From Enchytraeus crypticus (taxonomy: Eukaryota; Annelida; Clitellata; Enchytraeida; Enchytraeidae): 64,000 nt of DNA. The stretch spans positions 127,001 through 191,000 of the forward strand of contig CAJHZI010000304.1 in assembly GCA_905160935.1 (NCBI GenBank), read 5' to 3'. The notes beneath the pieces were generated by a model that was not told where the DNA came from, ran no database searches, and saw nothing but the letters and a program-made list of their open reading frames with translations. Both the position numbers and the translations under genes were made by a program. Of the stretch, positions 1 through 64,000 are shown one piece after another (the stretch's first letter is position 1; each line of letters starts with the position of its first letter).

Positions 1-665
1 CATAACGCCTCCACTCTTCTCTGTCTTCCGCCTTCCTCTTCATTTCCACATATGAGTGGGTCTTTAAATCATCTAACATACCTAATCTTGGCCTGCCCCT
101 ACCTCTTTTAATAGACCTTCCCCCTCAGAATGTGTCCTACCCATCTCTTCTTCCTATTTCTTAATACATTTATCAACTGTCTATCTTAGCCAATTCTCTC
201 CAGGACTTCCTCATTTGTAACCTTTTGAGTCCAGCTAATCCTCACCATTCTTCTCCAAATCCACATTTCCAATGCCTCCAGTTTTCTAATATCTTCCTTT
301 GTTAAGGTCCATGTTTCACATCCATACAATAGCGTGGTCCAAACCAAAGTTTTCACTAGCTTTATCTTTGTGTCTTTCCTTAGACTTTTTGTTAATAGTT
401 ATTTTCTACTGCCAAAGGCCGCTTTTGCTTGTGCAATCCTACTGCATATTTCTGTCTCACATTTCCCATCATCGGTTATAGTATGACCCAAATATTTGAA
501 ACTCCTTACCTGTTTCAATTTCGTACCATTTAGTGTGATATTAACTTCACCTTTATTATTGGACACTCTCATAACCTTGGTCTTTTTTATATTAATCTTC
601 ATGCCATATCTTAGGGCCGTATCATTCAGCCTATCCATTATCTTATGCAGTCCAGTCAATCTCTG
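1..665 (-). mobile_element. RTE-like LINE, reverse transcriptase C-terminal fragment
   Basis: On the minus strand this encodes the C-terminal part of a non-LTR retrotransposon ORF2 downstream of the catalytic fingers/palm. Visible landmarks are KINIKKTKVM, FKYLGHTIT, AQAKAAFGSRK, LLYGCETWTLTKEDI, WIWRRMVRISW and NRKKRWVGHILRG, which are typical of the RTE/BovB-like endonuclease-reverse transcriptases common in invertebrates. It is dead: a stop follows GSRK near 399, another follows LERIG near 190, and there are further lesions before the window edge. The sibling fragment at 27135-27224 has GAA where the first stop (TAA) lies, so that stop is a point mutation. The element probably continues beyond position 1. 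Clade assignment is from motif memory only. Confidence 0.8.
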
Positions 666-682
666 CAGGAAAAGAGTAAGTT

Positions 683-1000
683 TAAAATAAACGGAAATCG
701 AGAGATAAATGAAGCCTCTGTATTTATAAGGGAGGGTCCATATAGATAACGGAAGCCTCTGCATTTATATGAGAGGGTCTATATAGATAAAGGAAGCCTC
801 TGTATTATATGAGAGGGTCTATACAGATAAAGGAAGCCTCTGTGTTATATGAGAGGGTCTATACAGATATAGGAATCTCTATACATATATGAAAGAATCT
901 ATAGTCTAATGGATAAAGGGAGCCTCTATATTTCTATGAAACGGTCTATACTGCTAGAGGAAGTATTGGTATTTACATGGTTTATATAGTTAAAGACTTA
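683..1000. repeat. 40-41 bp minisatellite
   Basis: Tandem units carrying GAAGCCTCTGTATTTATATG and AGAGGGTCTATA start at 711, 752, 793, 833 and 873, then decay toward 1000. The same array recurs at 40548-40880, inside the left flank of unit 3, so it predates the segmental duplication. Confidence 0.85.
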
Positions 1001-1104
1001 AAGAAAGCCTCTCTATTTAAATGAGAGTATCTGCAAATCTCTTTCATTATGACAGCTTCGTCCAATCAATGTCTTGACATGAGGTTGACCATAACGCTAA
1101 TAAT

Positions 1105-1315
1105 TTCTTAGTAGCGTATGGGTACGTCATGAAGTTTTAAATGACAGATCCTGAGGTGAATTGAACTCTCGCGGGTTCGAATCGCAGTCGCGCTGATCTG
1201 AGAGTAAAATCTCGGATATTCACCGGACTGGCTACACGGAAAATGGACTAAATTGCCTAACGGTTTAATCTTGTAGTAGTGAAAAGTGATAGATATCAAC
1301 ATAGTTGATCATTTT
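1105..1315 (+). mobile_element. SINE family A (tRNA-like head), copy 1
   Basis: There is an A-box-like TAGCGTATGGGTA near 1111 and a B-box GGTTCGAATC near 1173. About 130 bp of conserved body follows, ending in TATCAACATAGTTGATC. The spacing suits a class II (long variable arm) tRNA ancestor such as Leu or Ser. Sister copies lie at about 11930, 38245, 40950, 50400, 60290 and 62785. Confidence 0.75.
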
Positions 1316-1639
1316 ACTATATTGCGTGTTTACTTTTTTTAACTAACAAATGTAAGATACAAATGTAAATGTATGTTGCTTTAAGCATCATTCCACAGTG
1401 GCGCTACAAGTGCATCTTGTTCTATGCTCGATTTAATAGAACAGTTTTGAGTTACTTCTGGAATCAATAAAGGGATAGATCAAACTGTCGCATACTGACA
1501 GGAAGATTATTCCAAACAGTTGGTCCAGATATGTAGTATGCCCAGGTACCCATATTTGTTCTAGCCCGTGGAACGCAGAGAATTCCAGATTTAACAGAAC
1601 TCGAGATCTTGCGCTCCTCCAACGTAGGCACTAATACGC

Positions 1640-1780
1640 ATGTATAAAGCTGGTAAAGCTAAGGTTAACGTCAGTTTCCTCACTCGAAAACGATGTCAAT
1701 GACGGGTGAGCCCAAAAACCCGCACCTACTGATCCGCGGTCGAATTACTTACCGACTTCGCCACTGACTCCAGCCGTGTA
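1640..1780 (-). mobile_element. SINE family B, copy 1
   Basis: Reverse complement of the family whose best copy is at 26788-26912: an A-box-like TGGCGATATCGGTA, a B-box GGTTCAAATCC and a conserved tail CACTGACATCGCTTTCGAG. It is shared with unit 3 at 41485-41615, so the insertion predates the duplication. The B-box is mutated in this copy. Confidence 0.7.
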
Positions 1781-1877
1781 AACAGTTAGGTATAGAGGCG
1801 CCTGTTTGTATAGATAAGGGAATAACCCTAACCTTCTTACTCTCTATTTTCTTTATAACTCTCTCCCACTCCCATTT

Positions 1878-2432
<555 letters not shown>

Positions 2433-2790
2433 GAATCACATGGGTTTCCCAGCATGTGATTAACTTGGGCCATAGTCACATGGGTTCAGGATGGGATTCC
2501 CTTCAGGTTATATAAATCTGGAACCACTATATGTAGGGCTCGGGTGAGTTTGCAGTTTTGGAATACCCATAATAACTTTTTATGGGTCACGTTATTGAAA
2601 TGATGAGCTAACTCCATTTAGCAAGATATCAATTAGAAAATTAAATTACTTATGTAATTGGTAATCAAGTGCGCTGCCTTAATTATAACTTATTGCAAGA
2701 CTACGCATCGATTACAACCCGTAATCGATGCGAACATTTAAGAATAACGTTCCATCACGCTGGGGATAATTTTCAGTCAAAGCTGCATGT

Positions 2791-2875
2791 CAAAATTCGG
2801 ATTTCCGAAGTAGTCGCCCATCCTCGCCCATCCATATACTATCTGTGCCCGATGTAGCTTAACTTCGATATTTGA
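2791..2875 (-). repeat. 5S rRNA-like pseudogene segment, copy 1
   Basis: The reverse complement resembles the internal promoter and 3' half of eukaryotic 5S rRNA: CGAAGTTAAGC, then TCGGGC, then a TAGTATATGGATGGGCGA core where 5S has TAGTACTTGGATGGGTGA. About ten extra bases interrupt the GGGCGA region. The 5S 5' third is not evident. A less rearranged sister is at 51161-51235. It may be a 5S-derived SINE head or a pseudogene carried in the duplicated unit. Confidence 0.6.
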
Positions 2876-2989
2876 TTCGCCGCTAAACTAAAAATAAAAG
2901 ATCAAAGTTAATAAAAGGTAAAAGTTTTATTTGAAAATATTAACAATAGCCTGAGATATTCAAACTTTTTGCGGGTGTTATCTTTTTTT

Positions 2990-3260
2990 ACTCACCCTGT
3001 ATATATATACATATATACAGGGTATATGTATGTATCACTTACATCTTTAGCCTATGAGTCACCAAAGCTATATGCAGCCTCTAGGCTATAGCTTGAGAAA
3101 GTGTGGCTTCTGAGGTGGTTTTCCCTTTCGTCCTTTGTCGCCCCTCACGACAAGTGCAGTTAACGGTTAGACTATTTTTTTCAGTGTCCCGATCACACGG
3201 GAAGCAATAGATATACTTTAGGCTAACGTTTAGGCACATGCTTCAATTATAATTTAGAGA
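2990..3260 (-). mobile_element. SINE D/E-like fragment in the FBXL downstream flank
   Basis: The reverse complement starts with a CCCGTGTGATCGGGACACTG-type head followed by a TTGTCGTGAGGGGCGAC core, diverged from the heads of families D and E. It is paralogous to 52090-52370 (unit 4) and related to 30158-30480 (unit 2), so it is an ancestral part of the repeated unit. Confidence 0.5.
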
Positions 3261-3852
3261 TTTATTTATTTAGATCACCAAAAAGACATCTCATTATTAG
3301 ATTAGCAAAGAAATCTCATTTATTATTATGTAGCCATTTTTTACAGGAAAAACCAAATTATTCCATCATGAATAGCCTTTCCCGACAGATTATAATATAA
3401 AGTTCAAAGTAACGCAGATGTGAGACATTCATTTAAAACTTATTCCCAATAAGATAATAATCTAATTAGTTAAACATTCAATCACGGTTTTACTCAAATT
3501 ACTTTCAATGATTGTCTCGATTTAGTTCATCATAACAACAAACACATACAGTGAGTAGTAAGCGACAACATGCTAGCCAAGAGAGTTATCTTACTTAGAA
3601 ATAGACTATTATTAGACAACACGTGCTTATTTATTGGTTAATAATACAGTTCACAGTGCAAATTAATTATAGGAAATCTTTTAAAAGTTATACGAAATGT
3701 ATCTACATAAAATTGGACCTAGCAAACAATTAGAAATTTAAAATGATAGCGCAGGAAATTAACGTAGTCCTATTGTAATAATCCTGATGTATTGAGAGTA
3801 GCTACAAAACAGTCTGTATCGCATCCTCACTTCAATAGTCGAAATCTGAAGA
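3261..3852. other. FBXL copy 1 downstream flank (3' UTR candidate)
   Basis: AT-rich, no coding potential seen. The last 200 bp before the stop codon are nearly identical to 53135-53323 next to FBXL copy 4, with only a few mismatches. That is closer than the upstream coding region, and fits recent exchange or gene conversion between units 1 and 4. Confidence 0.6.
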
Positions 3853-5448
3853 CTAAACATCATCATCATCAGCATCAACGTCGTCCTGATCGTCGTCACT
3901 CCCTTCAAAATCATATAGTATACTGAGTGGAGGATACTTGACTCCATTATACTTATCTTTAATCGTCTTTATGGTCATTCTCAACCCCTCCGGTAAATGT
4001 TGCTTTCCATACTCCTGAGCCTCTCTGCTCGCTTTAGTCCCTCCAAGCTCAATTTCACAGTCTCTTTTGATCTCGTCCTTTCTCAGCGCTTCACACAGTA
4101 ACGTGACTGAATCCCGGTTGATCCTTGGACATCCGTACAGATCAACCTCCTTCAGGTTTGGGCACGCCTTTATCAGACTGACCAGTCCATTGTTTCCTAT
4201 GTTGGTGTACTGAGCTGTGAAACGCTGAAGTTTACACTGCTTGAATGTGGCGAGACAGTTGTCTGTGATCTCATTACAACAGCTGATATTTAGATCAGTC
4301 AGGCGTGGGCATTGACTAACCACGCCTCTCACTCCTACGTCACTGACTTGTCTGCTGTAATATTTGTTGATAGGTATTACAGTCAGAGCCTCTAGTCCAC
4401 GACAACCTCGAGCTACTGCTAGGAGAACGTAATCGTGTAGAAGTGTGCAGAATCTCATCGAGAATCTTTTCAGTCTCGAGAAGTTTGATATCTTAAGAAT
4501 TGCTTGACTGGACTTGGCTCTTCCTCTAATTTTTCCACTCAGCTCCAAGACCTCGAGTGATTTACTGAAGGAGGCACCTGTGAGGTATTGCACAGCTTGA
4601 GAAGAAAGTCGTGAACAGTCGATAATGATCAGTTCTTTCAGATTGGGACATCTAGAGGACAGGTGAGCAATACTTTTGCTCTTCAGATTACAGAGTCTGA
4701 TCAGTTTTAACGTCGTTAGTTCATGACCGTATGCTTTCATGAACGATCCAGTAATTCTGCTGTTGAAGACTATTTTTAGATGCCTCAGTTTTGGACAACC
4801 TTCTACAATACTCTTGAACACCACGTCAGATGGTGAGAGTCCAACTACCGAGAAATCCTGCAGGTTCTGTAGTGTCGCCACACCTTCGAATCCACGATCA
4901 GTCAGGATTGGTCCTTTGAGCTCCAGTTGACGTAGATGAGGATTTCGTTCAGTTATCAGCAGTAGAGTGCTGCTCGAGATGTGTAAAGCAAGCGGTCCAA
5001 CGAGTCTGACAGACTTGAGGTTCACACACCCCTTCTCAATCATTTCACCGATATCATCATCGACATCATCACACCCTCCTCTGGTCTCGGGGAACGGTAT
5101 TCCGTTCCACGAATTTCCGCTTAGAATTATCTCTTCTGTACACAGCTCTTCAACGTGGAAAGTTTGCTTCAACCCCCACTGACGCTTAGCAAAGTCTCTC
5201 CATGTAGTACAAACCTTTTCCAACTTGACGAGGTCTGGAGGATTCAGGTGGTCAAAGATGAGATGCATTATGTCACTGTTGAGTTGAAGTATCGGAGCTT
5301 CCTGAACGACCTCACGTGATTTCTCGCTGTTGATTGAACTGATGTCATTGCTTACAGCGCTGATTCTGTTATCTGATGATGCCACTTTTGTTATTCCCAT
5401 AAAACTGAACAAAAATATGAAATACATTACTGGGAAATAATCATCCAT
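3853..5448 (-). CDS. F-box/LRR (FBXL-type) protein, copy 1
   Basis: Predicted substrate adaptor of an SCF-type ubiquitin ligase. It is an intronless ORF of 531 aa. The frame is open upstream to 5568 but only from a TTG; I chose the ATG at 5448 because the paralogs start at the same MDDY/MADY position. From the N-terminus: a hydrophobic stretch (about residues 5-20), a Ser/Asn-rich linker, an F-box (about 54-92; IMHLIFDHL and VCTTWRDFAKRQW), then cysteine-containing LRRs of the Skp2/AMN1 style (CPKLRHLKI, CPNLKELIIIDC, CPRLTDLNISCCNEITD, CPNLKEVDLYGCPRI) to about 465, and an Asp-rich tail of about 18 aa. The hydrophobic N-terminus is unusual for a cytosolic or nuclear F-box protein and may be a membrane anchor. 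The target is unknown. No frame damage is visible. Confidence 0.88.
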   Translation of the reverse strand: MDDYFPVMYFIFLFSFMGITKVASSDNRISAVSNDISSINSEKSREVVQEAPILQLNSDIMHLIFDHLNPPDLVKLEKVCTTWRDFAKRQWGLKQTFHVEELCTEEIILSGNSWNGIPFPETRGGCDDVDDDIGEMIEKGCVNLKSVRLVGPLALHISSSTLLLITERNPHLRQLELKGPILTDRGFEGVATLQNLQDFSVVGLSPSDVVFKSIVEGCPKLRHLKIVFNSRITGSFMKAYGHELTTLKLIRLCNLKSKSIAHLSSRCPNLKELIIIDCSRLSSQAVQYLTGASFSKSLEVLELSGKIRGRAKSSQAILKISNFSRLKRFSMRFCTLLHDYVLLAVARGCRGLEALTVIPINKYYSRQVSDVGVRGVVSQCPRLTDLNISCCNEITDNCLATFKQCKLQRFTAQYTNIGNNGLVSLIKACPNLKEVDLYGCPRINRDSVTLLCEALRKDEIKRDCEIELGGTKASREAQEYGKQHLPEGLRMTIKTIKDKYNGVKYPPLSILYDFEGSDDDQDDVDADDDDV

Positions 5449-5927
5449 TTTTTGTATTACTTTTAAGTATACATGCTTAAACCCTTGTTTGCCGTATTTG
5501 TAACTGAGAAAAAGGAATGAACTTAGGAGAATAACGGGAAGGAATAGGTAAGCCAACCCAGAAAGCAAGCTTTGCTGGTGCCATATACTACATGTAACAA
5601 TTGGAGGATCACGAATTTTTTAAGGGAGGTGGGGGTGAAAATTATTTGGGGCAGTGTCTACATTTTTACTTACGCCTTCGCATCCTTCGGGACAGAGTTC
5701 AGTGTCTACTTACAAACTTTTTACTCTTATATTTTACAATTTTACTACCATCCTCGCTATCTCCGGAACTGAAATTATTGATTAAATGTTTACCGGTGGA
5801 AGTGAAATGGATGATGGCTCCATCAGATCGTGAAGTGTACTTAAAATATTTACTATGAAGAGCCCTTGATTCAAGAAACTATTAATTTGTTGATCTACTG
5901 AGTGCTCATTTTGAAACGTGGAAGCGG
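5449..5927. promoter_or_regulatory. FBXL copy 1 upstream region
   Basis: Conserved in all four units (33503-33960, 44 bp-scale indels; 45150-45625; 54920-55365 before it diverges). The open frame on the minus strand continues from 5448 to 5568 with a second hydrophobic stretch but no ATG; the other units break this frame, so I treat it as 5' flank or UTR. No TATA box or other promoter element can be assigned with confidence. Confidence 0.4.
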
Positions 5928-6420
5928 TAGAGGTGGGTAGTAACTAGTTAAAAGTTAGAATCTAAAAGTTTAACTGTTTCTTTTCGATATATTAAAAATT
6001 AACTGGTGTTGTAAGAAGTACTCAGCAAAATACTTGAAGTAAAATTAGCCTAACTGGTTAGTAAAAGTAAAAGGTACTTTATCAGAATTTTACTTCAGAA
6101 AAAAGTAAAAGTAGGCCTACTCAACAAAAACGTAGTAATTTTAAGTAAAAAGTAAAAGTACTCTAAATTTTAAAGAAAATATATTAAGCTTATACTAGAG
6201 TAGAAAAGTTTTACACGTTCTTAAGTTAGTTAAGTTAGTTCTTGATTTAATTCTAATTAAAAACGGAAACTTTAAACTCTTTAAACTCTGAAGTTTCTGC
6301 ACAAAAAAATATTCGACTCACATGCGCACGCTTATATATAGGCTATTGGATGTTAAAATGTTACATTTGACTTAATTTTGCTTTTACAATTAAATAAAAT
6401 TAACATGGTTAACTCAGACT

Positions 6421-6425
6421 CTCTG

Positions 6426-6457
<32 letters not shown>

Positions 6458-6760
6458 TCAATTGTCCTACCAATCAAGTACGAAGCAGGTCCATGTAGGT
6501 CGAAGCAGGTTTATATTCCTACTCCCATGCTGCCTTCAATACATTCACGCTCCTTCAAGAGCACTCCATCGACTAACCAGTTAATCTATGCTGAAGAGGC
6601 TATGAATTACGCACACCTTAATTTAGCCGACAGCTTAAATAGGAATAATATGACTTCTGAGATGATTTCCCGTTGTCGTTCTCAGATTCTAATTAGTCGC
6701 TTCATACGAAACATGTAGTTTATGAATGGTTCATTCTTCTGAATCTCGAACACAACACAA
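6421..6760 (-). mobile_element. (CT)n-tailed SINE-like repeat inside the hAT block
   Basis: (CT)n followed by GTCCTACCAATCAAGTACGA, then a body containing CTTCAAGAGCACTCCATCGA and GATTTCCCGTTGTCGTTCTC. It is a diverged relative of SINE D in reverse orientation. Orthologous positions are 46575-46830 and 56720-57060, so it inserted before the unit duplication. Confidence 0.5.
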
Positions 6761-7077
6761 CTCAGACTCGTTAATATAAAAATAATCATTGACATATTGG
6801 CAAGATCCACAAAGTATACCTGAAGATTCATGATTTAGGTTTTTATATTTATGCTATCGTAATTAACTAGAGCAAAACTATTTTAAATAAAGTTTATTTT
6901 TTGAATTTTTGATAATTATGTTCTATCACATTCATTTACCAAACCTACTGAATATATAGTGAAATACTGAAAAATCTTTAGGACTACTGAAGATTTTTAA
7001 ATCAGAGTCAAATAAGGCAAACCACAAATCCAAAAGCCAAAAATCTATATGCATAGGCCTATGGGTTATGTACTCTA

Positions 7078-9069
7078 TTTTTAACAATATTTATAATTTC
7101 CAAATAAAAAATCAATTTTTCTAAAACCTACCACTCCCAGTGAAGTTTTAAATGCATTAATGGCTCTCAAAGAAACCAATTCTACAGGACAAGATAAGAT
7201 ACCAAATAAAATTCTTCAACTTTCTGCTTACATTATTGCTGACCCTCTATCCTATAAAATTAACAGTAGTTTTAGTTCAGGAATTTTCCCTTCTTGTTTT
7301 AAAACTGCTAAAGTTATCCCAATTTATAAATCCGGCAAGAGCGATGATGTGCAAAATTATAGGCCAATCTCACTTTTAAATAATGTAAGCAAAATTTTTG
7401 AGAAATTAATGTATAATCGAATTACAGTATACTTAGATAAATTTAAATTGATTTGTGATAACCAATTTGGATTTAGGAAAGGACATTCAACCGTCGATGC
7501 TATATTTAGTAGTCTAAATATGATTCGTTCAAATAAAGGGAAAACCATGCATACAATTGGGGTATTCCTTGATCTTAGCAAGGTCTTCGACACGGTGGAT
7601 CACGGTATACTCTTACATAAACTACAACACTATGGCATATGAGGTTTATCGCTTCAATGGCTCAAAACCTACTTGTCAAATAGATTTCAATATACTGTAA
7701 TAGGACAAACCATTTCAACCATCAAACCAGTTACTGTTGGTGTTCCACAAGGATCTATTCTAGGGCCCTTGCTATTCTTAATATATATCAATGATATCCA
7801 AAATGCATGTCCTGAAATCTCACTTAAACTTTTTGCTGATGATTCTAATGCTTTTATAAACAGTAGCAACCTGACTGATCTATTTTCTTTAGCTAACCAT
7901 ACCAGTTCAAGATTAAATCATTGGTTTCAAAAAAATCGCTTAACGGCAAACTCTAAAAAATATGCTTATATTGTTTTCTTCCCTAACAAAGAGGATGAAG
8001 ATTATATAAAAGGAGAAAAACTTGAGATAGTGCTTGATAAAAATCCAATTTCTAGGGTAAAACACATAAAGTTCCTTGGAATAGAAATTGACGAGCAATT
8101 GTCCTTTAAAAACCATGTTGATACCGTTGTGAAGAAGATAAAAAGTGCTAACTGTTTATTATTCAATCGTAGAGACAATATTACCATGCCTTGCCGTAGG
8201 AATTTATATTTTCCAATGATCCACTCTCGCATTAGCTACTGCATTGAAGTGTATGGACACGCTTCCTGGAACATCTTGCAGCCCTTACACATTGAATGTA
8301 ACAGAGTACTAAGAACGTTGCAAGGAATACACCGCTTTAGTAATGTCAAAAATTTATACACTTCTTTCAATATTCTGCCAATCCATTTATTACATAAATT
8401 TTGTTCAGCGAAACTTATTCATAAGTGTCTATATAACAGATCATCCTCATCCACAGCAATGGCAAACATTTGTTATCTCAATCATGCTCACTACCCCACA
8501 AGACTATACGGATCCAGCTATCTTTGTAAGAAATCCTCTGCCACTTTTTATAAATCATATGTCAATGATGCTTGTACAAACTGGAACGAAATTCCAACTT
8601 CCATTAGAAACATCAGCTCTCTCCCAACATTCTCTTATTAATACAAACATTATTTGCTTAATAGCTGGTAATCTTCCACTTCTAACCAAACACTCGTACA
8701 TTTTATGATAATTTAGCTAACTTAATGTAAATTAATTTAAATTTTCTTTTTTTCAATGATTGTATATCGGACTCTCTCAGAGTCTTTTGCCGGAAAACGA
8801 TACTGGAGTAAAAACTGGGTGTTCAACCGGATAGGATGCCATGCGTCCTCTTTGATGGCCTAGTTTTTATTCAATTTATTATATATATTTTTTGTTTTAG
8901 TTTTATTTGTGAACTTACAGGACGTATTTCTGCACTTACATGACGTATTGCACTTATTACTCAGATTCTGATGACGCCTATTTAATTTTTTTCATGCGTT
9001 CATTGTTGTGATTACTAGGTGAAATTTTGTGAAAATATAACATATTTCTCTCTCTCTCTCTCTTTCTCC
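7078..9069 (+). mobile_element. Jockey/CR1-like LINE insertion specific to unit 1
   Basis: Units 3 and 4 run continuously across this point (near 47330 and 57387), while unit 1 is split by about 1992 bp, which defines the insertion by paralogous empty sites. The insert is a 5'-truncated non-LTR retrotransposon with a reverse transcriptase ORF (7097-8671), then a 3' region with TTTTGCCGGAAAACGATACT and AT-rich sequence, then a (CT)n tract at 9044-9066. No clear target duplication was identified. Confidence 0.8.
7097..8671 (+). pseudogene. Non-LTR reverse transcriptase (Jockey/CR1 superfamily), broken
   Basis: One frame runs from 7097 to 8671 with two in-frame stops: TGA at 7640-7642 (after LQHYGI) and TAA at 8639-8641 (before YKHYLLNSW). 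Motifs in order: GQDKIPNKIL, VIPIYKSGK, NYRPISLLN, NQFGFRKGHST, VFLDLSKVFDTVDH, GVPQGSILGPLLFLIYIND, and the catalytic LFADD followed by SNAF. The catalytic aspartates are kept (FLDL and FADD). The endonuclease domain and the RT N-terminus are missing because of 5' truncation. With only two stops and no obvious frameshift it is one of the younger LINE copies here, and it agrees with the unit-1-only insertion. Confidence 0.88.
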
Positions 9070-10092
9070 ATGTCTGATGTTAAGCAAAAAATATTTGAAG
9101 ATGACTATTCCTACACAATTATTCTAATAAGTTTCCTGTTAGATATTGAATGTAGGCCCTATCTAAAACTTTCAATTTCTAATTTTAGAAGAACCAGATT
9201 CTCAAATAGTTTTACCGTCACTCGATTCGCTTCTGCGTCACATCTAACATAGCAGTACAACTAAATAATGGTTTAACAGCCGCAAAATAATAATAATACT
9301 ACTAATAGTAGAGGTTTAGCGTCCGTTTCCTCATCCAAGCACTATGTCAGGAACGTCCCCACAGCACTAAGCCTACTACAGATCAAAAGCGGGGGGGGGG
9401 GGGTAAGTATAAACACTAGCATCAGATTTTAATAAACTAAAAGGAAGCGAGTTCAATGTTCCGATGAAAGCCTGTTTGTGCATAGGAAGACAGACACGGT
9501 GCGCCTCGATCTAATGAGTGATACGTAGGCTACATGTTTTAATTGAATTTGTTCAAATTTAGCTTTAGGGGCCTAAACCTTTATTCCGCCTGACAGTCTC
9601 GGAGTAAGATAGTCATTAGCAATCAATCATGGAGCTATATAAAACACTATATAGACGTTATCCTCTGAACAATCACAAATTTTAATATTGCACTAAACCT
9701 CAATGCCCTATTTACGATAGGCCTATCCTTAACTAGACAACTAAGGCGAATAGGCCTACAGGTGTGTGAGGTAGCTGAATGGCTTTGATTTACGTCACAC
9801 ACCTGATTTAGTGCAGTTACCGCATTGCGCTAACAAAACTACAGATATGATAAGATATGTTAAATGATAAGATATGTTAAAGACTTTTTTAATTAGTAAA
9901 AATTTTGGGAAAGGTATAAATACAGTTTTCAAAAAGTAACGCGCCGGCTAAAAGTCAATGCAGAAAGTACTACGAAAATTACTTCGTTATAAGTAAGAAG
10001 TACTCAGATAAACTGGGTACAAAAGTAAGCTATTGCTCGAGTACTCTTTAGTTGTAACGAAATATTTTTTACTTCGTTACTTTACTACACTG

Positions 10093-10253
10093 AGATTAAT
10101 AGATTCTTTTATGCACATGAAAAGATTAATTACTTTTTAAATTGCAACTTACACAAATTAACTGCTTGTTTAGTTAGCGACTGACTGACTCTAGAAAGCA
10201 AACTCCGCTTATGAACGTAGCCTGTACCTTGGACCTGCCACTTGGTATATTAA

Positions 10254-10291
<38 letters not shown>

Positions 10292-11929
10292 TTTAAATTT
10301 ATCAATTCAGTAATTAAAATATTGCTTAGATTCTGATGATTGATAAGGCCCACATGCAAACACTTGCGAAAAGTCAACACAAAGAACCTAGGCCTACATG
10401 CATGATTAATTATCGTAGTGTAGAAGAGAAATTGCTGCAGTGCACGTAGGCTTGACTTGATGAATGGCTTTAGTTCTTGTCGACAATCAGCTAAAAGTTC
10501 GCAAAGTTTTTAATAAACTGATTTTTCAAAATTTATTATACATTGCTTAAAGCATGATTATTTAAAAAGTCGTAGCTAAAATAAATAGCAGAAGTTAGAC
10601 TACAGAAATATTGAGAAAATTTAAGCAACACATACCTATTTATCGTAGTGAAGAAGAGAAATTGCTGCAGTGCTGGTATATATCAAATGAAAACTCGTCG
10701 TATTCCTGTCGTCGATCGTCTCTATCAGCTGAAAATTCTTGAATGAAGTTAATAAATAATTTGGCTTTATTCTAGGGAGACCAACATAAAACATAAAACA
10801 TAAAGTCATAAAACATAAAGATTACGTTCAAACTTTAACCCAATCAAAATGAACGTTCTAGAGTTCTCAACCAATCAGAGATCAGGGCGCTACGATAAAA
10901 CTGACAATGAAACTCATAAAATCCTGCGTAAAAGTCATTAAGTCATCGTTCACGTGACGACGCTACAGCTGATAGTCGTTTGCTTCCAAATCATGCATTG
11001 AGAACAATGATATATCCTAGAAAATTATTAATTGTTCCTTAAATTGACATTTGTATTGGCATTTACCCTATAGAAGCTAATGATTACATACCACTGAAAA
11101 GCATTTTTGCATTTTTTATCGTCTAATACGAAAGATAGAGAACTATGTTTTATTTCAAAAAGAAACACCTTGAAAGCGATTTTACGCATTTAACATTAAA
11201 CTGCTAGAATCGACAATGCAAAAATCAACATTTAACATACCGAGTCCGACCTTCACCTCTTATTGTCTGTTTACTTACTTCCTATTGGCTATATCGTTCA
11301 ACCTTGACAAGGAATCGTCACACTTTTACGGGGAATAACATACACTGTAAGCCAGTACACTGATATTTCACCCAAACACGCGGTAGGCCAATTAACCGAC
11401 TTCCATTGTTAGTCAATTACGACGACAATAACAACGCAATTGACAAAAAAGGCCAGTAGAACTTAAAGTAGGCCCCTAGACCCCTGGTAAAAATTCCTGC
11501 CTACATTCTCTTTTACGCTTCATAAAATAATTCATTACGCCTAATATAGATTCTTATCATCTGATGTGGTTTCCCTACTATTAGGAGCGGGTCCTTCCGA
11601 TCCAAGAAGTTTTTGAAGTAGGGACCAGAATTTTTCTTGAAGGTGTTCACATTTTTAACTTTAAATCATAAGATATTCTTATATCTTCTTGCCTTTTTCC
11701 TTCAGAAATAATCTGACTAGCTTTTTTAGTTTTTCTCTTAGTTGAACTTTAGTATGTGCGGGGTTCAAATCCTAGGCTCGCCCGTCACTGACATCGTTTT
11801 CGAGTGAGGAAACTGACGTTAACATTTGCTTTTACCAGCTTTTAGTCGTTCAGACGTTCAACTGTTTCTTTAGTTCATTTTTTTTATCTAGCAACATCCG
11901 TAATTTAAACTATAGATCAATAGACGGTT
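10093..11929. other. Conserved non-coding block shared by the four units (unit 1)
   Basis: Contains (GA)n at 10257-10287, paired GAAGAAGAGAAATTGCTGCA words near 10425 and 10650, CCAATCAGAGATCAGGGCGC near 10871, TTCACGTGACGACGCTACAG near 10949, and CTTCCTATTGGCTATATCGT near 11278. Counterparts are 36190-38240, 48464-50400 and 58465-60290. No ORF is conserved among the four copies. It could be the body of an old transposon or the ancestral intergenic DNA of the repeated unit. Confidence 0.55.
11748..11850 (+). mobile_element. SINE family B fragment
   Basis: Starts at AGTATGTGCGGGGTTCAAAT, just before the B-box, and continues through CACTGACATCG to TTAACATTTGC. The A-box half is missing. The same truncated insertion is at 60105-60215 in unit 4 but not in units 2 or 3, which links units 1 and 4. 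Confidence 0.7.
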
Positions 11930-12150
11930 TGAATTGCATATGTGTAACGTCATGAAGTTTTCAGTGACAATTCCTGAGGTGAACTGAACACTCATGGGTT
12001 CGAATCCTAGCCGCGCAGATCTGAGAATAAAATCTCGTACATTCACGGGACTGCTTATTCGGAATATTGACTAAATTAAAAAAGTGATATTAAAAGTGTT
12101 AGATATCAACGTAACTGATCGTTTCGCTATAATGCACGGTTTTACTTTTT
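11930..12150 (+). mobile_element. SINE family A, copy 2
   Basis: Has GTAACGTCATGAAGTTTTCA, the B-box GGTTCGAATCC and the CAACGTAACTGATCGTTTCG tail. It is the ancestral SINE A of the repeated unit; the equivalent copies lie at 38245, 50400 and 60290. Confidence 0.75.
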
Positions 12151-12526
12151 TAAACAAACGAAGTGAAACAGAGTGTAACCAAGCTGGAATATTGGAGTGT
12201 GTCATGGAGAGCCTATGCATAACAAGGTAATCGACCTAAGGAGGCATTGGCCCCTGAATCCCCAATGCCTACAACTAAACTTCTATTCTATATTATTCTG
12301 CCTTTATAATTACTCTTAAATTGTATAGTAGTTTCATAAATGGGCCAATATATATTTTTATTTTCATTAGCCTATATAATTATTTTGCATATTAAAAAAG
12401 AAGAGCAAATTGACTTACAGTATCTAGAGCTTTTTATTATTGTTTACACGTTAGTGAGATAGCCTAGGCCTACACTTTGTTACTGTAATTAGGCCTATAG
12501 ACCAATAAATTATATTATGAATTCCA

Positions 12527-12531
<5 letters not shown>
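12151..12531. other. Shared unit sequence, no gene seen
   Basis: AT-rich sequence present in the other units (38500-38840, 50620-50830, 60590-60740). It is marked by CATGGAGAGCCTATGCATAA and AATCGACCTAAGGAGG. No ORF or RNA gene is recognised. Confidence 0.5.
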
Positions 12532-12575
<44 letters not shown>

Positions 12576-12760
12576 AGTGCACTGCCAAATGATCGGTTTA
12601 AGATACATATTCATTCTCAATGTCTGATTTCACGCTCCATAAAAACACTCCTTAGATCAACTAGTTAATCCCTTCACAAAGTCAATGCCTTATCCATGCA
12701 TCCCTGACATCATCCCTGGATGAGGAAACGGACGTTAAACCTTTATTATTATAACTATTA
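12532..12760 (-). mobile_element. (CT)n plus SINE D-type 3' segment
   Basis: (CT)21 runs into TTCAGTGCACTGCC and CTCCATAAAAACACTCCTTA, i.e. the reverse complement of the SINE D 3' end. It then switches to CCTGACATCATCCCTGGATG and GAGGAAACGGACGTTAAACC, a different tail that also ends the copies at 38838-39030 and appears at 9310-9350. Likely a composite of two SINE families. Confidence 0.55.
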
Positions 12761-12939
12761 TACCTTATGTAGCCTATTGAATTCCAGATAATAAATAAAT
12801 ATTTAAATAGGCCTATCTACCATTATGCCTCATGCTTAATTTTTTTCATAATTTAGGGGATTAGCCCCATCAATCATTTAAAATTGTTAACAAATACTTA
12901 TAAGAAAAGTGATACTGTTAGTAATTTGAATAACCTACT

Positions 12940-13405
12940 TAGTCCTACTAGCTGGTGGCGGAGTTAATAACAAATGTGCTAATTATCCAGATGTTTCTGT
13001 TCGAAACCGCACTAGAACCGTCTAGATATGACGGTACACATGTGTTAGTGAGACAAACGCTAAACTTTGAATTATTACTCATTTTCACCCCGGGTGTAAA
13101 GAACCCGAAGTTTGATATGCACGATTCACGTAATATGTGCTGAATCGCCGCCAGGCTATTCGATTTCATCTAGCGCCTTAAAAGAATTGCTGAAGCAGAC
13201 TGCATTATATCTTTGCAAAGACATGGAAAGCCTTTACAAAGAAATGAGGTCTCTCGCTTATCGCCGGTTTGTTCTACAATAGCCTAAGTTTGTCCAAGCT
13301 ATTAACTAATGAAGTCAACTCCATCGGGATTCATAGAGCCCACGGTTTCAATGGCCACCGGAACAACTTCATACCCTAAGGACATATCACGATATTTATC
13401 TATTT
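12940..13405 (-). mobile_element. LINE reverse transcriptase C-terminal relic, unit 1
   Basis: The minus strand from about 13398 reads KYRDMSLGYEVVPVAIETV, GSMNPDGVDFINSLDKL, then after a frame change GDKRETSFL. This is the C-terminal signature of a second LINE family (consensus KY..L...Y.F.PIAIET.G followed by Q-R-.-S-.-A-.-Q-R-.-N-A). It is heavily decayed, with several stops. The rest down to 12940 is probably its 3' UTR. Relatives are at 39745-40000 and 39085-39205 (minus) and 30870-31125 (plus). Confidence 0.65.
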
Positions 13406-13429
13406 TCTTATTATTATTGTTATTCTGCA

Positions 13430-14036
13430 GCTAAATAACTCTGAGAAATCAGATAATTTGATTATTGAAATAGATCAGCACATATTTTCCATCATTTCGA
13501 ATGGAAATGACTGCACTTCAAGCTACAATTAGCAGAATATAAACGTGACATGTTCTCTATTGCTTTAATAGAGAGCATTTTACGGCGCCAGCAGCATGCC
13601 TGCATTCAACATGTACTAGAAAAATCTTATTTGAGAACATTCGATCATATTTACAGAACTATAACTCTCCCGTTATTACGCTAAAGACATTCACATGAAA
13701 TATCTCTAATGTTTGGTAAAATTGGCGGCTGGTCAAGTCTTCAACTTTTAAGAACAATGGTTGATAACTCGTTACGATTCTACTGTGAAAAGTATTTGTC
13801 CTCGATCGTTTATGTATTGTACAGTACTTATTGTATTTCGCTTTACAAAATTCTATGTGAGAAATATTATATTAGCCAACAGTAAAACATTTATTAATTA
13901 TTATGTCCTGTATTCTAGTTTGACTTTCACATTGATATTCACATTCGAAATTAAGGTGTTTTTTCTAAAATTAAAATTCAAACCCAAAATTAGATTAAAC
14001 TAAGAATTCGAAATGCACAAATTGAATTGCACACAA
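13430..14036. other. Unit 1 right border; dispersed repeat and unexplained sequence
   Basis: 13620-13790 matches 30560-30720 in diverged form (shared words such as GTTTGGTAAAATTGGCGGCT against GTTTGGTAGAATTGGCTGCT). No supported gene. This is where homology to the repeated unit ends and the inserted or unique 17 kb begins. Confidence 0.45.
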
Positions 14037-14700
14037 ATGAACACTATCCAGCTACAATCTGGTGCATTTGCACAATAATATCTCCACAATTGGACGAATA
14101 ATCTCCGATAAAAGTGGGACTGGTAGAGATTTTAAGGTATTTTTCACTATAAAACACACATTTCGAAGTGCACAGAAATAAGTGAAGATAGAATCTGTGC
14201 ACCATTTTAATTGCACACAAAATGAACACTATCTACCTACAACCGGGTGCATTTGCACAATAATATCTGTACAAATGGCCGAATAATCTCCAACAAAAGT
14301 GGGACTGGCAGAGATTTTCAGGTATTTTTCACCATAAAACAGACATTTCGAAGTGTACAGAAAAAAATGCGGATAGAATATGTGCACTATTTCAATTGCA
14401 CACAAAATGAACACTATCCACCTACAAATTGGTGCATTTGCACAATAATATCTCCACAATTGGACGAATAATCTCCAATGAAAGTGGGACTGGCAGAGAT
14501 TTTCTTGCAATTTTCACTGTAAAACACAAATTTCGAAGTGCACAAAAATAAGTGCAGATAGAATCTGTGCACCATTTTAATTGCACACAAAATGAACACT
14601 ATCCAGCTACAATCTGGTGCATTTGCGCAATAATATCTCCACAATTGGCAGAATAAACTCCAACAAAAGTGGGACTTGCAGAAATTGTCAATCATTTCTT
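14037..14700. repeat. 185-bp satellite, about 3.6 copies
   Basis: Units start at 14037, 14222, 14407 and 14592, an exact 185-bp period marked by ATGAACACTATCCA, TGGTGCATTTGCACAATAAT and AGTGGGACTGGCAGAGATTT. It lies about 150 bp downstream of the stop of the MULE/Ulp1/PHD relic. Tandem subterminal repeats are known in Foldback and some MULE-type elements, so this may be one terminus. No inverted counterpart was seen on the far side. Confidence 0.9.
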
Positions 14701-14843
14701 TAATATAAAATTTAATAAAAGCTTACTTTAGTACAGTAATATTAGAATGAAATTTTTATTTTTATCGGATTTAAAATTACATATAATTATTTTAAAGTTT
14801 ACAAAACTTTTTATAAATTACATTTCAAAATTGAAATAAAAAT

Positions 14844-15961
14844 TTATATGGCATTTTTACAATAACTACAGAGCCATTTTTTCCTATTATGAACACCCAT
14901 AACATTGCATTCCTTCTTTGCACAGGCAAAATGAAAGTAATTGTCACAAAGGGAGCAGACTAGCCATCGTTCTAGGTTAAGCGTATTGGGGCGCAAGTCT
15001 TCTTTATTTCTGCACGTGCACCATCTTTCAGTATCTTTATTTTGAACGAGAGTATTCCAGATTTCCATTCTTGCAGCTTTCATGCTGACAGCATCTGTTG
15101 GAACTCCTTCAATGTTAAGGCCTTCAGCAATATATTTGCCAAACAAAGATATCAATATTCCGCAGTTCGATCCATCCCTCTGCATAGGGTGCTTGATATT
15201 TAACGTTGTAAACTTGCCACCATGGCGAAATATATCGCTCAGATACAATGAAAGATATTTATTCCATTTGGCCGTAAAGACTTGACAGTTTTCTCAAGTG
15301 TTATTTCATGAGCCACTGTATCAAGTAAGGAAACTGTTTTATTTACAATATCTAGTACAAGAGCTGTGAATTGGCCGCCTGAACGCATTGGAATATATAT
15401 AATATTAACTTTTTCCCAATTTACACCATCCATGGAGGACACAGGTTTCAATGAATTCACATTGCGCCAATCTGCAGCAGTCCACATGGAGCACTTCTCT
15501 GAATGAAAGCAATCTAGAAAACCATAAACAACATTTGCTTCCAACCATTCCCCTTCAGGCAAAACAGATTCTTTGTCATTCAGGGTCATTCGTCTACCAC
15601 TCCGAATCATGAATTCCAGCTTTAAGCTAGGCTCTTTCACTGCTTGAGTTTTGCTTGCAAAATCAGTCGTAACTGCTTGAGTCGCACCATCCACAGTTGA
15701 AATGCTTATGATACTTGCACTTGCTAAACACTTGGCTTGCACAACAGCAATTTGCTCGTTACTGTCACTTGATTCAAAATTCCAGGTCGGAACTTCATAA
15801 GATATTGGATTTACACTAGCAATACTGGCATTACTAACAGAATTAGGAACAACACTTGATGTTGCAGATAAATTTATTTCTACACTGGACGAGACTACAC
15901 CTGCAGTATTGTCACAATTATGGGACGTAATGAAGATAGACGATGACGAAGAATTACTTTA
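14844..15961 (-). pseudogene. Ulp1-like protease (C48) plus PHD finger, MULE-associated
   Basis: In order on the minus strand: a Ser/Thr/Asn-rich linker (open from about 15961), an Ulp1-like region (LPEGEWLEANVVYGFLDCF, then VNIIYIPMRSGGQFTALVLD and VSLLDTV), a frame change near 15245, then MQRDGSNCG carrying the catalytic Gln and Cys, and finally a PHD-type zinc finger (WCTC, WLVCSLCDNYFHFAC, WLCSYC) ending at 14844. The Asp of the triad (LLDT) and the Cys are present. Where Ulp1 enzymes have the catalytic His in an HW motif, this copy has QF, so it was probably inactive or altered before the frameshift. Ulp1-like domains are known passengers of MULE transposons. It was probably fused to, or adjacent to, the transposase at 16046-17878. 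Confidence 0.7.
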
Positions 15962-16045
15962 ACATAATGTTTCCGTTGCAGCCGTGGAAGGCTTCACATA
16001 TTTCGCACGTCCCCCATTTTTCTTCTGCTTCATGAATATCAGTGC

Positions 16046-17878
16046 CTAAGCCTCGTCTCTTTGTAGGTCTTGACTCAGCAAGTTTGAAACGTAGTAGACG
16101 ATTTTTTTATATTTTATATTTTCACGTTGTTTACTTATGAACTTTGTGACTCTAATTCTGACACCTGAACTGCTGTTTCTGATGTGGCGAGATTTCACAT
16201 TGTTAAACCAATTCTCAACATGACAATTGGAAAAAGCAGATTTTAAATCTTTTATATCAAATATTTTTGCAACAGCCATGCACCACAAAGGAAACAAAGA
16301 CAGCCAGTGACGTATTAAGTAGCCAGTCAAGGCTTCTGAATAGAACTTATTTAACTTCTTTGAACTGCCAATACAATCAATTTCAATCTCATTGATCTTC
16401 TGTGTCTGACATCTTCTTTCGTTAAAATATTTCAACCAAGGTGCACTGGCACGAATAGCTTTCTGCTGCTTCTTTCCCACATTTCTATCACTGACATTGT
16501 GAAGGTCACTGGCACGATCAATCTCATCAGACTCGGTTCCTTTAATTTTCCAATTCTTTATGTTACTAAGCAACTGCTGTTTAGCCTTTTTAACTATCTT
16601 CGTCTCAAACTTTTCTCCAAAAACATTGAAAATTAATGAAAGAGTATTTATAGCATTAGGAAAAGTCTTGCTATACTGAAGAAGAACAAAGCTATGCAAA
16701 AATTCTCTCTTATATACATAATTGAATTTCAATTTGGCCAAATACCTAGCCACAATATGTACCGCATGGTTTGAACAAATAAATAGACCAACTGTCTGCT
16801 TCCAAACTTCATTGCATACTATTGATTCATACATATTTTGCAAATAGCTTTCAATATCACTGGTTCGGCTGAAGGAATGCAAAACTGAATGAATTAATGC
16901 CCAGGAAAAGTCTGTAACGACTAATTTGCATGGAAAATTCGATGAATGGACACCCTGTTTATTTAATCTATTGAAATCCATTCTGAAACTGAACAACATG
17001 TGGCTGATCATTTCAGTCTTATGTTCAGAACAGATCATTCGCAAACAGGAACGCAGGGTTCATTTCTTCTTATATTTGTCAAAACAAGAGAATATAAAAG
17101 CATTCTTTTGTCAATGCCTTGCCATTTCTTAAAAATTGAGCCTGTCGCATCCAAATAAAGAATTGGTGCATGTCCATGCAGCAACTGCAGTTGATCACGC
17201 ATATGCATTATGACAAAGAAAGGATTATTTCCCCTCTTCTGTATGAAACCCTTAACATCGACACTGTCATTAGTTTCCACATACAACCGCTACATGAGAT
17301 CCAATTCTATATCAATAACATTATGCAACTTCTCACTGGATGCAATTATAGATTTCAATCTTCTCAAAACTGCGATTGATTTCGGTTTGTTGAAATTTCC
17401 AGCAGTCAATTTACTCATATCAGACTTTTCGAGTAACTCTTCATAAACTTCCTCAGGCCGTCCAGTCCATCTTCTAACATTTGAGACAGATATTTTTGTT
17501 CCTCAGTGTTGGTTCGGCGGAATTTTATTGGCTCATCAACATGATTCTCGTCACCTCTACTTTTAATGTTACAATACACGCATTCTTTGAAGTCTTGTTT
17601 TTTATCGATAACAATTTCAAATTTTCTGCAATTGCGAAAAGAGCAGTGAGCATATTGTCTGATGAATGGACAATCTGTCTTTCTACTGTTGAAAGCGCTA
17701 ATTCTATAATATCCAAATGAAACCACACAATTACATTTCTTCTCAATTACATTTGACATGTAGTCCCTCCAGACGTTGGTAAGTCGCAGACGATTTGAGA
17801 TTCGGGGAGGCATTACTTTTTCCCATTCACTTAGGGAGATAATATATCTATCATCCGACCATTCCAAACTCAATGATT
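16046..17878 (-). pseudogene. MULE-superfamily transposase (DDE type), frame-broken
   Basis: Three minus-strand frames join head to tail: 17878-17450 (Cys/His-rich N-terminal region with CNCVVSFGYYRI and CPFIRQYAHCSFRNC), 17450-17035 (one TAG near 17305; contains LYLDATGSIFKKW) and 17044-16046. DDE-like acidic residues are visible: Asp in LYLDATGS, Asp in LVVTDFSWALIHSVL, Glu in HVENWFNNVKSRHI; CSNHAVHIV matches the C..H motif between the second and third. The order matches MULE/NOF-like transposases. There are two frame changes (near 17450 and 17040). A good acceptor, TTATCTATTTTAG, precedes 17878, so the N-terminus is probably encoded by upstream exons (19763-19900, 20467-20905). Confidence 0.72.
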
Positions 17879-17927
17879 CTAAAATAGATAAATAATACAA
17901 ATTAAAATGAACTTCTGCAATTGCCAT

Positions 17928-18329
17928 GTTCAGATACTATCCTTTTATTTATTTAATTTCATCAATTTCTAAAGCTAAATTTCTGACTGATTTGGGTGAT
18001 ACAAATACTAATAGGCTACACAATGAAGTTAAATTTGACGGGTGATAGTCTTTTACACTTAGACTTTCGTTATTTCATACAGGACAGGGAAGTAATATGC
18101 ATAACATTTAACAAGTGAATATTCTTAGAAGCATTGCATCCATGAGCTTCTAAGTAATAGATTACAAAATTGTTTTAAAAAATTAGGCATATACAATAAA
18201 TAAATTCAATCACTTAACAGTAATCAATGACAAATCAATTCTATTTTACATTTAATTATGCATAAGGACAATGATATTGAGAGCTATGTAAAAACAGAAT
18301 GAATACAAATTCGAGTTATGCAAATAATG
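17928..18329. other. AT-rich spacer, no gene seen
   Basis: Lies in the candidate intron between exon 17878 and exon 19763-19900 on the minus strand. No repeat family recognised. Confidence 0.4.
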
Positions 18330-18368
18330 TATATATATATATACAGTATATGTATGTATGTATATATG

Positions 18369-18437
<69 letters not shown>
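18330..18437. repeat. (AT)n microsatellite
   Basis: Nearly pure AT with GTATGTATGT interruptions at its left end. It abuts SINE D at 18438, whose (GA)n/(TC)n tail is reduced to CTTCTTCTTCTTC. Confidence 0.95.
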
Positions 18438-18439
<2 letters not shown>

Positions 18440-18815
18440 TCTTCTTCTTCAGGGCACTGCCTAGTGGCAGGTTCAAGGTACATAATCATACTAAAAGTCT
18501 GCTTTCTCGCTTCATAAGAGCACTCCTTAGGTCAACAAGTTAATCCCTTCGCAAAGTCTAAGTCTTATGCATACCTTACGTAGCCTATAGTTTGAGAAAA
18601 AGATGGCTTCTGATGTGGTTTCCCGTTGCCTTTCTCAGTTAGGTGGATTAATTACCATTTAATCCTGGAGGAAAATATTTCATGGTGAGGTGGGTCCCCT
18701 CTTGCCATCCTCAGTTCCTTTAGTCGCCTCTTACGTACACGCGGCAGATTGTTTGCGGTTGCCCTGTTTTGCAGTGGTCCAACCACATCCGAGCACATCA
18801 CGGGGAATATATACA
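18438..18815 (-). mobile_element. SINE family D, near full length
   Basis: The reverse complement runs from a CCGTGATGTGCTCGGATGTG head (close to the CCCGTGTTGTGTCCGGG consensus), through TACGTAAGAGGCGACTAAAG and AAATGGTAATTAATCCACCT, to TGTACCTTGAACCTGCCACT, then CAGTGCCCTGAAGAAG. Other copies: 46170-46545, 51580-51930, 63359-63565. It is about 370 bp, long for a SINE, without a clear tRNA head. Confidence 0.75.
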
Positions 18816-18831
18816 TGTACATGTGTATGTG

Positions 18832-18910
<79 letters not shown>

Positions 18911-18980
18911 ATATATACATGTATATATATATATATATACATGTATATATATATGTATATATATATATACATGTATATAT

Positions 18981-19018
<38 letters not shown>
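18832..19018. repeat. (AT)n microsatellite with GTATAC variants
   Basis: About 190 bp of AT alternating with ATACATGTAT words; able to form hairpins. Confidence 0.95.
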
Positions 19019-19021
<3 letters not shown>

Positions 19022-19762
19022 GCTGATTAATGTATGATTGTTAGTAGCATATCGGGTTTAAAGAATATTGTGTACGCTCTTAACACTATTGCAATAAAGA
19101 ATGAAATGAAGAAAGTAAAATTTGTGAGAGTGGCTCTTAAAGTTGAAGTTTATATAGCAAATGACGGAATGAAGTTAACACAGTTACAGATATTTCTTGT
19201 AAACTATAAAAGATAAAGTATATCTTGAAAATTATAATATGAAGTTGGGCAAGCCAAGAACCATTAATTGGGAGGAAAGAGCTACTAAGGAAAAGGTTGA
19301 AGAAATACACAAAAGCAAACGTTGCTAAAACTTTATTTTTGATCAAGAGTTTGTATTAAGATAAATAATATTGGATTAAATTATAGGTTCCATTGGAAAT
19401 GAAATAAAATTATGAAATAATATTGAATTTCATTAAGACCGATTCTATTTCCCTTAAAATATCACTGAAATGTTGAAGATATATAAGTTATAGATTAGCG
19501 TATGAATATTGCATATTTCGTTATTAAATCAACGGTCAACATAAGAAGCCAAATTTTGAGCCAATTTCATGTTGTTGAGGTTACCGCCGGCTGATATATT
19601 AGGTTTTGAGTCCAAAAGCAATAATTAACGACATTAGTGACATGTTGGGGCAAAAAGTGCGGTAAACTTACATTTAGCCTTTATTCAAATATTAACAATT
19701 ATTATTTAAAATATTATCAATTGAAGTTCGTTGAAAATAAATTTTAAAGTATTATGACATAC
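19019..19762. other. AT-rich spacer, no confirmed gene
   Basis: Two short plus-strand frames (19034-19216 and 19241-19330, the latter beginning MKLGKPRTINWEERATKEKV) look weakly protein-like, but I recognise no family and they lack context. Treated as non-coding. Confidence 0.3.
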
Positions 19763-19900
19763 CAGTTTTCTTTGTTTGATATTGATTGTCTGTCGGCAAA
19801 TCTGGCTTTGTCGTATTATGTTGGTCTTCTCTATCGATAGAGTAAGAAGAATCACTTTCAGATTTGGTTTTCTTTATCTGTTCCTCTCTGGATCCTTGAA
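19763..19900 (-). CDS. Candidate exon of the MULE-linked gene (exon B)
   Basis: 138-nt open segment between a strong acceptor (TTATAATTTTCTTCCAG before 19900) and a strong donor (ACTG/GTATGT at 19763/19762). It encodes a hydrophilic, Lys/Ser/Asp-rich stretch including SESDSSYSIDRED. It starts needing two nucleotides to finish a codon and ends one nucleotide into a codon, which matches both the upstream exon A donor and the downstream acceptor at 17878. A linker of the transposase or another gene; function unknown. Confidence 0.45.
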
Positions 19901-20466
19901 CTGGAAGAAAATTATAATCACATCAAAGAAATCCAAAGTCTACAGTTTACGAAAATAAAACAGTCCATTTCGTTTCTACTAGCACAGTTAGTGGTATAGA
20001 GAAATAGCTAATGAGTCGCAGCTGTTAACCCTGTTGTAATAATACAATATTTCGTAACAATATCTTCAATGGATAAGAATGCATTTATAATTATTTGTTT
20101 ATTTTTAACCTTATTTAGTTACCAGGCTACTTGTATTTAATTGTATTCCTTCACAGCATAGTACTATGATTACATTTCTATACTAGTATTTGGTCACCAG
20201 CAGTCATGCAGAAAAATTTCAAGAAATTTTAGATAAAAGTTCATATTCTTGTAATATATCGTAATATCACCGTTGATATTGAAGATTGGCAGGAGGATTG
20301 AATTCATTACGCATAAGGCATCACAACTATCTTAGTCATATCCCTGTTAATAAACTTATCTTCATAAGGAACCTTCTACAATACAAATTTACGCATATGC
20401 GCCTTCCTAAATTCCACTCCAAGGTACTTATAATTAATATCATAAACAGAACACTGTATAACTTGC

Positions 20467-20905
20467 CTGATGTCACAGGTGATTGTGACGAATCCGTTGT
20501 ATAATCTGAATCGTAATTAAAGTTTAGCATTTCTGATAACTCACGTTGTGGTTTACAAACTTCAAATTTGACAATAGTAACATTAGTTCCCTCATTCAAT
20601 GGAAAATCGCTGGAAATAGATGTATTAGGCCTATTCTTGATTGTTTCGGCATCATCTGCTGGAGCTTCAAGTTGCTCTGGTGATTCTGTTGGACTTATAG
20701 AAGCATCGCGGGGTTCATGCTTTGCGTGACGCTGCAAGAATCTATAGATGTAAATGCGATTCATGAAGAGATTTCTAAAACCCAGTGCTCGAACAATCGT
20801 TGCAAGACCTCCTTGCGCTTGTCTTGGAGATTCATGAAGAAGATTTAACCCCAATTCTTCACTTTTTTTAAGAATTGCTTCTACGTCTACTTCATCCAAA
20901 CGAAT
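20467..20905 (-). CDS. Candidate exon of the MULE-linked gene (exon A)
   Basis: 439-nt open frame that begins after an acceptor (TTATATCTTCACAG) at codon phase 0 and ends at CAG/GCAAGT, the consensus of a GC-AG intron donor, at phase 1. The translation has a compact N-terminal part (DEVDVEAILKKSEELGLNLL, then ALGFRNLFMNRIYIYRFLQR) and an acidic Ser/Pro/Thr-rich C-terminal part. I do not recognise the fold; it may be a DNA-binding or N-terminal domain of the transposase. The frame runs on to 20336 but becomes low-complexity, as expected for intron. Confidence 0.5.
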
Positions 20906-21019
20906 CTGTGAAGATATAAGCAATCGTTAATCTTATTTAAAACAATTATTATTGAACAAGGTAACATTTTTAATAATCACAACCAATACTTCTCTCTCAA
21001 ACTTGAAGGTGACTATGCA

Positions 21020-21160
21020 GGATCTAATTTATCTGAACAGATATCTGTTCAGATAAATTTGACACAGCCCACACACGATCAAAGTTATCTATTCAGATTT
21101 ATCTGAACAGATATCTGAACAGAGACGTCTGATGGCAAAACTGACCGTGTGTGGCGACTG
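21020..21160. mobile_element. Palindromic MITE-like element
   Basis: A perfect 34-bp palindrome centred on GATATC (21026-21059; AATTTATCTGAACAGATATC then its complement) is followed by CCCACACACGATCA (21068-21081) and an imperfect inverted copy TGACCGTGTGTGGC (21144-21157). A second ATCTGAACAGATATCTGAAC lies between them. The layout suggests a foldback miniature element within the candidate intron between exons 22961-23012 and 20467-20905. Confidence 0.55.
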
Positions 21161-21394
21161 CAAGCCTAGAAAGCAAACATAATTCATACAGCATGGAGTA
21201 CAATTAGTGTCGAAGAATATTTATATAGACTTATAGGCCTACATCAGGTTACTTTAAAACTTTTCATGGCAATAATAGCAGTATCACATTGCAATAGTTG
21301 AAATGATAAAGATATGACCTAATTATCAATAAAATTATCTTCACTATGCATAAATAAAAGATTTCAAACGTAGTAAAGCGAATATAAAAAATTA

Positions 21395-21520
21395 AGTTAA
21401 CGCTAATTTCCTCAATCGAATGCTATGTCAGTGACGGGTGAACACAGGATTTGAGCCGCGCACATACTGATTTGCGGTCTAATATCTTACTAACATCGTC
21501 ACTTGCTCCGGCCAGCCTGA
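21395..21520 (-). mobile_element. SINE family B copy
   Basis: The reverse complement carries the A-box region, AGTATGTGCGCGGCTCAAAT (diverged B-box) and the CACTGACATAGCATTCGATT body, ending in GTTAACTTAA. Diverged but complete. Confidence 0.7.
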
Positions 21521-22626
21521 TATACATGCACAATCATCATGTATTTCTGCCAGTGGCGCTTAAAGAAATTTGTTCAAGGGATGCCTCATTAAAATGATGG
21601 GGTCGCAGCTTAAAATGATGAGGTTGCAGCATATAATGCCCCACCGGCCCGCAGAACTGAGAAATTACCTTTTACCGTGATAATTATTGTTAATTCCATA
21701 TTTTGCGAATCGCGACCATTGTTAAACTACGTAAAAATTAAACTGTATCGGTTTCATGAATTTCATGTGCAAAACAGTGACATAATGTTCAAGACACTGT
21801 ATAAAATCGAGCATTAGGCTAAAGCCACTAAAAATTGCCGAGCTCAAGGTTATGCATATGAAATCGATAACTACGTCACTTGACAGTTGACACGTCATTT
21901 TGGCGGGGTCCCGGTGTCGGCTTCGATCCAAGCAACCCAGCTTTCTGATGTGGGCCTAGCTAGCTAGTCCAAGCTGGTATCGGCTCTAATCAAACAATAG
22001 GAGCCTGCGATGTTGCCCACAACTATCAATCGAAGATTATCATAGAATAGCGAGTTATATGAATGAATTACGTATCATAATCATTAGTAAATTATTATAT
22101 TGCAATTGTGAGTTATAATTGTGAGAATTTAAAAAAAAACTAAAATGCATTCAAATTCATAAATATAATAACGTAGGCTATGAACAGTAGTAACGGTACT
22201 ATTACATTGCCACTTATTAATATACTGTAATATAATTATGAAATGCGTTGTATTGAAATAGATTGGAAATAATGAAGAAAACACATGAAGAAATAAATAA
22301 TAGTTATTGTTATTGTAGCCAAAAAGTGCATAATTGCAAATGCATTTCTTCATAAGAAAAGCAAAATTTAATAAATTTTTGCAGAATCGTTGAAGTTGAA
22401 ACATGACGCTTAAGAAGTATTTAACACCAGTCATTTTTCAATCAACATTTTTATGTTACAAAAATTAAACCTGAAATATCAAAACCCTGCACCCTGATGG
22501 TCCGCTAGGGTAGCTTGTATAAGTTTCCAAAATTCCCTGCTACTCTAGTCGAATTTTCGAAAATTCACCTCCAACTGCCTCTAGGCGACGGAACTAACCC
22601 CTTAACATGTGCCCCCTTGCTATTCT

Positions 22627-22788
22627 TTAGCCTCCACCCCCCCTATCAGCCATACCCACTCTACGGGACTGTATCCGTAAAATATTAGCTGAAGGAGCAG
22701 AATTTTCATTTGGTGGACAGCTGCCACTGCTTCCCCCATAATTACTTCCTGCTTTTGCCTTATCAGAAATGTGTTTAGCAACTACTAA
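22627..22788 (-). CDS. Unrecognised 53-codon open fragment
   Basis: Minus-strand frame with protein-like composition: KHISDKAKAGSNYGG, CPPNENSAPSANILRIQSRR, then a Gly run and stop at 22627. It lies inside the candidate intron 20906-22960. It may be the C-terminal end of an old transposon ORF. No family is assigned. Confidence 0.2.
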   Translation of the reverse strand, partial: LVVAKHISDKAKAGSNYGGSSGSCPPNENSAPSANILRIQSRRVGMADRGGGG

Positions 22789-22960
22789 TTAAGAATTACC
22801 TGAATCGATGATTATAGATTTCAGTGAAAGGGAAGATCTTCGATGCCTACTAGCAATAATTACTGGTTAATAATTAACTATAATTATTGTATGAATAGAT
22901 TAAAATTATTGTTAAGCACTTGATTCTAAAAAATGAATGATGTAAGAAGTTACAACTTAC

Positions 22961-23012
22961 TCGCTTGACACTGAAAGTAGGGCTGAGAAGAAGCCCACAT
23001 ATTAGTATTTTC
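22961..23012 (-). CDS. Candidate 52-nt mini-exon upstream of exon A
   Basis: Acceptor GTCTGGTTGTGTTGCAG precedes 23012 and donor CGA/GTAAGT follows 22961, both strong. With one leading nucleotide it encodes KILICGLLLSPTFSVKR and ends at phase 0, as needed to join exon A (starts ATT, phase 0). The first exon and start codon were not found. Three phase-compatible junctions in a row are suggestive but not proof. Confidence 0.4.
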
Positions 23013-23757
23013 CTGCAACACAACCAGACGAATAAATCATATTTGTATCATAAATTAAGTAAACTTTGTTCCATGCATATTATCAACATTTTAATTAAAT
23101 GCCATGGACCTGCCATTGGCAGGATAAAACCGCCAAATTAAGGGTATATATAACAACAATTTGACTGCTGTAATTATTCAATACCTATTGAAATTTAGAT
23201 TAAGGAATTAATAAACAGTAGCAAGCAATTGAAAATGCGGGAAATATATAAGTTACGTTTATGATTTATGACTACGAATTGACTGAAACCTGAGGATAAG
23301 TTTAATTTTCAGACTATGTAATTTATGACTGAATAATATGGCCTATTTAGGTCAATATATTGTAACACCCAAAGGGAAAATCTATGCGGAGACTAATAAT
23401 GTATAATAAACTATATAAGAAATGAAACAATACCACTATTTCAAGCATGCATTAAAAATAATAATAATTGCAACAGACTATGTTTGTAATTTAACATTAA
23501 TCATAGAGCATTCAAAAATGAAGCAAATTTAGAATATAGAAATATAACATTTAGTTGTTAATGAATAAATTCACAGTTCATATCTGAATATATTCATTGA
23601 ATTTTCAAAATAGATCTTTAAAAATGATGAAATTGCTGACGAATTTTATAAATGAAAACTGTTATAGAAAGGATCAGGACAACAAATGCAGGGTTACCTA
23701 TTGGAGATCTAGTCTACGCCCAAATTCAATCACGTAATATTAACAAAGCAAAACACA
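23013..23757. other. AT-rich spacer, nothing recognised
   Basis: No ORF, repeat family or RNA gene seen. Confidence 0.4.
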
Positions 23758-23998
23758 TCATGATAATCTTCTTCTTTCCTTAAATGCCTGTTTAACTAGG
23801 GTCTTGATACGAATAGACCTTTTGAATATTTTCAATTCCTTTAAATTTGGAAGCATTTTGTATAGCATAGGCGCTCAACAACCGATTGCCGTTTCAGCCG
23901 TTGGTTTGGATCTTGCTTTTCATTTCTCCTTCTACGACACTTGCAGATGTACGTGATTGGTCTATTCTTAAAGCAACCCGGACACAACACGGGAAAGG
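23758..23998 (-). mobile_element. SINE-like family E, copy 1
   Basis: The reverse complement runs CCCGTGTTGTGTCCGGGTTG, AAGAATAGACCAATCACG, AAGTGTCGTAGAAGG, GATCCAAACCAACG and GACCCTAGTTAAACAGGCAT, ending in GAAGAAGATTATCATGATG. Other copies: 26655-27078 and 29455-29675. Confidence 0.75.
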
Positions 23999-24359
23999 AT
24001 AAGTGACATATAAAACAAAATATGCTATGAGATTTACTTTATTGGAAGAACAAGTTCAAAATATGAAATAATAGATACAATAGACAATAAATGTGCAGAC
24101 GTGAAATTGATTATGTAGGCCTATTGAAATATTAATATGATAATTTCATCTAATTGCTAAATTCTACAATAAATTTGATAACAACTTTGCGTCAGAAGCA
24201 GTTTTGTCATGCGCACAGCGAAAAAAATTAAAGCAAACAAATAACGGCCTAGATATATGTAATATGTATCTCTTCGTTACATGATTTTTTTTATAATAAT
24301 ACAACATAGGACTACAAATAACAATATAGGCCTACATATAAAAATGGTATAGATCTGAT

Positions 24360-25008
24360 TATACACTGTGTTTTTTATAACTGATACCCCACATTATTTT
24401 TACAATAATGCTGTGGGGGGGGGGGGGGGGTTAAAAATTTTCCGCTTACTGAGCTCGGCTCATACAGTGAGTGTATCCTCGTATCTTACCCTCTCACTCT
24501 TATCCATACTAAAATCAAGGGAAAATCTACAATGTCTAAAATCCTACATTTGTTTTGGAAAACGTAGGTTAATTTTTCACCTCCAAAGAAACCCAGCGGA
24601 TCTGAAAGAATTGCAAAAGTGACCTAATTTTTGATTAGTCGGGGGGGTTAAGTCCCTACAAGCCAAGTCTGTTTGCACCACTGCTCCGGGACAGAGTTCA
24701 CATCGTTTACTTACACCCTTTTTCCTCTTATACAGTTATTAAAGTGAAAATTGAGAGCTAGTGAAACGGTCAACATTTCTTGAGCCCCTTCCATTATATG
24801 GGCCCCTAGTGGGCCCATATTTGAAAAAAATTCGAGCTAGTGGAACTGTTCGAGTTCCCTCTCATTAACGGGGGGGGGGGGCTAACCACCGCCCTTACAA
24901 ACATATTTGCACCTAGAAATTGCCATAGAAACAATGAAAATATAGTTTAGCATTTTTTATCGGCGGGCTTAAGGGGGGCGGCCCCCCTGCCCCCTGGATC
25001 CGCCACTG
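24360..25008. mobile_element. Poly-G-rich transposon remnants
   Basis: Poly-G runs at about 24415-24430, 24641-24648 and 24871-24880. The segment ends GGATCCGCCACTG at 25008, the reverse complement of CAGTGGCGGATCC, a terminal motif seen in several DNA transposon families with G-rich ends. The opposite end was not found. 24368-24415 also shares sequence with 30690-30720. Confidence 0.45.
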
Positions 25009-25359
25009 TTTATGGAAATAGGAATTTAGATAGATAATTAAAAGCCGGTACTTTACATGTAACATGTAAACTAATAAACATTATCAATATTTCCCCTTCT
25101 TTAACTGTCACGTTACTGCCTACAGTCTGGTAGACTCTGCGCTCCATTATAACTTCTACAAAAGGAACATTTTCTATGCTATTATTATTACAATTGGAAA
25201 CTCGTGCCTAGTATTTACCTCTAACCACATGGTTATAATTCTGCAGAACCAAATAAACAATGAGACGCGCTTATGTGACTGAATGTCACTTAAATATCTT
25301 GTCAATAGAATTGCATTCATTAAAACCGAATTACAGTTTTAAACTTAGACATCTCTCTC

Positions 25360-25595
25360 TCTCTTAGTGCACTGCCTACTTGCAGGTCCACGGTACATAA
25401 TGCCTCCACTCTCTCTGTCTTCCGCCTTCCTCTTCATTTCCACATATGATTGGGTCTTTAAATCATCTAACACACCTAATCTCGGCCTGCCCCTGACTCT
25501 TTTTCCTTCCATTCTACCTAGGTTCCATGACCTCTTGTAATAGACCTTCCCCCTTAGAATGTGTCCTATCCTTCTCTTCTTCCTACTTAGACATT
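25360..25595 (-). mobile_element. RTE-like LINE 3' end (fragment B)
   Basis: The minus strand encodes RKKRRIGHILRGKVYYKRSW, MEGKRVRGRPRLGVLDDLK and EMKRKAEDRESG, the last part of the same ORF2 as at 1-665, with about 90% nucleotide similarity by eye over the shared 190 bp. It runs into a tail ATGTACCGTGGACCTGCAAG, CAGTGCACTAAGAGAGAGAG. That tail is shared with SINE D. Confidence 0.82.
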
Positions 25596-25645
25596 TCAAG
25601 CAAAAAAATTCGATATCAATATCTTTCCCCTTAATTAAGATAATG

Positions 25646-25934
25646 AATACATATGTAGACTTAGGTCTACATATGTATTAGACTTATTGTATTTATGTAT
25701 TTATGTATTAGACTTAGGTCTACATATGTAGACCTAAGTCTACATATGTAGACCTAAGTCTACATGTGTAGACCTAAGCCTACGTGTGTAGACCTAAGTC
25801 TACACGTGTAGACTTAAGCCTACACGTGTAGACTTAAGCCTATGTGTGTAGACCTAAGTCTACACGTGTAGACTTAAACCTACACGTGTAGACCTAAGCC
25901 TACGTGTGTAGACCTAAGCCTACGCGTGTAGACC
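25646..25934. repeat. 20-bp palindromic minisatellite
   Basis: A perfect-to-near-perfect palindrome at 25646-25679 (arms AATACATATGTAGAC) precedes eleven exact 20-bp units at 25711, 25731 and so on to 25911. Each unit is GACCTAAGTCTACAYRTGTA-like, so each holds two self-complementary cores (TACATATGTA or TACACGTGTA, and AGACCTAAGTCT-like). Left units have CATATG centres; right units have CACGTG, CGTGTG or CGCGTG centres. Confidence 0.95.
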
Positions 25935-26590
25935 AGAGACAGATAGACAGTCAGACACAATATAAATAAATAGATAGATACCATATACATATATTGTATG
26001 TATGTTTATCATAAGTATTTTGTATAAAAACAAGAATGAGTATTGCTAGATGGTATAAAGTTCCACTCATTGGCAGAAATTTTTAGATATTAATTGCCAT
26101 TTAAATGTAATTTTTATTCAGCTTATTATTTTTGAATTCTTCCATCAAAGTAGTATCGAAGACAGATTTCGGCCAAGACACTGTTATGTAAGTTTTTCGT
26201 TGCAAATAATAAAAATTACTAGATAGATAGATAGGTAGATAGACATATAGGGCCTATAAATGTGTTGTTTTTAAGTCCGTTTTGAATTGATTACTGCCAT
26301 TCGATAGCCATGGCCTTGATTTAGTAGGTACATGACATTGTATACATTTGTTCTGCAGTGTTCATGCATTGAATATTGAAGTTTGACCTTTATGTTTATG
26401 GTTTGCGTAATAAGTAGCCAATAGTCACCTTCTAGCTATTAGTAGTTGGCAATTTTCTTATGAATAGCCCACATGATCGGATCGCTAGGTCTGCTTGTTG
26501 GTTTAGTAAAGGACAATAACCAAAGTTATGATTCTATTTGTGACACCCACTAATGCTTTTACATGAATAATACCAACATTCGCAATAACA
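25935..26590. other. AT-rich spacer with short GATA repeats
   Basis: Short GATA/TAGA tracts near 25970 and 26221. 26475-26500 has TCGGATCGCTAGGTCTGCTT, a fragment of the minisatellite expanded at 61003-61175. No gene seen. Confidence 0.4.
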
Positions 26591-26591
26591 A

Positions 26592-26638
<47 letters not shown>

Positions 26639-26654
26639 ATATATATACATGTAT
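26591..26654. repeat. (AT)n microsatellite
   Basis: About 60 bp of AT, ending in TACATGTATATAATC before the element E head. Confidence 0.9.
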
Positions 26655-27076
26655 ATAATCCCCGTGTTATGTCCGGGTTGTTTGAAGAATTGACCAACCT
26701 ATGACTGCATGTGTCGTAGAAGGTGAGTAATGCACTAAGATCGCTACCAACGTCAGAAAGGGCATTCGGTTGGGGAGCGCCTGGCTGCAGCCAGTGGCGA
26801 TATCGGTAAGATATTCGATCGCCGATTAGTAAGTGCGGGGTTCAAATCCTGGGCTCGCCCGTCACTGACATCGCTTTCGAGTGAAGAAACTGACATTAAC
26901 GTTAGCTTTTTTCCAGAAATTGCTACAAAAATTTAAACGAATGGAAAGTCTCAAACAGGTGATTAACTGATTAATTGATGATATGATGTAGGACAGAGAG
27001 GATTTGAGACAATCTATTGGTATCCCGACATCCCGAAACCCAGTTAAACGGATTCAAGAGAAGAAGAAGATGATGA

Positions 27077-27078
<2 letters not shown>
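26655..27078 (+). mobile_element. SINE-like family E, copy 2, split by SINE B
   Basis: Head TAATCCCCGTGTTATGTCCG, middle AACGTCAGAAAGGGCATTCG, then SINE B at 26788-26912, then the body resumes at CCAGAAATTGCTACAAAAAT and ends GAAGAAGAAGATGATGATGA. The uninterrupted copy at 29455-29675 reads straight through from GGTGAGCGTCTAGGCTCCAG to AAATTGCTAC, confirming the nesting. Confidence 0.8.
26788..26912 (+). mobile_element. SINE family B, best copy (nested)
   Basis: A-box TGGCGATATCGGTA, B-box GGTTCAAATCC (about 26838-26850), body CCCGTCACTGACATCGCTTT and a GTTAGCTTTTTT end. The tRNA-related head is about 70 bp, so a class I tRNA ancestor is likely. Confidence 0.8.

Positions 27079-27134
<56 letters not shown>
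27079..27134. repeat. (AT)n microsatellite
   Basis: 56 bp of AT joining the GATGATGAT tail of element E to a LINE fragment. Confidence 0.95.
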
Positions 27135-27137
<3 letters not shown>

Positions 27138-27224
27138 GTAGGATTACACAAGCAAAAGCGGCCTTTGGTAGTAGAAAAGAACTATTAACAAAAAGTCTAA
27201 AGAAGACACAAAGATTTGTGTCTA
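27135..27224 (+). mobile_element. RTE-like LINE fragment C
   Basis: Plus strand reads RITQAKAAFGSRKELLTKSL, matching the region at about 345-435 of the first fragment but with GAA instead of the TAA stop. It ends abruptly at 27224. Confidence 0.75.
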
Positions 27225-28304
27225 TCTAAACTCTATTTGTTTGGTCTTTGGCCTGTAATGCTGGATATTGAATTTTGCTGCGCTTTCTATCTTTGTATTT
27301 ATCATTTGCTCATCGGCATGGATTTAGTTGAAAAGTTTTAAATACCTGACAAAGCTAATTCTAGGCCTAATTCTATAATTTGTCATTCAAGTTAACGCTA
27401 CCGGGAATAGAAAATGATGAACTTTCCTATAACAGAGTGAAACTAGCGTGCTTTGTTACCATTTAACCTGAGAAACATTATTTTGAATGGTCCGATTGCT
27501 TGCATGAATAAAGCCAATCGTGCTTCTATTCAATTGATTAGAGCATGCTGCCATGGATAAGAAAAAACTTAGTGCTTGGAACTGTCCATATTTTTTGATA
27601 AATTTAACAGTAATTTTAAACAAAACCATTGAAAGCAACTGTGACGAATTTTACTGCGCTGAGCATGAGCCTATTATGCTATGTTATGTTGACAAACCAT
27701 CAAATTGATAAACATATCTACAAAGTGCAGGAACAATATCTTGTAGTTTTTTTTTCAAGAGTGTGATAACATTACAGCTGCTTTAGTATTCTTAGATTAA
27801 ATTAAATTAATGAGCCAAGATTTCAATTTTTGTGTGAGAAAATTCTAACAACTAACCATCGTCGAGTCTAATGGAGCGCGAATTGAAAGTGCTATGGGGC
27901 CTATATGGAAGAAGTTCGATATATTGGAGGACATTTATATTAAAAATATAAATGACACTAATACAGTTTTTGTTGATAATTTTCAAGTAGGCCAACTTTC
28001 TGACAGTGGTCCTATGTAGACTGTAATAAGTGACGAAGTCCGTACTCTACATATTGATATTGTTTGCTGATATGCAGTCGCTGAACAGTATGTACAGTAA
28101 CAATAGGACCTGTCTACTGACAGTAACAGGTCATAATAATAATGGCAATTCAAGCCAACCTGTAAGCCTGGACATTCATTTGCGGCTAACAGTGCAGCTG
28201 TACTGTATGCTATTACCGCAAGTTAGGGTTTGTTTTGATTATAGTTACAGATGATTACGATTTTCTAGTACGATATGTTGACATTATCCATTCAACTGGG
28301 TTCA
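27225..28304. other. AT-rich spacer, no gene seen
   Basis: Several short frames but none with conserved motifs. No repeat family recognised. Confidence 0.4.
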
Positions 28305-28395
28305 ATCGGAAGCATCGGCGGTGAAGTGGTATAGGTGTTAGGCTTTCAATTATGGGTTCGGGATTCAATTCTGTATCGAGTTACTTTCAGTTTTT
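28305..28395 (+). mobile_element. SINE family C (tRNA-like head)
   Basis: A-box-like GTGAAGTGGTATAGGTGTTA and B-box-like GGGTTCGGGATTCAATTCTG. The same family is seen at 55775-55850 (minus) and, in part, at 55605-55650 (plus). Confidence 0.55.
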
Positions 28396-28432
28396 AAAGT
28401 TTAACTCAATTTTCTTAGTTTCATAGGAATAT

Positions 28433-28468
28433 GGTTAGGGTAAGGGATAGGGGTTAGGGTTAGGGATA
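28433..28468. repeat. Short interstitial TTAGGG-like tract
   Basis: Degenerate GGTTAGGGTAAGGGATAGGG followed by two TTAGGG units. Too short to be functional; it resembles the metazoan telomere repeat. Confidence 0.6.
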
Positions 28469-28879
28469 GTTAATTTTTGGAATAATTGTTTAGGAATAAT
28501 TAGTTAGGAATAAAACCCTGCCACGTGGGGTAATTGCACAAATCCGGTGTTGCTTATTTAACGGCAAGTGGGCATTCAGCAAACAGCAGTTCTGATAAGC
28601 GAAGAGTTCAAGAGTCCAAGGTGATGAACGGGACATCATGGCCGGCTCGTGTCGTCGTTAGACCGTGGAAGTGTATAGAATCATCTGCACCAGAAGAGAC
28701 ACTCAACTAGTCGTGGAATCAGCGTGTACAGGTGACGAAAATCAAGCTACCACTAGTAGCTTACAATTGATAAGCCGGCCTTGAGAACATAACACAGACG
28801 ATACAAAAATGATGGATTCTGCGGTGATAGATAATACTGATAATCCAGACTCAATATAATGACAAATATTTCAAATAAC
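28469..28879. other. Unassigned sequence
   Basis: Less AT-rich than its surroundings (GGCCGGCTCGTGTCGTCG near 28640). It could be a solo LTR or promoter-like remnant, but no paired repeat exists in the window. Confidence 0.3.
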
Positions 28880-29100
28880 ATGTCAAATACACTATCAACT
28901 GTCAACCTTTATCAAAGCCTATATAATTATACTCTCAACTATCAGGGCTTTATCAAATTTAAATACACTATCAAATGTCACGGCCTTATCAAACATAAAT
29001 ATACTATCAACTGTTAGGGCATTATCGTATGTAAATATGCATCAACTATCAGGCAGGTCTTTATAAAACTTTTTTTCCTATCAACTGTCAGAGCTTTCAG
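28880..29100. repeat. Degenerate minisatellite, about 47 bp
   Basis: Five imperfect units with ACTATCAACTGTCAGGGC and TTTATCAAATTTAAATACAC. Unit lengths vary. Confidence 0.75.
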
Positions 29101-29183
29101 CAAGAGAATTCTTTTTCTTAGTTCTGACAATACAAATGATGATATTAAACAGTGATTCAATTGATTCTGTTTTCATGCAAATG

Positions 29184-29184
<1 letters not shown>

Positions 29185-29221
<37 letters not shown>
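29185..29221. repeat. (AT)n microsatellite
   Basis: Pure AT tract directly before SINE B. Confidence 0.95.
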
Positions 29222-29223
<2 letters not shown>

Positions 29224-29239
29224 CATAACACCACGATAT

Positions 29240-29390
29240 CGAAACAGGCTGGAGCAGTGGTGATGTCTGCAAGATATACGTCTGAGGATCATTATGTTCG
29301 GGCTTCAAACCCTGGGCTCTCTCATCACTGATATTGTTTTCTAGATATGACACTGACGTTAACATTGGCTTTACCAGCTTATTTAACGAA
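29240..29390 (+). mobile_element. SINE family B copy
   Basis: GGCTGGAGCAGTGGTGATGT head, GGGCTTCAAACCCTGGGCTC B-box region and a GACGTTAACATTGGCTTTAC tail. Confidence 0.75.
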
Positions 29391-29454
29391 TAAAAGCTTA
29401 TATAAGATAGAATTTATTTTGTACGCTTATTTTTACACAAATTTTTCCAAATTG

Positions 29455-29680
29455 TTGTGTCCGGGTTGTTTGAAGAATAGACCAACCGTGTAAATATGCA
29501 CGTGTCGTAGAAGGCGACATAAAAATAAGATCCAAACCAACGTCAGAAAGGGCATTCGGTTGGTGAGCGTCTAGGCTCCAGAAATTGCTACAAAAAATTA
29601 AAAGGAAGGAACAAATCTATTCGTATTCCGACCCTAGTTAAACTGGTACTTAAGGGAAGATTATGATTATGATGATTTGT
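29455..29680 (+). mobile_element. SINE-like family E, copy 3 (uninterrupted)
   Basis: Reads GTCCGGGTTGTTTGAAGAAT, GCACGTGTCGTAGAAGGCGA, AACGTCAGAAAGGGCATTCG, AATTGCTACAAAAAATTAAA and TTCCGACCCTAGTTAAACTG to a GATTATGATTATGATGA tail. Confidence 0.8.
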
Positions 29681-30073
29681 TACACATATACTTGTTTAGA
29701 TGTGTCGTTATCCTACTATTTTCTTTTTCATTACTTAACGCCTATCTAACTACACGTACTACGCTATTAAATTATAACTAGACATTATATAAGTCTTTTA
29801 AGACACGTGCACTAATTTAGTCAAATAAAGACTGCTTCTGAAAATACTCTGTGATGGGCAAAATAATACTTAAAGATATTTTTAATACTTTTAAAAACAC
29901 TTTTAAAGGAATTTGTAAAGCGTTTAACAAATATTGTCAAAATAACAAATAAAATAGTTTTAGTCAAATATTTTAGAAAGTACTTTTGGTAGCGATCGGT
30001 TTTTTCTTTTATTCTGAAGCAAACATCATAGGCCCTAAGGTTAATGAAAGTCATAGGGTTAAAACACAGTAAT

Positions 30074-30077
<4 letters not shown>

Positions 30078-30157
<80 letters not shown>
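30078..30157. repeat. (CT)n-(AT)n compound microsatellite
   Basis: CT tract to about 30110 then AT to 30157, next to a SINE D-type end on the minus strand. It fits growth from the SINE tail. Confidence 0.9.
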
Positions 30158-30160
<3 letters not shown>

Positions 30161-30480
30161 CTGTCAAGTCGCAGATCCAAGGTAGGCCTCAGTATTCATA
30201 CTCAGAGTCTGCTTTCCCGCTCCATAAAGAACACTCCATTGATAAACAATTTAATTCTTCTCCAATAGGCTAAGCCTTGTCATTACTACATATATTTGTA
30301 ACATGCAACCAATGCGCTATTGGCTATTGCATGGGAAGGCGTATCTTCTAAAATGGTTTCCCTGTTCCTTCCTCAGTTCTTGCACCAGTTTCTCTTTACG
30401 AAACGTGCAGTTAACGGTTGGTCTATTTTTCAGTGTTCCGGACACACGGGAGTCATTAGATACATTTTATATTAACGTTT
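30158..30480 (-). mobile_element. SINE D-like repeat, unit 2 side
   Basis: Contains GAGTCTGCTTTCCCGCTCCA, TAAAATGGTTTCCCTGTTCC and TCAGTGTTCCGGACACACGG, i.e. the reverse complement of a complete but diverged SINE D/E head-to-tail. It corresponds in position to 2990-3260 and 52090-52370. Confidence 0.6.
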
Positions 30481-30559
30481 AGGCAAGACTTTCTTTTAAT
30501 TCCAGTATGTATTCATACTGGAATTTGGCCAACAGGTCATATTTCCTATCTGACCCCTT

Positions 30560-30720
30560 TCCTATTCGGAAAACTATAACTTTCACGTTATTAAAGATAT
30601 TCAGACAATAGTTTAATATGTTTGGTAGAATTGGCTGCTGATCAAGTTCTGCAAATTTCAAAAACGTCGGTCAACTCCTTACCACTTTATTGTAAAAATA
30701 ATTTGGGGTATCAGTTATAA
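30560..30720. repeat. Dispersed repeat shared with 13620-13790 and 24368-24415
   Basis: TTGGTAGAATTGGCTGCTGA and TTGGGGTATCAGTTATAAAA recur in diverged form. The second word also resembles 63088-63108. Family unknown. Confidence 0.5.
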
Positions 30721-30830
30721 AAACAGTGTAGATAGATGTACTATATAATATATATAATAGATATACTATATAATATAATAATATAATTAATATATATAAT
30801 ATATAATAGATATAATATATATATATACTA

Positions 30831-30862
<32 letters not shown>

Positions 30863-30869
30863 TGCGCTG
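30721..30869. repeat. AT-rich tract and (AAT)n
   Basis: Irregular TATA-rich sequence followed by about ten AAT triplets (30832-30861). A similar TATAATATATAAT tract is at 31185-31260. Confidence 0.85.
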
Positions 30870-31125
30870 CTGGTTCTGCGGCCGAAGCAGCTGCTAGCAG
30901 GAAACTCGTTAAATACAACGAATTGTCTTGTAAATACATATTTGCACCCATAGCCTTTGAGACCCTGGGACCCATAAATTCTGTAGGCGCAGACTTCGTT
31001 GATGTGATTGGTAAGAGTCCTTACTGCCGTTACTGGAGATTTACGCGAGAAATCTTTCCTGTGGCAACGTTTGTCTATGGCTCTGCAGCGATACAATGCA
31101 GTTTGTTTCCTTGGTACTTTTGGTG
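30870..31125 (+). mobile_element. LINE reverse transcriptase C-terminal relic (plus strand)
   Basis: Reads AASRKLVKYNELSCKYIFAP, IAFETLGPINSVGADFVDVI, then after a one-base frame change QRLSMALQRYNAVCFLGTFG. This is the conserved C-terminus of the same LINE family as at 12940-13405, and the best-preserved copy of it here. Confidence 0.72.
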
Positions 31126-31903
31126 ACATGGCATTTCGGAGAGCATGAGTGAGACAGTGAGTGAGTGGAGAGCATGATTAAAAAAATATAATAATAATAA
31201 TATAATATATATATATTATAGATATACTATATAATATATAATAGATGGATACTGGTATAGATAGAAATTAATATAGAAATTAATGCAGGCTTTTAAAAAT
31301 AGCTGATGTGAAAATAATTATGAGGTTCGTTTCTAGTTCACTAAGTCTGGCGAAGAAAAGTTTGGTTCGATCCGGCTTGGCCATTGTCAGGGTTCGGTTC
31401 GGCCAAAACTCCAGAATTCAGGGTTTGGTTCGGTTTTATTCACATCTCTAATTGGTATGCCGTAAAATTGGCAATCAATCAATCACTCTTACGTTCTGTT
31501 CAATGTAATATAATTCAAAATAAGAGTAAACACATTAAGTAGCAAGTGAACGATATTGCTTCACTTTATTTCATGAATTCATAATGCATATCTCGTGGGC
31601 AGTCATCCAATTAGGCTAATAGGCCTATATGATAACACGCACACACATATCTAGAATTTAAAAGTTCCACAAATAATGTTATCCCAGAAGGTTATTTTAA
31701 TACCAAATAAGCCAGTATTTAATGACACGTGCTTGTTAATTTGTTTAATGAAACGTTTTCATAGTGCAAATTAATTGTAAGAAAAGTTTAAAACTTGTCC
31801 GCTATACATGTACACATGTATTTATAGAAAATAATATACAGTTAACATCAAAATGATAACACCGAAAATTACAGGTAGTCCTGTTATAATAGGAATCTGA
31901 AGA
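31126..31903. other. FBXL copy 2 downstream flank
   Basis: 31480-31900 is diverged but alignable to 3540-3850 and 52980-53320 (for example the TAATACAGTTCACAGTGCAA region against TTCATAGTGCAAATTAATTG). No gene. Confidence 0.5.
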
Positions 31904-33502
31904 CTAATTATCATCATCATTATCATCGTTTTCATCATCATCTTGATCGTCGTCACTCCCTTCAAAATAGTAGCGTGTTTTGAGTGAAGGACACTTGGCT
32001 CCATCATACTTATCTTTAATCATCTTTGTGGTCATTCTCAACCCCTCCAGTAAATGTTGTTCTCCATACTCCTGAGCCTCTCTGCTCTCTTCAGTGCCTC
32101 CAAGTTCAATTTCGCAGTCTCTTTTAATCTCGTCGTTTCTCAGCGCTTCACACAGTAACGTGACGGATTCACGGTTGATCTTTGGACATCCGTAAAGGTC
32201 AACCTTCTTTAGGTTTGGACACGCCTTTATCAGACTGATCAGTCCTTTGTTTCCTATGTTGGTGTACTGAGCTGTGAATCGCTGAAGTTTACACTGCTTG
32301 AATGTGGCGAGGCAGTTGTCTGTGATCTCATTACAACAGCTGATAGTTACATCAGTCAGGCGTGGACATTGACTAACCACGCCTCTCAACCCTACGTCAC
32401 TGACTCGTCTACTGTAATAATCATTGATAGGTATTACAGTCAAAACCTCTAATTGTCGACAACCTCGAGCTACTGCATGCAAAAGGTCATCGTGTAAAAG
32501 GCTGCAGAATCTCATCGTGAGACTTTTTAGTCCAGAGAAGTTTGATATCTTAAGAATTGCTTGACGGGACTTGGCTCTTCCTCTAATTGCTCCGCTCAAC
32601 TCCAGGACCTCGAGTGATTTACTGAAGGAAGCACCTGTGATGTATTGCACTGCTTGAGAAGAGAGTAGTGAGCAGTCGATCAGCACCAGTTCTTTCAGAT
32701 TTAGACAACGGGAGCAAAGGTGGGCTATGCCTTTGTTCCTCAGGCTGTAGAGTCTAATCAGTTTTAACGTCGTTAGTCCAGGACCGAATGATTTCATAAG
32801 CGTTCCTCCAACCCTGCTGTTGAACTCGATCGTTAGGTGAGTCAGCTTTGGACAACCTTCTACAATTCTCGTAAACCCTGCTTCAGATAGGGAGAGTCCC
32901 AGTATTGAGAGAACCTGCAGGTTCTGCAGTGTCGCCACACCTTGGAATCCGTGATCATTCACGGATATGATGTTGAGCTCCAGTTTACGTAGATGAGGAT
33001 TTCGCTCAGTTATCAGCAGTAGAGTACTGTTCGTGATGTCAAATGAAAGCGGTCCAGCGAGTCTGACTGACTTGAGGTTCACACAACCCTTCTCAATCAT
33101 TTCACGAATATCATCTTCGGCATCCTCACACTCTCCTCTATATGCTGGAAAGGGCGTTCCGTTAACCATCCCTCCGTTTAGATCTATCTCCCCTGTCCAC
33201 ATCTCATTCAGGTCGAAAGATTGTTTCAACTTCCACTGACGATTAGCAAGGTCTCTCCAGGTAGTACAAACCTGTGCCACCTTGATGAGGTCTGAAGCAG
33301 GAAGACGGTCAAAGATGAGATGCATCATGTCAGGGTTCAGTTTAAATATCGGAGCGTCCTGAACCTGACATGTTTCCTCGCTGTTGATTGAACTGACGTC
33401 ATTGCTTGCAGCGCTGATTCTATAATCTGATGAGTCCATTGTTGTTATTCCGATAAAACTGAACAAAAATATAAAATGCACTACTGTGAAATAATCATCC
33501 AT
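31904..33502 (-). CDS. F-box/LRR (FBXL-type) protein, copy 2
   Basis: Intact intronless ORF of 532 aa starting at an ATG (MDDYFTVVHFIFLF). It has the same layout as the other copies: hydrophobic N-terminus (residues about 4-20), F-box at about 53-91 (DMMHLIFDRLPASDLIKV and VCTTWRDLANRQW), LRRs (CPKLTHLTIEF, CLNLKELVLIDC, CPRLTDVTISCCNEITD, CPNLKKVDLYGCPKI), and an acidic tail GSDDDQDDDENDDNDDDN. Its N-terminal half is closest to pseudogene copy 3 (shared AGPLSF and SILGLS/SILGYS, EGC/RGC LRR). Predicted role: substrate recognition in an SCF ubiquitin ligase; substrate unknown. Downstream are GAT/ATC-rich codons that make the tail length unstable. Confidence 0.9.
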   Translation of the reverse strand: MDDYFTVVHFIFLFSFIGITTMDSSDYRISAASNDVSSINSEETCQVQDAPIFKLNPDMMHLIFDRLPASDLIKVAQVCTTWRDLANRQWKLKQSFDLNEMWTGEIDLNGGMVNGTPFPAYRGECEDAEDDIREMIEKGCVNLKSVRLAGPLSFDITNSTLLLITERNPHLRKLELNIISVNDHGFQGVATLQNLQVLSILGLSLSEAGFTRIVEGCPKLTHLTIEFNSRVGGTLMKSFGPGLTTLKLIRLYSLRNKGIAHLCSRCLNLKELVLIDCSLLSSQAVQYITGASFSKSLEVLELSGAIRGRAKSRQAILKISNFSGLKSLTMRFCSLLHDDLLHAVARGCRQLEVLTVIPINDYYSRRVSDVGLRGVVSQCPRLTDVTISCCNEITDNCLATFKQCKLQRFTAQYTNIGNKGLISLIKACPNLKKVDLYGCPKINRESVTLLCEALRNDEIKRDCEIELGGTEESREAQEYGEQHLLEGLRMTTKMIKDKYDGAKCPSLKTRYYFEGSDDDQDDDENDDNDDDN

Positions 33503-33960
33503 GATTTCATTTACAATTTTTAATTACACATGCTTAAACCGTTGTTTCCCGTAGTTGAAACTGAGAAATATGAATGAACTTATGAGAACAACGTGAAGAA
33601 AAAGGGAAGCCAAAGTCATGCTTTTCAGGTGTCATTGACTACATGTGGATGATCAAGAAATTTATAAAGGGGGGGGGGGTCGAAATTAATTGGGCACTGT
33701 CCACGCTTTTACTTACGCCTTCTCATTCTCCGGGACAGAGTTCAATGTCTGCTTACAATCTATTTACTCTTATATTATACAATTTTTAAAATCATCCACG
33801 CATTCTCCGGAACAGAGATTATTAATTAAATTTTTAACGCTGGACCTGAAAGGGGGACGGCCCCATCAGATCGTGAAATGTACTTAAACTATTTATTATG
33901 AAGAGCCGTAATTTGTGATGCAATTTATTTGTTGATCTATGGAGTGCTCTTTTTAGAACG
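33503..33960. promoter_or_regulatory. FBXL copy 2 upstream region
   Basis: Aligns with 45150-45625 (copy 3) closely, including TACACATGCTTAAACCGTTG and TTTATAAAGGGGGGGGGG. The G-run length differs among copies. No defined promoter motif. Confidence 0.4.
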
Positions 33961-34244
33961 TGGAAGCGGTAGAAGTGGGCAATTCTTAGTTTAAAAGTTA
34001 GAAACTAACATTTTGACTCATTCTTTAAGATACATTACAGTTTAACTAGTGTTGTTAGAACAATTCTAAAAATACTTTAAGTATAATTTAATGGTTAGTA
34101 AAAGTAAAAGGTACTTTATCCTTGAGATTAACTAATCCTTTTCTGCACATGAAAAGGTTAATTACTTTTAAACTTCAAAATACAAAAATTGCTATTTAGT
34201 TAGCGACGGACCGTCTCTAGAAGGCAGACTCCGTTTATGAATAG

Positions 34245-34248
<4 letters not shown>
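33961..34248. mobile_element. Internally deleted hAT end, unit 2, copy a
   Basis: Starts with the hAT left end (AGAAGTGGGCAATTCTTAGT), then at AAAGGTACTTTATCC jumps directly to TTGAGATTAACTAATCC, sequence that in the other units lies outside the right end. So about 2.2 kb of hAT interior and the right end are deleted. The same fused segment is repeated at 36055-36325. Confidence 0.65.
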
Positions 34249-34323
<75 letters not shown>

Positions 34324-34335
34324 TGTATATATATA
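34249..34335. repeat. (AT)n microsatellite
   Basis: About 75 bp of pure AT then TTCATGTATATATATA; it hosts the transposon at 34336. Confidence 0.95.
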
Positions 34336-35930
34336 CAGTGGCGTAGGAGCCGCGGGGGCAGGGTGGGCGACTGCCCCCGCTGCCCTCAGAATGTAGGGGC
34401 AAGCGGGGGCAAAAATTTGGCAAAAAAGGGGCAAAAGTGACCTTTTTAGTACTGATGAATTTCCTCTCCCCAGTGGCGCAATCAGCCCTGGCTAGACGAA
34501 TTCAGTCACTCGTGCCATTAGTCCTGATCCGTTTTTGTAGGGGGGGGGGTGGGGGGGGGATAGGAGTGGGCTGATAAAGTCACATAAATGTTGAATCGAG
34601 CCACCGGCAGAACAACGAAGCGCTTGTAGTAGTTTCAGTGCAAATTGTCTAAGTTTTACGATGCTACATCTAATTATAAAACTATTTGATTTTACTCAAG
34701 GCTTCCGCAGCCAACTCTTCAACTCTCGTAAAACATCCTAATCTTAAAGTTCAAAATCTCCCAGAACGAAGCTGAAAGTTGTTCATACGTTAAATGTTAC
34801 ACTCTAATTTATTTAATATAATGCGTATAAAGGTCATCGAAGTTAACTTGAAGTCGACCTATTAGATCGACTTCAAAAAGTGTTTTAAAACAATTAACAC
34901 AGCCATTGACACGCAATTAATAAGGACGTAAGGGCGCTCGCTATCTGGCTGAGAGTCTGAGTCGGTAGAATATTCTTTCTACTTTCATTCAGTTTTGTAC
35001 TTCCTTTGAAAGCATTATAGACACTAGATTGCGTTATAAAGTTTAAGAAATACAGCTAAGATATCATTTTCTTTATTTATATCATATAGGCTTAAAGTAA
35101 GCAAATACAATAAAATATATAGATGTAATTCATATATTAAATAGGCCTACTTAACTGAGGTTTCGTACAGTTTATGTTTATTTTAAGTCGTGTTTTGAGA
35201 AAATTTCAAATGTTTCATTTTAATGAGAATCTAAAAAGTTTAAGTATATGAATTTCTACGTTAGGCCTCATCCAACATCATAGTTGGATGTGGGACTGCA
35301 CCCATGACTATTTTGTGCTTATTGGTCAGATATCACGAATGATGAAGATGGTTTATAATTGAAAAGGTTTATTAATAACAAATTCAAAAAAGAAAAATAA
35401 TTCACTATAATTAATATAAGATGTTCTGAAAATCCATAGGCTTTCGAATTTTAAAAATCTCACTTCGGGGAGGGAGTGCAATACGAGCCCCTTCCCCGCA
35501 CCCCAACCGTTATAAGAATCCTACGGATTCATATAAGTTCTACAGTGTATAGCAATTACACAAGCTCTCTCTAGTCTTGTATTGCAGTAGGCCTATAACT
35601 GTAATGGATTAGAAAGGCTCTTGATTAAGAGCCTTTCTTTGTTTTTTGTTTATGATTGTATTTGAAAAAATATGTCTTGTACTAGCTCTAAATTTTATTT
35701 CAGTGACATTTTAATGGTTTAAAATTCTAGAAATAAAGGTCGACGCATACCTGTTAATTTACTTTGTGGTTTTGAAACAAAGCAAAATAAAGCTATTGCA
35801 TTACATCGCTTGTAAAAAGAAACCCGAATTAAAACATTGCCTTTTAAAACATGTAAGTGCCCTTTTAATTCTTCATGTGCCTTTTTTAAAAAACTCGCCC
35901 ACGCTGCCCTAAAGTGCTTCCTACGCCACT

Positions 35931-35931
<1 letters not shown>
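34336..35931. mobile_element. 1.6 kb non-autonomous DNA transposon
   Basis: Left end CAGTGGCGTAGGAGCCGCGG and right end, read inward, CAGTGGCGTAGGAAGCAC share a 14-bp terminal inverted repeat. It is inserted in an (AT)n tract, so the target duplication is masked (TATATATA possible on both sides). G-rich left subterminus (34355-34430) and an internal poly-G run (34541-34558). No transposase ORF. The CAGTGGCG termini suggest hAT, but this is inference. Confidence 0.8.

Positions 35932-35977
<46 letters not shown>
35932..35977. repeat. (AT)n microsatellite, right half
   Basis: Continuation of the AT tract interrupted by the transposon. Confidence 0.9.
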
Positions 35978-35981
<4 letters not shown>

Positions 35982-36054
35982 TTATTTATATTGGCCCTCC
36001 TATAGTATATTAAAGCGAGAGAGAGAGGAGAGAAAGAGGTATATAGTAATTTAA

Positions 36055-36322
36055 AGGAGAGGCAGTTCTAAGTTTAAAAGTTAGAAACTAACACTTTGAC
36101 TGATTCTTTAAGATACATTAAAGTTTAACAAGTGTTGTAAGAGCAATTCTAAAAATTCTTTAAGTATAATTTAATGGTTAGTAAAAGTAAAAGGTACTTT
36201 ATCCTTGAGATTAACTGATTCTTTTCTGCACACGAAAGGATTAATTACTTTTAAACTGGAAAATAAAAGATTGCTATTTAGTTAGCGACGGACCGTCTCT
36301 AGAAAGCAAACTCCGTTTATGA

Positions 36323-36325
<3 letters not shown>
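36055..36325. mobile_element. Internally deleted hAT end, unit 2, copy b
   Basis: Repeats 33961-34248 (GGCAGTTCTAAGTTTAAAAG through AGCAAACTCCGTTTATGAAT) with few mismatches, including the same deletion junction. It therefore arose by local tandem duplication after the deletion, and the transposon at 34336-35931 entered the spacer afterwards or independently. Confidence 0.7.
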
Positions 36326-36370
<45 letters not shown>

Positions 36371-36660
36371 TTATATATATATACATGTATGTATGTATAT
36401 TCATAAACGGAGTCTGCTTTCTTGATACATACATACATACATGAATTAACGCATCACCTAAACCTGTTCCTAAGAAAGCTAGCGCACCAAAAAATGGTTT
36501 GAAATCAAAATCAGAAATTGTCGTGCAAGTTGCACCGCTTCGCAATGGAAGCAACCATAGTCTTTCAGGGCCTCTCTTGGCTCAGTTTAAGAATCTATAT
36601 TTTAAGAATCTATAGTTTAAGAATATATATATATATATATATATTGGCCCTGCCCCTTGG
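36326..36660. other. AT microsatellites and a protein-like fragment
   Basis: Two (AT)n tracts (36326-36400, 36621-36645). Between them is a short inverted copy of TTCATAAACGGAGTCTGCTT and, at 36444-36588, an open plus-strand segment reading ASPKPVPKKASAPKNG and EIVVQVAPLRNGSNHSLSG. I do not recognise it. It is absent from the other units, so it may be captured DNA. Confidence 0.35.
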
Positions 36661-38240
36661 TATATTAAAGCGAGAGAGAGAGGAGAGAGAGAGAGAGATA
36701 GTAAAGGAGAGAGAGAAAATATTTTAATTGTTCATTTCAAGAGTTAAAATATTGCAGAGATTCTGAAGTTTGATAAAGCGGACATGCACAAAACTTGCGA
36801 AAGTCAACAAAGGCACCTACATACATAGGCCTAATTGTCGTAGTGAAGAAGAGAGATTGCTACAGTGCACGTAGCCTAGGCTATACTTGATCAATAGCTT
36901 TAGTTCTTGCGTCAGTCAGCTAAAAGTTCGTAAAGGTTTTTAACAACTGATTTTTCAAAATTTATTATAGGCCTACATGCTTAAAGCGTCATAATTAGAA
37001 AGTCATAGCTGAAATACATTGCTGAAGTTAGACTACAGAAATCTTGAGAAACTTGAAATAACACTTACCTATAGTCCTATATCGTCGCGAAGAAGAGAAT
37101 TTTTGCAATGTTCGTATATCAAATGAAAACTTGTCGTATTGCTGTCGTCAATCGTCTGTATCCGATGAAAATTCTTGAATGAAGTTTTACAAATAATTTG
37201 GCTTTATTTCTTGGGAGATCCAGAGTCATAAAACATAAAGATTACTTTCAAACTTTAACCCAATGAAAATGAATATTCTAGACTTCTCAACCAATCAGAG
37301 ATCAGGGCGCTTCAATAAAACTAACAATGAAACTCGTAAAATCCTGCGTAAAAGTCATTAAGTCACCGTTCACGTGACGACGCTACAGCTGATTGTCGTT
37401 GTTTCGAAACAATGCATTGACCACAGTGATAAACACAAGAAAAATTATAAAATGTTCCTTAATTTTAAATCTGTATTGGCATTTTCCCCGTAGAAACTGA
37501 TGATTACATACCGCTGGAAAACATTTTACATTTCCTATCTTCTCATAAGAAAGAAACACTTTGAAAACGATTTTCTGCTTTTAAAATCAAAATCTAGTAC
37601 CGATAATGCAGAAACAGCATTTGTTTATTAACACACTGCCTCCGGCCTTCATCTCTTATTGTCTGTTTACTTATTTTCTGTTGTCTGTATCGGTCAACCT
37701 TGACAGGGAATCGTCACACATTTGCGGTGAATTAACAGACATAGTAGCCTAAGCCAGTAAGCCTATGCCGTTATTTCAACCATACCCATGGTAGGCCAAT
37801 TTACCGACTTCCATTGTCATTATATAACGACGACGGTAACAGCGCAATTAGAAAGAAAGACCGGTCACTCTTCAAGTAGCTCCATAGTAAAAATCCCTGC
37901 CTTCGTTCTCCGTTACGCCGCATAAAATAACTTCACATGTCTAATATGGATTCTGATCATCTGATGTGGTTTCTCTACAATATTTGTGTTCCAGGAATTT
38001 CTTGAAGAAGGGGCTCGAATTCTTCTTGAAGGTGTTCACATTCTTGACATGAAATCATAGGTTATTCTTATATTTTCTTACCTTTTTCCTTCAGAAATAA
38101 ACTGACTGCCTTTTTAGTTTTTCCCTTAGTTCAACTTTAGTCGATCAGAAGTTCAACTTTTTCTTTAGTTCATCTTGATGGCGTAGGCTGTCAGACAACA
38201 TCTATAGCCTAAACTATATATAATGTCTCGGTAACGAAAT
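36661..38240. other. Conserved non-coding block, unit 2
   Basis: Counterpart of 10230-11929. It keeps CCAATCAGAGATCAGGGCGC (about 37292), TTCACGTGACGACGCTACAG and the paired GAAGAAGAG words. No ORF conserved with the other units. Confidence 0.55.
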
Positions 38241-38475
38241 TGTAACGTTATGAAGTTTTAAATTAGGCTACAGTTCCTGGGGGTGAACTGAACTCTCCTG
38301 GCTTCGAATCCCAGCCGCGCAGATCTGAGAGTAATATATCCGACATTCATTGGACTGGTTATACGAAAGTGAAAATTGACTAAACTAAACATGAGGTAGG
38401 CTATTAAAAGTGTTAGAATTCAAAGTACGGGATCATTTCACTATAATGCGCGTTTTTAATTTTTCAATCAAGCAA
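38241..38475 (+). mobile_element. SINE family A, unit 2 copy
   Basis: GTAACGTTATGAAGTTTTAA head, GGCTTCGAATCCCAGCCGCG B-box region, GATCATTTCACTATAATGCG tail. Confidence 0.75.
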
Positions 38476-38837
38476 AATGAAAAAAAACTAAGTGAAACAA
38501 AGAGTGTGTAACCAAGCCTGAGCATTGGAGTCTGTCATGGGGAGCCTATGCAAAAACCAAGTAATCGACCTAAGGAGGTATGGGCCCCGTGAATCCCCAC
38601 TGCCTACAATTAAACTTGTATTCCATGTTATTCTGCCTTTGTAAATACTCTTAATTTGTATAATAGTTTCATGAATGGGCCAATATATAGTTTATTTTCA
38701 TTATATGATTATTTTGCATATTAAAAAGAAGAACAGATAGGCCTATCTAGAGCTTTCTATTATTGCTTGCGCATTAGCCTACAGTCTGTTATTGTAATTA
38801 GGCCTATAGGCCTCTATATTATATTATGAATTTCATG

Positions 38838-39035
38838 TCTCTCTCTCTTCAGTGCACTGCCAAGTTTCAGATTCAAGGTACATACTGTATATTCATACTC
38901 AAAATCTGCTTTCACACTCCATAAGAGCACTCCTTAGATCAACAAGTTAATCCCTTCACAAAGTCTATGCCTTAGCCATGCATCCCTGACATCATCCCTT
39001 AATGATGAAACGGACGTTAAACCTTTATTATAATT
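38838..39035 (-). mobile_element. SINE D-type 3' segment, unit 2 copy
   Basis: Same composite as 12532-12760: TTCAGTGCACTGCC, CTCCATAAGAGCACTCCTTA, then CCTGACATCATCCCTTAATG. The (CT)n is only about 10 bp here against 42 bp in unit 1. Confidence 0.6.
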
Positions 39036-39084
39036 TTTACCCCGGTGTAAAGAATCTAGGGTTTGATAAAAACGATTCACGCAA

Positions 39085-39205
39085 TACGTGCTGAATCGCC
39101 GCCCGGCTACTGGAGGTCATCAATCGGCTTAAAGGAATTGTTGAAGCAGACTGCATTAAATCTCTGCAAAGTCATGGAAAGCCTTTGCCAAAGAAATGAG
39201 GTCTA
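39085..39205 (-). mobile_element. LINE C-terminal relic, unit 2, copy a
   Basis: A second, shorter copy of the LINE tail (shared CAGACTGCATTAAATCTCTG and CGATTCACGCAATACGTGCT). It ends in a TTATTATTATT tract, while copy b follows 600 bp later, so unit 2 has a partial duplication absent from unit 1. Confidence 0.55.
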
Positions 39206-39564
39206 TTATTATTATTTTATTATTATTATTATACCTTATGTAGCCTATTGAATTCTATTAAAAAATAAATATATAAATAGGCTTAGGCCTATTTGCCTAT
39301 AGGCCTCATGTGAAATTTTTCATAATTTAAGGGATTAGCCCCATCAATCGATCAAATGTACTAAATGTTTCGTGTGTTTTTCTTAGTTAATAGCTATTTT
39401 CCCCTCGTTAAGTCTAAACCCTTTCAAATGTTAAATTATGAGCTGAATTATTCTGTTCCTTTGATAGACAGATGTGAACTTAAAATAAACTGGTATTTAA
39501 AATTTTTAACGAATACTTATAAGAAAAGTGATGCTGTTAGTAATTTGAATACTTAGGCCTCCTG

Positions 39565-40010
39565 GTGGCGGAGTTAATAACAAATGTGCTAATTAGCTAA
39601 ATGCTTCTGTCCGAAACCTCGCTAGAACCGTTTAGATCTGACGTTTCACATGTGTTAGTGAGACAGACGTTAATCTTTAAATTATTGCTCATATTCACCC
39701 CGGATATTAAGAACCCGAGGTTTGATAGACAACATTCAAGTAACACGTGTTGAGTCGCCGCCCGTCTACTCTAGGTCATCTAGCGGCTTTAAAGAATTGC
39801 TAAAGCAGACTGCATTAAATCTTTGTAAAGTTATGGATGGCTATTGCCAAAGAAATGAGGTCTCTCGCTTATCGCCGATTTTCTCTGCAATAAGTTTGTC
39901 TATGTCATTAATTAATGAAGTCAACTCCATCGGGATTCATGGAGCCCGCGGTTTCAATGGCCACTGGAACAACTTCATACCCTAAGGACAGATCAGGGTA
40001 TTTATTAATT
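39565..40010 (-). mobile_element. LINE C-terminal relic, unit 2, copy b
   Basis: The minus strand reads KYPDLSLGYEVVPVAIETAG, SMNPDGVDFIN, KLIAEKIGDKRETSFLWQ, stop, PSITLQRFNAVCF. It is less damaged than unit 1's copy (one stop, no frameshift up to this point), and matches the conserved end of a LINE reverse transcriptase. Confidence 0.68.
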
Positions 40011-40514
40011 TTCTTCTTCTTAGTATTATTATTATCAATGTTTTTAATATTTTTATTGCAATAAGATCTAATGGAGTTACGGAGTAACAACCGAATGACC
40101 AGACTTGTAATACAGAGCACCTCATTCGAATATAGAATAACTGACATTTACACACACGCTCCTCATATACCCTGAAACAGGCACACATCCTGCTGTCACG
40201 CAATCCGTTAAAAGAATAAAGGGCGCAATTTACATTACACAAGTAGCCTAATAATTCAAGTGTCAGTAAAGTTTGATGTAGGAAAGCGAGGGGCGCGAAT
40301 ATGGAACCTATAGAAGCTGTGGTCCTGCCTTTAGATAACACTTATAGGGCGAAAGAGAAAGAGCGAGTTAGAACGGGACATCATAGTCTAATAAAATGTA
40401 AATAGAATAAAAGCTGGTGATATGATGGTGTTCTAATTACATCATAATTTCTCTGATTGAGAGAATATTTATTGTAACATAATACATTGAATGCAACATG
40501 AAAATTGCGGAAAG
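40011..40514. other. Unit 2/unit 3 junction
   Basis: A 119-codon open minus-strand frame (39982-40341) overlaps the LINE relic and shows no known motif. Not present in unit 1. Homology to the left edge of unit 1 (683 onward) starts at about 40520. Confidence 0.35.
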
Positions 40515-40547
40515 AGAATTTTTAAGTTCAAAATAAACTGAAGGTGA

Positions 40548-40880
40548 GAAATAAAAGAAGCCTCTGTATTTATAAGAGAGGGTCCATATAGATAAAGGAA
40601 GCCCCTGTATTTACATGAGGGGCCTATATGCATAAAGGAAACCTCTGTATAAACATGAGGGGTCTATACGGATAAATGAAACCTCTGCATTTATATGAGA
40701 GGATGTATACAGATAAAGGAAGCCTCTATACATATATGAAAGAATCTATAATCTATATAGATAAAGGAAGCCTCTATATTTCCATGAAACGGCCTATACT
40801 GCTAGAGGAAGTATCAGTATTTACGTGATCTATATAGTTAAAGACTTAAAGGAAGTCTCTCTGTATAAATGAGAGGATCT
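40548..40880. repeat. 40-bp minisatellite, unit 3 copy
   Basis: Paralogous to 683-1000: GAAGCCTCTGTATTTATAAG and GAGAGGGTCCATATAGATAA, about eight degenerate units. Confidence 0.85.
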
Positions 40881-40949
40881 GTAAATTTTTTCATTATGAC
40901 TGCATCGTCCAATCAGTGACTTGACCATGAGGTTGACCATAACGCCAAC

Positions 40950-41180
40950 AATGTCTTAGTAGCGCAAGAATAACTTCATGAAGTTTTAAATGACAGATCC
41001 TGAGGTGAATTGAACTCTCGCGAATGCGAATCCCAGCCGCGCTAATCTGAGAGTAAAATCTCGGATATTCACCGGACTGGTTACACGGAAAATGTAATAA
41101 ATTGCCTATCGGTTTAAAATTGTGGTATTAAAAAGTGATAGATATCAACATAGTTGATCATTTTACTATATTGCGTGTTT
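40950..41180 (+). mobile_element. SINE family A, unit 3 left copy
   Basis: Paralogous to 1105-1315. A-box-like TAGCGCAAGAATAACTTCAT is mutated; TATCAACATAGTTGATC is kept. Confidence 0.72.
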
Positions 41181-41484
41181 ACTTTTTTTACTAACAAATG
41201 TAAGTTGCTTGCTTTAAGCAACTTTCCACAGTGGCGCTACAAGTGCATCTAGTTCTATGCTCGATTTAATAGAACAGTTTTGATTTTCTTCTGTAAGCAA
41301 TAAAGGGATAGATCAAACTGCCGCAGTCTGACGGGAAGATTATTCCAAACAGTTGGTCTAGATATGTTGTATTACCGCGCACCCATATTTATTCCAGCCC
41401 GTGGAACGAAGAGAATTCCAGATTGAACAGAGCTCGAGATCTTGCGCTCCTCCAACCTAGGCACTGATACGCAAGTATAAAGCT

Positions 41485-41615
41485 GGTAAAGCTAAGGTTA
41501 ACGTCAGTTTCCACACTCGAAAGCGATGTCAGTGACGGGTGAGCCCAAAAACCCGCAACTACTGATCCGCGGTCGAATTCCTTACCGGCTCCGCTACTGG
41601 CTCCAGCCGAGTATC
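41485..41615 (-). mobile_element. SINE family B, unit 3 left copy
   Basis: Paralogous to 1640-1780: CTCGAAAGCGATGTCAGTGA and GATCCGCGGTCGAATTCCTT. Confidence 0.72.
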
Positions 41616-41759
41616 AGTTAGGTATAGAGGCGCCTGGTTGTGTAGACAAGGGATTAACCCTAACCCTCTTACTCTCTTTTTATCTTTATAACTCTCTCCC
41701 ACTCCCATTATATTCCCCCCCCCTCTCTCTCTCTCCTGTTATGTGAACTACAGTATGGC

Positions 41760-41915
41760 TGCTTTGTTCTGTGAGCTATATCTTCATCTATCGATTCATC
41801 TATCCATCTATCCATCTATTCATCTATCCATCGATTCATCTATACATCGATTCATCTATCCATCCATCCATCCATCCATCCATCCATCCATCCATCCATC
41901 CATCTATCTATCTAA
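41760..41915. repeat. ATCC/ATCT microsatellite
   Basis: Short mixed array at the position of the long (ATCT)n of unit 1. Confidence 0.95.
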
Positions 41916-42174
41916 TCACATGGGTTTCCTAGCATGTGATTAACTTGGGCCATGGTCACATGGGTCCAGGATGGTATTCCCTTCAGGTTATACAAATCTG
42001 GATCCACTATATGTCGATCCACTATATGCTCGGATCTTGCAGTTCTGCTTGGAATCAAACTGTCATCTAAAGAGTTTTCAACTTTTCATAGAATACTCAT
42101 TGAAAATTGACCTACATTCGGGACCAATATAGAAATTTCAGTTGGAGAGTGGATGGATTGGCGAGGAATATAAG

Positions 42175-42175
<1 letters not shown>

Positions 42176-42267
<92 letters not shown>

Positions 42268-42281
42268 ATGTATATATATAT

Positions 42282-42322
<41 letters not shown>

Positions 42323-42346
42323 TGTATATATTTATATATATATATA
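42176..42346. repeat. (CT)n-(AT)n compound microsatellite
   Basis: CT 42176-42218, then AT with ATACATGTATGTATAT variants; provides the TA target for the adjacent mariner. Confidence 0.95.
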
Positions 42347-43135
42347 CACTGTGAGTCATAAAAAACATGTGCGCAGTATTTCATCCACAACTTTGACATT
42401 TGTGAACGGATTTTGAAAATTGTTTCAGAATTATAAAGTAGAAGAAAAGTGTCAATCTTAAATCTAGTTTTTGTGACAATTCCGGTATATTTTACACAAT
42501 AACAGACGATTTTACAAACATAGTCTGTCTTTGTTTAAATTTTAAAATGGTGTTTACTAAAGCAGATTAAGAGTTCACAAAAATTTGTACTTCTTAAAGG
42601 GTTGTGGCTCACATTGGTTGATTGCCGAATTTCCAACAAAAAAACTGGATTCTGGGAGGGCCAGATTGCTTATTAAAGAAATTACACCGAAAAGAAGAAA
42701 ATAAATAACGTGGACGAGTTGAAGCAACGCCTGGTGGACGTTTGGCAAGACATGAAGCAATCTGTCATTGATAAAGCAATAGATGAGTGGCGCAAGCGTC
42801 TCCGAGCTTGTATTCCAGCTAACGTAGGGCACTTTGAGCATAATTAAGCTTTGACAGTTGACAGTAGCTGTATAACACTGTTTGTTTCGCTTTTTGTTAA
42901 GCCACGAATTTGTAAATATTCTGTAGCGATTGATTTACTTAAGCTGAATATTTTCAGTCGCGCATATTTTCAAGCACTGCTTCAACGCAAAAATAATAAT
43001 TAACAGAGTCACTTAACGTTATTTTATAGCAAATGTGTTCCTGATTATACCTATGCAAAAATGTAAAAAATCGGTTCACTAATACCAAAGTTATGGGCGA
43101 AAGACTGCGCACATGCCTTTTTTTGACTCACAGTG
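42347..43135 (+). mobile_element. Tc1/mariner element, internally deleted
   Basis: Terminal inverted repeats of about 65 bp begin CACTGTGAGTCA at both ends (left continues TAAAAAACATGTGCGCAGTA; right, read inward, AAAAAAGGCATGTGCGCAGT). It is flanked by TA on both sides. Total 789 bp, about half the usual 1.3 kb. The plus strand keeps the N-terminal helix-turn-helix start (MVFTKAD at 42547, then damaged) fused to the transposase C-terminus (VDELKQRLVDVWQDMKQSVI, AIDEWRKRLRACI, GHFEHN). The catalytic DDE core is deleted, so it is non-autonomous. Confidence 0.9.
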
Positions 43136-43167
43136 TATAATATATATATATATATATATATATAATG

Positions 43168-43227
<60 letters not shown>
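43136..43227. repeat. (AT)n microsatellite
   Basis: AT tract on the right side of the mariner insertion, with one ATGTATGT interruption. Confidence 0.95.
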
Positions 43228-43235
<8 letters not shown>

Positions 43236-43239
43236 CAGG

Positions 43240-43385
43240 CATCGACACTGGCTGAAGCCAGTGACTATCTCGGTATGATATTTGACGGCGGATCAGTATG
43301 TGCGGGGTTCAAATCCTGGACCTGCCCTTCACTGACATCGCCTTCGAGTGAGGAAACCGATGTTAACATTAGCTTTTTTACTTTA
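43240..43385 (+). mobile_element. SINE family B copy
   Basis: ACTGGCTGAAGCCAGTGACT head, GTGCGGGGTTCAAATCCTGG B-box and a GAGGAAACCGATGTTAACAT tail, followed by (GA)n at 43395-43455. Confidence 0.78.
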
Positions 43386-43559
43386 CCGAATAGAGAGACA
43401 GAAAGTGAGAGAGAGAGAAAGAGAGAGAGAGAGAAAGAGAGAGAAAGAGAGAGATAGACGGACACAACACAGTTAATTCTGTTGAATGTACTGTAATTCC
43501 AAATAAGAACAATTAGGGCCTACATTGAGTCAGTAAACACAGAATATTACAACCTATTC

Positions 43560-45149
43560 CTAATCATCATCATCATCATCGTCACCATCATCCTGATCGC
43601 TGCCACTCGGATCAGGATCATCATCGGGCATTGCGAGTGGAGGACACTTGGCTCCATCAAGTTTATCATTAATCATCTTTGTGGTCATTCTCAACCCCTC
43701 CAGTAAATGTTGCTCTCCATACTCCTGAGCCTCTCTGCTCTCTTCAGTGCCTCCAAATTCAATTTCACAGTCTCTTTTGATCTCGTCGTTTCTCAGCGCT
43801 TCACACAGTAGCGTGACAAATTCACGGTTGATCTTTGGACACCCGTAGAGGTCAACCTTCTTCAGGTTTGGACACGCCTTTATCAGACTGACCAGTCCAT
43901 TGTTTCCAATGTTGGTGTACTGAGCTGTGAACTGCTGAAGATTGTTGTGCTTGAATGTGGCGAGGCAGTTGTCTGTGATCTCATTACAACAGCTGATATT
44001 TAGATCGGTGAGGCATGGACATTGATTAACCACGCGTTTCACGCCTACGTCACTGACTCGTCTGCTGTAATATTTGTTGATAGGTATTACTGTCAGAGCC
44101 TCTCGTTCACGACAACCTCGAGCTACTGCTAGTAGAAGGCCGTCGTGTAGGAGAGGGCAGCATCTCATCGTAAGTCGTTTTAGTCTAGCGAAGTTTGATA
44201 ACTTAAGAATTGCTTGACGAGACTTGGCTCTTCCTCTAATTGTGTCACTCAACACCAGGACCTCCAGAGATTTGCTGAAGGAAGCACCTGTGAGGTGTTG
44301 CACTGCTGGAGAAGAGAGGTGTGAACAATAAATGATTATCAGTTCTTTCAGATTGGGACAACGTGAGGACAGGTAAGCTATGCCTTTGTTCCTCAGATTC
44401 ATACAGGTGATCAGTTCTAGTTTCGTGAGTTCAGGACCGAACGATTTTATGAACGATCCTCTTATGCCGTTGTTGAAGATAATGGTTAGGTGCGTCAGCT
44501 TTGGGCAGCCTCTTACAATTCTCATGAACCTTGCATCAGATTTGGAGTATCCAAGTATTGAGAGAACCTGCAGATTCTGTAGTGTCGCCACACTGTGATA
44601 CACGGTTTCATCCGCGGACATAAGGTTCATTTCCAGTTGTCGCAGATCAGGATTGCGTTCAATTATCAGCTGTAGCGTTCTCAACGCAGAAAGAAAGCGG
44701 TCCAGCGAGTCTGGCTGATTTGAGGTTCACGCATCCCTTCTCAATCATGGCGAGAATATCATCATCGACAGTGTCCACGCACTCTTCTGTGTAATCTGGC
44801 CGCTGCGTTCCGTTCGCCCATCCGCTTAGACCTTTTCCTGTCCACAGCTCATCCAGGTCGAAAGACTGTTTCAACCTCCATTACCGCTTAGCAAGGTCTC
44901 TCCATTTAGTGGAAACCTTTTCTACCTTGATGAGGTCTGAAGCAGGAAGACGGTCAAAGATGAGTGCATCATGTCAGTTTTGAGTTGAAATATCAGAGCG
45001 TCCTGAACGACCTGACGTGTTTCCTCGCTGTTGATTGAACTGACGTCATTGCTTGCAGTGCTGATTCTGTTATCTGATGAGTCCATTGTTGTTATTCCGA
45101 TAAAACTGAACAAAAATATAAAATACACTACTGTGAAATAATCATCCAT
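43560..45149 (-). pseudogene. F-box/LRR (FBXL-type) copy 3, disrupted
   Basis: Alignable to the intact copies from MDDYFTVVYFIFLF (ATG at 45149) to an Asp-rich tail at 43560. Three lesions against copy 2: loss of one base near 44970 inside the F-box (just after DMMH), a CAG-to-TAA stop at 44881-44883 (between AKR and WRLKQ), and a net loss of about 5 bases near 44685 that shifts the frame at the first LRR. The downstream 374 codons are open and keep LRRs such as CPNLKELIIIYC and CPCLTDLNISCCNEITD. It may be silent, or it could yield a truncated LRR-only product from an internal start; I consider it a pseudogene. Confidence 0.88.
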
Positions 45150-46169
45150 GATTTCATTTACAAGTTTTAATTACACATGCTTAACCGTTGTTTCCCGTAG
45201 TTGGAACTGAGAATATGAATGAACTTATGAGAACAACGTGATGAAAAAGGGAAGCCAAAGTCATGCTTTTCAGGTGCCATTGAGTACATGTGGATGGTCA
45301 AGATATTTATAAAGGGGGGGGGTCGAAATTAATTGGGCAGTGTACACGTTTTGGCTTACGCCTTCTCGTTCTCTGGGACAGAGTTCAATGTCTGCTTACA
45401 TAAGATCTGTTTACTCTTAAATTTTACAATTTTTACTACCATCCACATCATCTCCGGGACTGAAGTTATTGATTAAATTTTTAACGGTGGACGTGAAAGG
45501 GAGGATGGCCCATCAGATCGTGAACTGTAGGCTACTTAAAATATTTATAATGAAGAGCCCTACATTCATGAAACAATTAATATGTTGATCTATGGAGTGC
45601 TCTTTTTAGAAGCACCTGGAAGCGGTAGAGGTGGGTAGTTCTTAGTTTAAAAGTTAGAAACTAAAAGTTTAACTGATTCTATTCGATATATTAAAGAATA
45701 ACTGGTGCTATAGGAAGTACTCAGCAAAATACTTGAAGTAGAAGTAGCCTAACTGGTTAGTAAAAGCAAAAGGTATTTTATCAGAATTTTACTAAGTAAA
45801 AAGTAAAAGTACTCAACAAAAACGTAGTAATTTTAAGTAAAAAGTAAAGAATTTTTAAAGAAAACAAAATTATGCCCAAGTAGAAATGTTTATACGTTCT
45901 TAAATTAGTTAAGTTAGATACTCTACTTAATTCTAATTAAGAACGGAAACTTCTACTTCTGAAGTTTTCGAACTAAACTGATATTCGACCCACGTGCGCA
46001 AGCTTATATTTGATTTTAAAATGTTACACTTGACTTAATTTTGCATTCACAATTAAGTAAAATTAACATGTTTAACTCACACACACTCTCTCTCTCTCTC
46101 TCTCTCTCCAGTGTCCTATCCAGTAGCCTACGTAGCAGGTCCCACATATTCCTACTCACGTACTGCCTT

Positions 46170-46545
46170 CACTTCCCCGTGTTGTGTTCGGGATTGGTCG
46201 GATAACTGCAGAATAGAGCAAACTCAAACAATCTGCTGCGTGTACGTAAGAGGCTACTAAGGCAGGAGCTGAGGATGGCAAAAGGAAACCCACCTAACCA
46301 TGAAACATTTTCCTCCAGAATTAAATGGTAATTAATCCATCTAACTCAGGAAGGCAACATGAAACCACCTCAGAAGCTATAATTTACCCAAGCTATTGGC
46401 TAATGAGGTATTGATAAGACTTTGTGAAGGGATGAACTTGTTGATCTAAGGAGTGCTCTTATGGAGCGAGAAATCAGGCTTTGTGTATGAATATGTACCT
46501 TGAACCTGCCTTTTGCCAGTGCACTGAAGAGAGAGAGAGAGCATG
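46170..46545 (+). mobile_element. SINE family D, full-length copy
   Basis: CCCCGTGTTGTGTTCGGGAT head, ACGTAAGAGGCTACTAAGGC, GAAACCACCTCAGAAGCTAT, AAGGAGTGCTCTTATGGAGC, and a TATGTACCTTGAACCTGCCT, CCAGTGCACTGAAGAGAGAG end. Absent from the same place in units 1 and 4. Its 3' tail equals that of the RTE-like LINE at 25360-25400. Confidence 0.8.
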
Positions 46546-46563
46546 TTGACTCTCTCTCTCTCT

Positions 46564-46574
<11 letters not shown>

Positions 46575-46596
<22 letters not shown>

Positions 46597-46830
46597 GGGT
46601 CCTATCGAGTACGTAGCAGATCCAATGTATAACTCCCGCTCACATACTGCCTCCACTATCTTCGAGCTCCTTACAGAGCACTCCATCGACTAACCAATTA
46701 ATCCCTGATCAAATGGCTACGAAATACTCATTCTTTAATTTAGCCGAAAGAAGGAATAATAGACCTATGGCTTCTGAGATGGTTTCCCGTTGTCGTTCTC
46801 AGATTCTACTCAGTTGCCTATTACGACACA
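46575..46830 (-). mobile_element. (CT)n-tailed SINE-like repeat, unit 3
   Basis: Counterpart of 6421-6760: GGGTCCTATCGAGTACGTAG, GAGCACTCCATCGACTAACC, GGTTTCCCGTTGTCGTTCTC. Confidence 0.5.
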
Positions 46831-46859
46831 TGTAGTTTACGAATGCTTTATTCTTCATA

Positions 46860-46940
46860 ATCCCGAACACAACAAAAATAATATACAATCCTAATAATAT
46901 AAAAATAATATATATATAAAAATATTATATATATATTGTT

Positions 46941-47000
<60 letters not shown>

Positions 47001-47030
47001 ATATACATGTATATATACATGTATATAATT
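46860..47030. repeat. (AT)n microsatellite with ATACATGTAT words
   Basis: AT tract 46943-46995 followed by repeated ATATACATGT words. Unit 1 and unit 4 have only a few TA dinucleotides at this position. Confidence 0.9.
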
Positions 47031-48463
47031 TTGTATGTTAATATACAAACAATCATTGGCATATTGGCAAGGTCCACAAAATATAGCTGAAGATTTATGA
47101 GTTCTTTTCTCATATTTATGCCATCATTATTAAATAGAGCATATTTATTTTGAATAAATTCAATTTTTGTGTTTTTGATATTTATATTCCATCACTTTCA
47201 CTATCACACCTACTGAAAAAACTGCAATACTGAAAATGCTTTATTGAAGGTTTTTAAATCAGAGTCAATTCTGTCAAATCACAACTCAAAAAGTCAAAAA
47301 TCCGTATGCATATAATTATGTAGCCTTTTTAAATGTCTGAAGTTAAGCAAAAATATTTGAAGATGACTATTCCTACACAATTATTTTAATAAGTTTTCTG
47401 ATAGGCCTAGATATTTCTGTACCTAAAACTCTTAGTCTAAAATTTTTTAATTTTAGAAGAACCAGTTTCTCAAATAGTTTAACCGTCATACGATTCGCCC
47501 CTGTGTCAAATCTAATATAGCAGCTATATAAATATCAAGTATATCCTATAGGAAATCTATATCAATAATTATTGGTTTAACAGATGAACTGGCGGGAGAG
47601 GGGGTGTGTGCAACAGGAACATGAACATCAAATTTAATGATAGAAAAGGAAGCAAGTTCAATGGGCCGGCGATGCCCAGTTTGTGTATGGGAAGACAGAC
47701 ACGGTGCGCCTCGATCCATTGAGTGATACGTACTATATTGAGTATGATAACGAGAGAGAGAGAGAGAGATGCGTATTAGGAATTTTTCAGGGATACATAA
47801 TTGGAATATTTTTTAAAGTTTCTCATAAAAATTATATTTATTTTAATTCTTATTCTACATCCATTTTAAACATTTTGACAGGTCTTAATTGCATTTGCTC
47901 AGATTTAGCCATAAACTTGAATCCGTCTAATCATCTCGGAGAAAGATAGTCATCAACAATCAATGCTAGAGCTATATAAAGCACTATATAAACGTTATCC
48001 TCCGAACAATCACAAATTTTAATATTGCGCTAAACCTTAAGGCCCTATTTACGAGAACCTTCACTAGACAACAAAAGCCAAGAAAAGGTGTGTGACGTAC
48101 ACTGTATGTAGATGAAAGGCTTTGATTGCGTCACACACCTGATTTAGCGAAGTTACTGCATGGCGCTGACAAACTGCAGATATGTTATCGGTGAATTTGT
48201 AATAGGCTACTTCAATTCTTATTCTCTGAGTATAAAAATGTTTTAATTGGACAAATTTTGCGATATGTATTCAAACAGTTCTAAAATAGTAACGCTACTT
48301 TTGCACTTCACCGGCTAAAAGTAAAAGTAAAAAGTAGGCCTAATACGAAAATTACTTCGTGACAAGTAAAAAGTACCCAGACAAATTAGGTAGGCCTACT
48401 TCGTTACAAGTACTTTTTGCTTGTAACGAGATACAAAAATACTTTCGCTACTTTACAACACTG

Positions 48464-49297
48464 AGATTAAATTATTCCTTTTTGCACATGAACAGTATTA
48501 GTTAGGCCTACTTTTAAAACTACAACTTACACAAATTAACTATTGTTATAGTAAGCGACTGACTGTCTCTAGAAAGCAGACTCAGTTTATGAATATATAC
48601 CTTGGACCTACTACTTGGTATAATAAAGCGAGAGTGAGAAAGAGGAGAGAGAACATTTAAATTTATCATTTCATTGCTGAGATTCTGAAGTTTGATTAGC
48701 CCACATGAACAAAACTAGTAAAAGTCAACACAAAGCACCTACAATGCATAATTATCGTAGTGGAGAAGAGAGATTGCTGCAGTGCATGTAGGCTAGACTA
48801 TCTGAATAGCTTTAGTTAAAATATAGGCCTATCTATCATTGTTGTAGCCAATCAGCTAAAAGTTGTAGGCCTAAAGGTTTTAAAAAACAGATTTTTCCAA
48901 ATCTATCATAAATGCCTAATACTTCGTTATTAAAAAGTCATACCTGAAATAAACTGCTGAAGCTAGGCTACAGAAATGTTGTGAAAATTGAAGCAAAACT
49001 TACCTATAGGCCTAGTTATCGGCGTGAAGAAGAGAAATTGCTGCAGTGCTCGTATATCAAATGAAAACTTGTCGTATTCCTATCGTCAATCGTCTGTATC
49101 CTGCGTAAAAGTCATTAAGTCACAGTTCACGTGACGACGCTACAGCTGGTAGTCGTTTGCTTCCAAACAATGCATTGAACACAATGATAGATAGGCCTAT
49201 ATTTTAAAAAATTATAGCTTTTTCCTTAAATTGACCTTGGTATGGGCATTTACCCCGTAGCAGCTGATGATTACATATCACTGGAAACCATTTTAAC
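48464..49297. other. Conserved non-coding block, unit 3 (left part)
   Basis: Matches 10093-11100. Contains TTCACGTGACGACGCTACAG near 49125. A segment of about 140 bp containing CCAATCAGAGATCAGGGCGC, kept in units 1, 2 and 4, is deleted here (junction near 49098). Confidence 0.55.
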
Positions 49298-49702
49298 CAT
49301 AGATGAAAAAAAAAATTTTATATCTGTGAAAAAAACGCGTTTTTTACGTTTTTATTTTTTATAAAATAAAAAACGTAAAAAAACGTAAACCGTTAACGTT
49401 AAATTTTCTTGTATTGATAATTATGAACAACTGATAGTGTGGCTGTATGTAACCTGAAAGTATTTGTTTATGCATGTAATTATATGGAGTCTATGGACAT
49501 ACTTTAGAACTTTAGATCAAGTCTAGTTGTAATAAAATTGTTTAGTGTTATGGAATGAAGGCATGGTAATAGGCCTATATATATGCAACCTACGTGTACG
49601 CTACTAACGTCTTTTTCAACGTTTTTTATGTTTTTTATTTTTTTGGAAAAACGCGTTTTTTAACGTTTTTTATTTTTGATAAGAACGTTTTTCTCATCTA
49701 TG
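49298..49702. mobile_element. 405-bp MITE with 8-bp target duplication
   Basis: Terminal inverted repeat CATAGATGA at 49298 and its complement ending at 49702, flanked by ATTTTAAC at 49290-49297 and 49703-49710. Units 1 and 4 have a single ATTTT-type site there (near 11100 and 59500), so this is a clean insertion. Subterminal parts are rich in AACGTTTTTTATTTTT and AAAACGCGTTTTTT in inverted orientation. An 8-bp duplication indicates the hAT superfamily. No ORF of note. Confidence 0.9.
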
Positions 49703-49710
49703 ATTTTAAC

Positions 49711-50400
49711 ATTTCTTATCTTCTAATACGAAAGAAACACTTTGAAAACGATTTTATGCTTTTAAAATTAAAGTGCTAGGATCGACAATGCAATATCAGC
49801 ATTTAACACACGGAGTCCGACCTTTACCTTTTATTGTCTGTTTACTTACTTCCTATTGGCTATGTCGTTCAGCCTTGACAGGGAATCGTCACACTTTTAC
49901 GGGGAATTAAATTACACTTTAAGCCAGTACACTGATATTTCAATCAAACTCGCGGTAAGCCAATTTACCGACTTCCATTGTTAGTCAATTACGAAGACAG
50001 TAACAACGCAATTGACAAAAAAGGCCAGTAGATCTTAAAGTAGGTCTCCTAGATCCCTAGTAAAAATTCCTGCCTTCAGTCTCTTTTAGCCTACGCTTCA
50101 TAAAATAAAATTCATTATGCCTAATATGGATTCTGATCATCTGATGAGTTTCCCTACTATTAGGGGCGGGTCTTTCCGATCCAAGAAGTTTTTGCAGAAG
50201 GGGCCCCTTTCTTTTCTGGAAGTGTTCACATTTTTTACTTTAAATCATAAGTTTTTCTTACATCTTCTTACCTTTTTCCTTCAGAAATAATCTGACTACC
50301 TTTTTTAGTTATTCTCTTAGTTGAACTGTTTCTTTAGTTCATTAGTTATCGTATCTACTAGCAGCGTCTGTAGCCTAAACTACTTAGAATGTCTTGATTA
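49711..50400. other. Conserved non-coding block, unit 3 (right part)
   Basis: Matches 11110-11745 and 59510-60100: CTTCCTATTGGCTATGTCGT, TTCATTATGCCTAATATGGA, TTACCTTTTTCCTTCAGAAA. Confidence 0.55.
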
Positions 50401-50605
50401 CGTACGAGTAACGTCATGAAGTTTTAAGTAACAGTTTCTGAGGTAAACTGAACACTCGTGGGTTCGAATCCCAGCCGCGCAGATCTGAAAATAAATCTCG
50501 GACATTCACGGGACTGGTTATACGGAAAATTGACTAAATTAAACATGTGGTATTGATAATGCTGAATATAAACGTAGTTGATCATTTCACTATAATACGC
50601 GTTTT
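50400..50605 (+). mobile_element. SINE family A, unit 3 right copy
   Basis: CGAGTAACGTCATGAAGTTT, GGGTTCGAATCCCAGCCGCG, GTAGTTGATCATTTCACTAT. Confidence 0.78.
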
Positions 50606-50989
50606 TTATTTTTCAAACCAAGTGAAACAAAGTGTGTGTAACCATGCTGGAGCATTGGAGTCTGTCATGGGGAGCCTATGCATAACCAGGTAATCGACCT
50701 AAGGAGGTATGGGCCCCCTGAATCCCCCAATGCCTACAATTGAACTCGTATTCTATTTTATTCTGCCATTATAATTAATTGTAATTTGTGTAATTGTTTT
50801 AAAAATTGACCAATTTATATATCTATTTGTTGTTATTTTTTATTATATTTTTCTGTTTATTAGTGCCGTATTGCTAAGTATGTATGGTTGTTAGTGTCGT
50901 ATCGCTAGGTATGTCTGTTTGTTGGAGTCTTCTTGTTTTTTCCGAGTCTTGACGAAAACTTGCCAACTCTGCTTTGCACTTCAAAACTA
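50606..50989. other. Unit 3/unit 4 junction
   Basis: Shared unit sequence to about 50830, then two copies (50860-50930) of the GTCGTATTGCTAAGTATG minisatellite that is expanded at 61003-61175. No gene. Confidence 0.5.
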
Positions 50990-51160
50990 AAGCTAACTCC
51001 ATGCAGCAAGAGATCAATTAGAAAATTAAATTACTTAATAGATAATCGCGCGCGTTGCCATTGTTTTATTTAATTTCAGTTACGCATCGATTACAACCGG
51101 TGTGGACTTAAAAATGACCTTCTATCACCCTGGGGATAATTTTCTTTCAAATTTGCATGT

Positions 51161-51235
51161 CAACATTCGGTTTTCCAAAGTGGTCGCCCGTCCATGTACT
51201 AACCGCGCCCGACATAACGTAACTTCGATATTTGA
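51161..51235 (-). repeat. 5S rRNA-like pseudogene segment, copy 2
   Basis: The reverse complement reads ATCGAAGTTACGTTATGTCG, GGCGCGGTTAGTACATGGAC, GGGCGACCACTTTGGAAAAC. Each block corresponds in order to 5S rRNA (GGAAGTTAAGCAACGTCGGG, CCCGGTTAGTACTTGGATGG, GTGACCGCCTGGGAA-type). It spans roughly 5S positions 35-105, covering the internal control region, but lacks the 5' third. Copy 1 is at 2791-2875. No functional 5S gene is implied. Confidence 0.68.
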
Positions 51236-51579
51236 AATTCTGCTACACCCAGTGCGCTAAATCTCACACCCTATAGCCTACGCTAAATTAATCTCAAACC
51301 ACTATATGCTCGGATCTTGCAGTTAAGCTTGGAATCTAACGCCAAATAGTTTTCAACTTTTCATACAGAATCGATCATTGAACATTTGACCTATATTCTG
51401 GACCTATATTGAAATTTCATAAATATATGGCAATTTGATCAATTTCACTTCTAAAGAAATTCATTCCGTAGCCTATATCTCTTTTGAAAAATCTTCTATG
51501 CTTATATGATATTGCCATATATTGAAACTTATATGCTTCTTCAATAGAAGTATTTAATAGTGCAATATACATATCATAC

Positions 51580-51935
51580 CCTGTGTTGTGCACGGGTGTG
51601 GTTGGACCACTGCAGAATAAGGCAATCGCAAACCATCTGCTGGGTGAATGTAAGAGGCGACTAGGGCAGGAGCTGAGGATGGAAGAGGAGACCCACCTCA
51701 CCATAAAATATTTTCCCACAGGATTAAATGGTAATTAATCCATCTAACAGGGACAGACAACGGGAAACCACCTCAAAATCCATACTTTTCCCAAGTTTTA
51801 GGCTAAATACTGTAGGTATTGACTTCGAGAAGGTATTAACTTGTTAATCTAAGGAGTGCTCCTATGGAGCGAGAAAGCAGACTTTGAGTATAATGTACCT
51901 TGAACCTGCCACTTCGCAGTGTATTGAAGAGATAC
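51580..51935 (+). mobile_element. SINE family D copy, unit 4
   Basis: CCCTGTGTTGTGCACGGGTG head, AATGTAAGAGGCGACTAGGG, TAAATGGTAATTAATCCATC, ATGTACCTTGAACCTGCCAC, CAGTGTATTGAAGAGA end. Nearly complete; no (GA)n expansion. Confidence 0.75.
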
Positions 51936-52621
51936 ATGTCATGTATGGCGTTCACTTACAAGGGATTTAACATACACGGGAAAGAAAGCATCTTATAAGT
52001 ACATGAATGGATTTTTCAGGTAAGGCAAAATAACAGGTATGTTCTTTGTAAGATTTTAGGCCTATACGTAAAATTATGAATCATATATTCTGCATATATA
52101 CATATATGCAGAATTTTTGCATAAATTCTGCATGTCTCTTACATCTTTGGCATACGAATCACCAAAGAAAGCTATAGGCCTACACTTATATATAATTATA
52201 CATGTATATATCAGCTATAGCTTGAAAAAATGTGGTTTCTGAGGTGGCTTTCTTTTTCGAGCTTAGTCGCCCCTCGTGAAAAGTGCAGTTAATGTTTAGA
52301 CTATTTTTCAGTCTCCCGGTCACACAGGAATAAATAGATATACTTAGGTTAACGTTTTGGCATGTGCTTCAGTTATAATTTAGAGATTAAGAAACAAATC
52401 TCATTTATTTATTATATAGCCATCTTCTCTACAGGAAAAGCCAAATTATTCCATTACTAATAGCCTTTCCCGACAGATTATAATATAAAGTTCAAAGTAA
52501 CGTTGATGTGAGATATTATTTAAAATTTATTCCCAATAAGATAATAGTCTAATTAGTTAAACATACAATCATTAGTTTAATTAGTTTAACATTCATTCAT
52601 TAGTTTAATTAGTTAAACATT
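51936..52621. other. FBXL copy 4 far downstream flank
   Basis: 52090-52370 is the diverged SINE D/E-like piece matching 2990-3260. 52540-52621 has a local tandem repeat of TTAGTTTAATTAGTTAAACA (about three units), single in unit 1 (near 3460). Confidence 0.5.
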
Positions 52622-52905
52622 AGGGCAGGGAATATGGCGTAACGGTTAGAGTGTTCGCCTCGGATACAAGTGGCCTGGGTTCAAAGCCCAGGTCAGTCAA
52701 CAAATGACGGATATCCCCTTGGGCCCATGGAAGGTTAATCTTGTATCAGAGATTGCTGCCGTTTGACGCTATCAATAGCAAAGATATGATTAACCATGGA
52801 AAGGATTAATAATAACCTGCCAGGAAACTGTAAAGCAGTCTCGAAGACCGGATACCGGCTATGACACTGCTATAGAAATTGTCGGAGGTTAGAATTATTA
52901 TTATT
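52622..52905 (+). mobile_element. SINE family F (tRNA-like), unit-4-specific insertion
   Basis: A-box-like ATGGCGTAACGGTTAGAGTG, B-box GGGTTCAAAGCCC (about 52677-52690), body to a TTATTATT end. Unit 1 reads TTAGTTAAACATTCAATCAC without interruption (3466-3485), which defines the 284-bp insert. The head has good tRNA-like spacing (about 75 bp). Only one copy in the window. Its GGTTAATCTTGTATCAGAGA body resembles ancient conserved SINE cores, but I cannot confirm this. Confidence 0.8.
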
Positions 52906-53323
52906 CAATCACAGTTTTACTGAAATTACATTCAATAATTGTTCGCTAATTTACTGCAGATGTAATTAAGACAACACTGATCCGTTTGGCTGAATGTAAT
53001 TTAATTCAATACAAGAGCAAACGCAATGGGTAGTAAGCGACAAAATGTTAACCAAGAAAGTTATCATACTCTTAGGCCATTATTTGACAACATGTGCTTA
53101 TTTATTTGTTAATAATACAGTTCACAGTGCAAATTAATTATAGGAAAACTTTTAAAAGTTATACGAAATGTATCTACATAAAATTGGACCTAGCAAACAA
53201 TTAGAAATTTAAAATGATAGCGCAGGAAATCAACGTAGTCCTATTGTAATAATCCTGATGTATTGAGAGTAGCTACAAAACAGTCTGTATCGCATCCTCA
53301 CTTCAATAGTCGGAATCTGAAGA
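52906..53323. other. FBXL copy 4 proximal downstream flank
   Basis: 53135-53323 is almost identical to 3660-3850. Probable 3' UTR by position only. Confidence 0.5.
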
Positions 53324-54919
53324 CTAAACGTCATCATCATCAGCATCAACGTCGTCCTGATCGTCGTCACTCCCTTCAAAATCATATAGTATACTGAGTG
53401 GAGGATACTTGACTCCATTATACTTATCTTTAATCGTCTTTATGGTCATTTTCAACCCCTCCGGTAAATGTTGCTTTCCATATTTCTGAGCCTCTCTGCT
53501 CTCTTTAGTGCCTCTAAGTTCAATTTCACAGGCTCTTTTGATCTCGTCGTTTCTCAGCGCATCACACAGTAGTGTGACTGAATCCCGGTTGATCCTTGGA
53601 CATCCGTACAGATCAACCTTCTTCAGGTTTGGACACGCCTTTATCAGACTGACCAGTCCATTGTTTCCTATGTTGGTGTACTGAGCTGTGAATCGCTGAA
53701 GATTGCTGTGCTTGAATGTGGCGAGACAGTTGTCTGTGATCTCATTACAGCAGCTGATATTTAGATCAGTCAGGCGCGGACATTGACTAACCACGCCTCT
53801 CAACCCTACGTCGCTGACTCGTCTGCTGTAATATTTGTTGATAGGAATAAGAGTCAAAGCCTCTAGTCCACGACAACCTCGAGCTACTGCTAGCAAAACG
53901 TCATCGTTCAGGAGATGGCAGAATCTCATTGTTAGACTTTTTAGTCTCGAGAAGTTTGACAACTTAACAATTGCCTGGCGGGACTTGGCTTTTCCTCTAA
54001 TTTTTCCACTCATCTCCAGGACCTCAAGTGATTTGCTGAAGGAAGCACCTGTGAGATATTGCACTGCTTGAGAAGAGAGTCGTGGACAGTCGATGATTAT
54101 CAGTTCCTTCATATTGGGACAACGAGAGGAAAGGTGGCCAATACTCTTGCTCTTCAGATCACAGAGTCTGTTCAGTTTTAACTTCGTTAGTCCAGGACAG
54201 AATGCCTTCATAAATGATCCAGTAATGCAACTGTTGAAATCGATCGTTAGGTTCCTCAGTTTTGGACAGCCTTCCACAATTTTCTTGAACCCTACGTCAG
54301 AAGGTGTGAGTCCAAGTATTGAGAGAACCTGCAGGTTCTGGAGTGTCGCCACACCTTGGAATCCGTGATCACTCACGATTGGACCGATGATTTCCAGATG
54401 ACGTAGATGAGGATTTCTCACAGTTATCAGCTGCAGCGTGCAGTTCGAGATGTCTAAAGCAAGCGGTCCAGCGAATCTGACTGACTTGAGGTTAACACAA
54501 CCCTTCTCAATCATGCCACGAATATCATCATTGACATCCTTACAACCTCCTCTGGTCACTGGGAACGGTATTCCGTTCCATGAACTATCGCTAAGAATTA
54601 TCTCTTCTGTACACAGCTCTTCCAAGTGGAAAGTTTGCTTCAACCCCCACTGACGCTTAGCGAGATCTCTCCATGTCGTACAAACCTGTTCCACCCTGGC
54701 CAATTCTGAAGCAGGCAGGTGGTCAAAGATGCGGTGCATCATGTCAGGGTTGAGTTGAAATATCGGAGCGTCCTGAACGACCTGACGCGTTTCCTCGCTG
54801 TTGATTGAACTGACGTCATTGCTTGCAGCGCTGATTATGTCATCTGATGATGCCATTGTTGTTTTTTCGATAAACCTGAACAAAAATATAAAATACACTA
54901 CTGTAGGATAATCAGCCAT
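53324..54919 (-). CDS. F-box/LRR (FBXL-type) protein, copy 4
   Basis: Intact intronless ORF of 531 aa starting at ATG 54919 (MADYPTVVYFIFLF). Hydrophobic N-terminus at about 5-17, Ser/Asn linker, F-box at about 54-92 (DMMHRIFDHLPASELARVEQ and VCTTWRDLAKRQW), cysteine-containing LRRs to about 465 (CPKLRNLTIDF, CPNMKELIIIDCPRLS, CPRLTDLNISCCNEITD, CPNLKKVDLYGCPRI), basic linker, then the tail GSDDDQDDVDADDDDV identical to copy 1. Between the F-box and first LRR it shares TEEIILS and GIPFP with copy 1 but not copies 2-3. Likely SCF substrate receptor; substrate not inferable. Confidence 0.9.
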   Translation of the reverse strand: MADYPTVVYFIFLFRFIEKTTMASSDDIISAASNDVSSINSEETRQVVQDAPIFQLNPDMMHRIFDHLPASELARVEQVCTTWRDLAKRQWGLKQTFHLEELCTEEIILSDSSWNGIPFPVTRGGCKDVNDDIRGMIEKGCVNLKSVRFAGPLALDISNCTLQLITVRNPHLRHLEIIGPIVSDHGFQGVATLQNLQVLSILGLTPSDVGFKKIVEGCPKLRNLTIDFNSCITGSFMKAFCPGLTKLKLNRLCDLKSKSIGHLSSRCPNMKELIIIDCPRLSSQAVQYLTGASFSKSLEVLEMSGKIRGKAKSRQAIVKLSNFSRLKSLTMRFCHLLNDDVLLAVARGCRGLEALTLIPINKYYSRRVSDVGLRGVVSQCPRLTDLNISCCNEITDNCLATFKHSNLQRFTAQYTNIGNNGLVSLIKACPNLKKVDLYGCPRINRDSVTLLCDALRNDEIKRACEIELRGTKESREAQKYGKQHLPEGLKMTIKTIKDKYNGVKYPPLSILYDFEGSDDDQDDVDADDDDV

Positions 54920-55364
54920 GATTTCATTTATGACTTTTAATTAAACATGCTTAACCGTTGTTTCCCGTAGTAGGAACTGAGAATATGAATGAACTTATGA
55001 GAACTACGGGAAGGAAAAGGGAAGCCATCTCAGAAGTCAGGCTTTTCTGGTGCAATAGACATAATATAAGCAGTGGATGATCTAAAGTTTTAGGGGTGAT
55101 AATTATTTGGGACAATGTCCAAATTTTTGCATAGGCCTTAGCATTCTCCGGGATTTAGTTCAATGTCAACTTACACCTTTTTTACAAATAATAAACAATT
55201 TTTACTACTATCCGCGCCTTCTCCGGAACAGACAGAACAGAAACTATTGCTTAAGTTTTTAACGGTGGACTTGAAAGGAGGATGGCCCAATCAGGTCGTG
55301 AACTGCACTTAAACTATTCATTTTGAAGAGCCGTACTTTGTGAAGCAATTAAATTATTGATCTA

Positions 55365-55496
55365 CTAGCTGACCCGGCGGACTTCGTACCGCCAATCTAT
55401 CTATCTATCTATCTCTCAATATCTCTCTCTCTCTCTATCTCCTATCTCTCTCTATCTAGCTATCTATCTATCTCTCTCTCTCTATATATATATATA

Positions 55497-55528
<32 letters not shown>

Positions 55529-56113
55529 AATATCTCTATTTCTATGTATTTCTCTATTTTGGTTGATATATTAAGATTGAAAAAATTACACACTTTCTAA
55601 TCCCAAGATTATGTGGTCCGGGGTTCCATTCTGGCTCGGGTCACATTTTTTTGTTAAAATTTGATTTAATCTTATAAGTATAAGATTAAATCAAATTTTA
55701 ACAAAAACTTATAAGATTAAATCAAATTTTAACAAAAACTTATAAGATTAAATCAAATTTTAACAAAAAAAATGTGGCCCGAGCCAGAATGGACCCCCGG
55801 ACCACATAATCTAAAGTCTAGCACCTATACCACTGGGCTAGTAATGCTTCCGTTAGAATAATGTTGAATGGATAATGTCAACAGTGGCCCGGCGCAATCG
55901 GCGTAATATAGATGCAAGTCACTCGACAGATGGGAGCATGTTATAATTTTGACATATTTTAATAAATCCGTTTTTTTGGTCATTAGCATATTACTTTTTT
56001 AATATTTTATTGGATATTTTGCAGGGGGTGCTGGAGACGAATCCAAAATGTCCGAGATCATTAAAATCTGTCCAGCCGTTCTTGAATAATAAGAACCATT
56101 ACGAACACGACTT

Positions 56114-56192
<79 letters not shown>
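55365..56192 (+). mobile_element. Retroelement remnant with SINE C hairpin and (AT)n end
   Basis: Begins CTAGCTGACCCGGCGGACTT at 55365, a start found in widespread invertebrate retroelement ends. It contains ATCT/CT repeats (55393-55545), and ends with AAATGTCCGAGATCATTAAA, TCTGTCCAGCCGTTCTTGAA and ACGAACACGACTTTG before (AT)n at 56121-56191. Lying inside are two opposed SINE C segments (55605-55650 plus, 55775-55850 minus). Unit 4 only; absent from units 1-3. Confidence 0.6.
55605..55815. repeat. Inverted repeat with internal 34-bp tandem
   Basis: TTATGTGGTCCGGGGTTCCA to ATTTTTTTGTTAAAATTTGA is mirrored by AAATTTTAACAAAAAAAATG to GACCCCCGGACCACATAATC. The loop side has three tandem copies of CTTATAAGATTAAATCAAAT (about 34-bp period, 55670-55770). 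It would fold into a long hairpin. Confidence 0.85.
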
Positions 56193-56193
<1 letters not shown>

Positions 56194-56224
56194 ATTGAGT
56201 ACTCAATTTGAAACGTGAAAGCGG

Positions 56225-58464
56225 TAGAGGTTGGTAGTAGGCTCACTTAGTTTAAAAGGTAAACACTAAAAGTTTAACTAATTCTTTTAGATAGGCCTAC
56301 ATTGAAGATTAACTAGCGTTCTAATGAGTACACATCAAAATGATTTAAATAAAAATAAATGGCAAGTAAATTTAAAAAGTACTTTATCAGACTTTTACTT
56401 TAGTAAAGAATAAAAGTGCTCAGCAAAAAAGTAGTAATTTTAAGTAAAAAGTAAGAGTACTCTGAATTTTAAAGAAAACATATTAAGCTAATACCAGGGT
56501 AGACAAGTTTTACACGTTCTTAAGTTAGTTAAGTTACTTCTCGATTTAATTCTAATTAAGAACGGAAACTTTAAACTCTTTTCTGAAGTTTCTGCACTAA
56601 ACGAATATTCGACCCACATGTGCATGCTTATAGATTATATAGGCTATTGGATTTTAGAATGTTTCACTGGACTTAATTTTGCATTTACAATTAAATAAAA
56701 TTAACATGATTAACTCAGACTCTCTCTTTCTCTTTCTTTCTCTCTCTCTCTCTCTTTCTTTCTCTCTCTTTCTCTCTCTGTCCATTGTCCTATCATGTAC
56801 GAAGCAGGTCCGTATTCCCATTTACATACTGCCTTCACTACATTCACTCTCCTTCAAGAGCACTCCACCGACTAACCAGTTAATCCATGCTCAAGAGGCT
56901 ATGAATTACACACACCTTAATTTAGCCGACAGCTGAAATAGGAGTAATATGACTTCTCCTGAGATGGTTTCCCGTTGTAGTTCTCAGATTCTAATTAGTC
57001 GCTTCTTACGACACATGCAGTTTATAAATGGTTCATTCTTTCTAATCTCGAACACAATTCACATAACTCAGACTCGATAATATAATAATAATCATTGACA
57101 TATTGTCAAGGTCTACAAAATATAACTGATGATTCATGATTTATGTTTTTATATTTGTACTGTCATTATTAAATAGGCTACAGCGAAATTATTTTGAATA
57201 AAGTTTGCTTTTTGTATTTTTGATAATTATATTCCATCACAATCATTTACCAAATCTACTGAATATATAGTGAAATACTGACTAATCTATAGGCCTACTG
57301 AATATTTTTCAATCATAGTCAAATCAGGCAAACTACAAATCCAAAAGCCAAAAATCTATATGCACAGGCCTATAGGCATTGTACTCTATGTCTGATGTTA
57401 AGCAAAAATATTTGAAGATGATTATTCCTACACAATTATTCTAATACGTTTCCTGTAGGCTGTTAGATATTGAATGTAGGCCCTATTTAAAACTTTCAAT
57501 TGCTAATTTTAGAAGAAACAGATTCTCAAAGTTTTATCGTCATACGATTCGCCTCTGTGCCACATCTAACATAGCAGCACAACTAAATAAGGATTTATCA
57601 GCCGCAAAATAGTAATAATAATACAGGTTTAACGTCCCCGTTTCCTCATACAAGGATGATATCAGGAACGTCCCCACAGCACACAACACTAAACCTAGAG
57701 ATTTAAAGCAGGGGGGTTAACCACCCTGCTTTTTTGTGGTATAAACACGAGCATCAGAATTTAATGAACGAAAAGGAGCGAGCTCAATGTTCCGATGAAA
57801 CCCTGTTTGCTTATAGGAAGACAGACATGGTGCGCCCCGATCTATTGAGTGATACGTAGGTCTTAATTGAATTTGTTCAAATTTAGCTATGGGGGCCTAA
57901 ACGTTTACTCCGCCTAACAATCTCGGAGAAAGATAATCATCAACAATCAATCATGGAGCTATAAAAAACACTAAATAGACGTTATCCCCTGAACAATCAC
58001 ACATTTTAAAATTGCGCTAAACCTTAGTGCCCTATTTACGATAGGTCTATCCTTAACTAGACAACTAAGGCGAGTAAAGGCCTACAGGTGTATGATGTAA
58101 CTGTATGGTTTTGATTTACGTCACAAACCTGATAAAGTGCAGTTACCGCATGGCGCAAACTAAACAACAGATATGATATTGGTGAATTTGTATTAAGCTA
58201 CTCCAAATCTTTTTCTCTTGAGTAGGCCCATTAAAGACTTTTTAATTAATAAAAATTTGGCGAAAGGTATTCATACATTTTTCTAAAAATAATGCAACTT
58301 TTTCACTTCACTGGCTAAAAGTAAATTCAAAAAGTACTGCGAAAATTATTTCGTTACAAGTAAGAAGTACCTAGATAAATTGGGTACAAAAGTAAGATAT
58401 TGCTTTAGTACTTTTTACTTTTAAACTTAACGAAGTATTTTTACTTCGTGACATTACGAAACTG
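56225..58464. mobile_element. Tol2-like hAT element, unit 4
   Basis: Left end TAGAGGTTGGTAGTAGGCTC, right end read inward CAGTTTCGTAATGTCACGAA. Close to the ancestral length (about 2.24 kb) because it lacks the LINE of unit 1 and the SINE D of unit 3. Contains (CT)n and the SINE-like repeat at 56720-57060. Confidence 0.6.
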
Positions 58465-60284
58465 AGATTAATAGATACTTTTATGCACATGAAAAGATTA
58501 ATTACTTGTTAAACTGCAACTTACACAAATTAACTGCTTGTTTAATTATCGACTGACTGTCCCTAGAAAGTAAACTCCGTTTATGAACATAGCCTATACA
58601 TTGGACCTGCCACTGGTATATTAAAGCGAGAGAGAGAGAGAGAGAGAGAGATAGAAAGAAGGAGAGAGAACGTTTAAATTTATCAATTCAGGAGTTAAAA
58701 GATTGCTGAGATTCTGAAGTTTTATTAGGCCTACATGCACAAAACTTGCGATAAGTCAACACAAAGCACCTACATGCACAGGCCTAATTATCGTAGCGAA
58801 GAAAAGAAATTGCTGCAGTGCATATACTTAGGCGATTCATGGCTAGACGTCACGAATAGCCTAAGTGTTTAGTTCTTGTCATCGATCAGCAAAAAGGTCG
58901 TAAAAGTTTTTAACAAACTGATTTTTCAACATTTATTAGCCAATACATGCCTAAAACTTGATTATTAAAAAAGCCATAGCTGACATAAATAGCAGAAGTT
59001 AGACTACATAAATATTGAGAAAATTAAAGCAACACTTGCCTATATTTATCGTAGTAAAGAAGAGAATTTCTGCAATGCTCGTATATCAAATGAAAACTTC
59101 TCGTATTCCTGTCGTCGATCGTCTCTATCCGCTGAAAATTCGTGAATGTAGTTTTATCAAATAATTTGGCTTTATTTCTGGGGGAGAGCCACAGTCATAA
59201 AACATAAAGATTACTTTCAAAATCTAACCCAATCAAATCCATGTTCTAGACCCAATCAATCAATGTTCTAGAGTTCCCAACCAATCAGAGATCAGGGCGC
59301 TTCGATAAAACTAACAATGAAACTCAATCCTGCGTAAAAGTCATTAAGTCACTGCTCACGCGACGGCGATAGTCGTTGCTTCAAACCAATGCGTTGAACA
59401 CAATGATAAATACAACAAAAATTAAAATTGTTCCTTAAATTGACATTTGTAGGCCTATCGGCATTTACCCCATAGCAGCTAATGATTTCGTGCAAAGCAT
59501 TTTAACATTTCTTATCTTCTAATAAGAAAGAAAAACCTTGAAAACGATTTTATGCTTTTAAAATTAAAGTGCTAGGATCGATAATGCATTATCAGCATTT
59601 AACACACGGAGTCCGACCTTCACCTTTTATCTTACTAACTTCCTATTGGCTATATCGTTCAACCTTGACAAGGGAATCGTCACACTTTTACGGGGAATTA
59701 AATGACACTCTAAGCCAGTGCACTGATATTTCAACCGAACACGCGGTAGGCCAATATACCGACTTCCATTGTTAGTCAATTACAACGATAGTAACAACGC
59801 AATTGACAAAAAAGGTCAGTAGATCTTCAAGTAGCTCCCTTGTAAAAATCCCTGCCTACATTCTCTTTTATGCTTCATATAATAACTTCATAAGCCTAAT
59901 ATGGATTCTGATCATCTGATGTGGTTTCCCTACTATTAGAGGGCGGGTCCATCTGATTCACGAATTGTTTGAAAAAGGGGCCCGATATTTTCTTGAAGGA
60001 GTTCACATTTTTTACTTTAAATCATAAGTTATTCTTAAATTTTCTTACCTTTTTCCTTCACAAATAATCTGACTACCATTTTTAGTTATTCTCTTAGTTG
60101 AACTTTAGTATGTGCGGGGTTCAAATCCTAGGCTCGCGCGTCACTGATATCGCTTTCGAGTGAGGAAACTGACTTCCTATTGGCTATATTGTTACATTAG
60201 CTTTACCAGCTTTTAGTCGTTTCTTTAGTTCATTAGTTACCGTATCTACTAGCAACGTCTGTAGCCTAAACTATTTAGAATGTC
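58465..60284. other. Conserved non-coding block, unit 4
   Basis: (GA)n at 58628-58652; CCAATCAGAGATCAGGGCGC near 59280; CTTCCTATTGGCTATATCGT near 59640. 60105-60215 is the truncated SINE B shared with unit 1. No conserved ORF. Confidence 0.55.
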
Positions 60285-60565
60285 TTGATTGCGTACGAGT
60301 AACGTCATGAAGTTTTAAGTGACAGCTTCTGAGGTGAACTAAACACTCGTGGGTTCGAATCCCAGTAACGTCATGAAGTTTTAAGTGACAGCTTCTGAGG
60401 TGAACTAAACACTCGTGGGTTCGAATCCCAGCCGCGCAGATCTGAAAATAAAATCTCGGACATTCATTGGACTGGTTATACGGAAAATTGACTAAATTAA
60501 ACATGTGGTATTGATAGTGCTAGATATCAACGTAGTTGATCATTTCACTATAATACGCGTTTTTA
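60285..60565 (+). mobile_element. SINE family A, unit 4, with 66-bp head duplication
   Basis: The tRNA-like head AGTAACGTCATGAAGTTTTA to GGGTTCGAATCCC is present twice in tandem (60298-60363 and 60364-60429) with identical sequence, then the normal body. Two B-boxes result. Confidence 0.85.
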
Positions 60566-61002
60566 ATTTTTCAAACCAACTTTCAAACAACGAGTGTGTA
60601 ACCAAGCCTGAGCATTGGAGTCTGTCATGGGGAGCCTATGCATAACCAGGTAGTCGACCTAAGGAGGTATGGGCCCCCTGAATTCCCAATGCCTACAATT
60701 GAACTCGAATTCTATTTTATTCTGCTATTATTATAATTTCCTAGCCACTGGGGACTGCATATCATGCAAAACGTTTGGGAGCTGTACGCTGGTTCAGTAA
60801 ACCCGCACACGACTCGCTTAAACTAATTAAGTCCACTTCAAAAATAGTGATAAATTAACAAACGTTAAGATTGCACTAAGCATATCCGATTAAGGATGTT
60901 TTAAAAAAAATTATTATTATTAATTTTAATTCGTATAATTGTTTCAAAAATTGACCAATTTATATTTCTAATTCTTGTTATTTTTTATTATATTTTTCTG
61001 TT
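60566..61002. other. Unit 4 right end
   Basis: 60600-60720 is shared unit sequence (CATGGGGAGCCTATGCATAA). 60735-60905 is an insert of unknown type relative to unit 3, followed by resumed homology to 50770-50860. Confidence 0.45.
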
Positions 61003-61175
61003 TATTAGTGCCGTATTGCTAAGTATGTATGGATGTTAGTGTCGTATCTCTAGGTATGTGTGGTTGTTTGTGAGTCATTTCTAGGTATGTCTGGTTGTTA
61101 GTGTCGTAGGGCCTATTGCTAGGTTTGTGTGTTTGCTTGTGTCGAATTGCTAAGTATGTCTGGTTGTTTGCAAAG
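61003..61175. repeat. Minisatellite, about 31-37 bp
   Basis: Five imperfect units with TAGTGTCGTATTGCTAGGTA and TGTCTGGTTGTT. Two units at the unit 3/4 junction (50860-50930) and a half unit at 26475. Confidence 0.8.
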
Positions 61176-61562
61176 CAGTTACTGAAGAAATCAATCAAGA
61201 ATCTCAATTGTTCAGGGTACAGATAGTTAGCCTAGTTTATTTATTAGAAATGTGTTCAATACTGAGTGTATAACATCAGATGTTGTGACCTGAATCTACG
61301 TTCATTCAGGAACAGTAATTATACTATTAAATCATATGTTATGATGATATTTGTAACATTAAATTCTTCAATTGTAAGAGAAATTGTAAATATATCGGAA
61401 AATTAAAATTTGCAATTGCGAGAGAAATTGAAAATGATAGTTAGAATTTGTTTTTGCTATTAGTAAGACAGACATTTTAAAGCTATGCTATAAAGCAGCA
61501 TATCTGTGAGGTAATTTACAAAGTTTAACGTACAATTCTGCTAACTAAAAATTTAATTTAAT
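61176..61562. other. AT-rich spacer, nothing recognised
   Basis: No ORF, RNA gene or repeat family seen. Confidence 0.4.
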
Positions 61563-61700
61563 TTGGCTGGAGCTAGTGGCGATGTCGGTAAGGTAATCGA
61601 CCGCGGATCAGTATGTGCGGGGTTAAAATCCTGGGCTCTCCCGTCACTGACACCGCTTTCTAGTGAGGAAACTGACGTTAGCCTTAGCTTAACTAGCTTT
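61563..61700 (+). mobile_element. SINE family B copy
   Basis: GGCTGGAGCTAGTGGCGATG, TCGGTAAGGTAATCGACCGC, GTGCGGGGTTAAAATCCTGG (B-box with one change), GAAACTGACGTTAGCCTTAG. Confidence 0.8.
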
Positions 61701-61849
61701 TAACTGTTACGCCGGGTACTTGATCGTGATTTTTAAAGATTAAAGTCAGTTCACTATTGGTTTGGTAGGTAACTGATTGTCTATCTCATTTACGAGTCGT
61801 TTTTATTCATGTTGTCAAAATTTCCTCCTTTGTCCACGGAATAATAACT

Positions 61850-62000
61850 AACATTAATTTTAGTCTTAACTTGCTAACATTAAAGTTAGTTATAATATAA
61901 ATTAATAACATAAATGTTAGTTATGATATAACTTGAAAACATTAATGTTAGCTGTGATATAACTTGATAACATAAATGTTAGTTATGATATAACTAGCGG
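61850..62000. repeat. 37-bp minisatellite with palindromic core
   Basis: About four units of ACATTAATGTTAGTTATGAT, ATAACTTGAAA. The core AACATTAATGTT is self-complementary. Confidence 0.8.
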
Positions 62001-62095
62001 ATTAGTGCAGGGTTCAAATCCTGGGCTCGCCCCGTCACTGCCTTCGCTTTCGAGTGTGGAAACCGTTGTTAACAGTAGCATTTTGTTTTTATATA
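61995..62095 (+). mobile_element. SINE family B fragment
   Basis: Starts at GCGGATTAGTGCAGGGTTCA, next to the B-box, then CCCCGTCACTGCCTTCGCTT to GTTGTTAACAGTAGCATTTT. Confidence 0.7.
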
Positions 62096-62174
62096 ACATT
62101 AACATTAACGTAGCAAGTCTCTACCACTCCTCTCATGATTATCTTTATATTTCGAATAGTTATGACATCCGTTG

Positions 62175-62290
62175 TTTTCTAACAACAGCAACATCAACAA
62201 CAATACGATTAGAGTGCTACTGTTGTCCATGATTTTCTAACAACAGCAACATCAACAACAATACGATTAGAGTGCTACTGTTGTCCATGA
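62175..62290. repeat. Perfect 58-bp tandem duplication
   Basis: TTTTCTAACAACAGCAACAT to ACTGTTGTCCATGA occurs at 62175 and again at 62233 without mismatches, so it is recent. Confidence 0.9.
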
Positions 62291-62780
62291 CAAAACCGAT
62301 GAGCAGAGTGATGGGTCATTACGAATGGATGCTAATAGTAATGCTTTGATCAGAGATAATTGATCATTAGGTATTCAGGGGATTTAGCAAGTAAAAGATT
62401 GTCGAATGAGTTGTCACCTTTCAGAGCTTCGTCTTCGTATTCGTTGTCATGACTAAAGATATCGTGTGTCATGATTCTGAGAACAATCAGAGTTTCCAAT
62501 ACGATATCAGCTTTCAAGATCCTCCTTTATAATGATATTTGTTTATCTAACTACATAAACGTTCCGATTGCTTGTATAATCTGTGCTGTGATGAACAAAT
62601 AAACAAAAAAAAGATGTTACTGGTAGGAGAAAAACTAAGCCCTTTGTTTAATAGATTCTAGTGTTTCTCTAACGTTGCGAAACTACAAAGGTTAACAATA
62701 TATTCTATTTTATTCTTCATTTTAGAGTTATGATAATGATTGGTTGACACCTGGTAAGACAGTGCATATTTCACAGAGCT
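62291..62780. other. AT-rich spacer, nothing recognised
   Basis: No supported gene or repeat. Confidence 0.4.
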
Positions 62781-62784
62781 TATA

Positions 62785-63000
62785 TGTCTCGATAGCGTAG
62801 GGGTAACGTCATGAAGTTTTAAATGACAGATCCTTAGGTGAATTTAACTCTCACGGGTTCGAATCCGAGCTGCGCTGATATTCACTGGACTGGTTACACG
62901 GAAAATGGTCTAAATTGCCTAATGGTTTAAACACTTTTCATTAAAGGTGATAGATACCAGCATAGTTGATCATTTCACTATAGTGCATGTTTACTTTCTT
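62785..63000 (+). mobile_element. SINE family A, best A-box copy
   Basis: ATAGCGTAGGGGTAACGTCA gives the clearest A-box of the family; B-box GGGTTCGAATCC about 60 bp later; tail ATAGTTGATCATTTCACTAT. Spacing of about 85 bp across the head supports a class II tRNA ancestor. Confidence 0.82.
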
Positions 63001-63184
63001 AACTTATAGGTCTTGCAAATTTAAAGAATTATCACCTAGCTTCTTATTTCGTTGTGTCAAAACGAGTTCATTGTGCAAACATTGTGGGGTATACGTTATA
63101 AAAACACTACGAACCTGTATTATGTGTTACTCCAATAAATTAGTTTTTTAATAAGTAAAAATTAGATATTGATAAAGTTATAGT

Positions 63185-63345
63185 TATTCTAAAGTAACTC
63201 GACCTTTTCACTTAGCAGCTGTAAAGTACAATCAAAGTACTGCAATGGTACTTAGTTGCAGGTAAGAAGTAACCAGAGAAATGTCGTTACAAGTAAGATT
63301 ATTGTTTGAGTACTTTTTACTTGTAGCGAAGTATTTTACTTCGTT
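63185..63345. mobile_element. Solo Tol2-like hAT end
   Basis: AGTAACTCGACCTTTTCACT, GTTACAAGTAAGATTATTGT, GAGTACTTTTTACTTGTAGC, TATTTTACTTCGTTACTGTG: the same right-end subterminal pattern as the hAT in the units, but outside any unit, so this is a dispersed family. Confidence 0.55.
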
Positions 63346-63358
63346 ACTGTGCCATAAT

Positions 63359-63565
63359 TAATCCACCGAACTGAGGAAGGCAACGAGAAACCACCTCAGA
63401 AGCTATATTTTTCCCAAGCTATAGGCTACATACGGTATGGATAGGGCATAGACTTTGTGAAGGAATTAGCTTGTTGATCTAAGGAGTGCTCTTATGGAGC
63501 GAGAAAACAGACTTTGAGTATGAATAGGTACCTTAAACCTGCCGCTTTTGCAGTGCACTGAAGAG
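63359..63565 (+). mobile_element. 5'-truncated SINE D with 13-bp target duplication
   Basis: ACTGTGCCATAAT at 63346-63358 and 63566-63578 flanks a 207-bp SINE D 3' half running from TAATCCACCGAACTGAGG to TTTGCAGTGCACTGAAGAG. It shows insertion by target-primed reverse transcription and fixes the true 3' end of the family at GTGCACTGAAGAG. Confidence 0.9.
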
Positions 63566-63578
63566 ACTGTGCCATAAT

Positions 63579-64000
63579 GAACCCCTCCCGACATCGTCTT
63601 TGCGTGAGACAATAAATACTAAACTTTTCATTACTAAGTCTCGAGATTCCTCGTGCTGAGAATACTTATACCGGCATTTACTAACGTTTCTTTGATCAGT
63701 TGATAGTTTGATATTTAAACACTTGATTATATCACTAGTAACTACGGCCATTAATGTTGGATTCTAATAATCCAGTAGGATTCTAATATTAACGAAATCT
63801 TTCTGCCTACAAAACTAGCCGTGATCTTGAGAACAAGTGTAAAGTAAGTTCCGTGTTATAATAAGCCAGGAATTCAATGAAAGCTGCTTAACGCCTCTTT
63901 CACATCCTTAACGCAACTGTGAGCCCTGGTTACGTACTTGACAATGGGTAGTATTCAAGTACTAGGGGCTCTGTTAACAGTAAGGTTTGTTAAAATCTAT
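63579..64000. other. Window end, no gene seen
   Basis: Short open frames only; no family recognised. Confidence 0.4.

Follow-up and report, generated by a model that had tools for sequence, protein, structure and literature searches.

The window analysed here is a stretch of 64,000 nucleotides from the annelid Enchytraeus crypticus. It holds four copies of an F-box/LRR gene, referred to as c1 to c4 (Table 1), and the question it raises is whether these copies belong to a family of working genes or to a repeat that was amplified passively. The reading we prefer, to which we give a probability of roughly 0.7, is a lineage-expanded FBXL-type family of complete transcription units that duplicated at the DNA level, with products that would act as SCF adaptors, 5' and 3' parts that were homogenised, and middle LRRs that stayed different. 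The domains, the gene anatomy at the sequence level, the copy number, the purifying selection, and the mosaic ancestry in this reading are observed.

A four-copy array

The minus-strand array described in the initial annotation is real. Self-comparison of the window, in which rows of at least 250 bp were counted, found pieces of up to 3.1 kb that are common to the units at 73–93% identity, far above chance. With corrected starts, the start-to-start spacing was 28.0, 11.6, and 9.8 kb (28.1, 11.6, and 9.8 kb initially), and the earlier tally of three open copies (c1, c2, and c4) and one dead copy (c3) was confirmed. The large first gap had been ascribed to a 17-kb insertion, which is reasonable since the region from 13.4 to 30 kb has no match of at least 250 bp in the other units, except for one 360-bp repeat. 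Loss in the other units would give the same picture.

Flanks had also been described as shared. This was borne out for the conserved block, which is promoter-like sequence with exon 1 and is partial in c3. It did not hold for the 360-bp repeat, perhaps the "SINE A" of the earlier reader, whose occurrence at 18446 is inverted relative to those at 46173 and 51571 and which is therefore no fixed part of the unit. A 13-mer resembling a hAT end was found at 5929, 45627, and 56226, the same place in three copies, and is degenerate in c2. There were four matches to it in the window compared to 0.61 expected, and none of 100 shuffles reached four. Transposon fragments occur inside the units. An Rfam scan and a tRNA scan of the window were both empty.

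Table 1. Features of the four gene copies in the window
Feature	Position	Strand	Remarks
c1 coding exon, open	3853..5400	-	start MGITKVASSD
c1 intron stretch	5400..9477	-	~97% identical to L010 (contig C401)
c1 promoter-like block and non-coding exon 1	10627..10879	-	donor GT 10635; intron 10635-5405
c2 coding exon, open	31904..33439	-	start MDSSD
c2 promoter-like block and exon 1	37060..37299	-	donor GT 37068; intron 37068-33459
c3 dead copy	43560..45086	-	LRR part still open, 374 residues
c3 exon 1 remnant with donor	48994..49101	-	promoter part mostly gone
c4 coding exon, open	53324..54856	-	start MASSD
c4 intron stretch with the initial 100 bases of coding sequence	54756..57697	-	nearly identical to L017 (C221:240165)
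c4 promoter-like block and exon 1	59031..59290	-	donor GC 59039; intron 59039-54876

Coding exons and protein domains

The conserved start of the family is M-[A/T/D]-S-S-D, and the listed ORFs begin too early, in intronic or 5' UTR sequence. This start is preceded by 21 residues in the ORFs of c2 and c4 and by 56 in the 571-residue ORF of c1. In c1, the ancestral ATG is now GTG, and the start ATG is located in frame five codons upstream of the ancestral site, where the other copies have none. LRR models exceeded the Pfam cut-off in all four ORFs given, and F-box models did so in c1, c2, and c4. The c4 protein has an F-box at about residues 32–69, followed by LRRs and an aspartate-rich tail. 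The longest ORF of c3 gave LRR matches and no F-box match over the cut-off; in this copy, a shift of frame by one base and a stop codon lie within the F-box or directly behind it, and there is a five-base gap near 44684.

Among proteins with solved structures, the best sequence matches were FBXL17 (6.5e-13) and FBXL2 (1.5e-10). The family resembles these SCF adaptors and SKP2 in having an N-terminal F-box followed by LRRs, but it differs from them in that its copies are numerous, recent, and encoded by a single exon, in its acidic tail, and in its low identity to the solved FBXLs.

Promoter-like block, first exon, and intron

The genes had been called intronless. This is correct for the coding part but not at the transcript level, where a non-coding exon 1 and an intron are predicted upstream. 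Judged from its sequence, the conserved block is best read as a promoter and non-coding first exon, joined to the coding exon by an intron of 0.2–5.2 kb. The block was found at 29 places in the genome, 28 of which lie upstream of a family locus on the same strand; the 29th adjoins pieces of the unit's 3' flank without coding sequence. A GT splice donor is present in 15 of 18 aligned blocks, c4 has GC, and no donor was found in two. The acceptor TTTGTTCAG occurs in all four window copies. At the corresponding position of the alignment, TATAAA is seen in only 10 of the 18 blocks and in none of the window copies; the c4 block contains repeated ATTGG.

These blocks bear on how the copies arose. 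The single coding exon could be taken to mean that a processed FBXL copy was amplified through retroposition. The promoter and the intron that follows exon 1 are preserved in dispersed copies, which is evidence against retroposition, and we rejected this very unlikely origin on the basis of the block and intron that accompany 28 family loci. A founder that had introns within its coding part would be compatible with a single early retroposition preceding the spread of the family.

A family across the genome

Further copies were found outside the window. The same contig carries two, a broken copy 4.7 kb beyond the left edge of the window and an open copy 49 kb beyond the right edge, and 35 loci lie on 30 other contigs. 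Counting matches of at least 45% identity, the family comprises 41 loci on 31 contigs, which does not agree with the purely local tandem array proposed initially. An FBXL-type F-box/LRR family with birth-and-death evolution and lineage-specific copy number, also part of that proposal, was supported. Twenty-eight of the 63 F-box matches in the genome fall inside family loci. A viral contig collection yielded no relative.

The spread over 31 contigs and the placement of the hAT-end-like 13-mer in three copies could suggest that a DNA transposon, of the hAT type or another, carries and mobilises the gene. However, the 13-mer sits within the intron, homology continues beyond it on both sides, and the limits of homology vary between copies, making such a carrier highly improbable. 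In the preferred reading, the units, each with its own predicted promoter, non-coding exon 1, intron, and single coding exon (F-box, LRRs, and acidic tail), would have multiplied through duplication at the DNA level, in tandem as well as onto other contigs.

Selection on the open copies

Values of dN/dS close to 1 in every open copy had been named as the mark of a passive repeat, and this is not what was observed. Own-branch dN/dS, computed like the site tests from the corrected start codon, was 0.56 for c1 (p = 0.029 for a difference from 1, which does not survive correction for four tests), 0.38 for c2 (p = 7e-5), and 0.33 for c4 (p = 1e-5). Within clades, it was 0.45 (eight copies of one clade) and 0.43 (four copies of another). 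Selection on the open copies is purifying, nominally so for c1. Evidence for positive selection in the family was equivocal: M1a/M2a gave a 2dlnL of 3.66, which is not significant, M7/M8 gave 8.40, which is nominal, and three sites had a posterior above 0.8. Because the branch tests assume one tree while the genes recombine, every dN/dS value and every site posterior should be taken as approximate.

These values were weighed against the possibility that unequal crossing-over near transposons amplified the units passively and that the ORFs are relics. Five of the 24 loci read are broken, stops are present in many of the 41 matched loci, and the transposon fragments in the units would also be expected of such a repeat. 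On the other hand, 19 of the 24 loci are open from the conserved start, start and splice sites are preserved, and the own-branch dN/dS of the open copies is 0.33–0.56. By own-branch dN/dS, c2 and c4 are not neutral repeats, a conclusion that holds only nominally for c1. We consider passive amplification improbable.

Mosaic copies and a divergence peak in the middle LRRs

A new finding is that the family copies are mosaics. Over about 1.1 kb of 5' non-coding sequence, c4 differs from locus L017 by 0.8%, and this rises to 16.8% at the coding start; for c1 and L010, the difference rises from 3.9% to 18.2%. None of 200 permutations gave breaks as large. Among the 36 pairs scanned, these were the only two that were nearly identical and then divergent at the coding start, and many pairs broke most strongly in 3' flanking DNA or a long way upstream. 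The introns of c1 and L010 have a LINE reverse-transcriptase insertion in common, which c4 lacks. A weaker third conversion-like pair is c2 and L011 (K 0.079 compared to dS 0.52). Both c2/c3 and c2/L011 look mosaic 5' of the coding part; their strongest breaks are elsewhere (-656 and -674), so they were not counted as coding-start breaks. The identical flanks of c4 and L017 on one contig could be a product of hybrid assembly. No close donor for the c4 exon was found in the assembly, where the best match was 87%, and homogenisation of the 5' part thus fits better than replacement of the exon.

Synonymous divergence is maximal in the middle LRRs. Between two clades, four-fold-site divergence was 0.16 (0.08–0.27) in codons 2–76 compared to 0.55 (0.44–0.64) in codons 161–300. 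This peak is better evidence for kept diversity than the site tests. A tree of the F-box region nests one clade within the other, but without significance in the AU test (p = 0.11). Both ends of the gene, namely the 5' non-coding region with the N-terminal/F-box end on one side and the 3' end on the other, may have been homogenised by gene conversion or ectopic recombination. The middle LRRs would have stayed old and different, probably through selection for different substrate specificities. Passages of PMC3924837 describe this pattern, in which conversion homogenises the ends and selection keeps a functional region different. The red/green opsin model presented there resembles the worm family in the low divergence of a flanking intron and the high divergence of a functional exon part. 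The worm family differs in having dozens of members, partly on different contigs, and in that conversion would be read from one assembly.

The low synonymous divergence at the coding 5' end could also reflect sequence constraint instead of conversion, with the mosaics due to a few chance crossovers. Codons 2–40 show low divergence whether clades are compared internally or with each other (medians 0.10, 0.17, and 0.35), as constraint would predict. In F-box codons 41–76, clades A and B differ by 0.33, compared to 0.35 within A, but the value to a third group is 0.91, and the breaks in non-coding DNA are abrupt. Constraint is an alternative to be taken seriously, even if we think it unlikely.

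Implications for putative F-box adaptors in an annelid

Each protein is predicted to join an SCF ubiquitin ligase via Skp1, with the LRRs picking substrates. A more speculative extension, which we put forward tentatively and regard as rather doubtful, is a constant/variable repertoire. Ectopic recombination would keep the regulatory 5' module, F-box end, and tail alike, and an ancient pool of middle-LRR specificities would persist, giving an immune-like or anti-parasite set for protein recognition in which promoters and F-box ends are exchanged among the members. Parts of PMC12680543 report F-box proteins that serve as antidotes of toxin-antidote elements in some nematodes. A linked toxin gene was sought in the four units, and no second open frame of more than 52 residues was shared by them, which makes an antidote role extremely unlikely here.

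Nematode and plant F-box expansions are likewise large, fast-changing, and subject to birth and death, according to portions of PMC12680543 and PMC12062965 (Thomas 2006 as cited there). The present family differs in that its host is an annelid and positive selection is not firmly established. Nematodes also have a Skp1 expansion, described in a section of PMC12680543; a parallel expansion was not seen in the worm genome, which has at least two Skp1 matches over the cut-off. This F-box expansion was unreported in the literature searched, and the main text of PMC8460440 contains no occurrence of "F-box".

Annotation of such genes should allow for a non-coding first exon far from the coding exon and for a start codon that comes later. 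The divergence peak marks the part of the LRRs in which differences seem to have been preserved, and the hypothesis of diversifying substrate adaptors thus becomes testable. If our reading is true, the rapid F-box expansion of nematodes and plants would also have taken place in an annelid, without a nematode-style expansion of Skp1.

The array in the window

Four related F-box/LRR copies (c1 to c4), all on the minus strand, lie in the window, which spans positions 127001-191000 of contig C221. The initial annotation had described a tandem array of three open copies and one dead copy, and the array, its spacing and this count were confirmed, with c3 as the dead copy. In a self-comparison of the window, the pieces shared between the duplicated units were at most 3.1 kb long and 73-93% identical. 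A 17 kb stretch holds three ORFs without a Pfam match at E 0.05, which we take to resemble a decayed DNA transposon, and a tandem repeat adjoins them. Two short tandem duplications elsewhere are recent, since their copies are exact.

Features of the window, with lengths of the predicted introns calculated from donor and acceptor coordinates
Feature	Position	Strand	Intron (bases)	Remark
c1	3853	minus	5231	F-box/LRR copy
LINE-type reverse transcriptase	7160-8641			two ORFs, inside c1 intron
Tandem repeat	14014-14690			185-bp unit, 3.7 copies, 86% matches
Three ORFs	15239-17927	minus		within 17 kb stretch
c2	31904	minus	3610	F-box/LRR copy
c3	43560	minus	3898	dead F-box/LRR copy
c4	53324	minus	4164	F-box/LRR copy
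Tandem duplication	60298-60431			two exact copies, 66 bp
Tandem duplication	62175-62290			two exact copies, 58 bp

Family size in the genome

The genome (524 Mb, 802 contigs) was searched with a single protein query. At least 77 matches were found, and merging gave at least 51 loci on at least 39 contigs. Copies beyond the window, for which the initial annotation had proposed a search, were thus found: at least 41 loci on at least 31 contigs had a match of 45% identity or more, and at least 28 loci each consist of one match spanning 1300 bases or longer. F-box domain matches numbered 63 genome-wide, 28 of which fell inside those 41 loci by hand count, and a Skp1 search gave at least two matches.

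Twenty fetched loci (L-numbers) were read together with the four window copies. Nineteen of these 24 stay open for 476 codons or more after the conserved start, including L022 and L023, whose tails are unlike the others and possibly shifted; five were broken (c3, L018, L026, L027 and L028). The tail of L012 (C412) is extended to 667 residues through repeated acidic segments. L033 (C356:1448500-1452000), a distant relative with 33% identity whose single coding stretch has an open frame, is possibly a sister family. The genome also contains five COX1-like fragments (C361, C424, C796, C373 and C166) outside the mitochondrial contig C802, which carries COX1, reads in mitochondrial code 5 and, on visual inspection, holds the remaining mitochondrial genes in annelid order; the five fragments are probably nuclear copies of mitochondrial DNA.

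Gene structure and spread of copies

The conserved upstream block seen in the initial annotation could be aligned in 18 of the 24 loci. It holds repeated ATTGG motifs (reverse CCAAT) and a start-like stretch, followed by a predicted exon of roughly 110 bases ending at a putative splice donor. Ten of the 18 blocks have TATAAA at the corresponding alignment position; the window copies instead have ATAAAG or similar, and the c3 block has lost the part holding this position. The donor is GT in 15 of the 18 and GC in c4, and none was found in L027 and L022. Immediately 5' of its start codon, each of the four window copies has a putative acceptor matching this donor, TTTGTTCAG. It is not conserved in the clade L013-L016, which, judging from sequence, must use another acceptor. 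The block is predicted to comprise a promoter, a transcription start and a spliced non-coding exon 1. In the C221, C414 and C600 copies, part of exon 1 (query bases 178-222) recurs about 200-300 bp further downstream at 88-93% identity, perhaps as an alternative first exon.

The start codon was set by alignment: the open frames of 18 loci align at M[ATDP][SPL][SP], and the residues upstream of this motif do not align between loci. In this alignment, L021 was missed by the filter and c1, where the conserved start reads GTG and an in-frame ATG unique to this copy lies five codons further 5', was placed by hand.

When the genome was searched with the block as a composite query, the 39 rows obtained fell at 29 places; 28 of these were 0.2-5.2 kb upstream of a family locus on the same strand. 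The 29th, on C776, retains pieces of the unit's 3' flank, has no coding match within the 4.6 kb examined and looks like a relic. The block goes with this FBXL-type family. It was not seen by this search at 13 of the 41 loci, among which a weak block is still visible by alignment at C324 and C381:188926, at least. The presence of the putative promoter and intron in dispersed copies argues for their origin by DNA-level duplication.

Selection on the coding exons

Over eight copies of the window's clade dN/dS was 0.45, and over four copies of a second clade it was 0.43; a pairwise method gave 0.36-0.53. About 60% of sites had a dN/dS near 0.14. M2a was not better than M1a (2dlnL 3.66), M8 was nominally better than M7 (2dlnL 8.40, two degrees of freedom) and three sites exceeded a posterior of 0.8. 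The refuting condition named in the initial annotation, dN/dS near 1 across all open copies, was checked on each window copy. Own-branch values were 0.38 for c2 (p against 1 = 7e-5), 0.33 for c4 (p = 1e-5) and 0.56 for c1, which is only nominally below 1 (p = 0.029, not significant given four tests). The dead c3 gave 0.52 (p = 0.051), which would be expected of a copy that died recently.

Mosaic copies and a divergence peak

The tree groups c1 and c4 with L017, and places c2 with L010 and c3 with L011, both on other contigs. Despite this grouping, the introns of L010 and c1 share about 97% identity across some 4 kb, a stretch that includes the LINE insertion absent from c4; identity falls to 87% further upstream. 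For c4 and L017, the final 1.1 kb of the intron and 100 bases at the beginning of the coding part are nearly identical. At the coding start, divergence rises from 3.9% to 18.2% for c1/L010 and from 0.8% to 16.8% for c4/L017 (0 of 200 permutations in each case). At the other end, about +1400 to +1700, c1 and c4 are 98-99% identical. The strongest break was not at the coding start in 34 of the 36 pairs scanned, and intron divergence was ordinary (0.15-0.40) in most pairs.

Median synonymous divergence between the two clades (32 pairs) was 0.17 for codons 2-40, 0.33 for 41-76, 0.74 for 77-160, 1.25 for 161-300 and 0.69 for 301-440. Four-fold sites gave 0.16 (0.08-0.27) for codons 2-76 and 0.55 (0.44-0.64) for codons 161-300. 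A divergence peak beside low-divergence introns is a described mark of duplicates in which selection counteracts gene conversion (PMC3924837), and the family has this feature in common with them. In the tree of codons 2-76 one clade is nested inside the other. Since the AU test does not reject their separation (p 0.11), the evidence is suggestive.

Relation to known expansions and proposed function

F-box expansions in general are of a known kind. The E. crypticus genome paper names other expansions, and "F-box" is absent from its main text (PMC8460440; main text only). No report of an F-box expansion was found for Enchytraeus, as judged by titles and the starts of abstracts, for annelids, as judged by titles, or for Lophotrochozoa.

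Among solved proteins, FBXL17 and FBXL2 are the closest relatives. Proteins of this type are SCF adaptors in which the F-box binds Skp1 and the LRRs bind the substrate, and by homology the proteins of this family would be SCF substrate adaptors as well. Most likely, the copies carry different specificities, which selection acting on the middle LRRs would keep distinct; the remainder of the gene would be shuffled or homogenised by recombination. This last point is based on the near-identical flanks, the breaks at the coding start and the mid-LRR peak at synonymous and four-fold sites.
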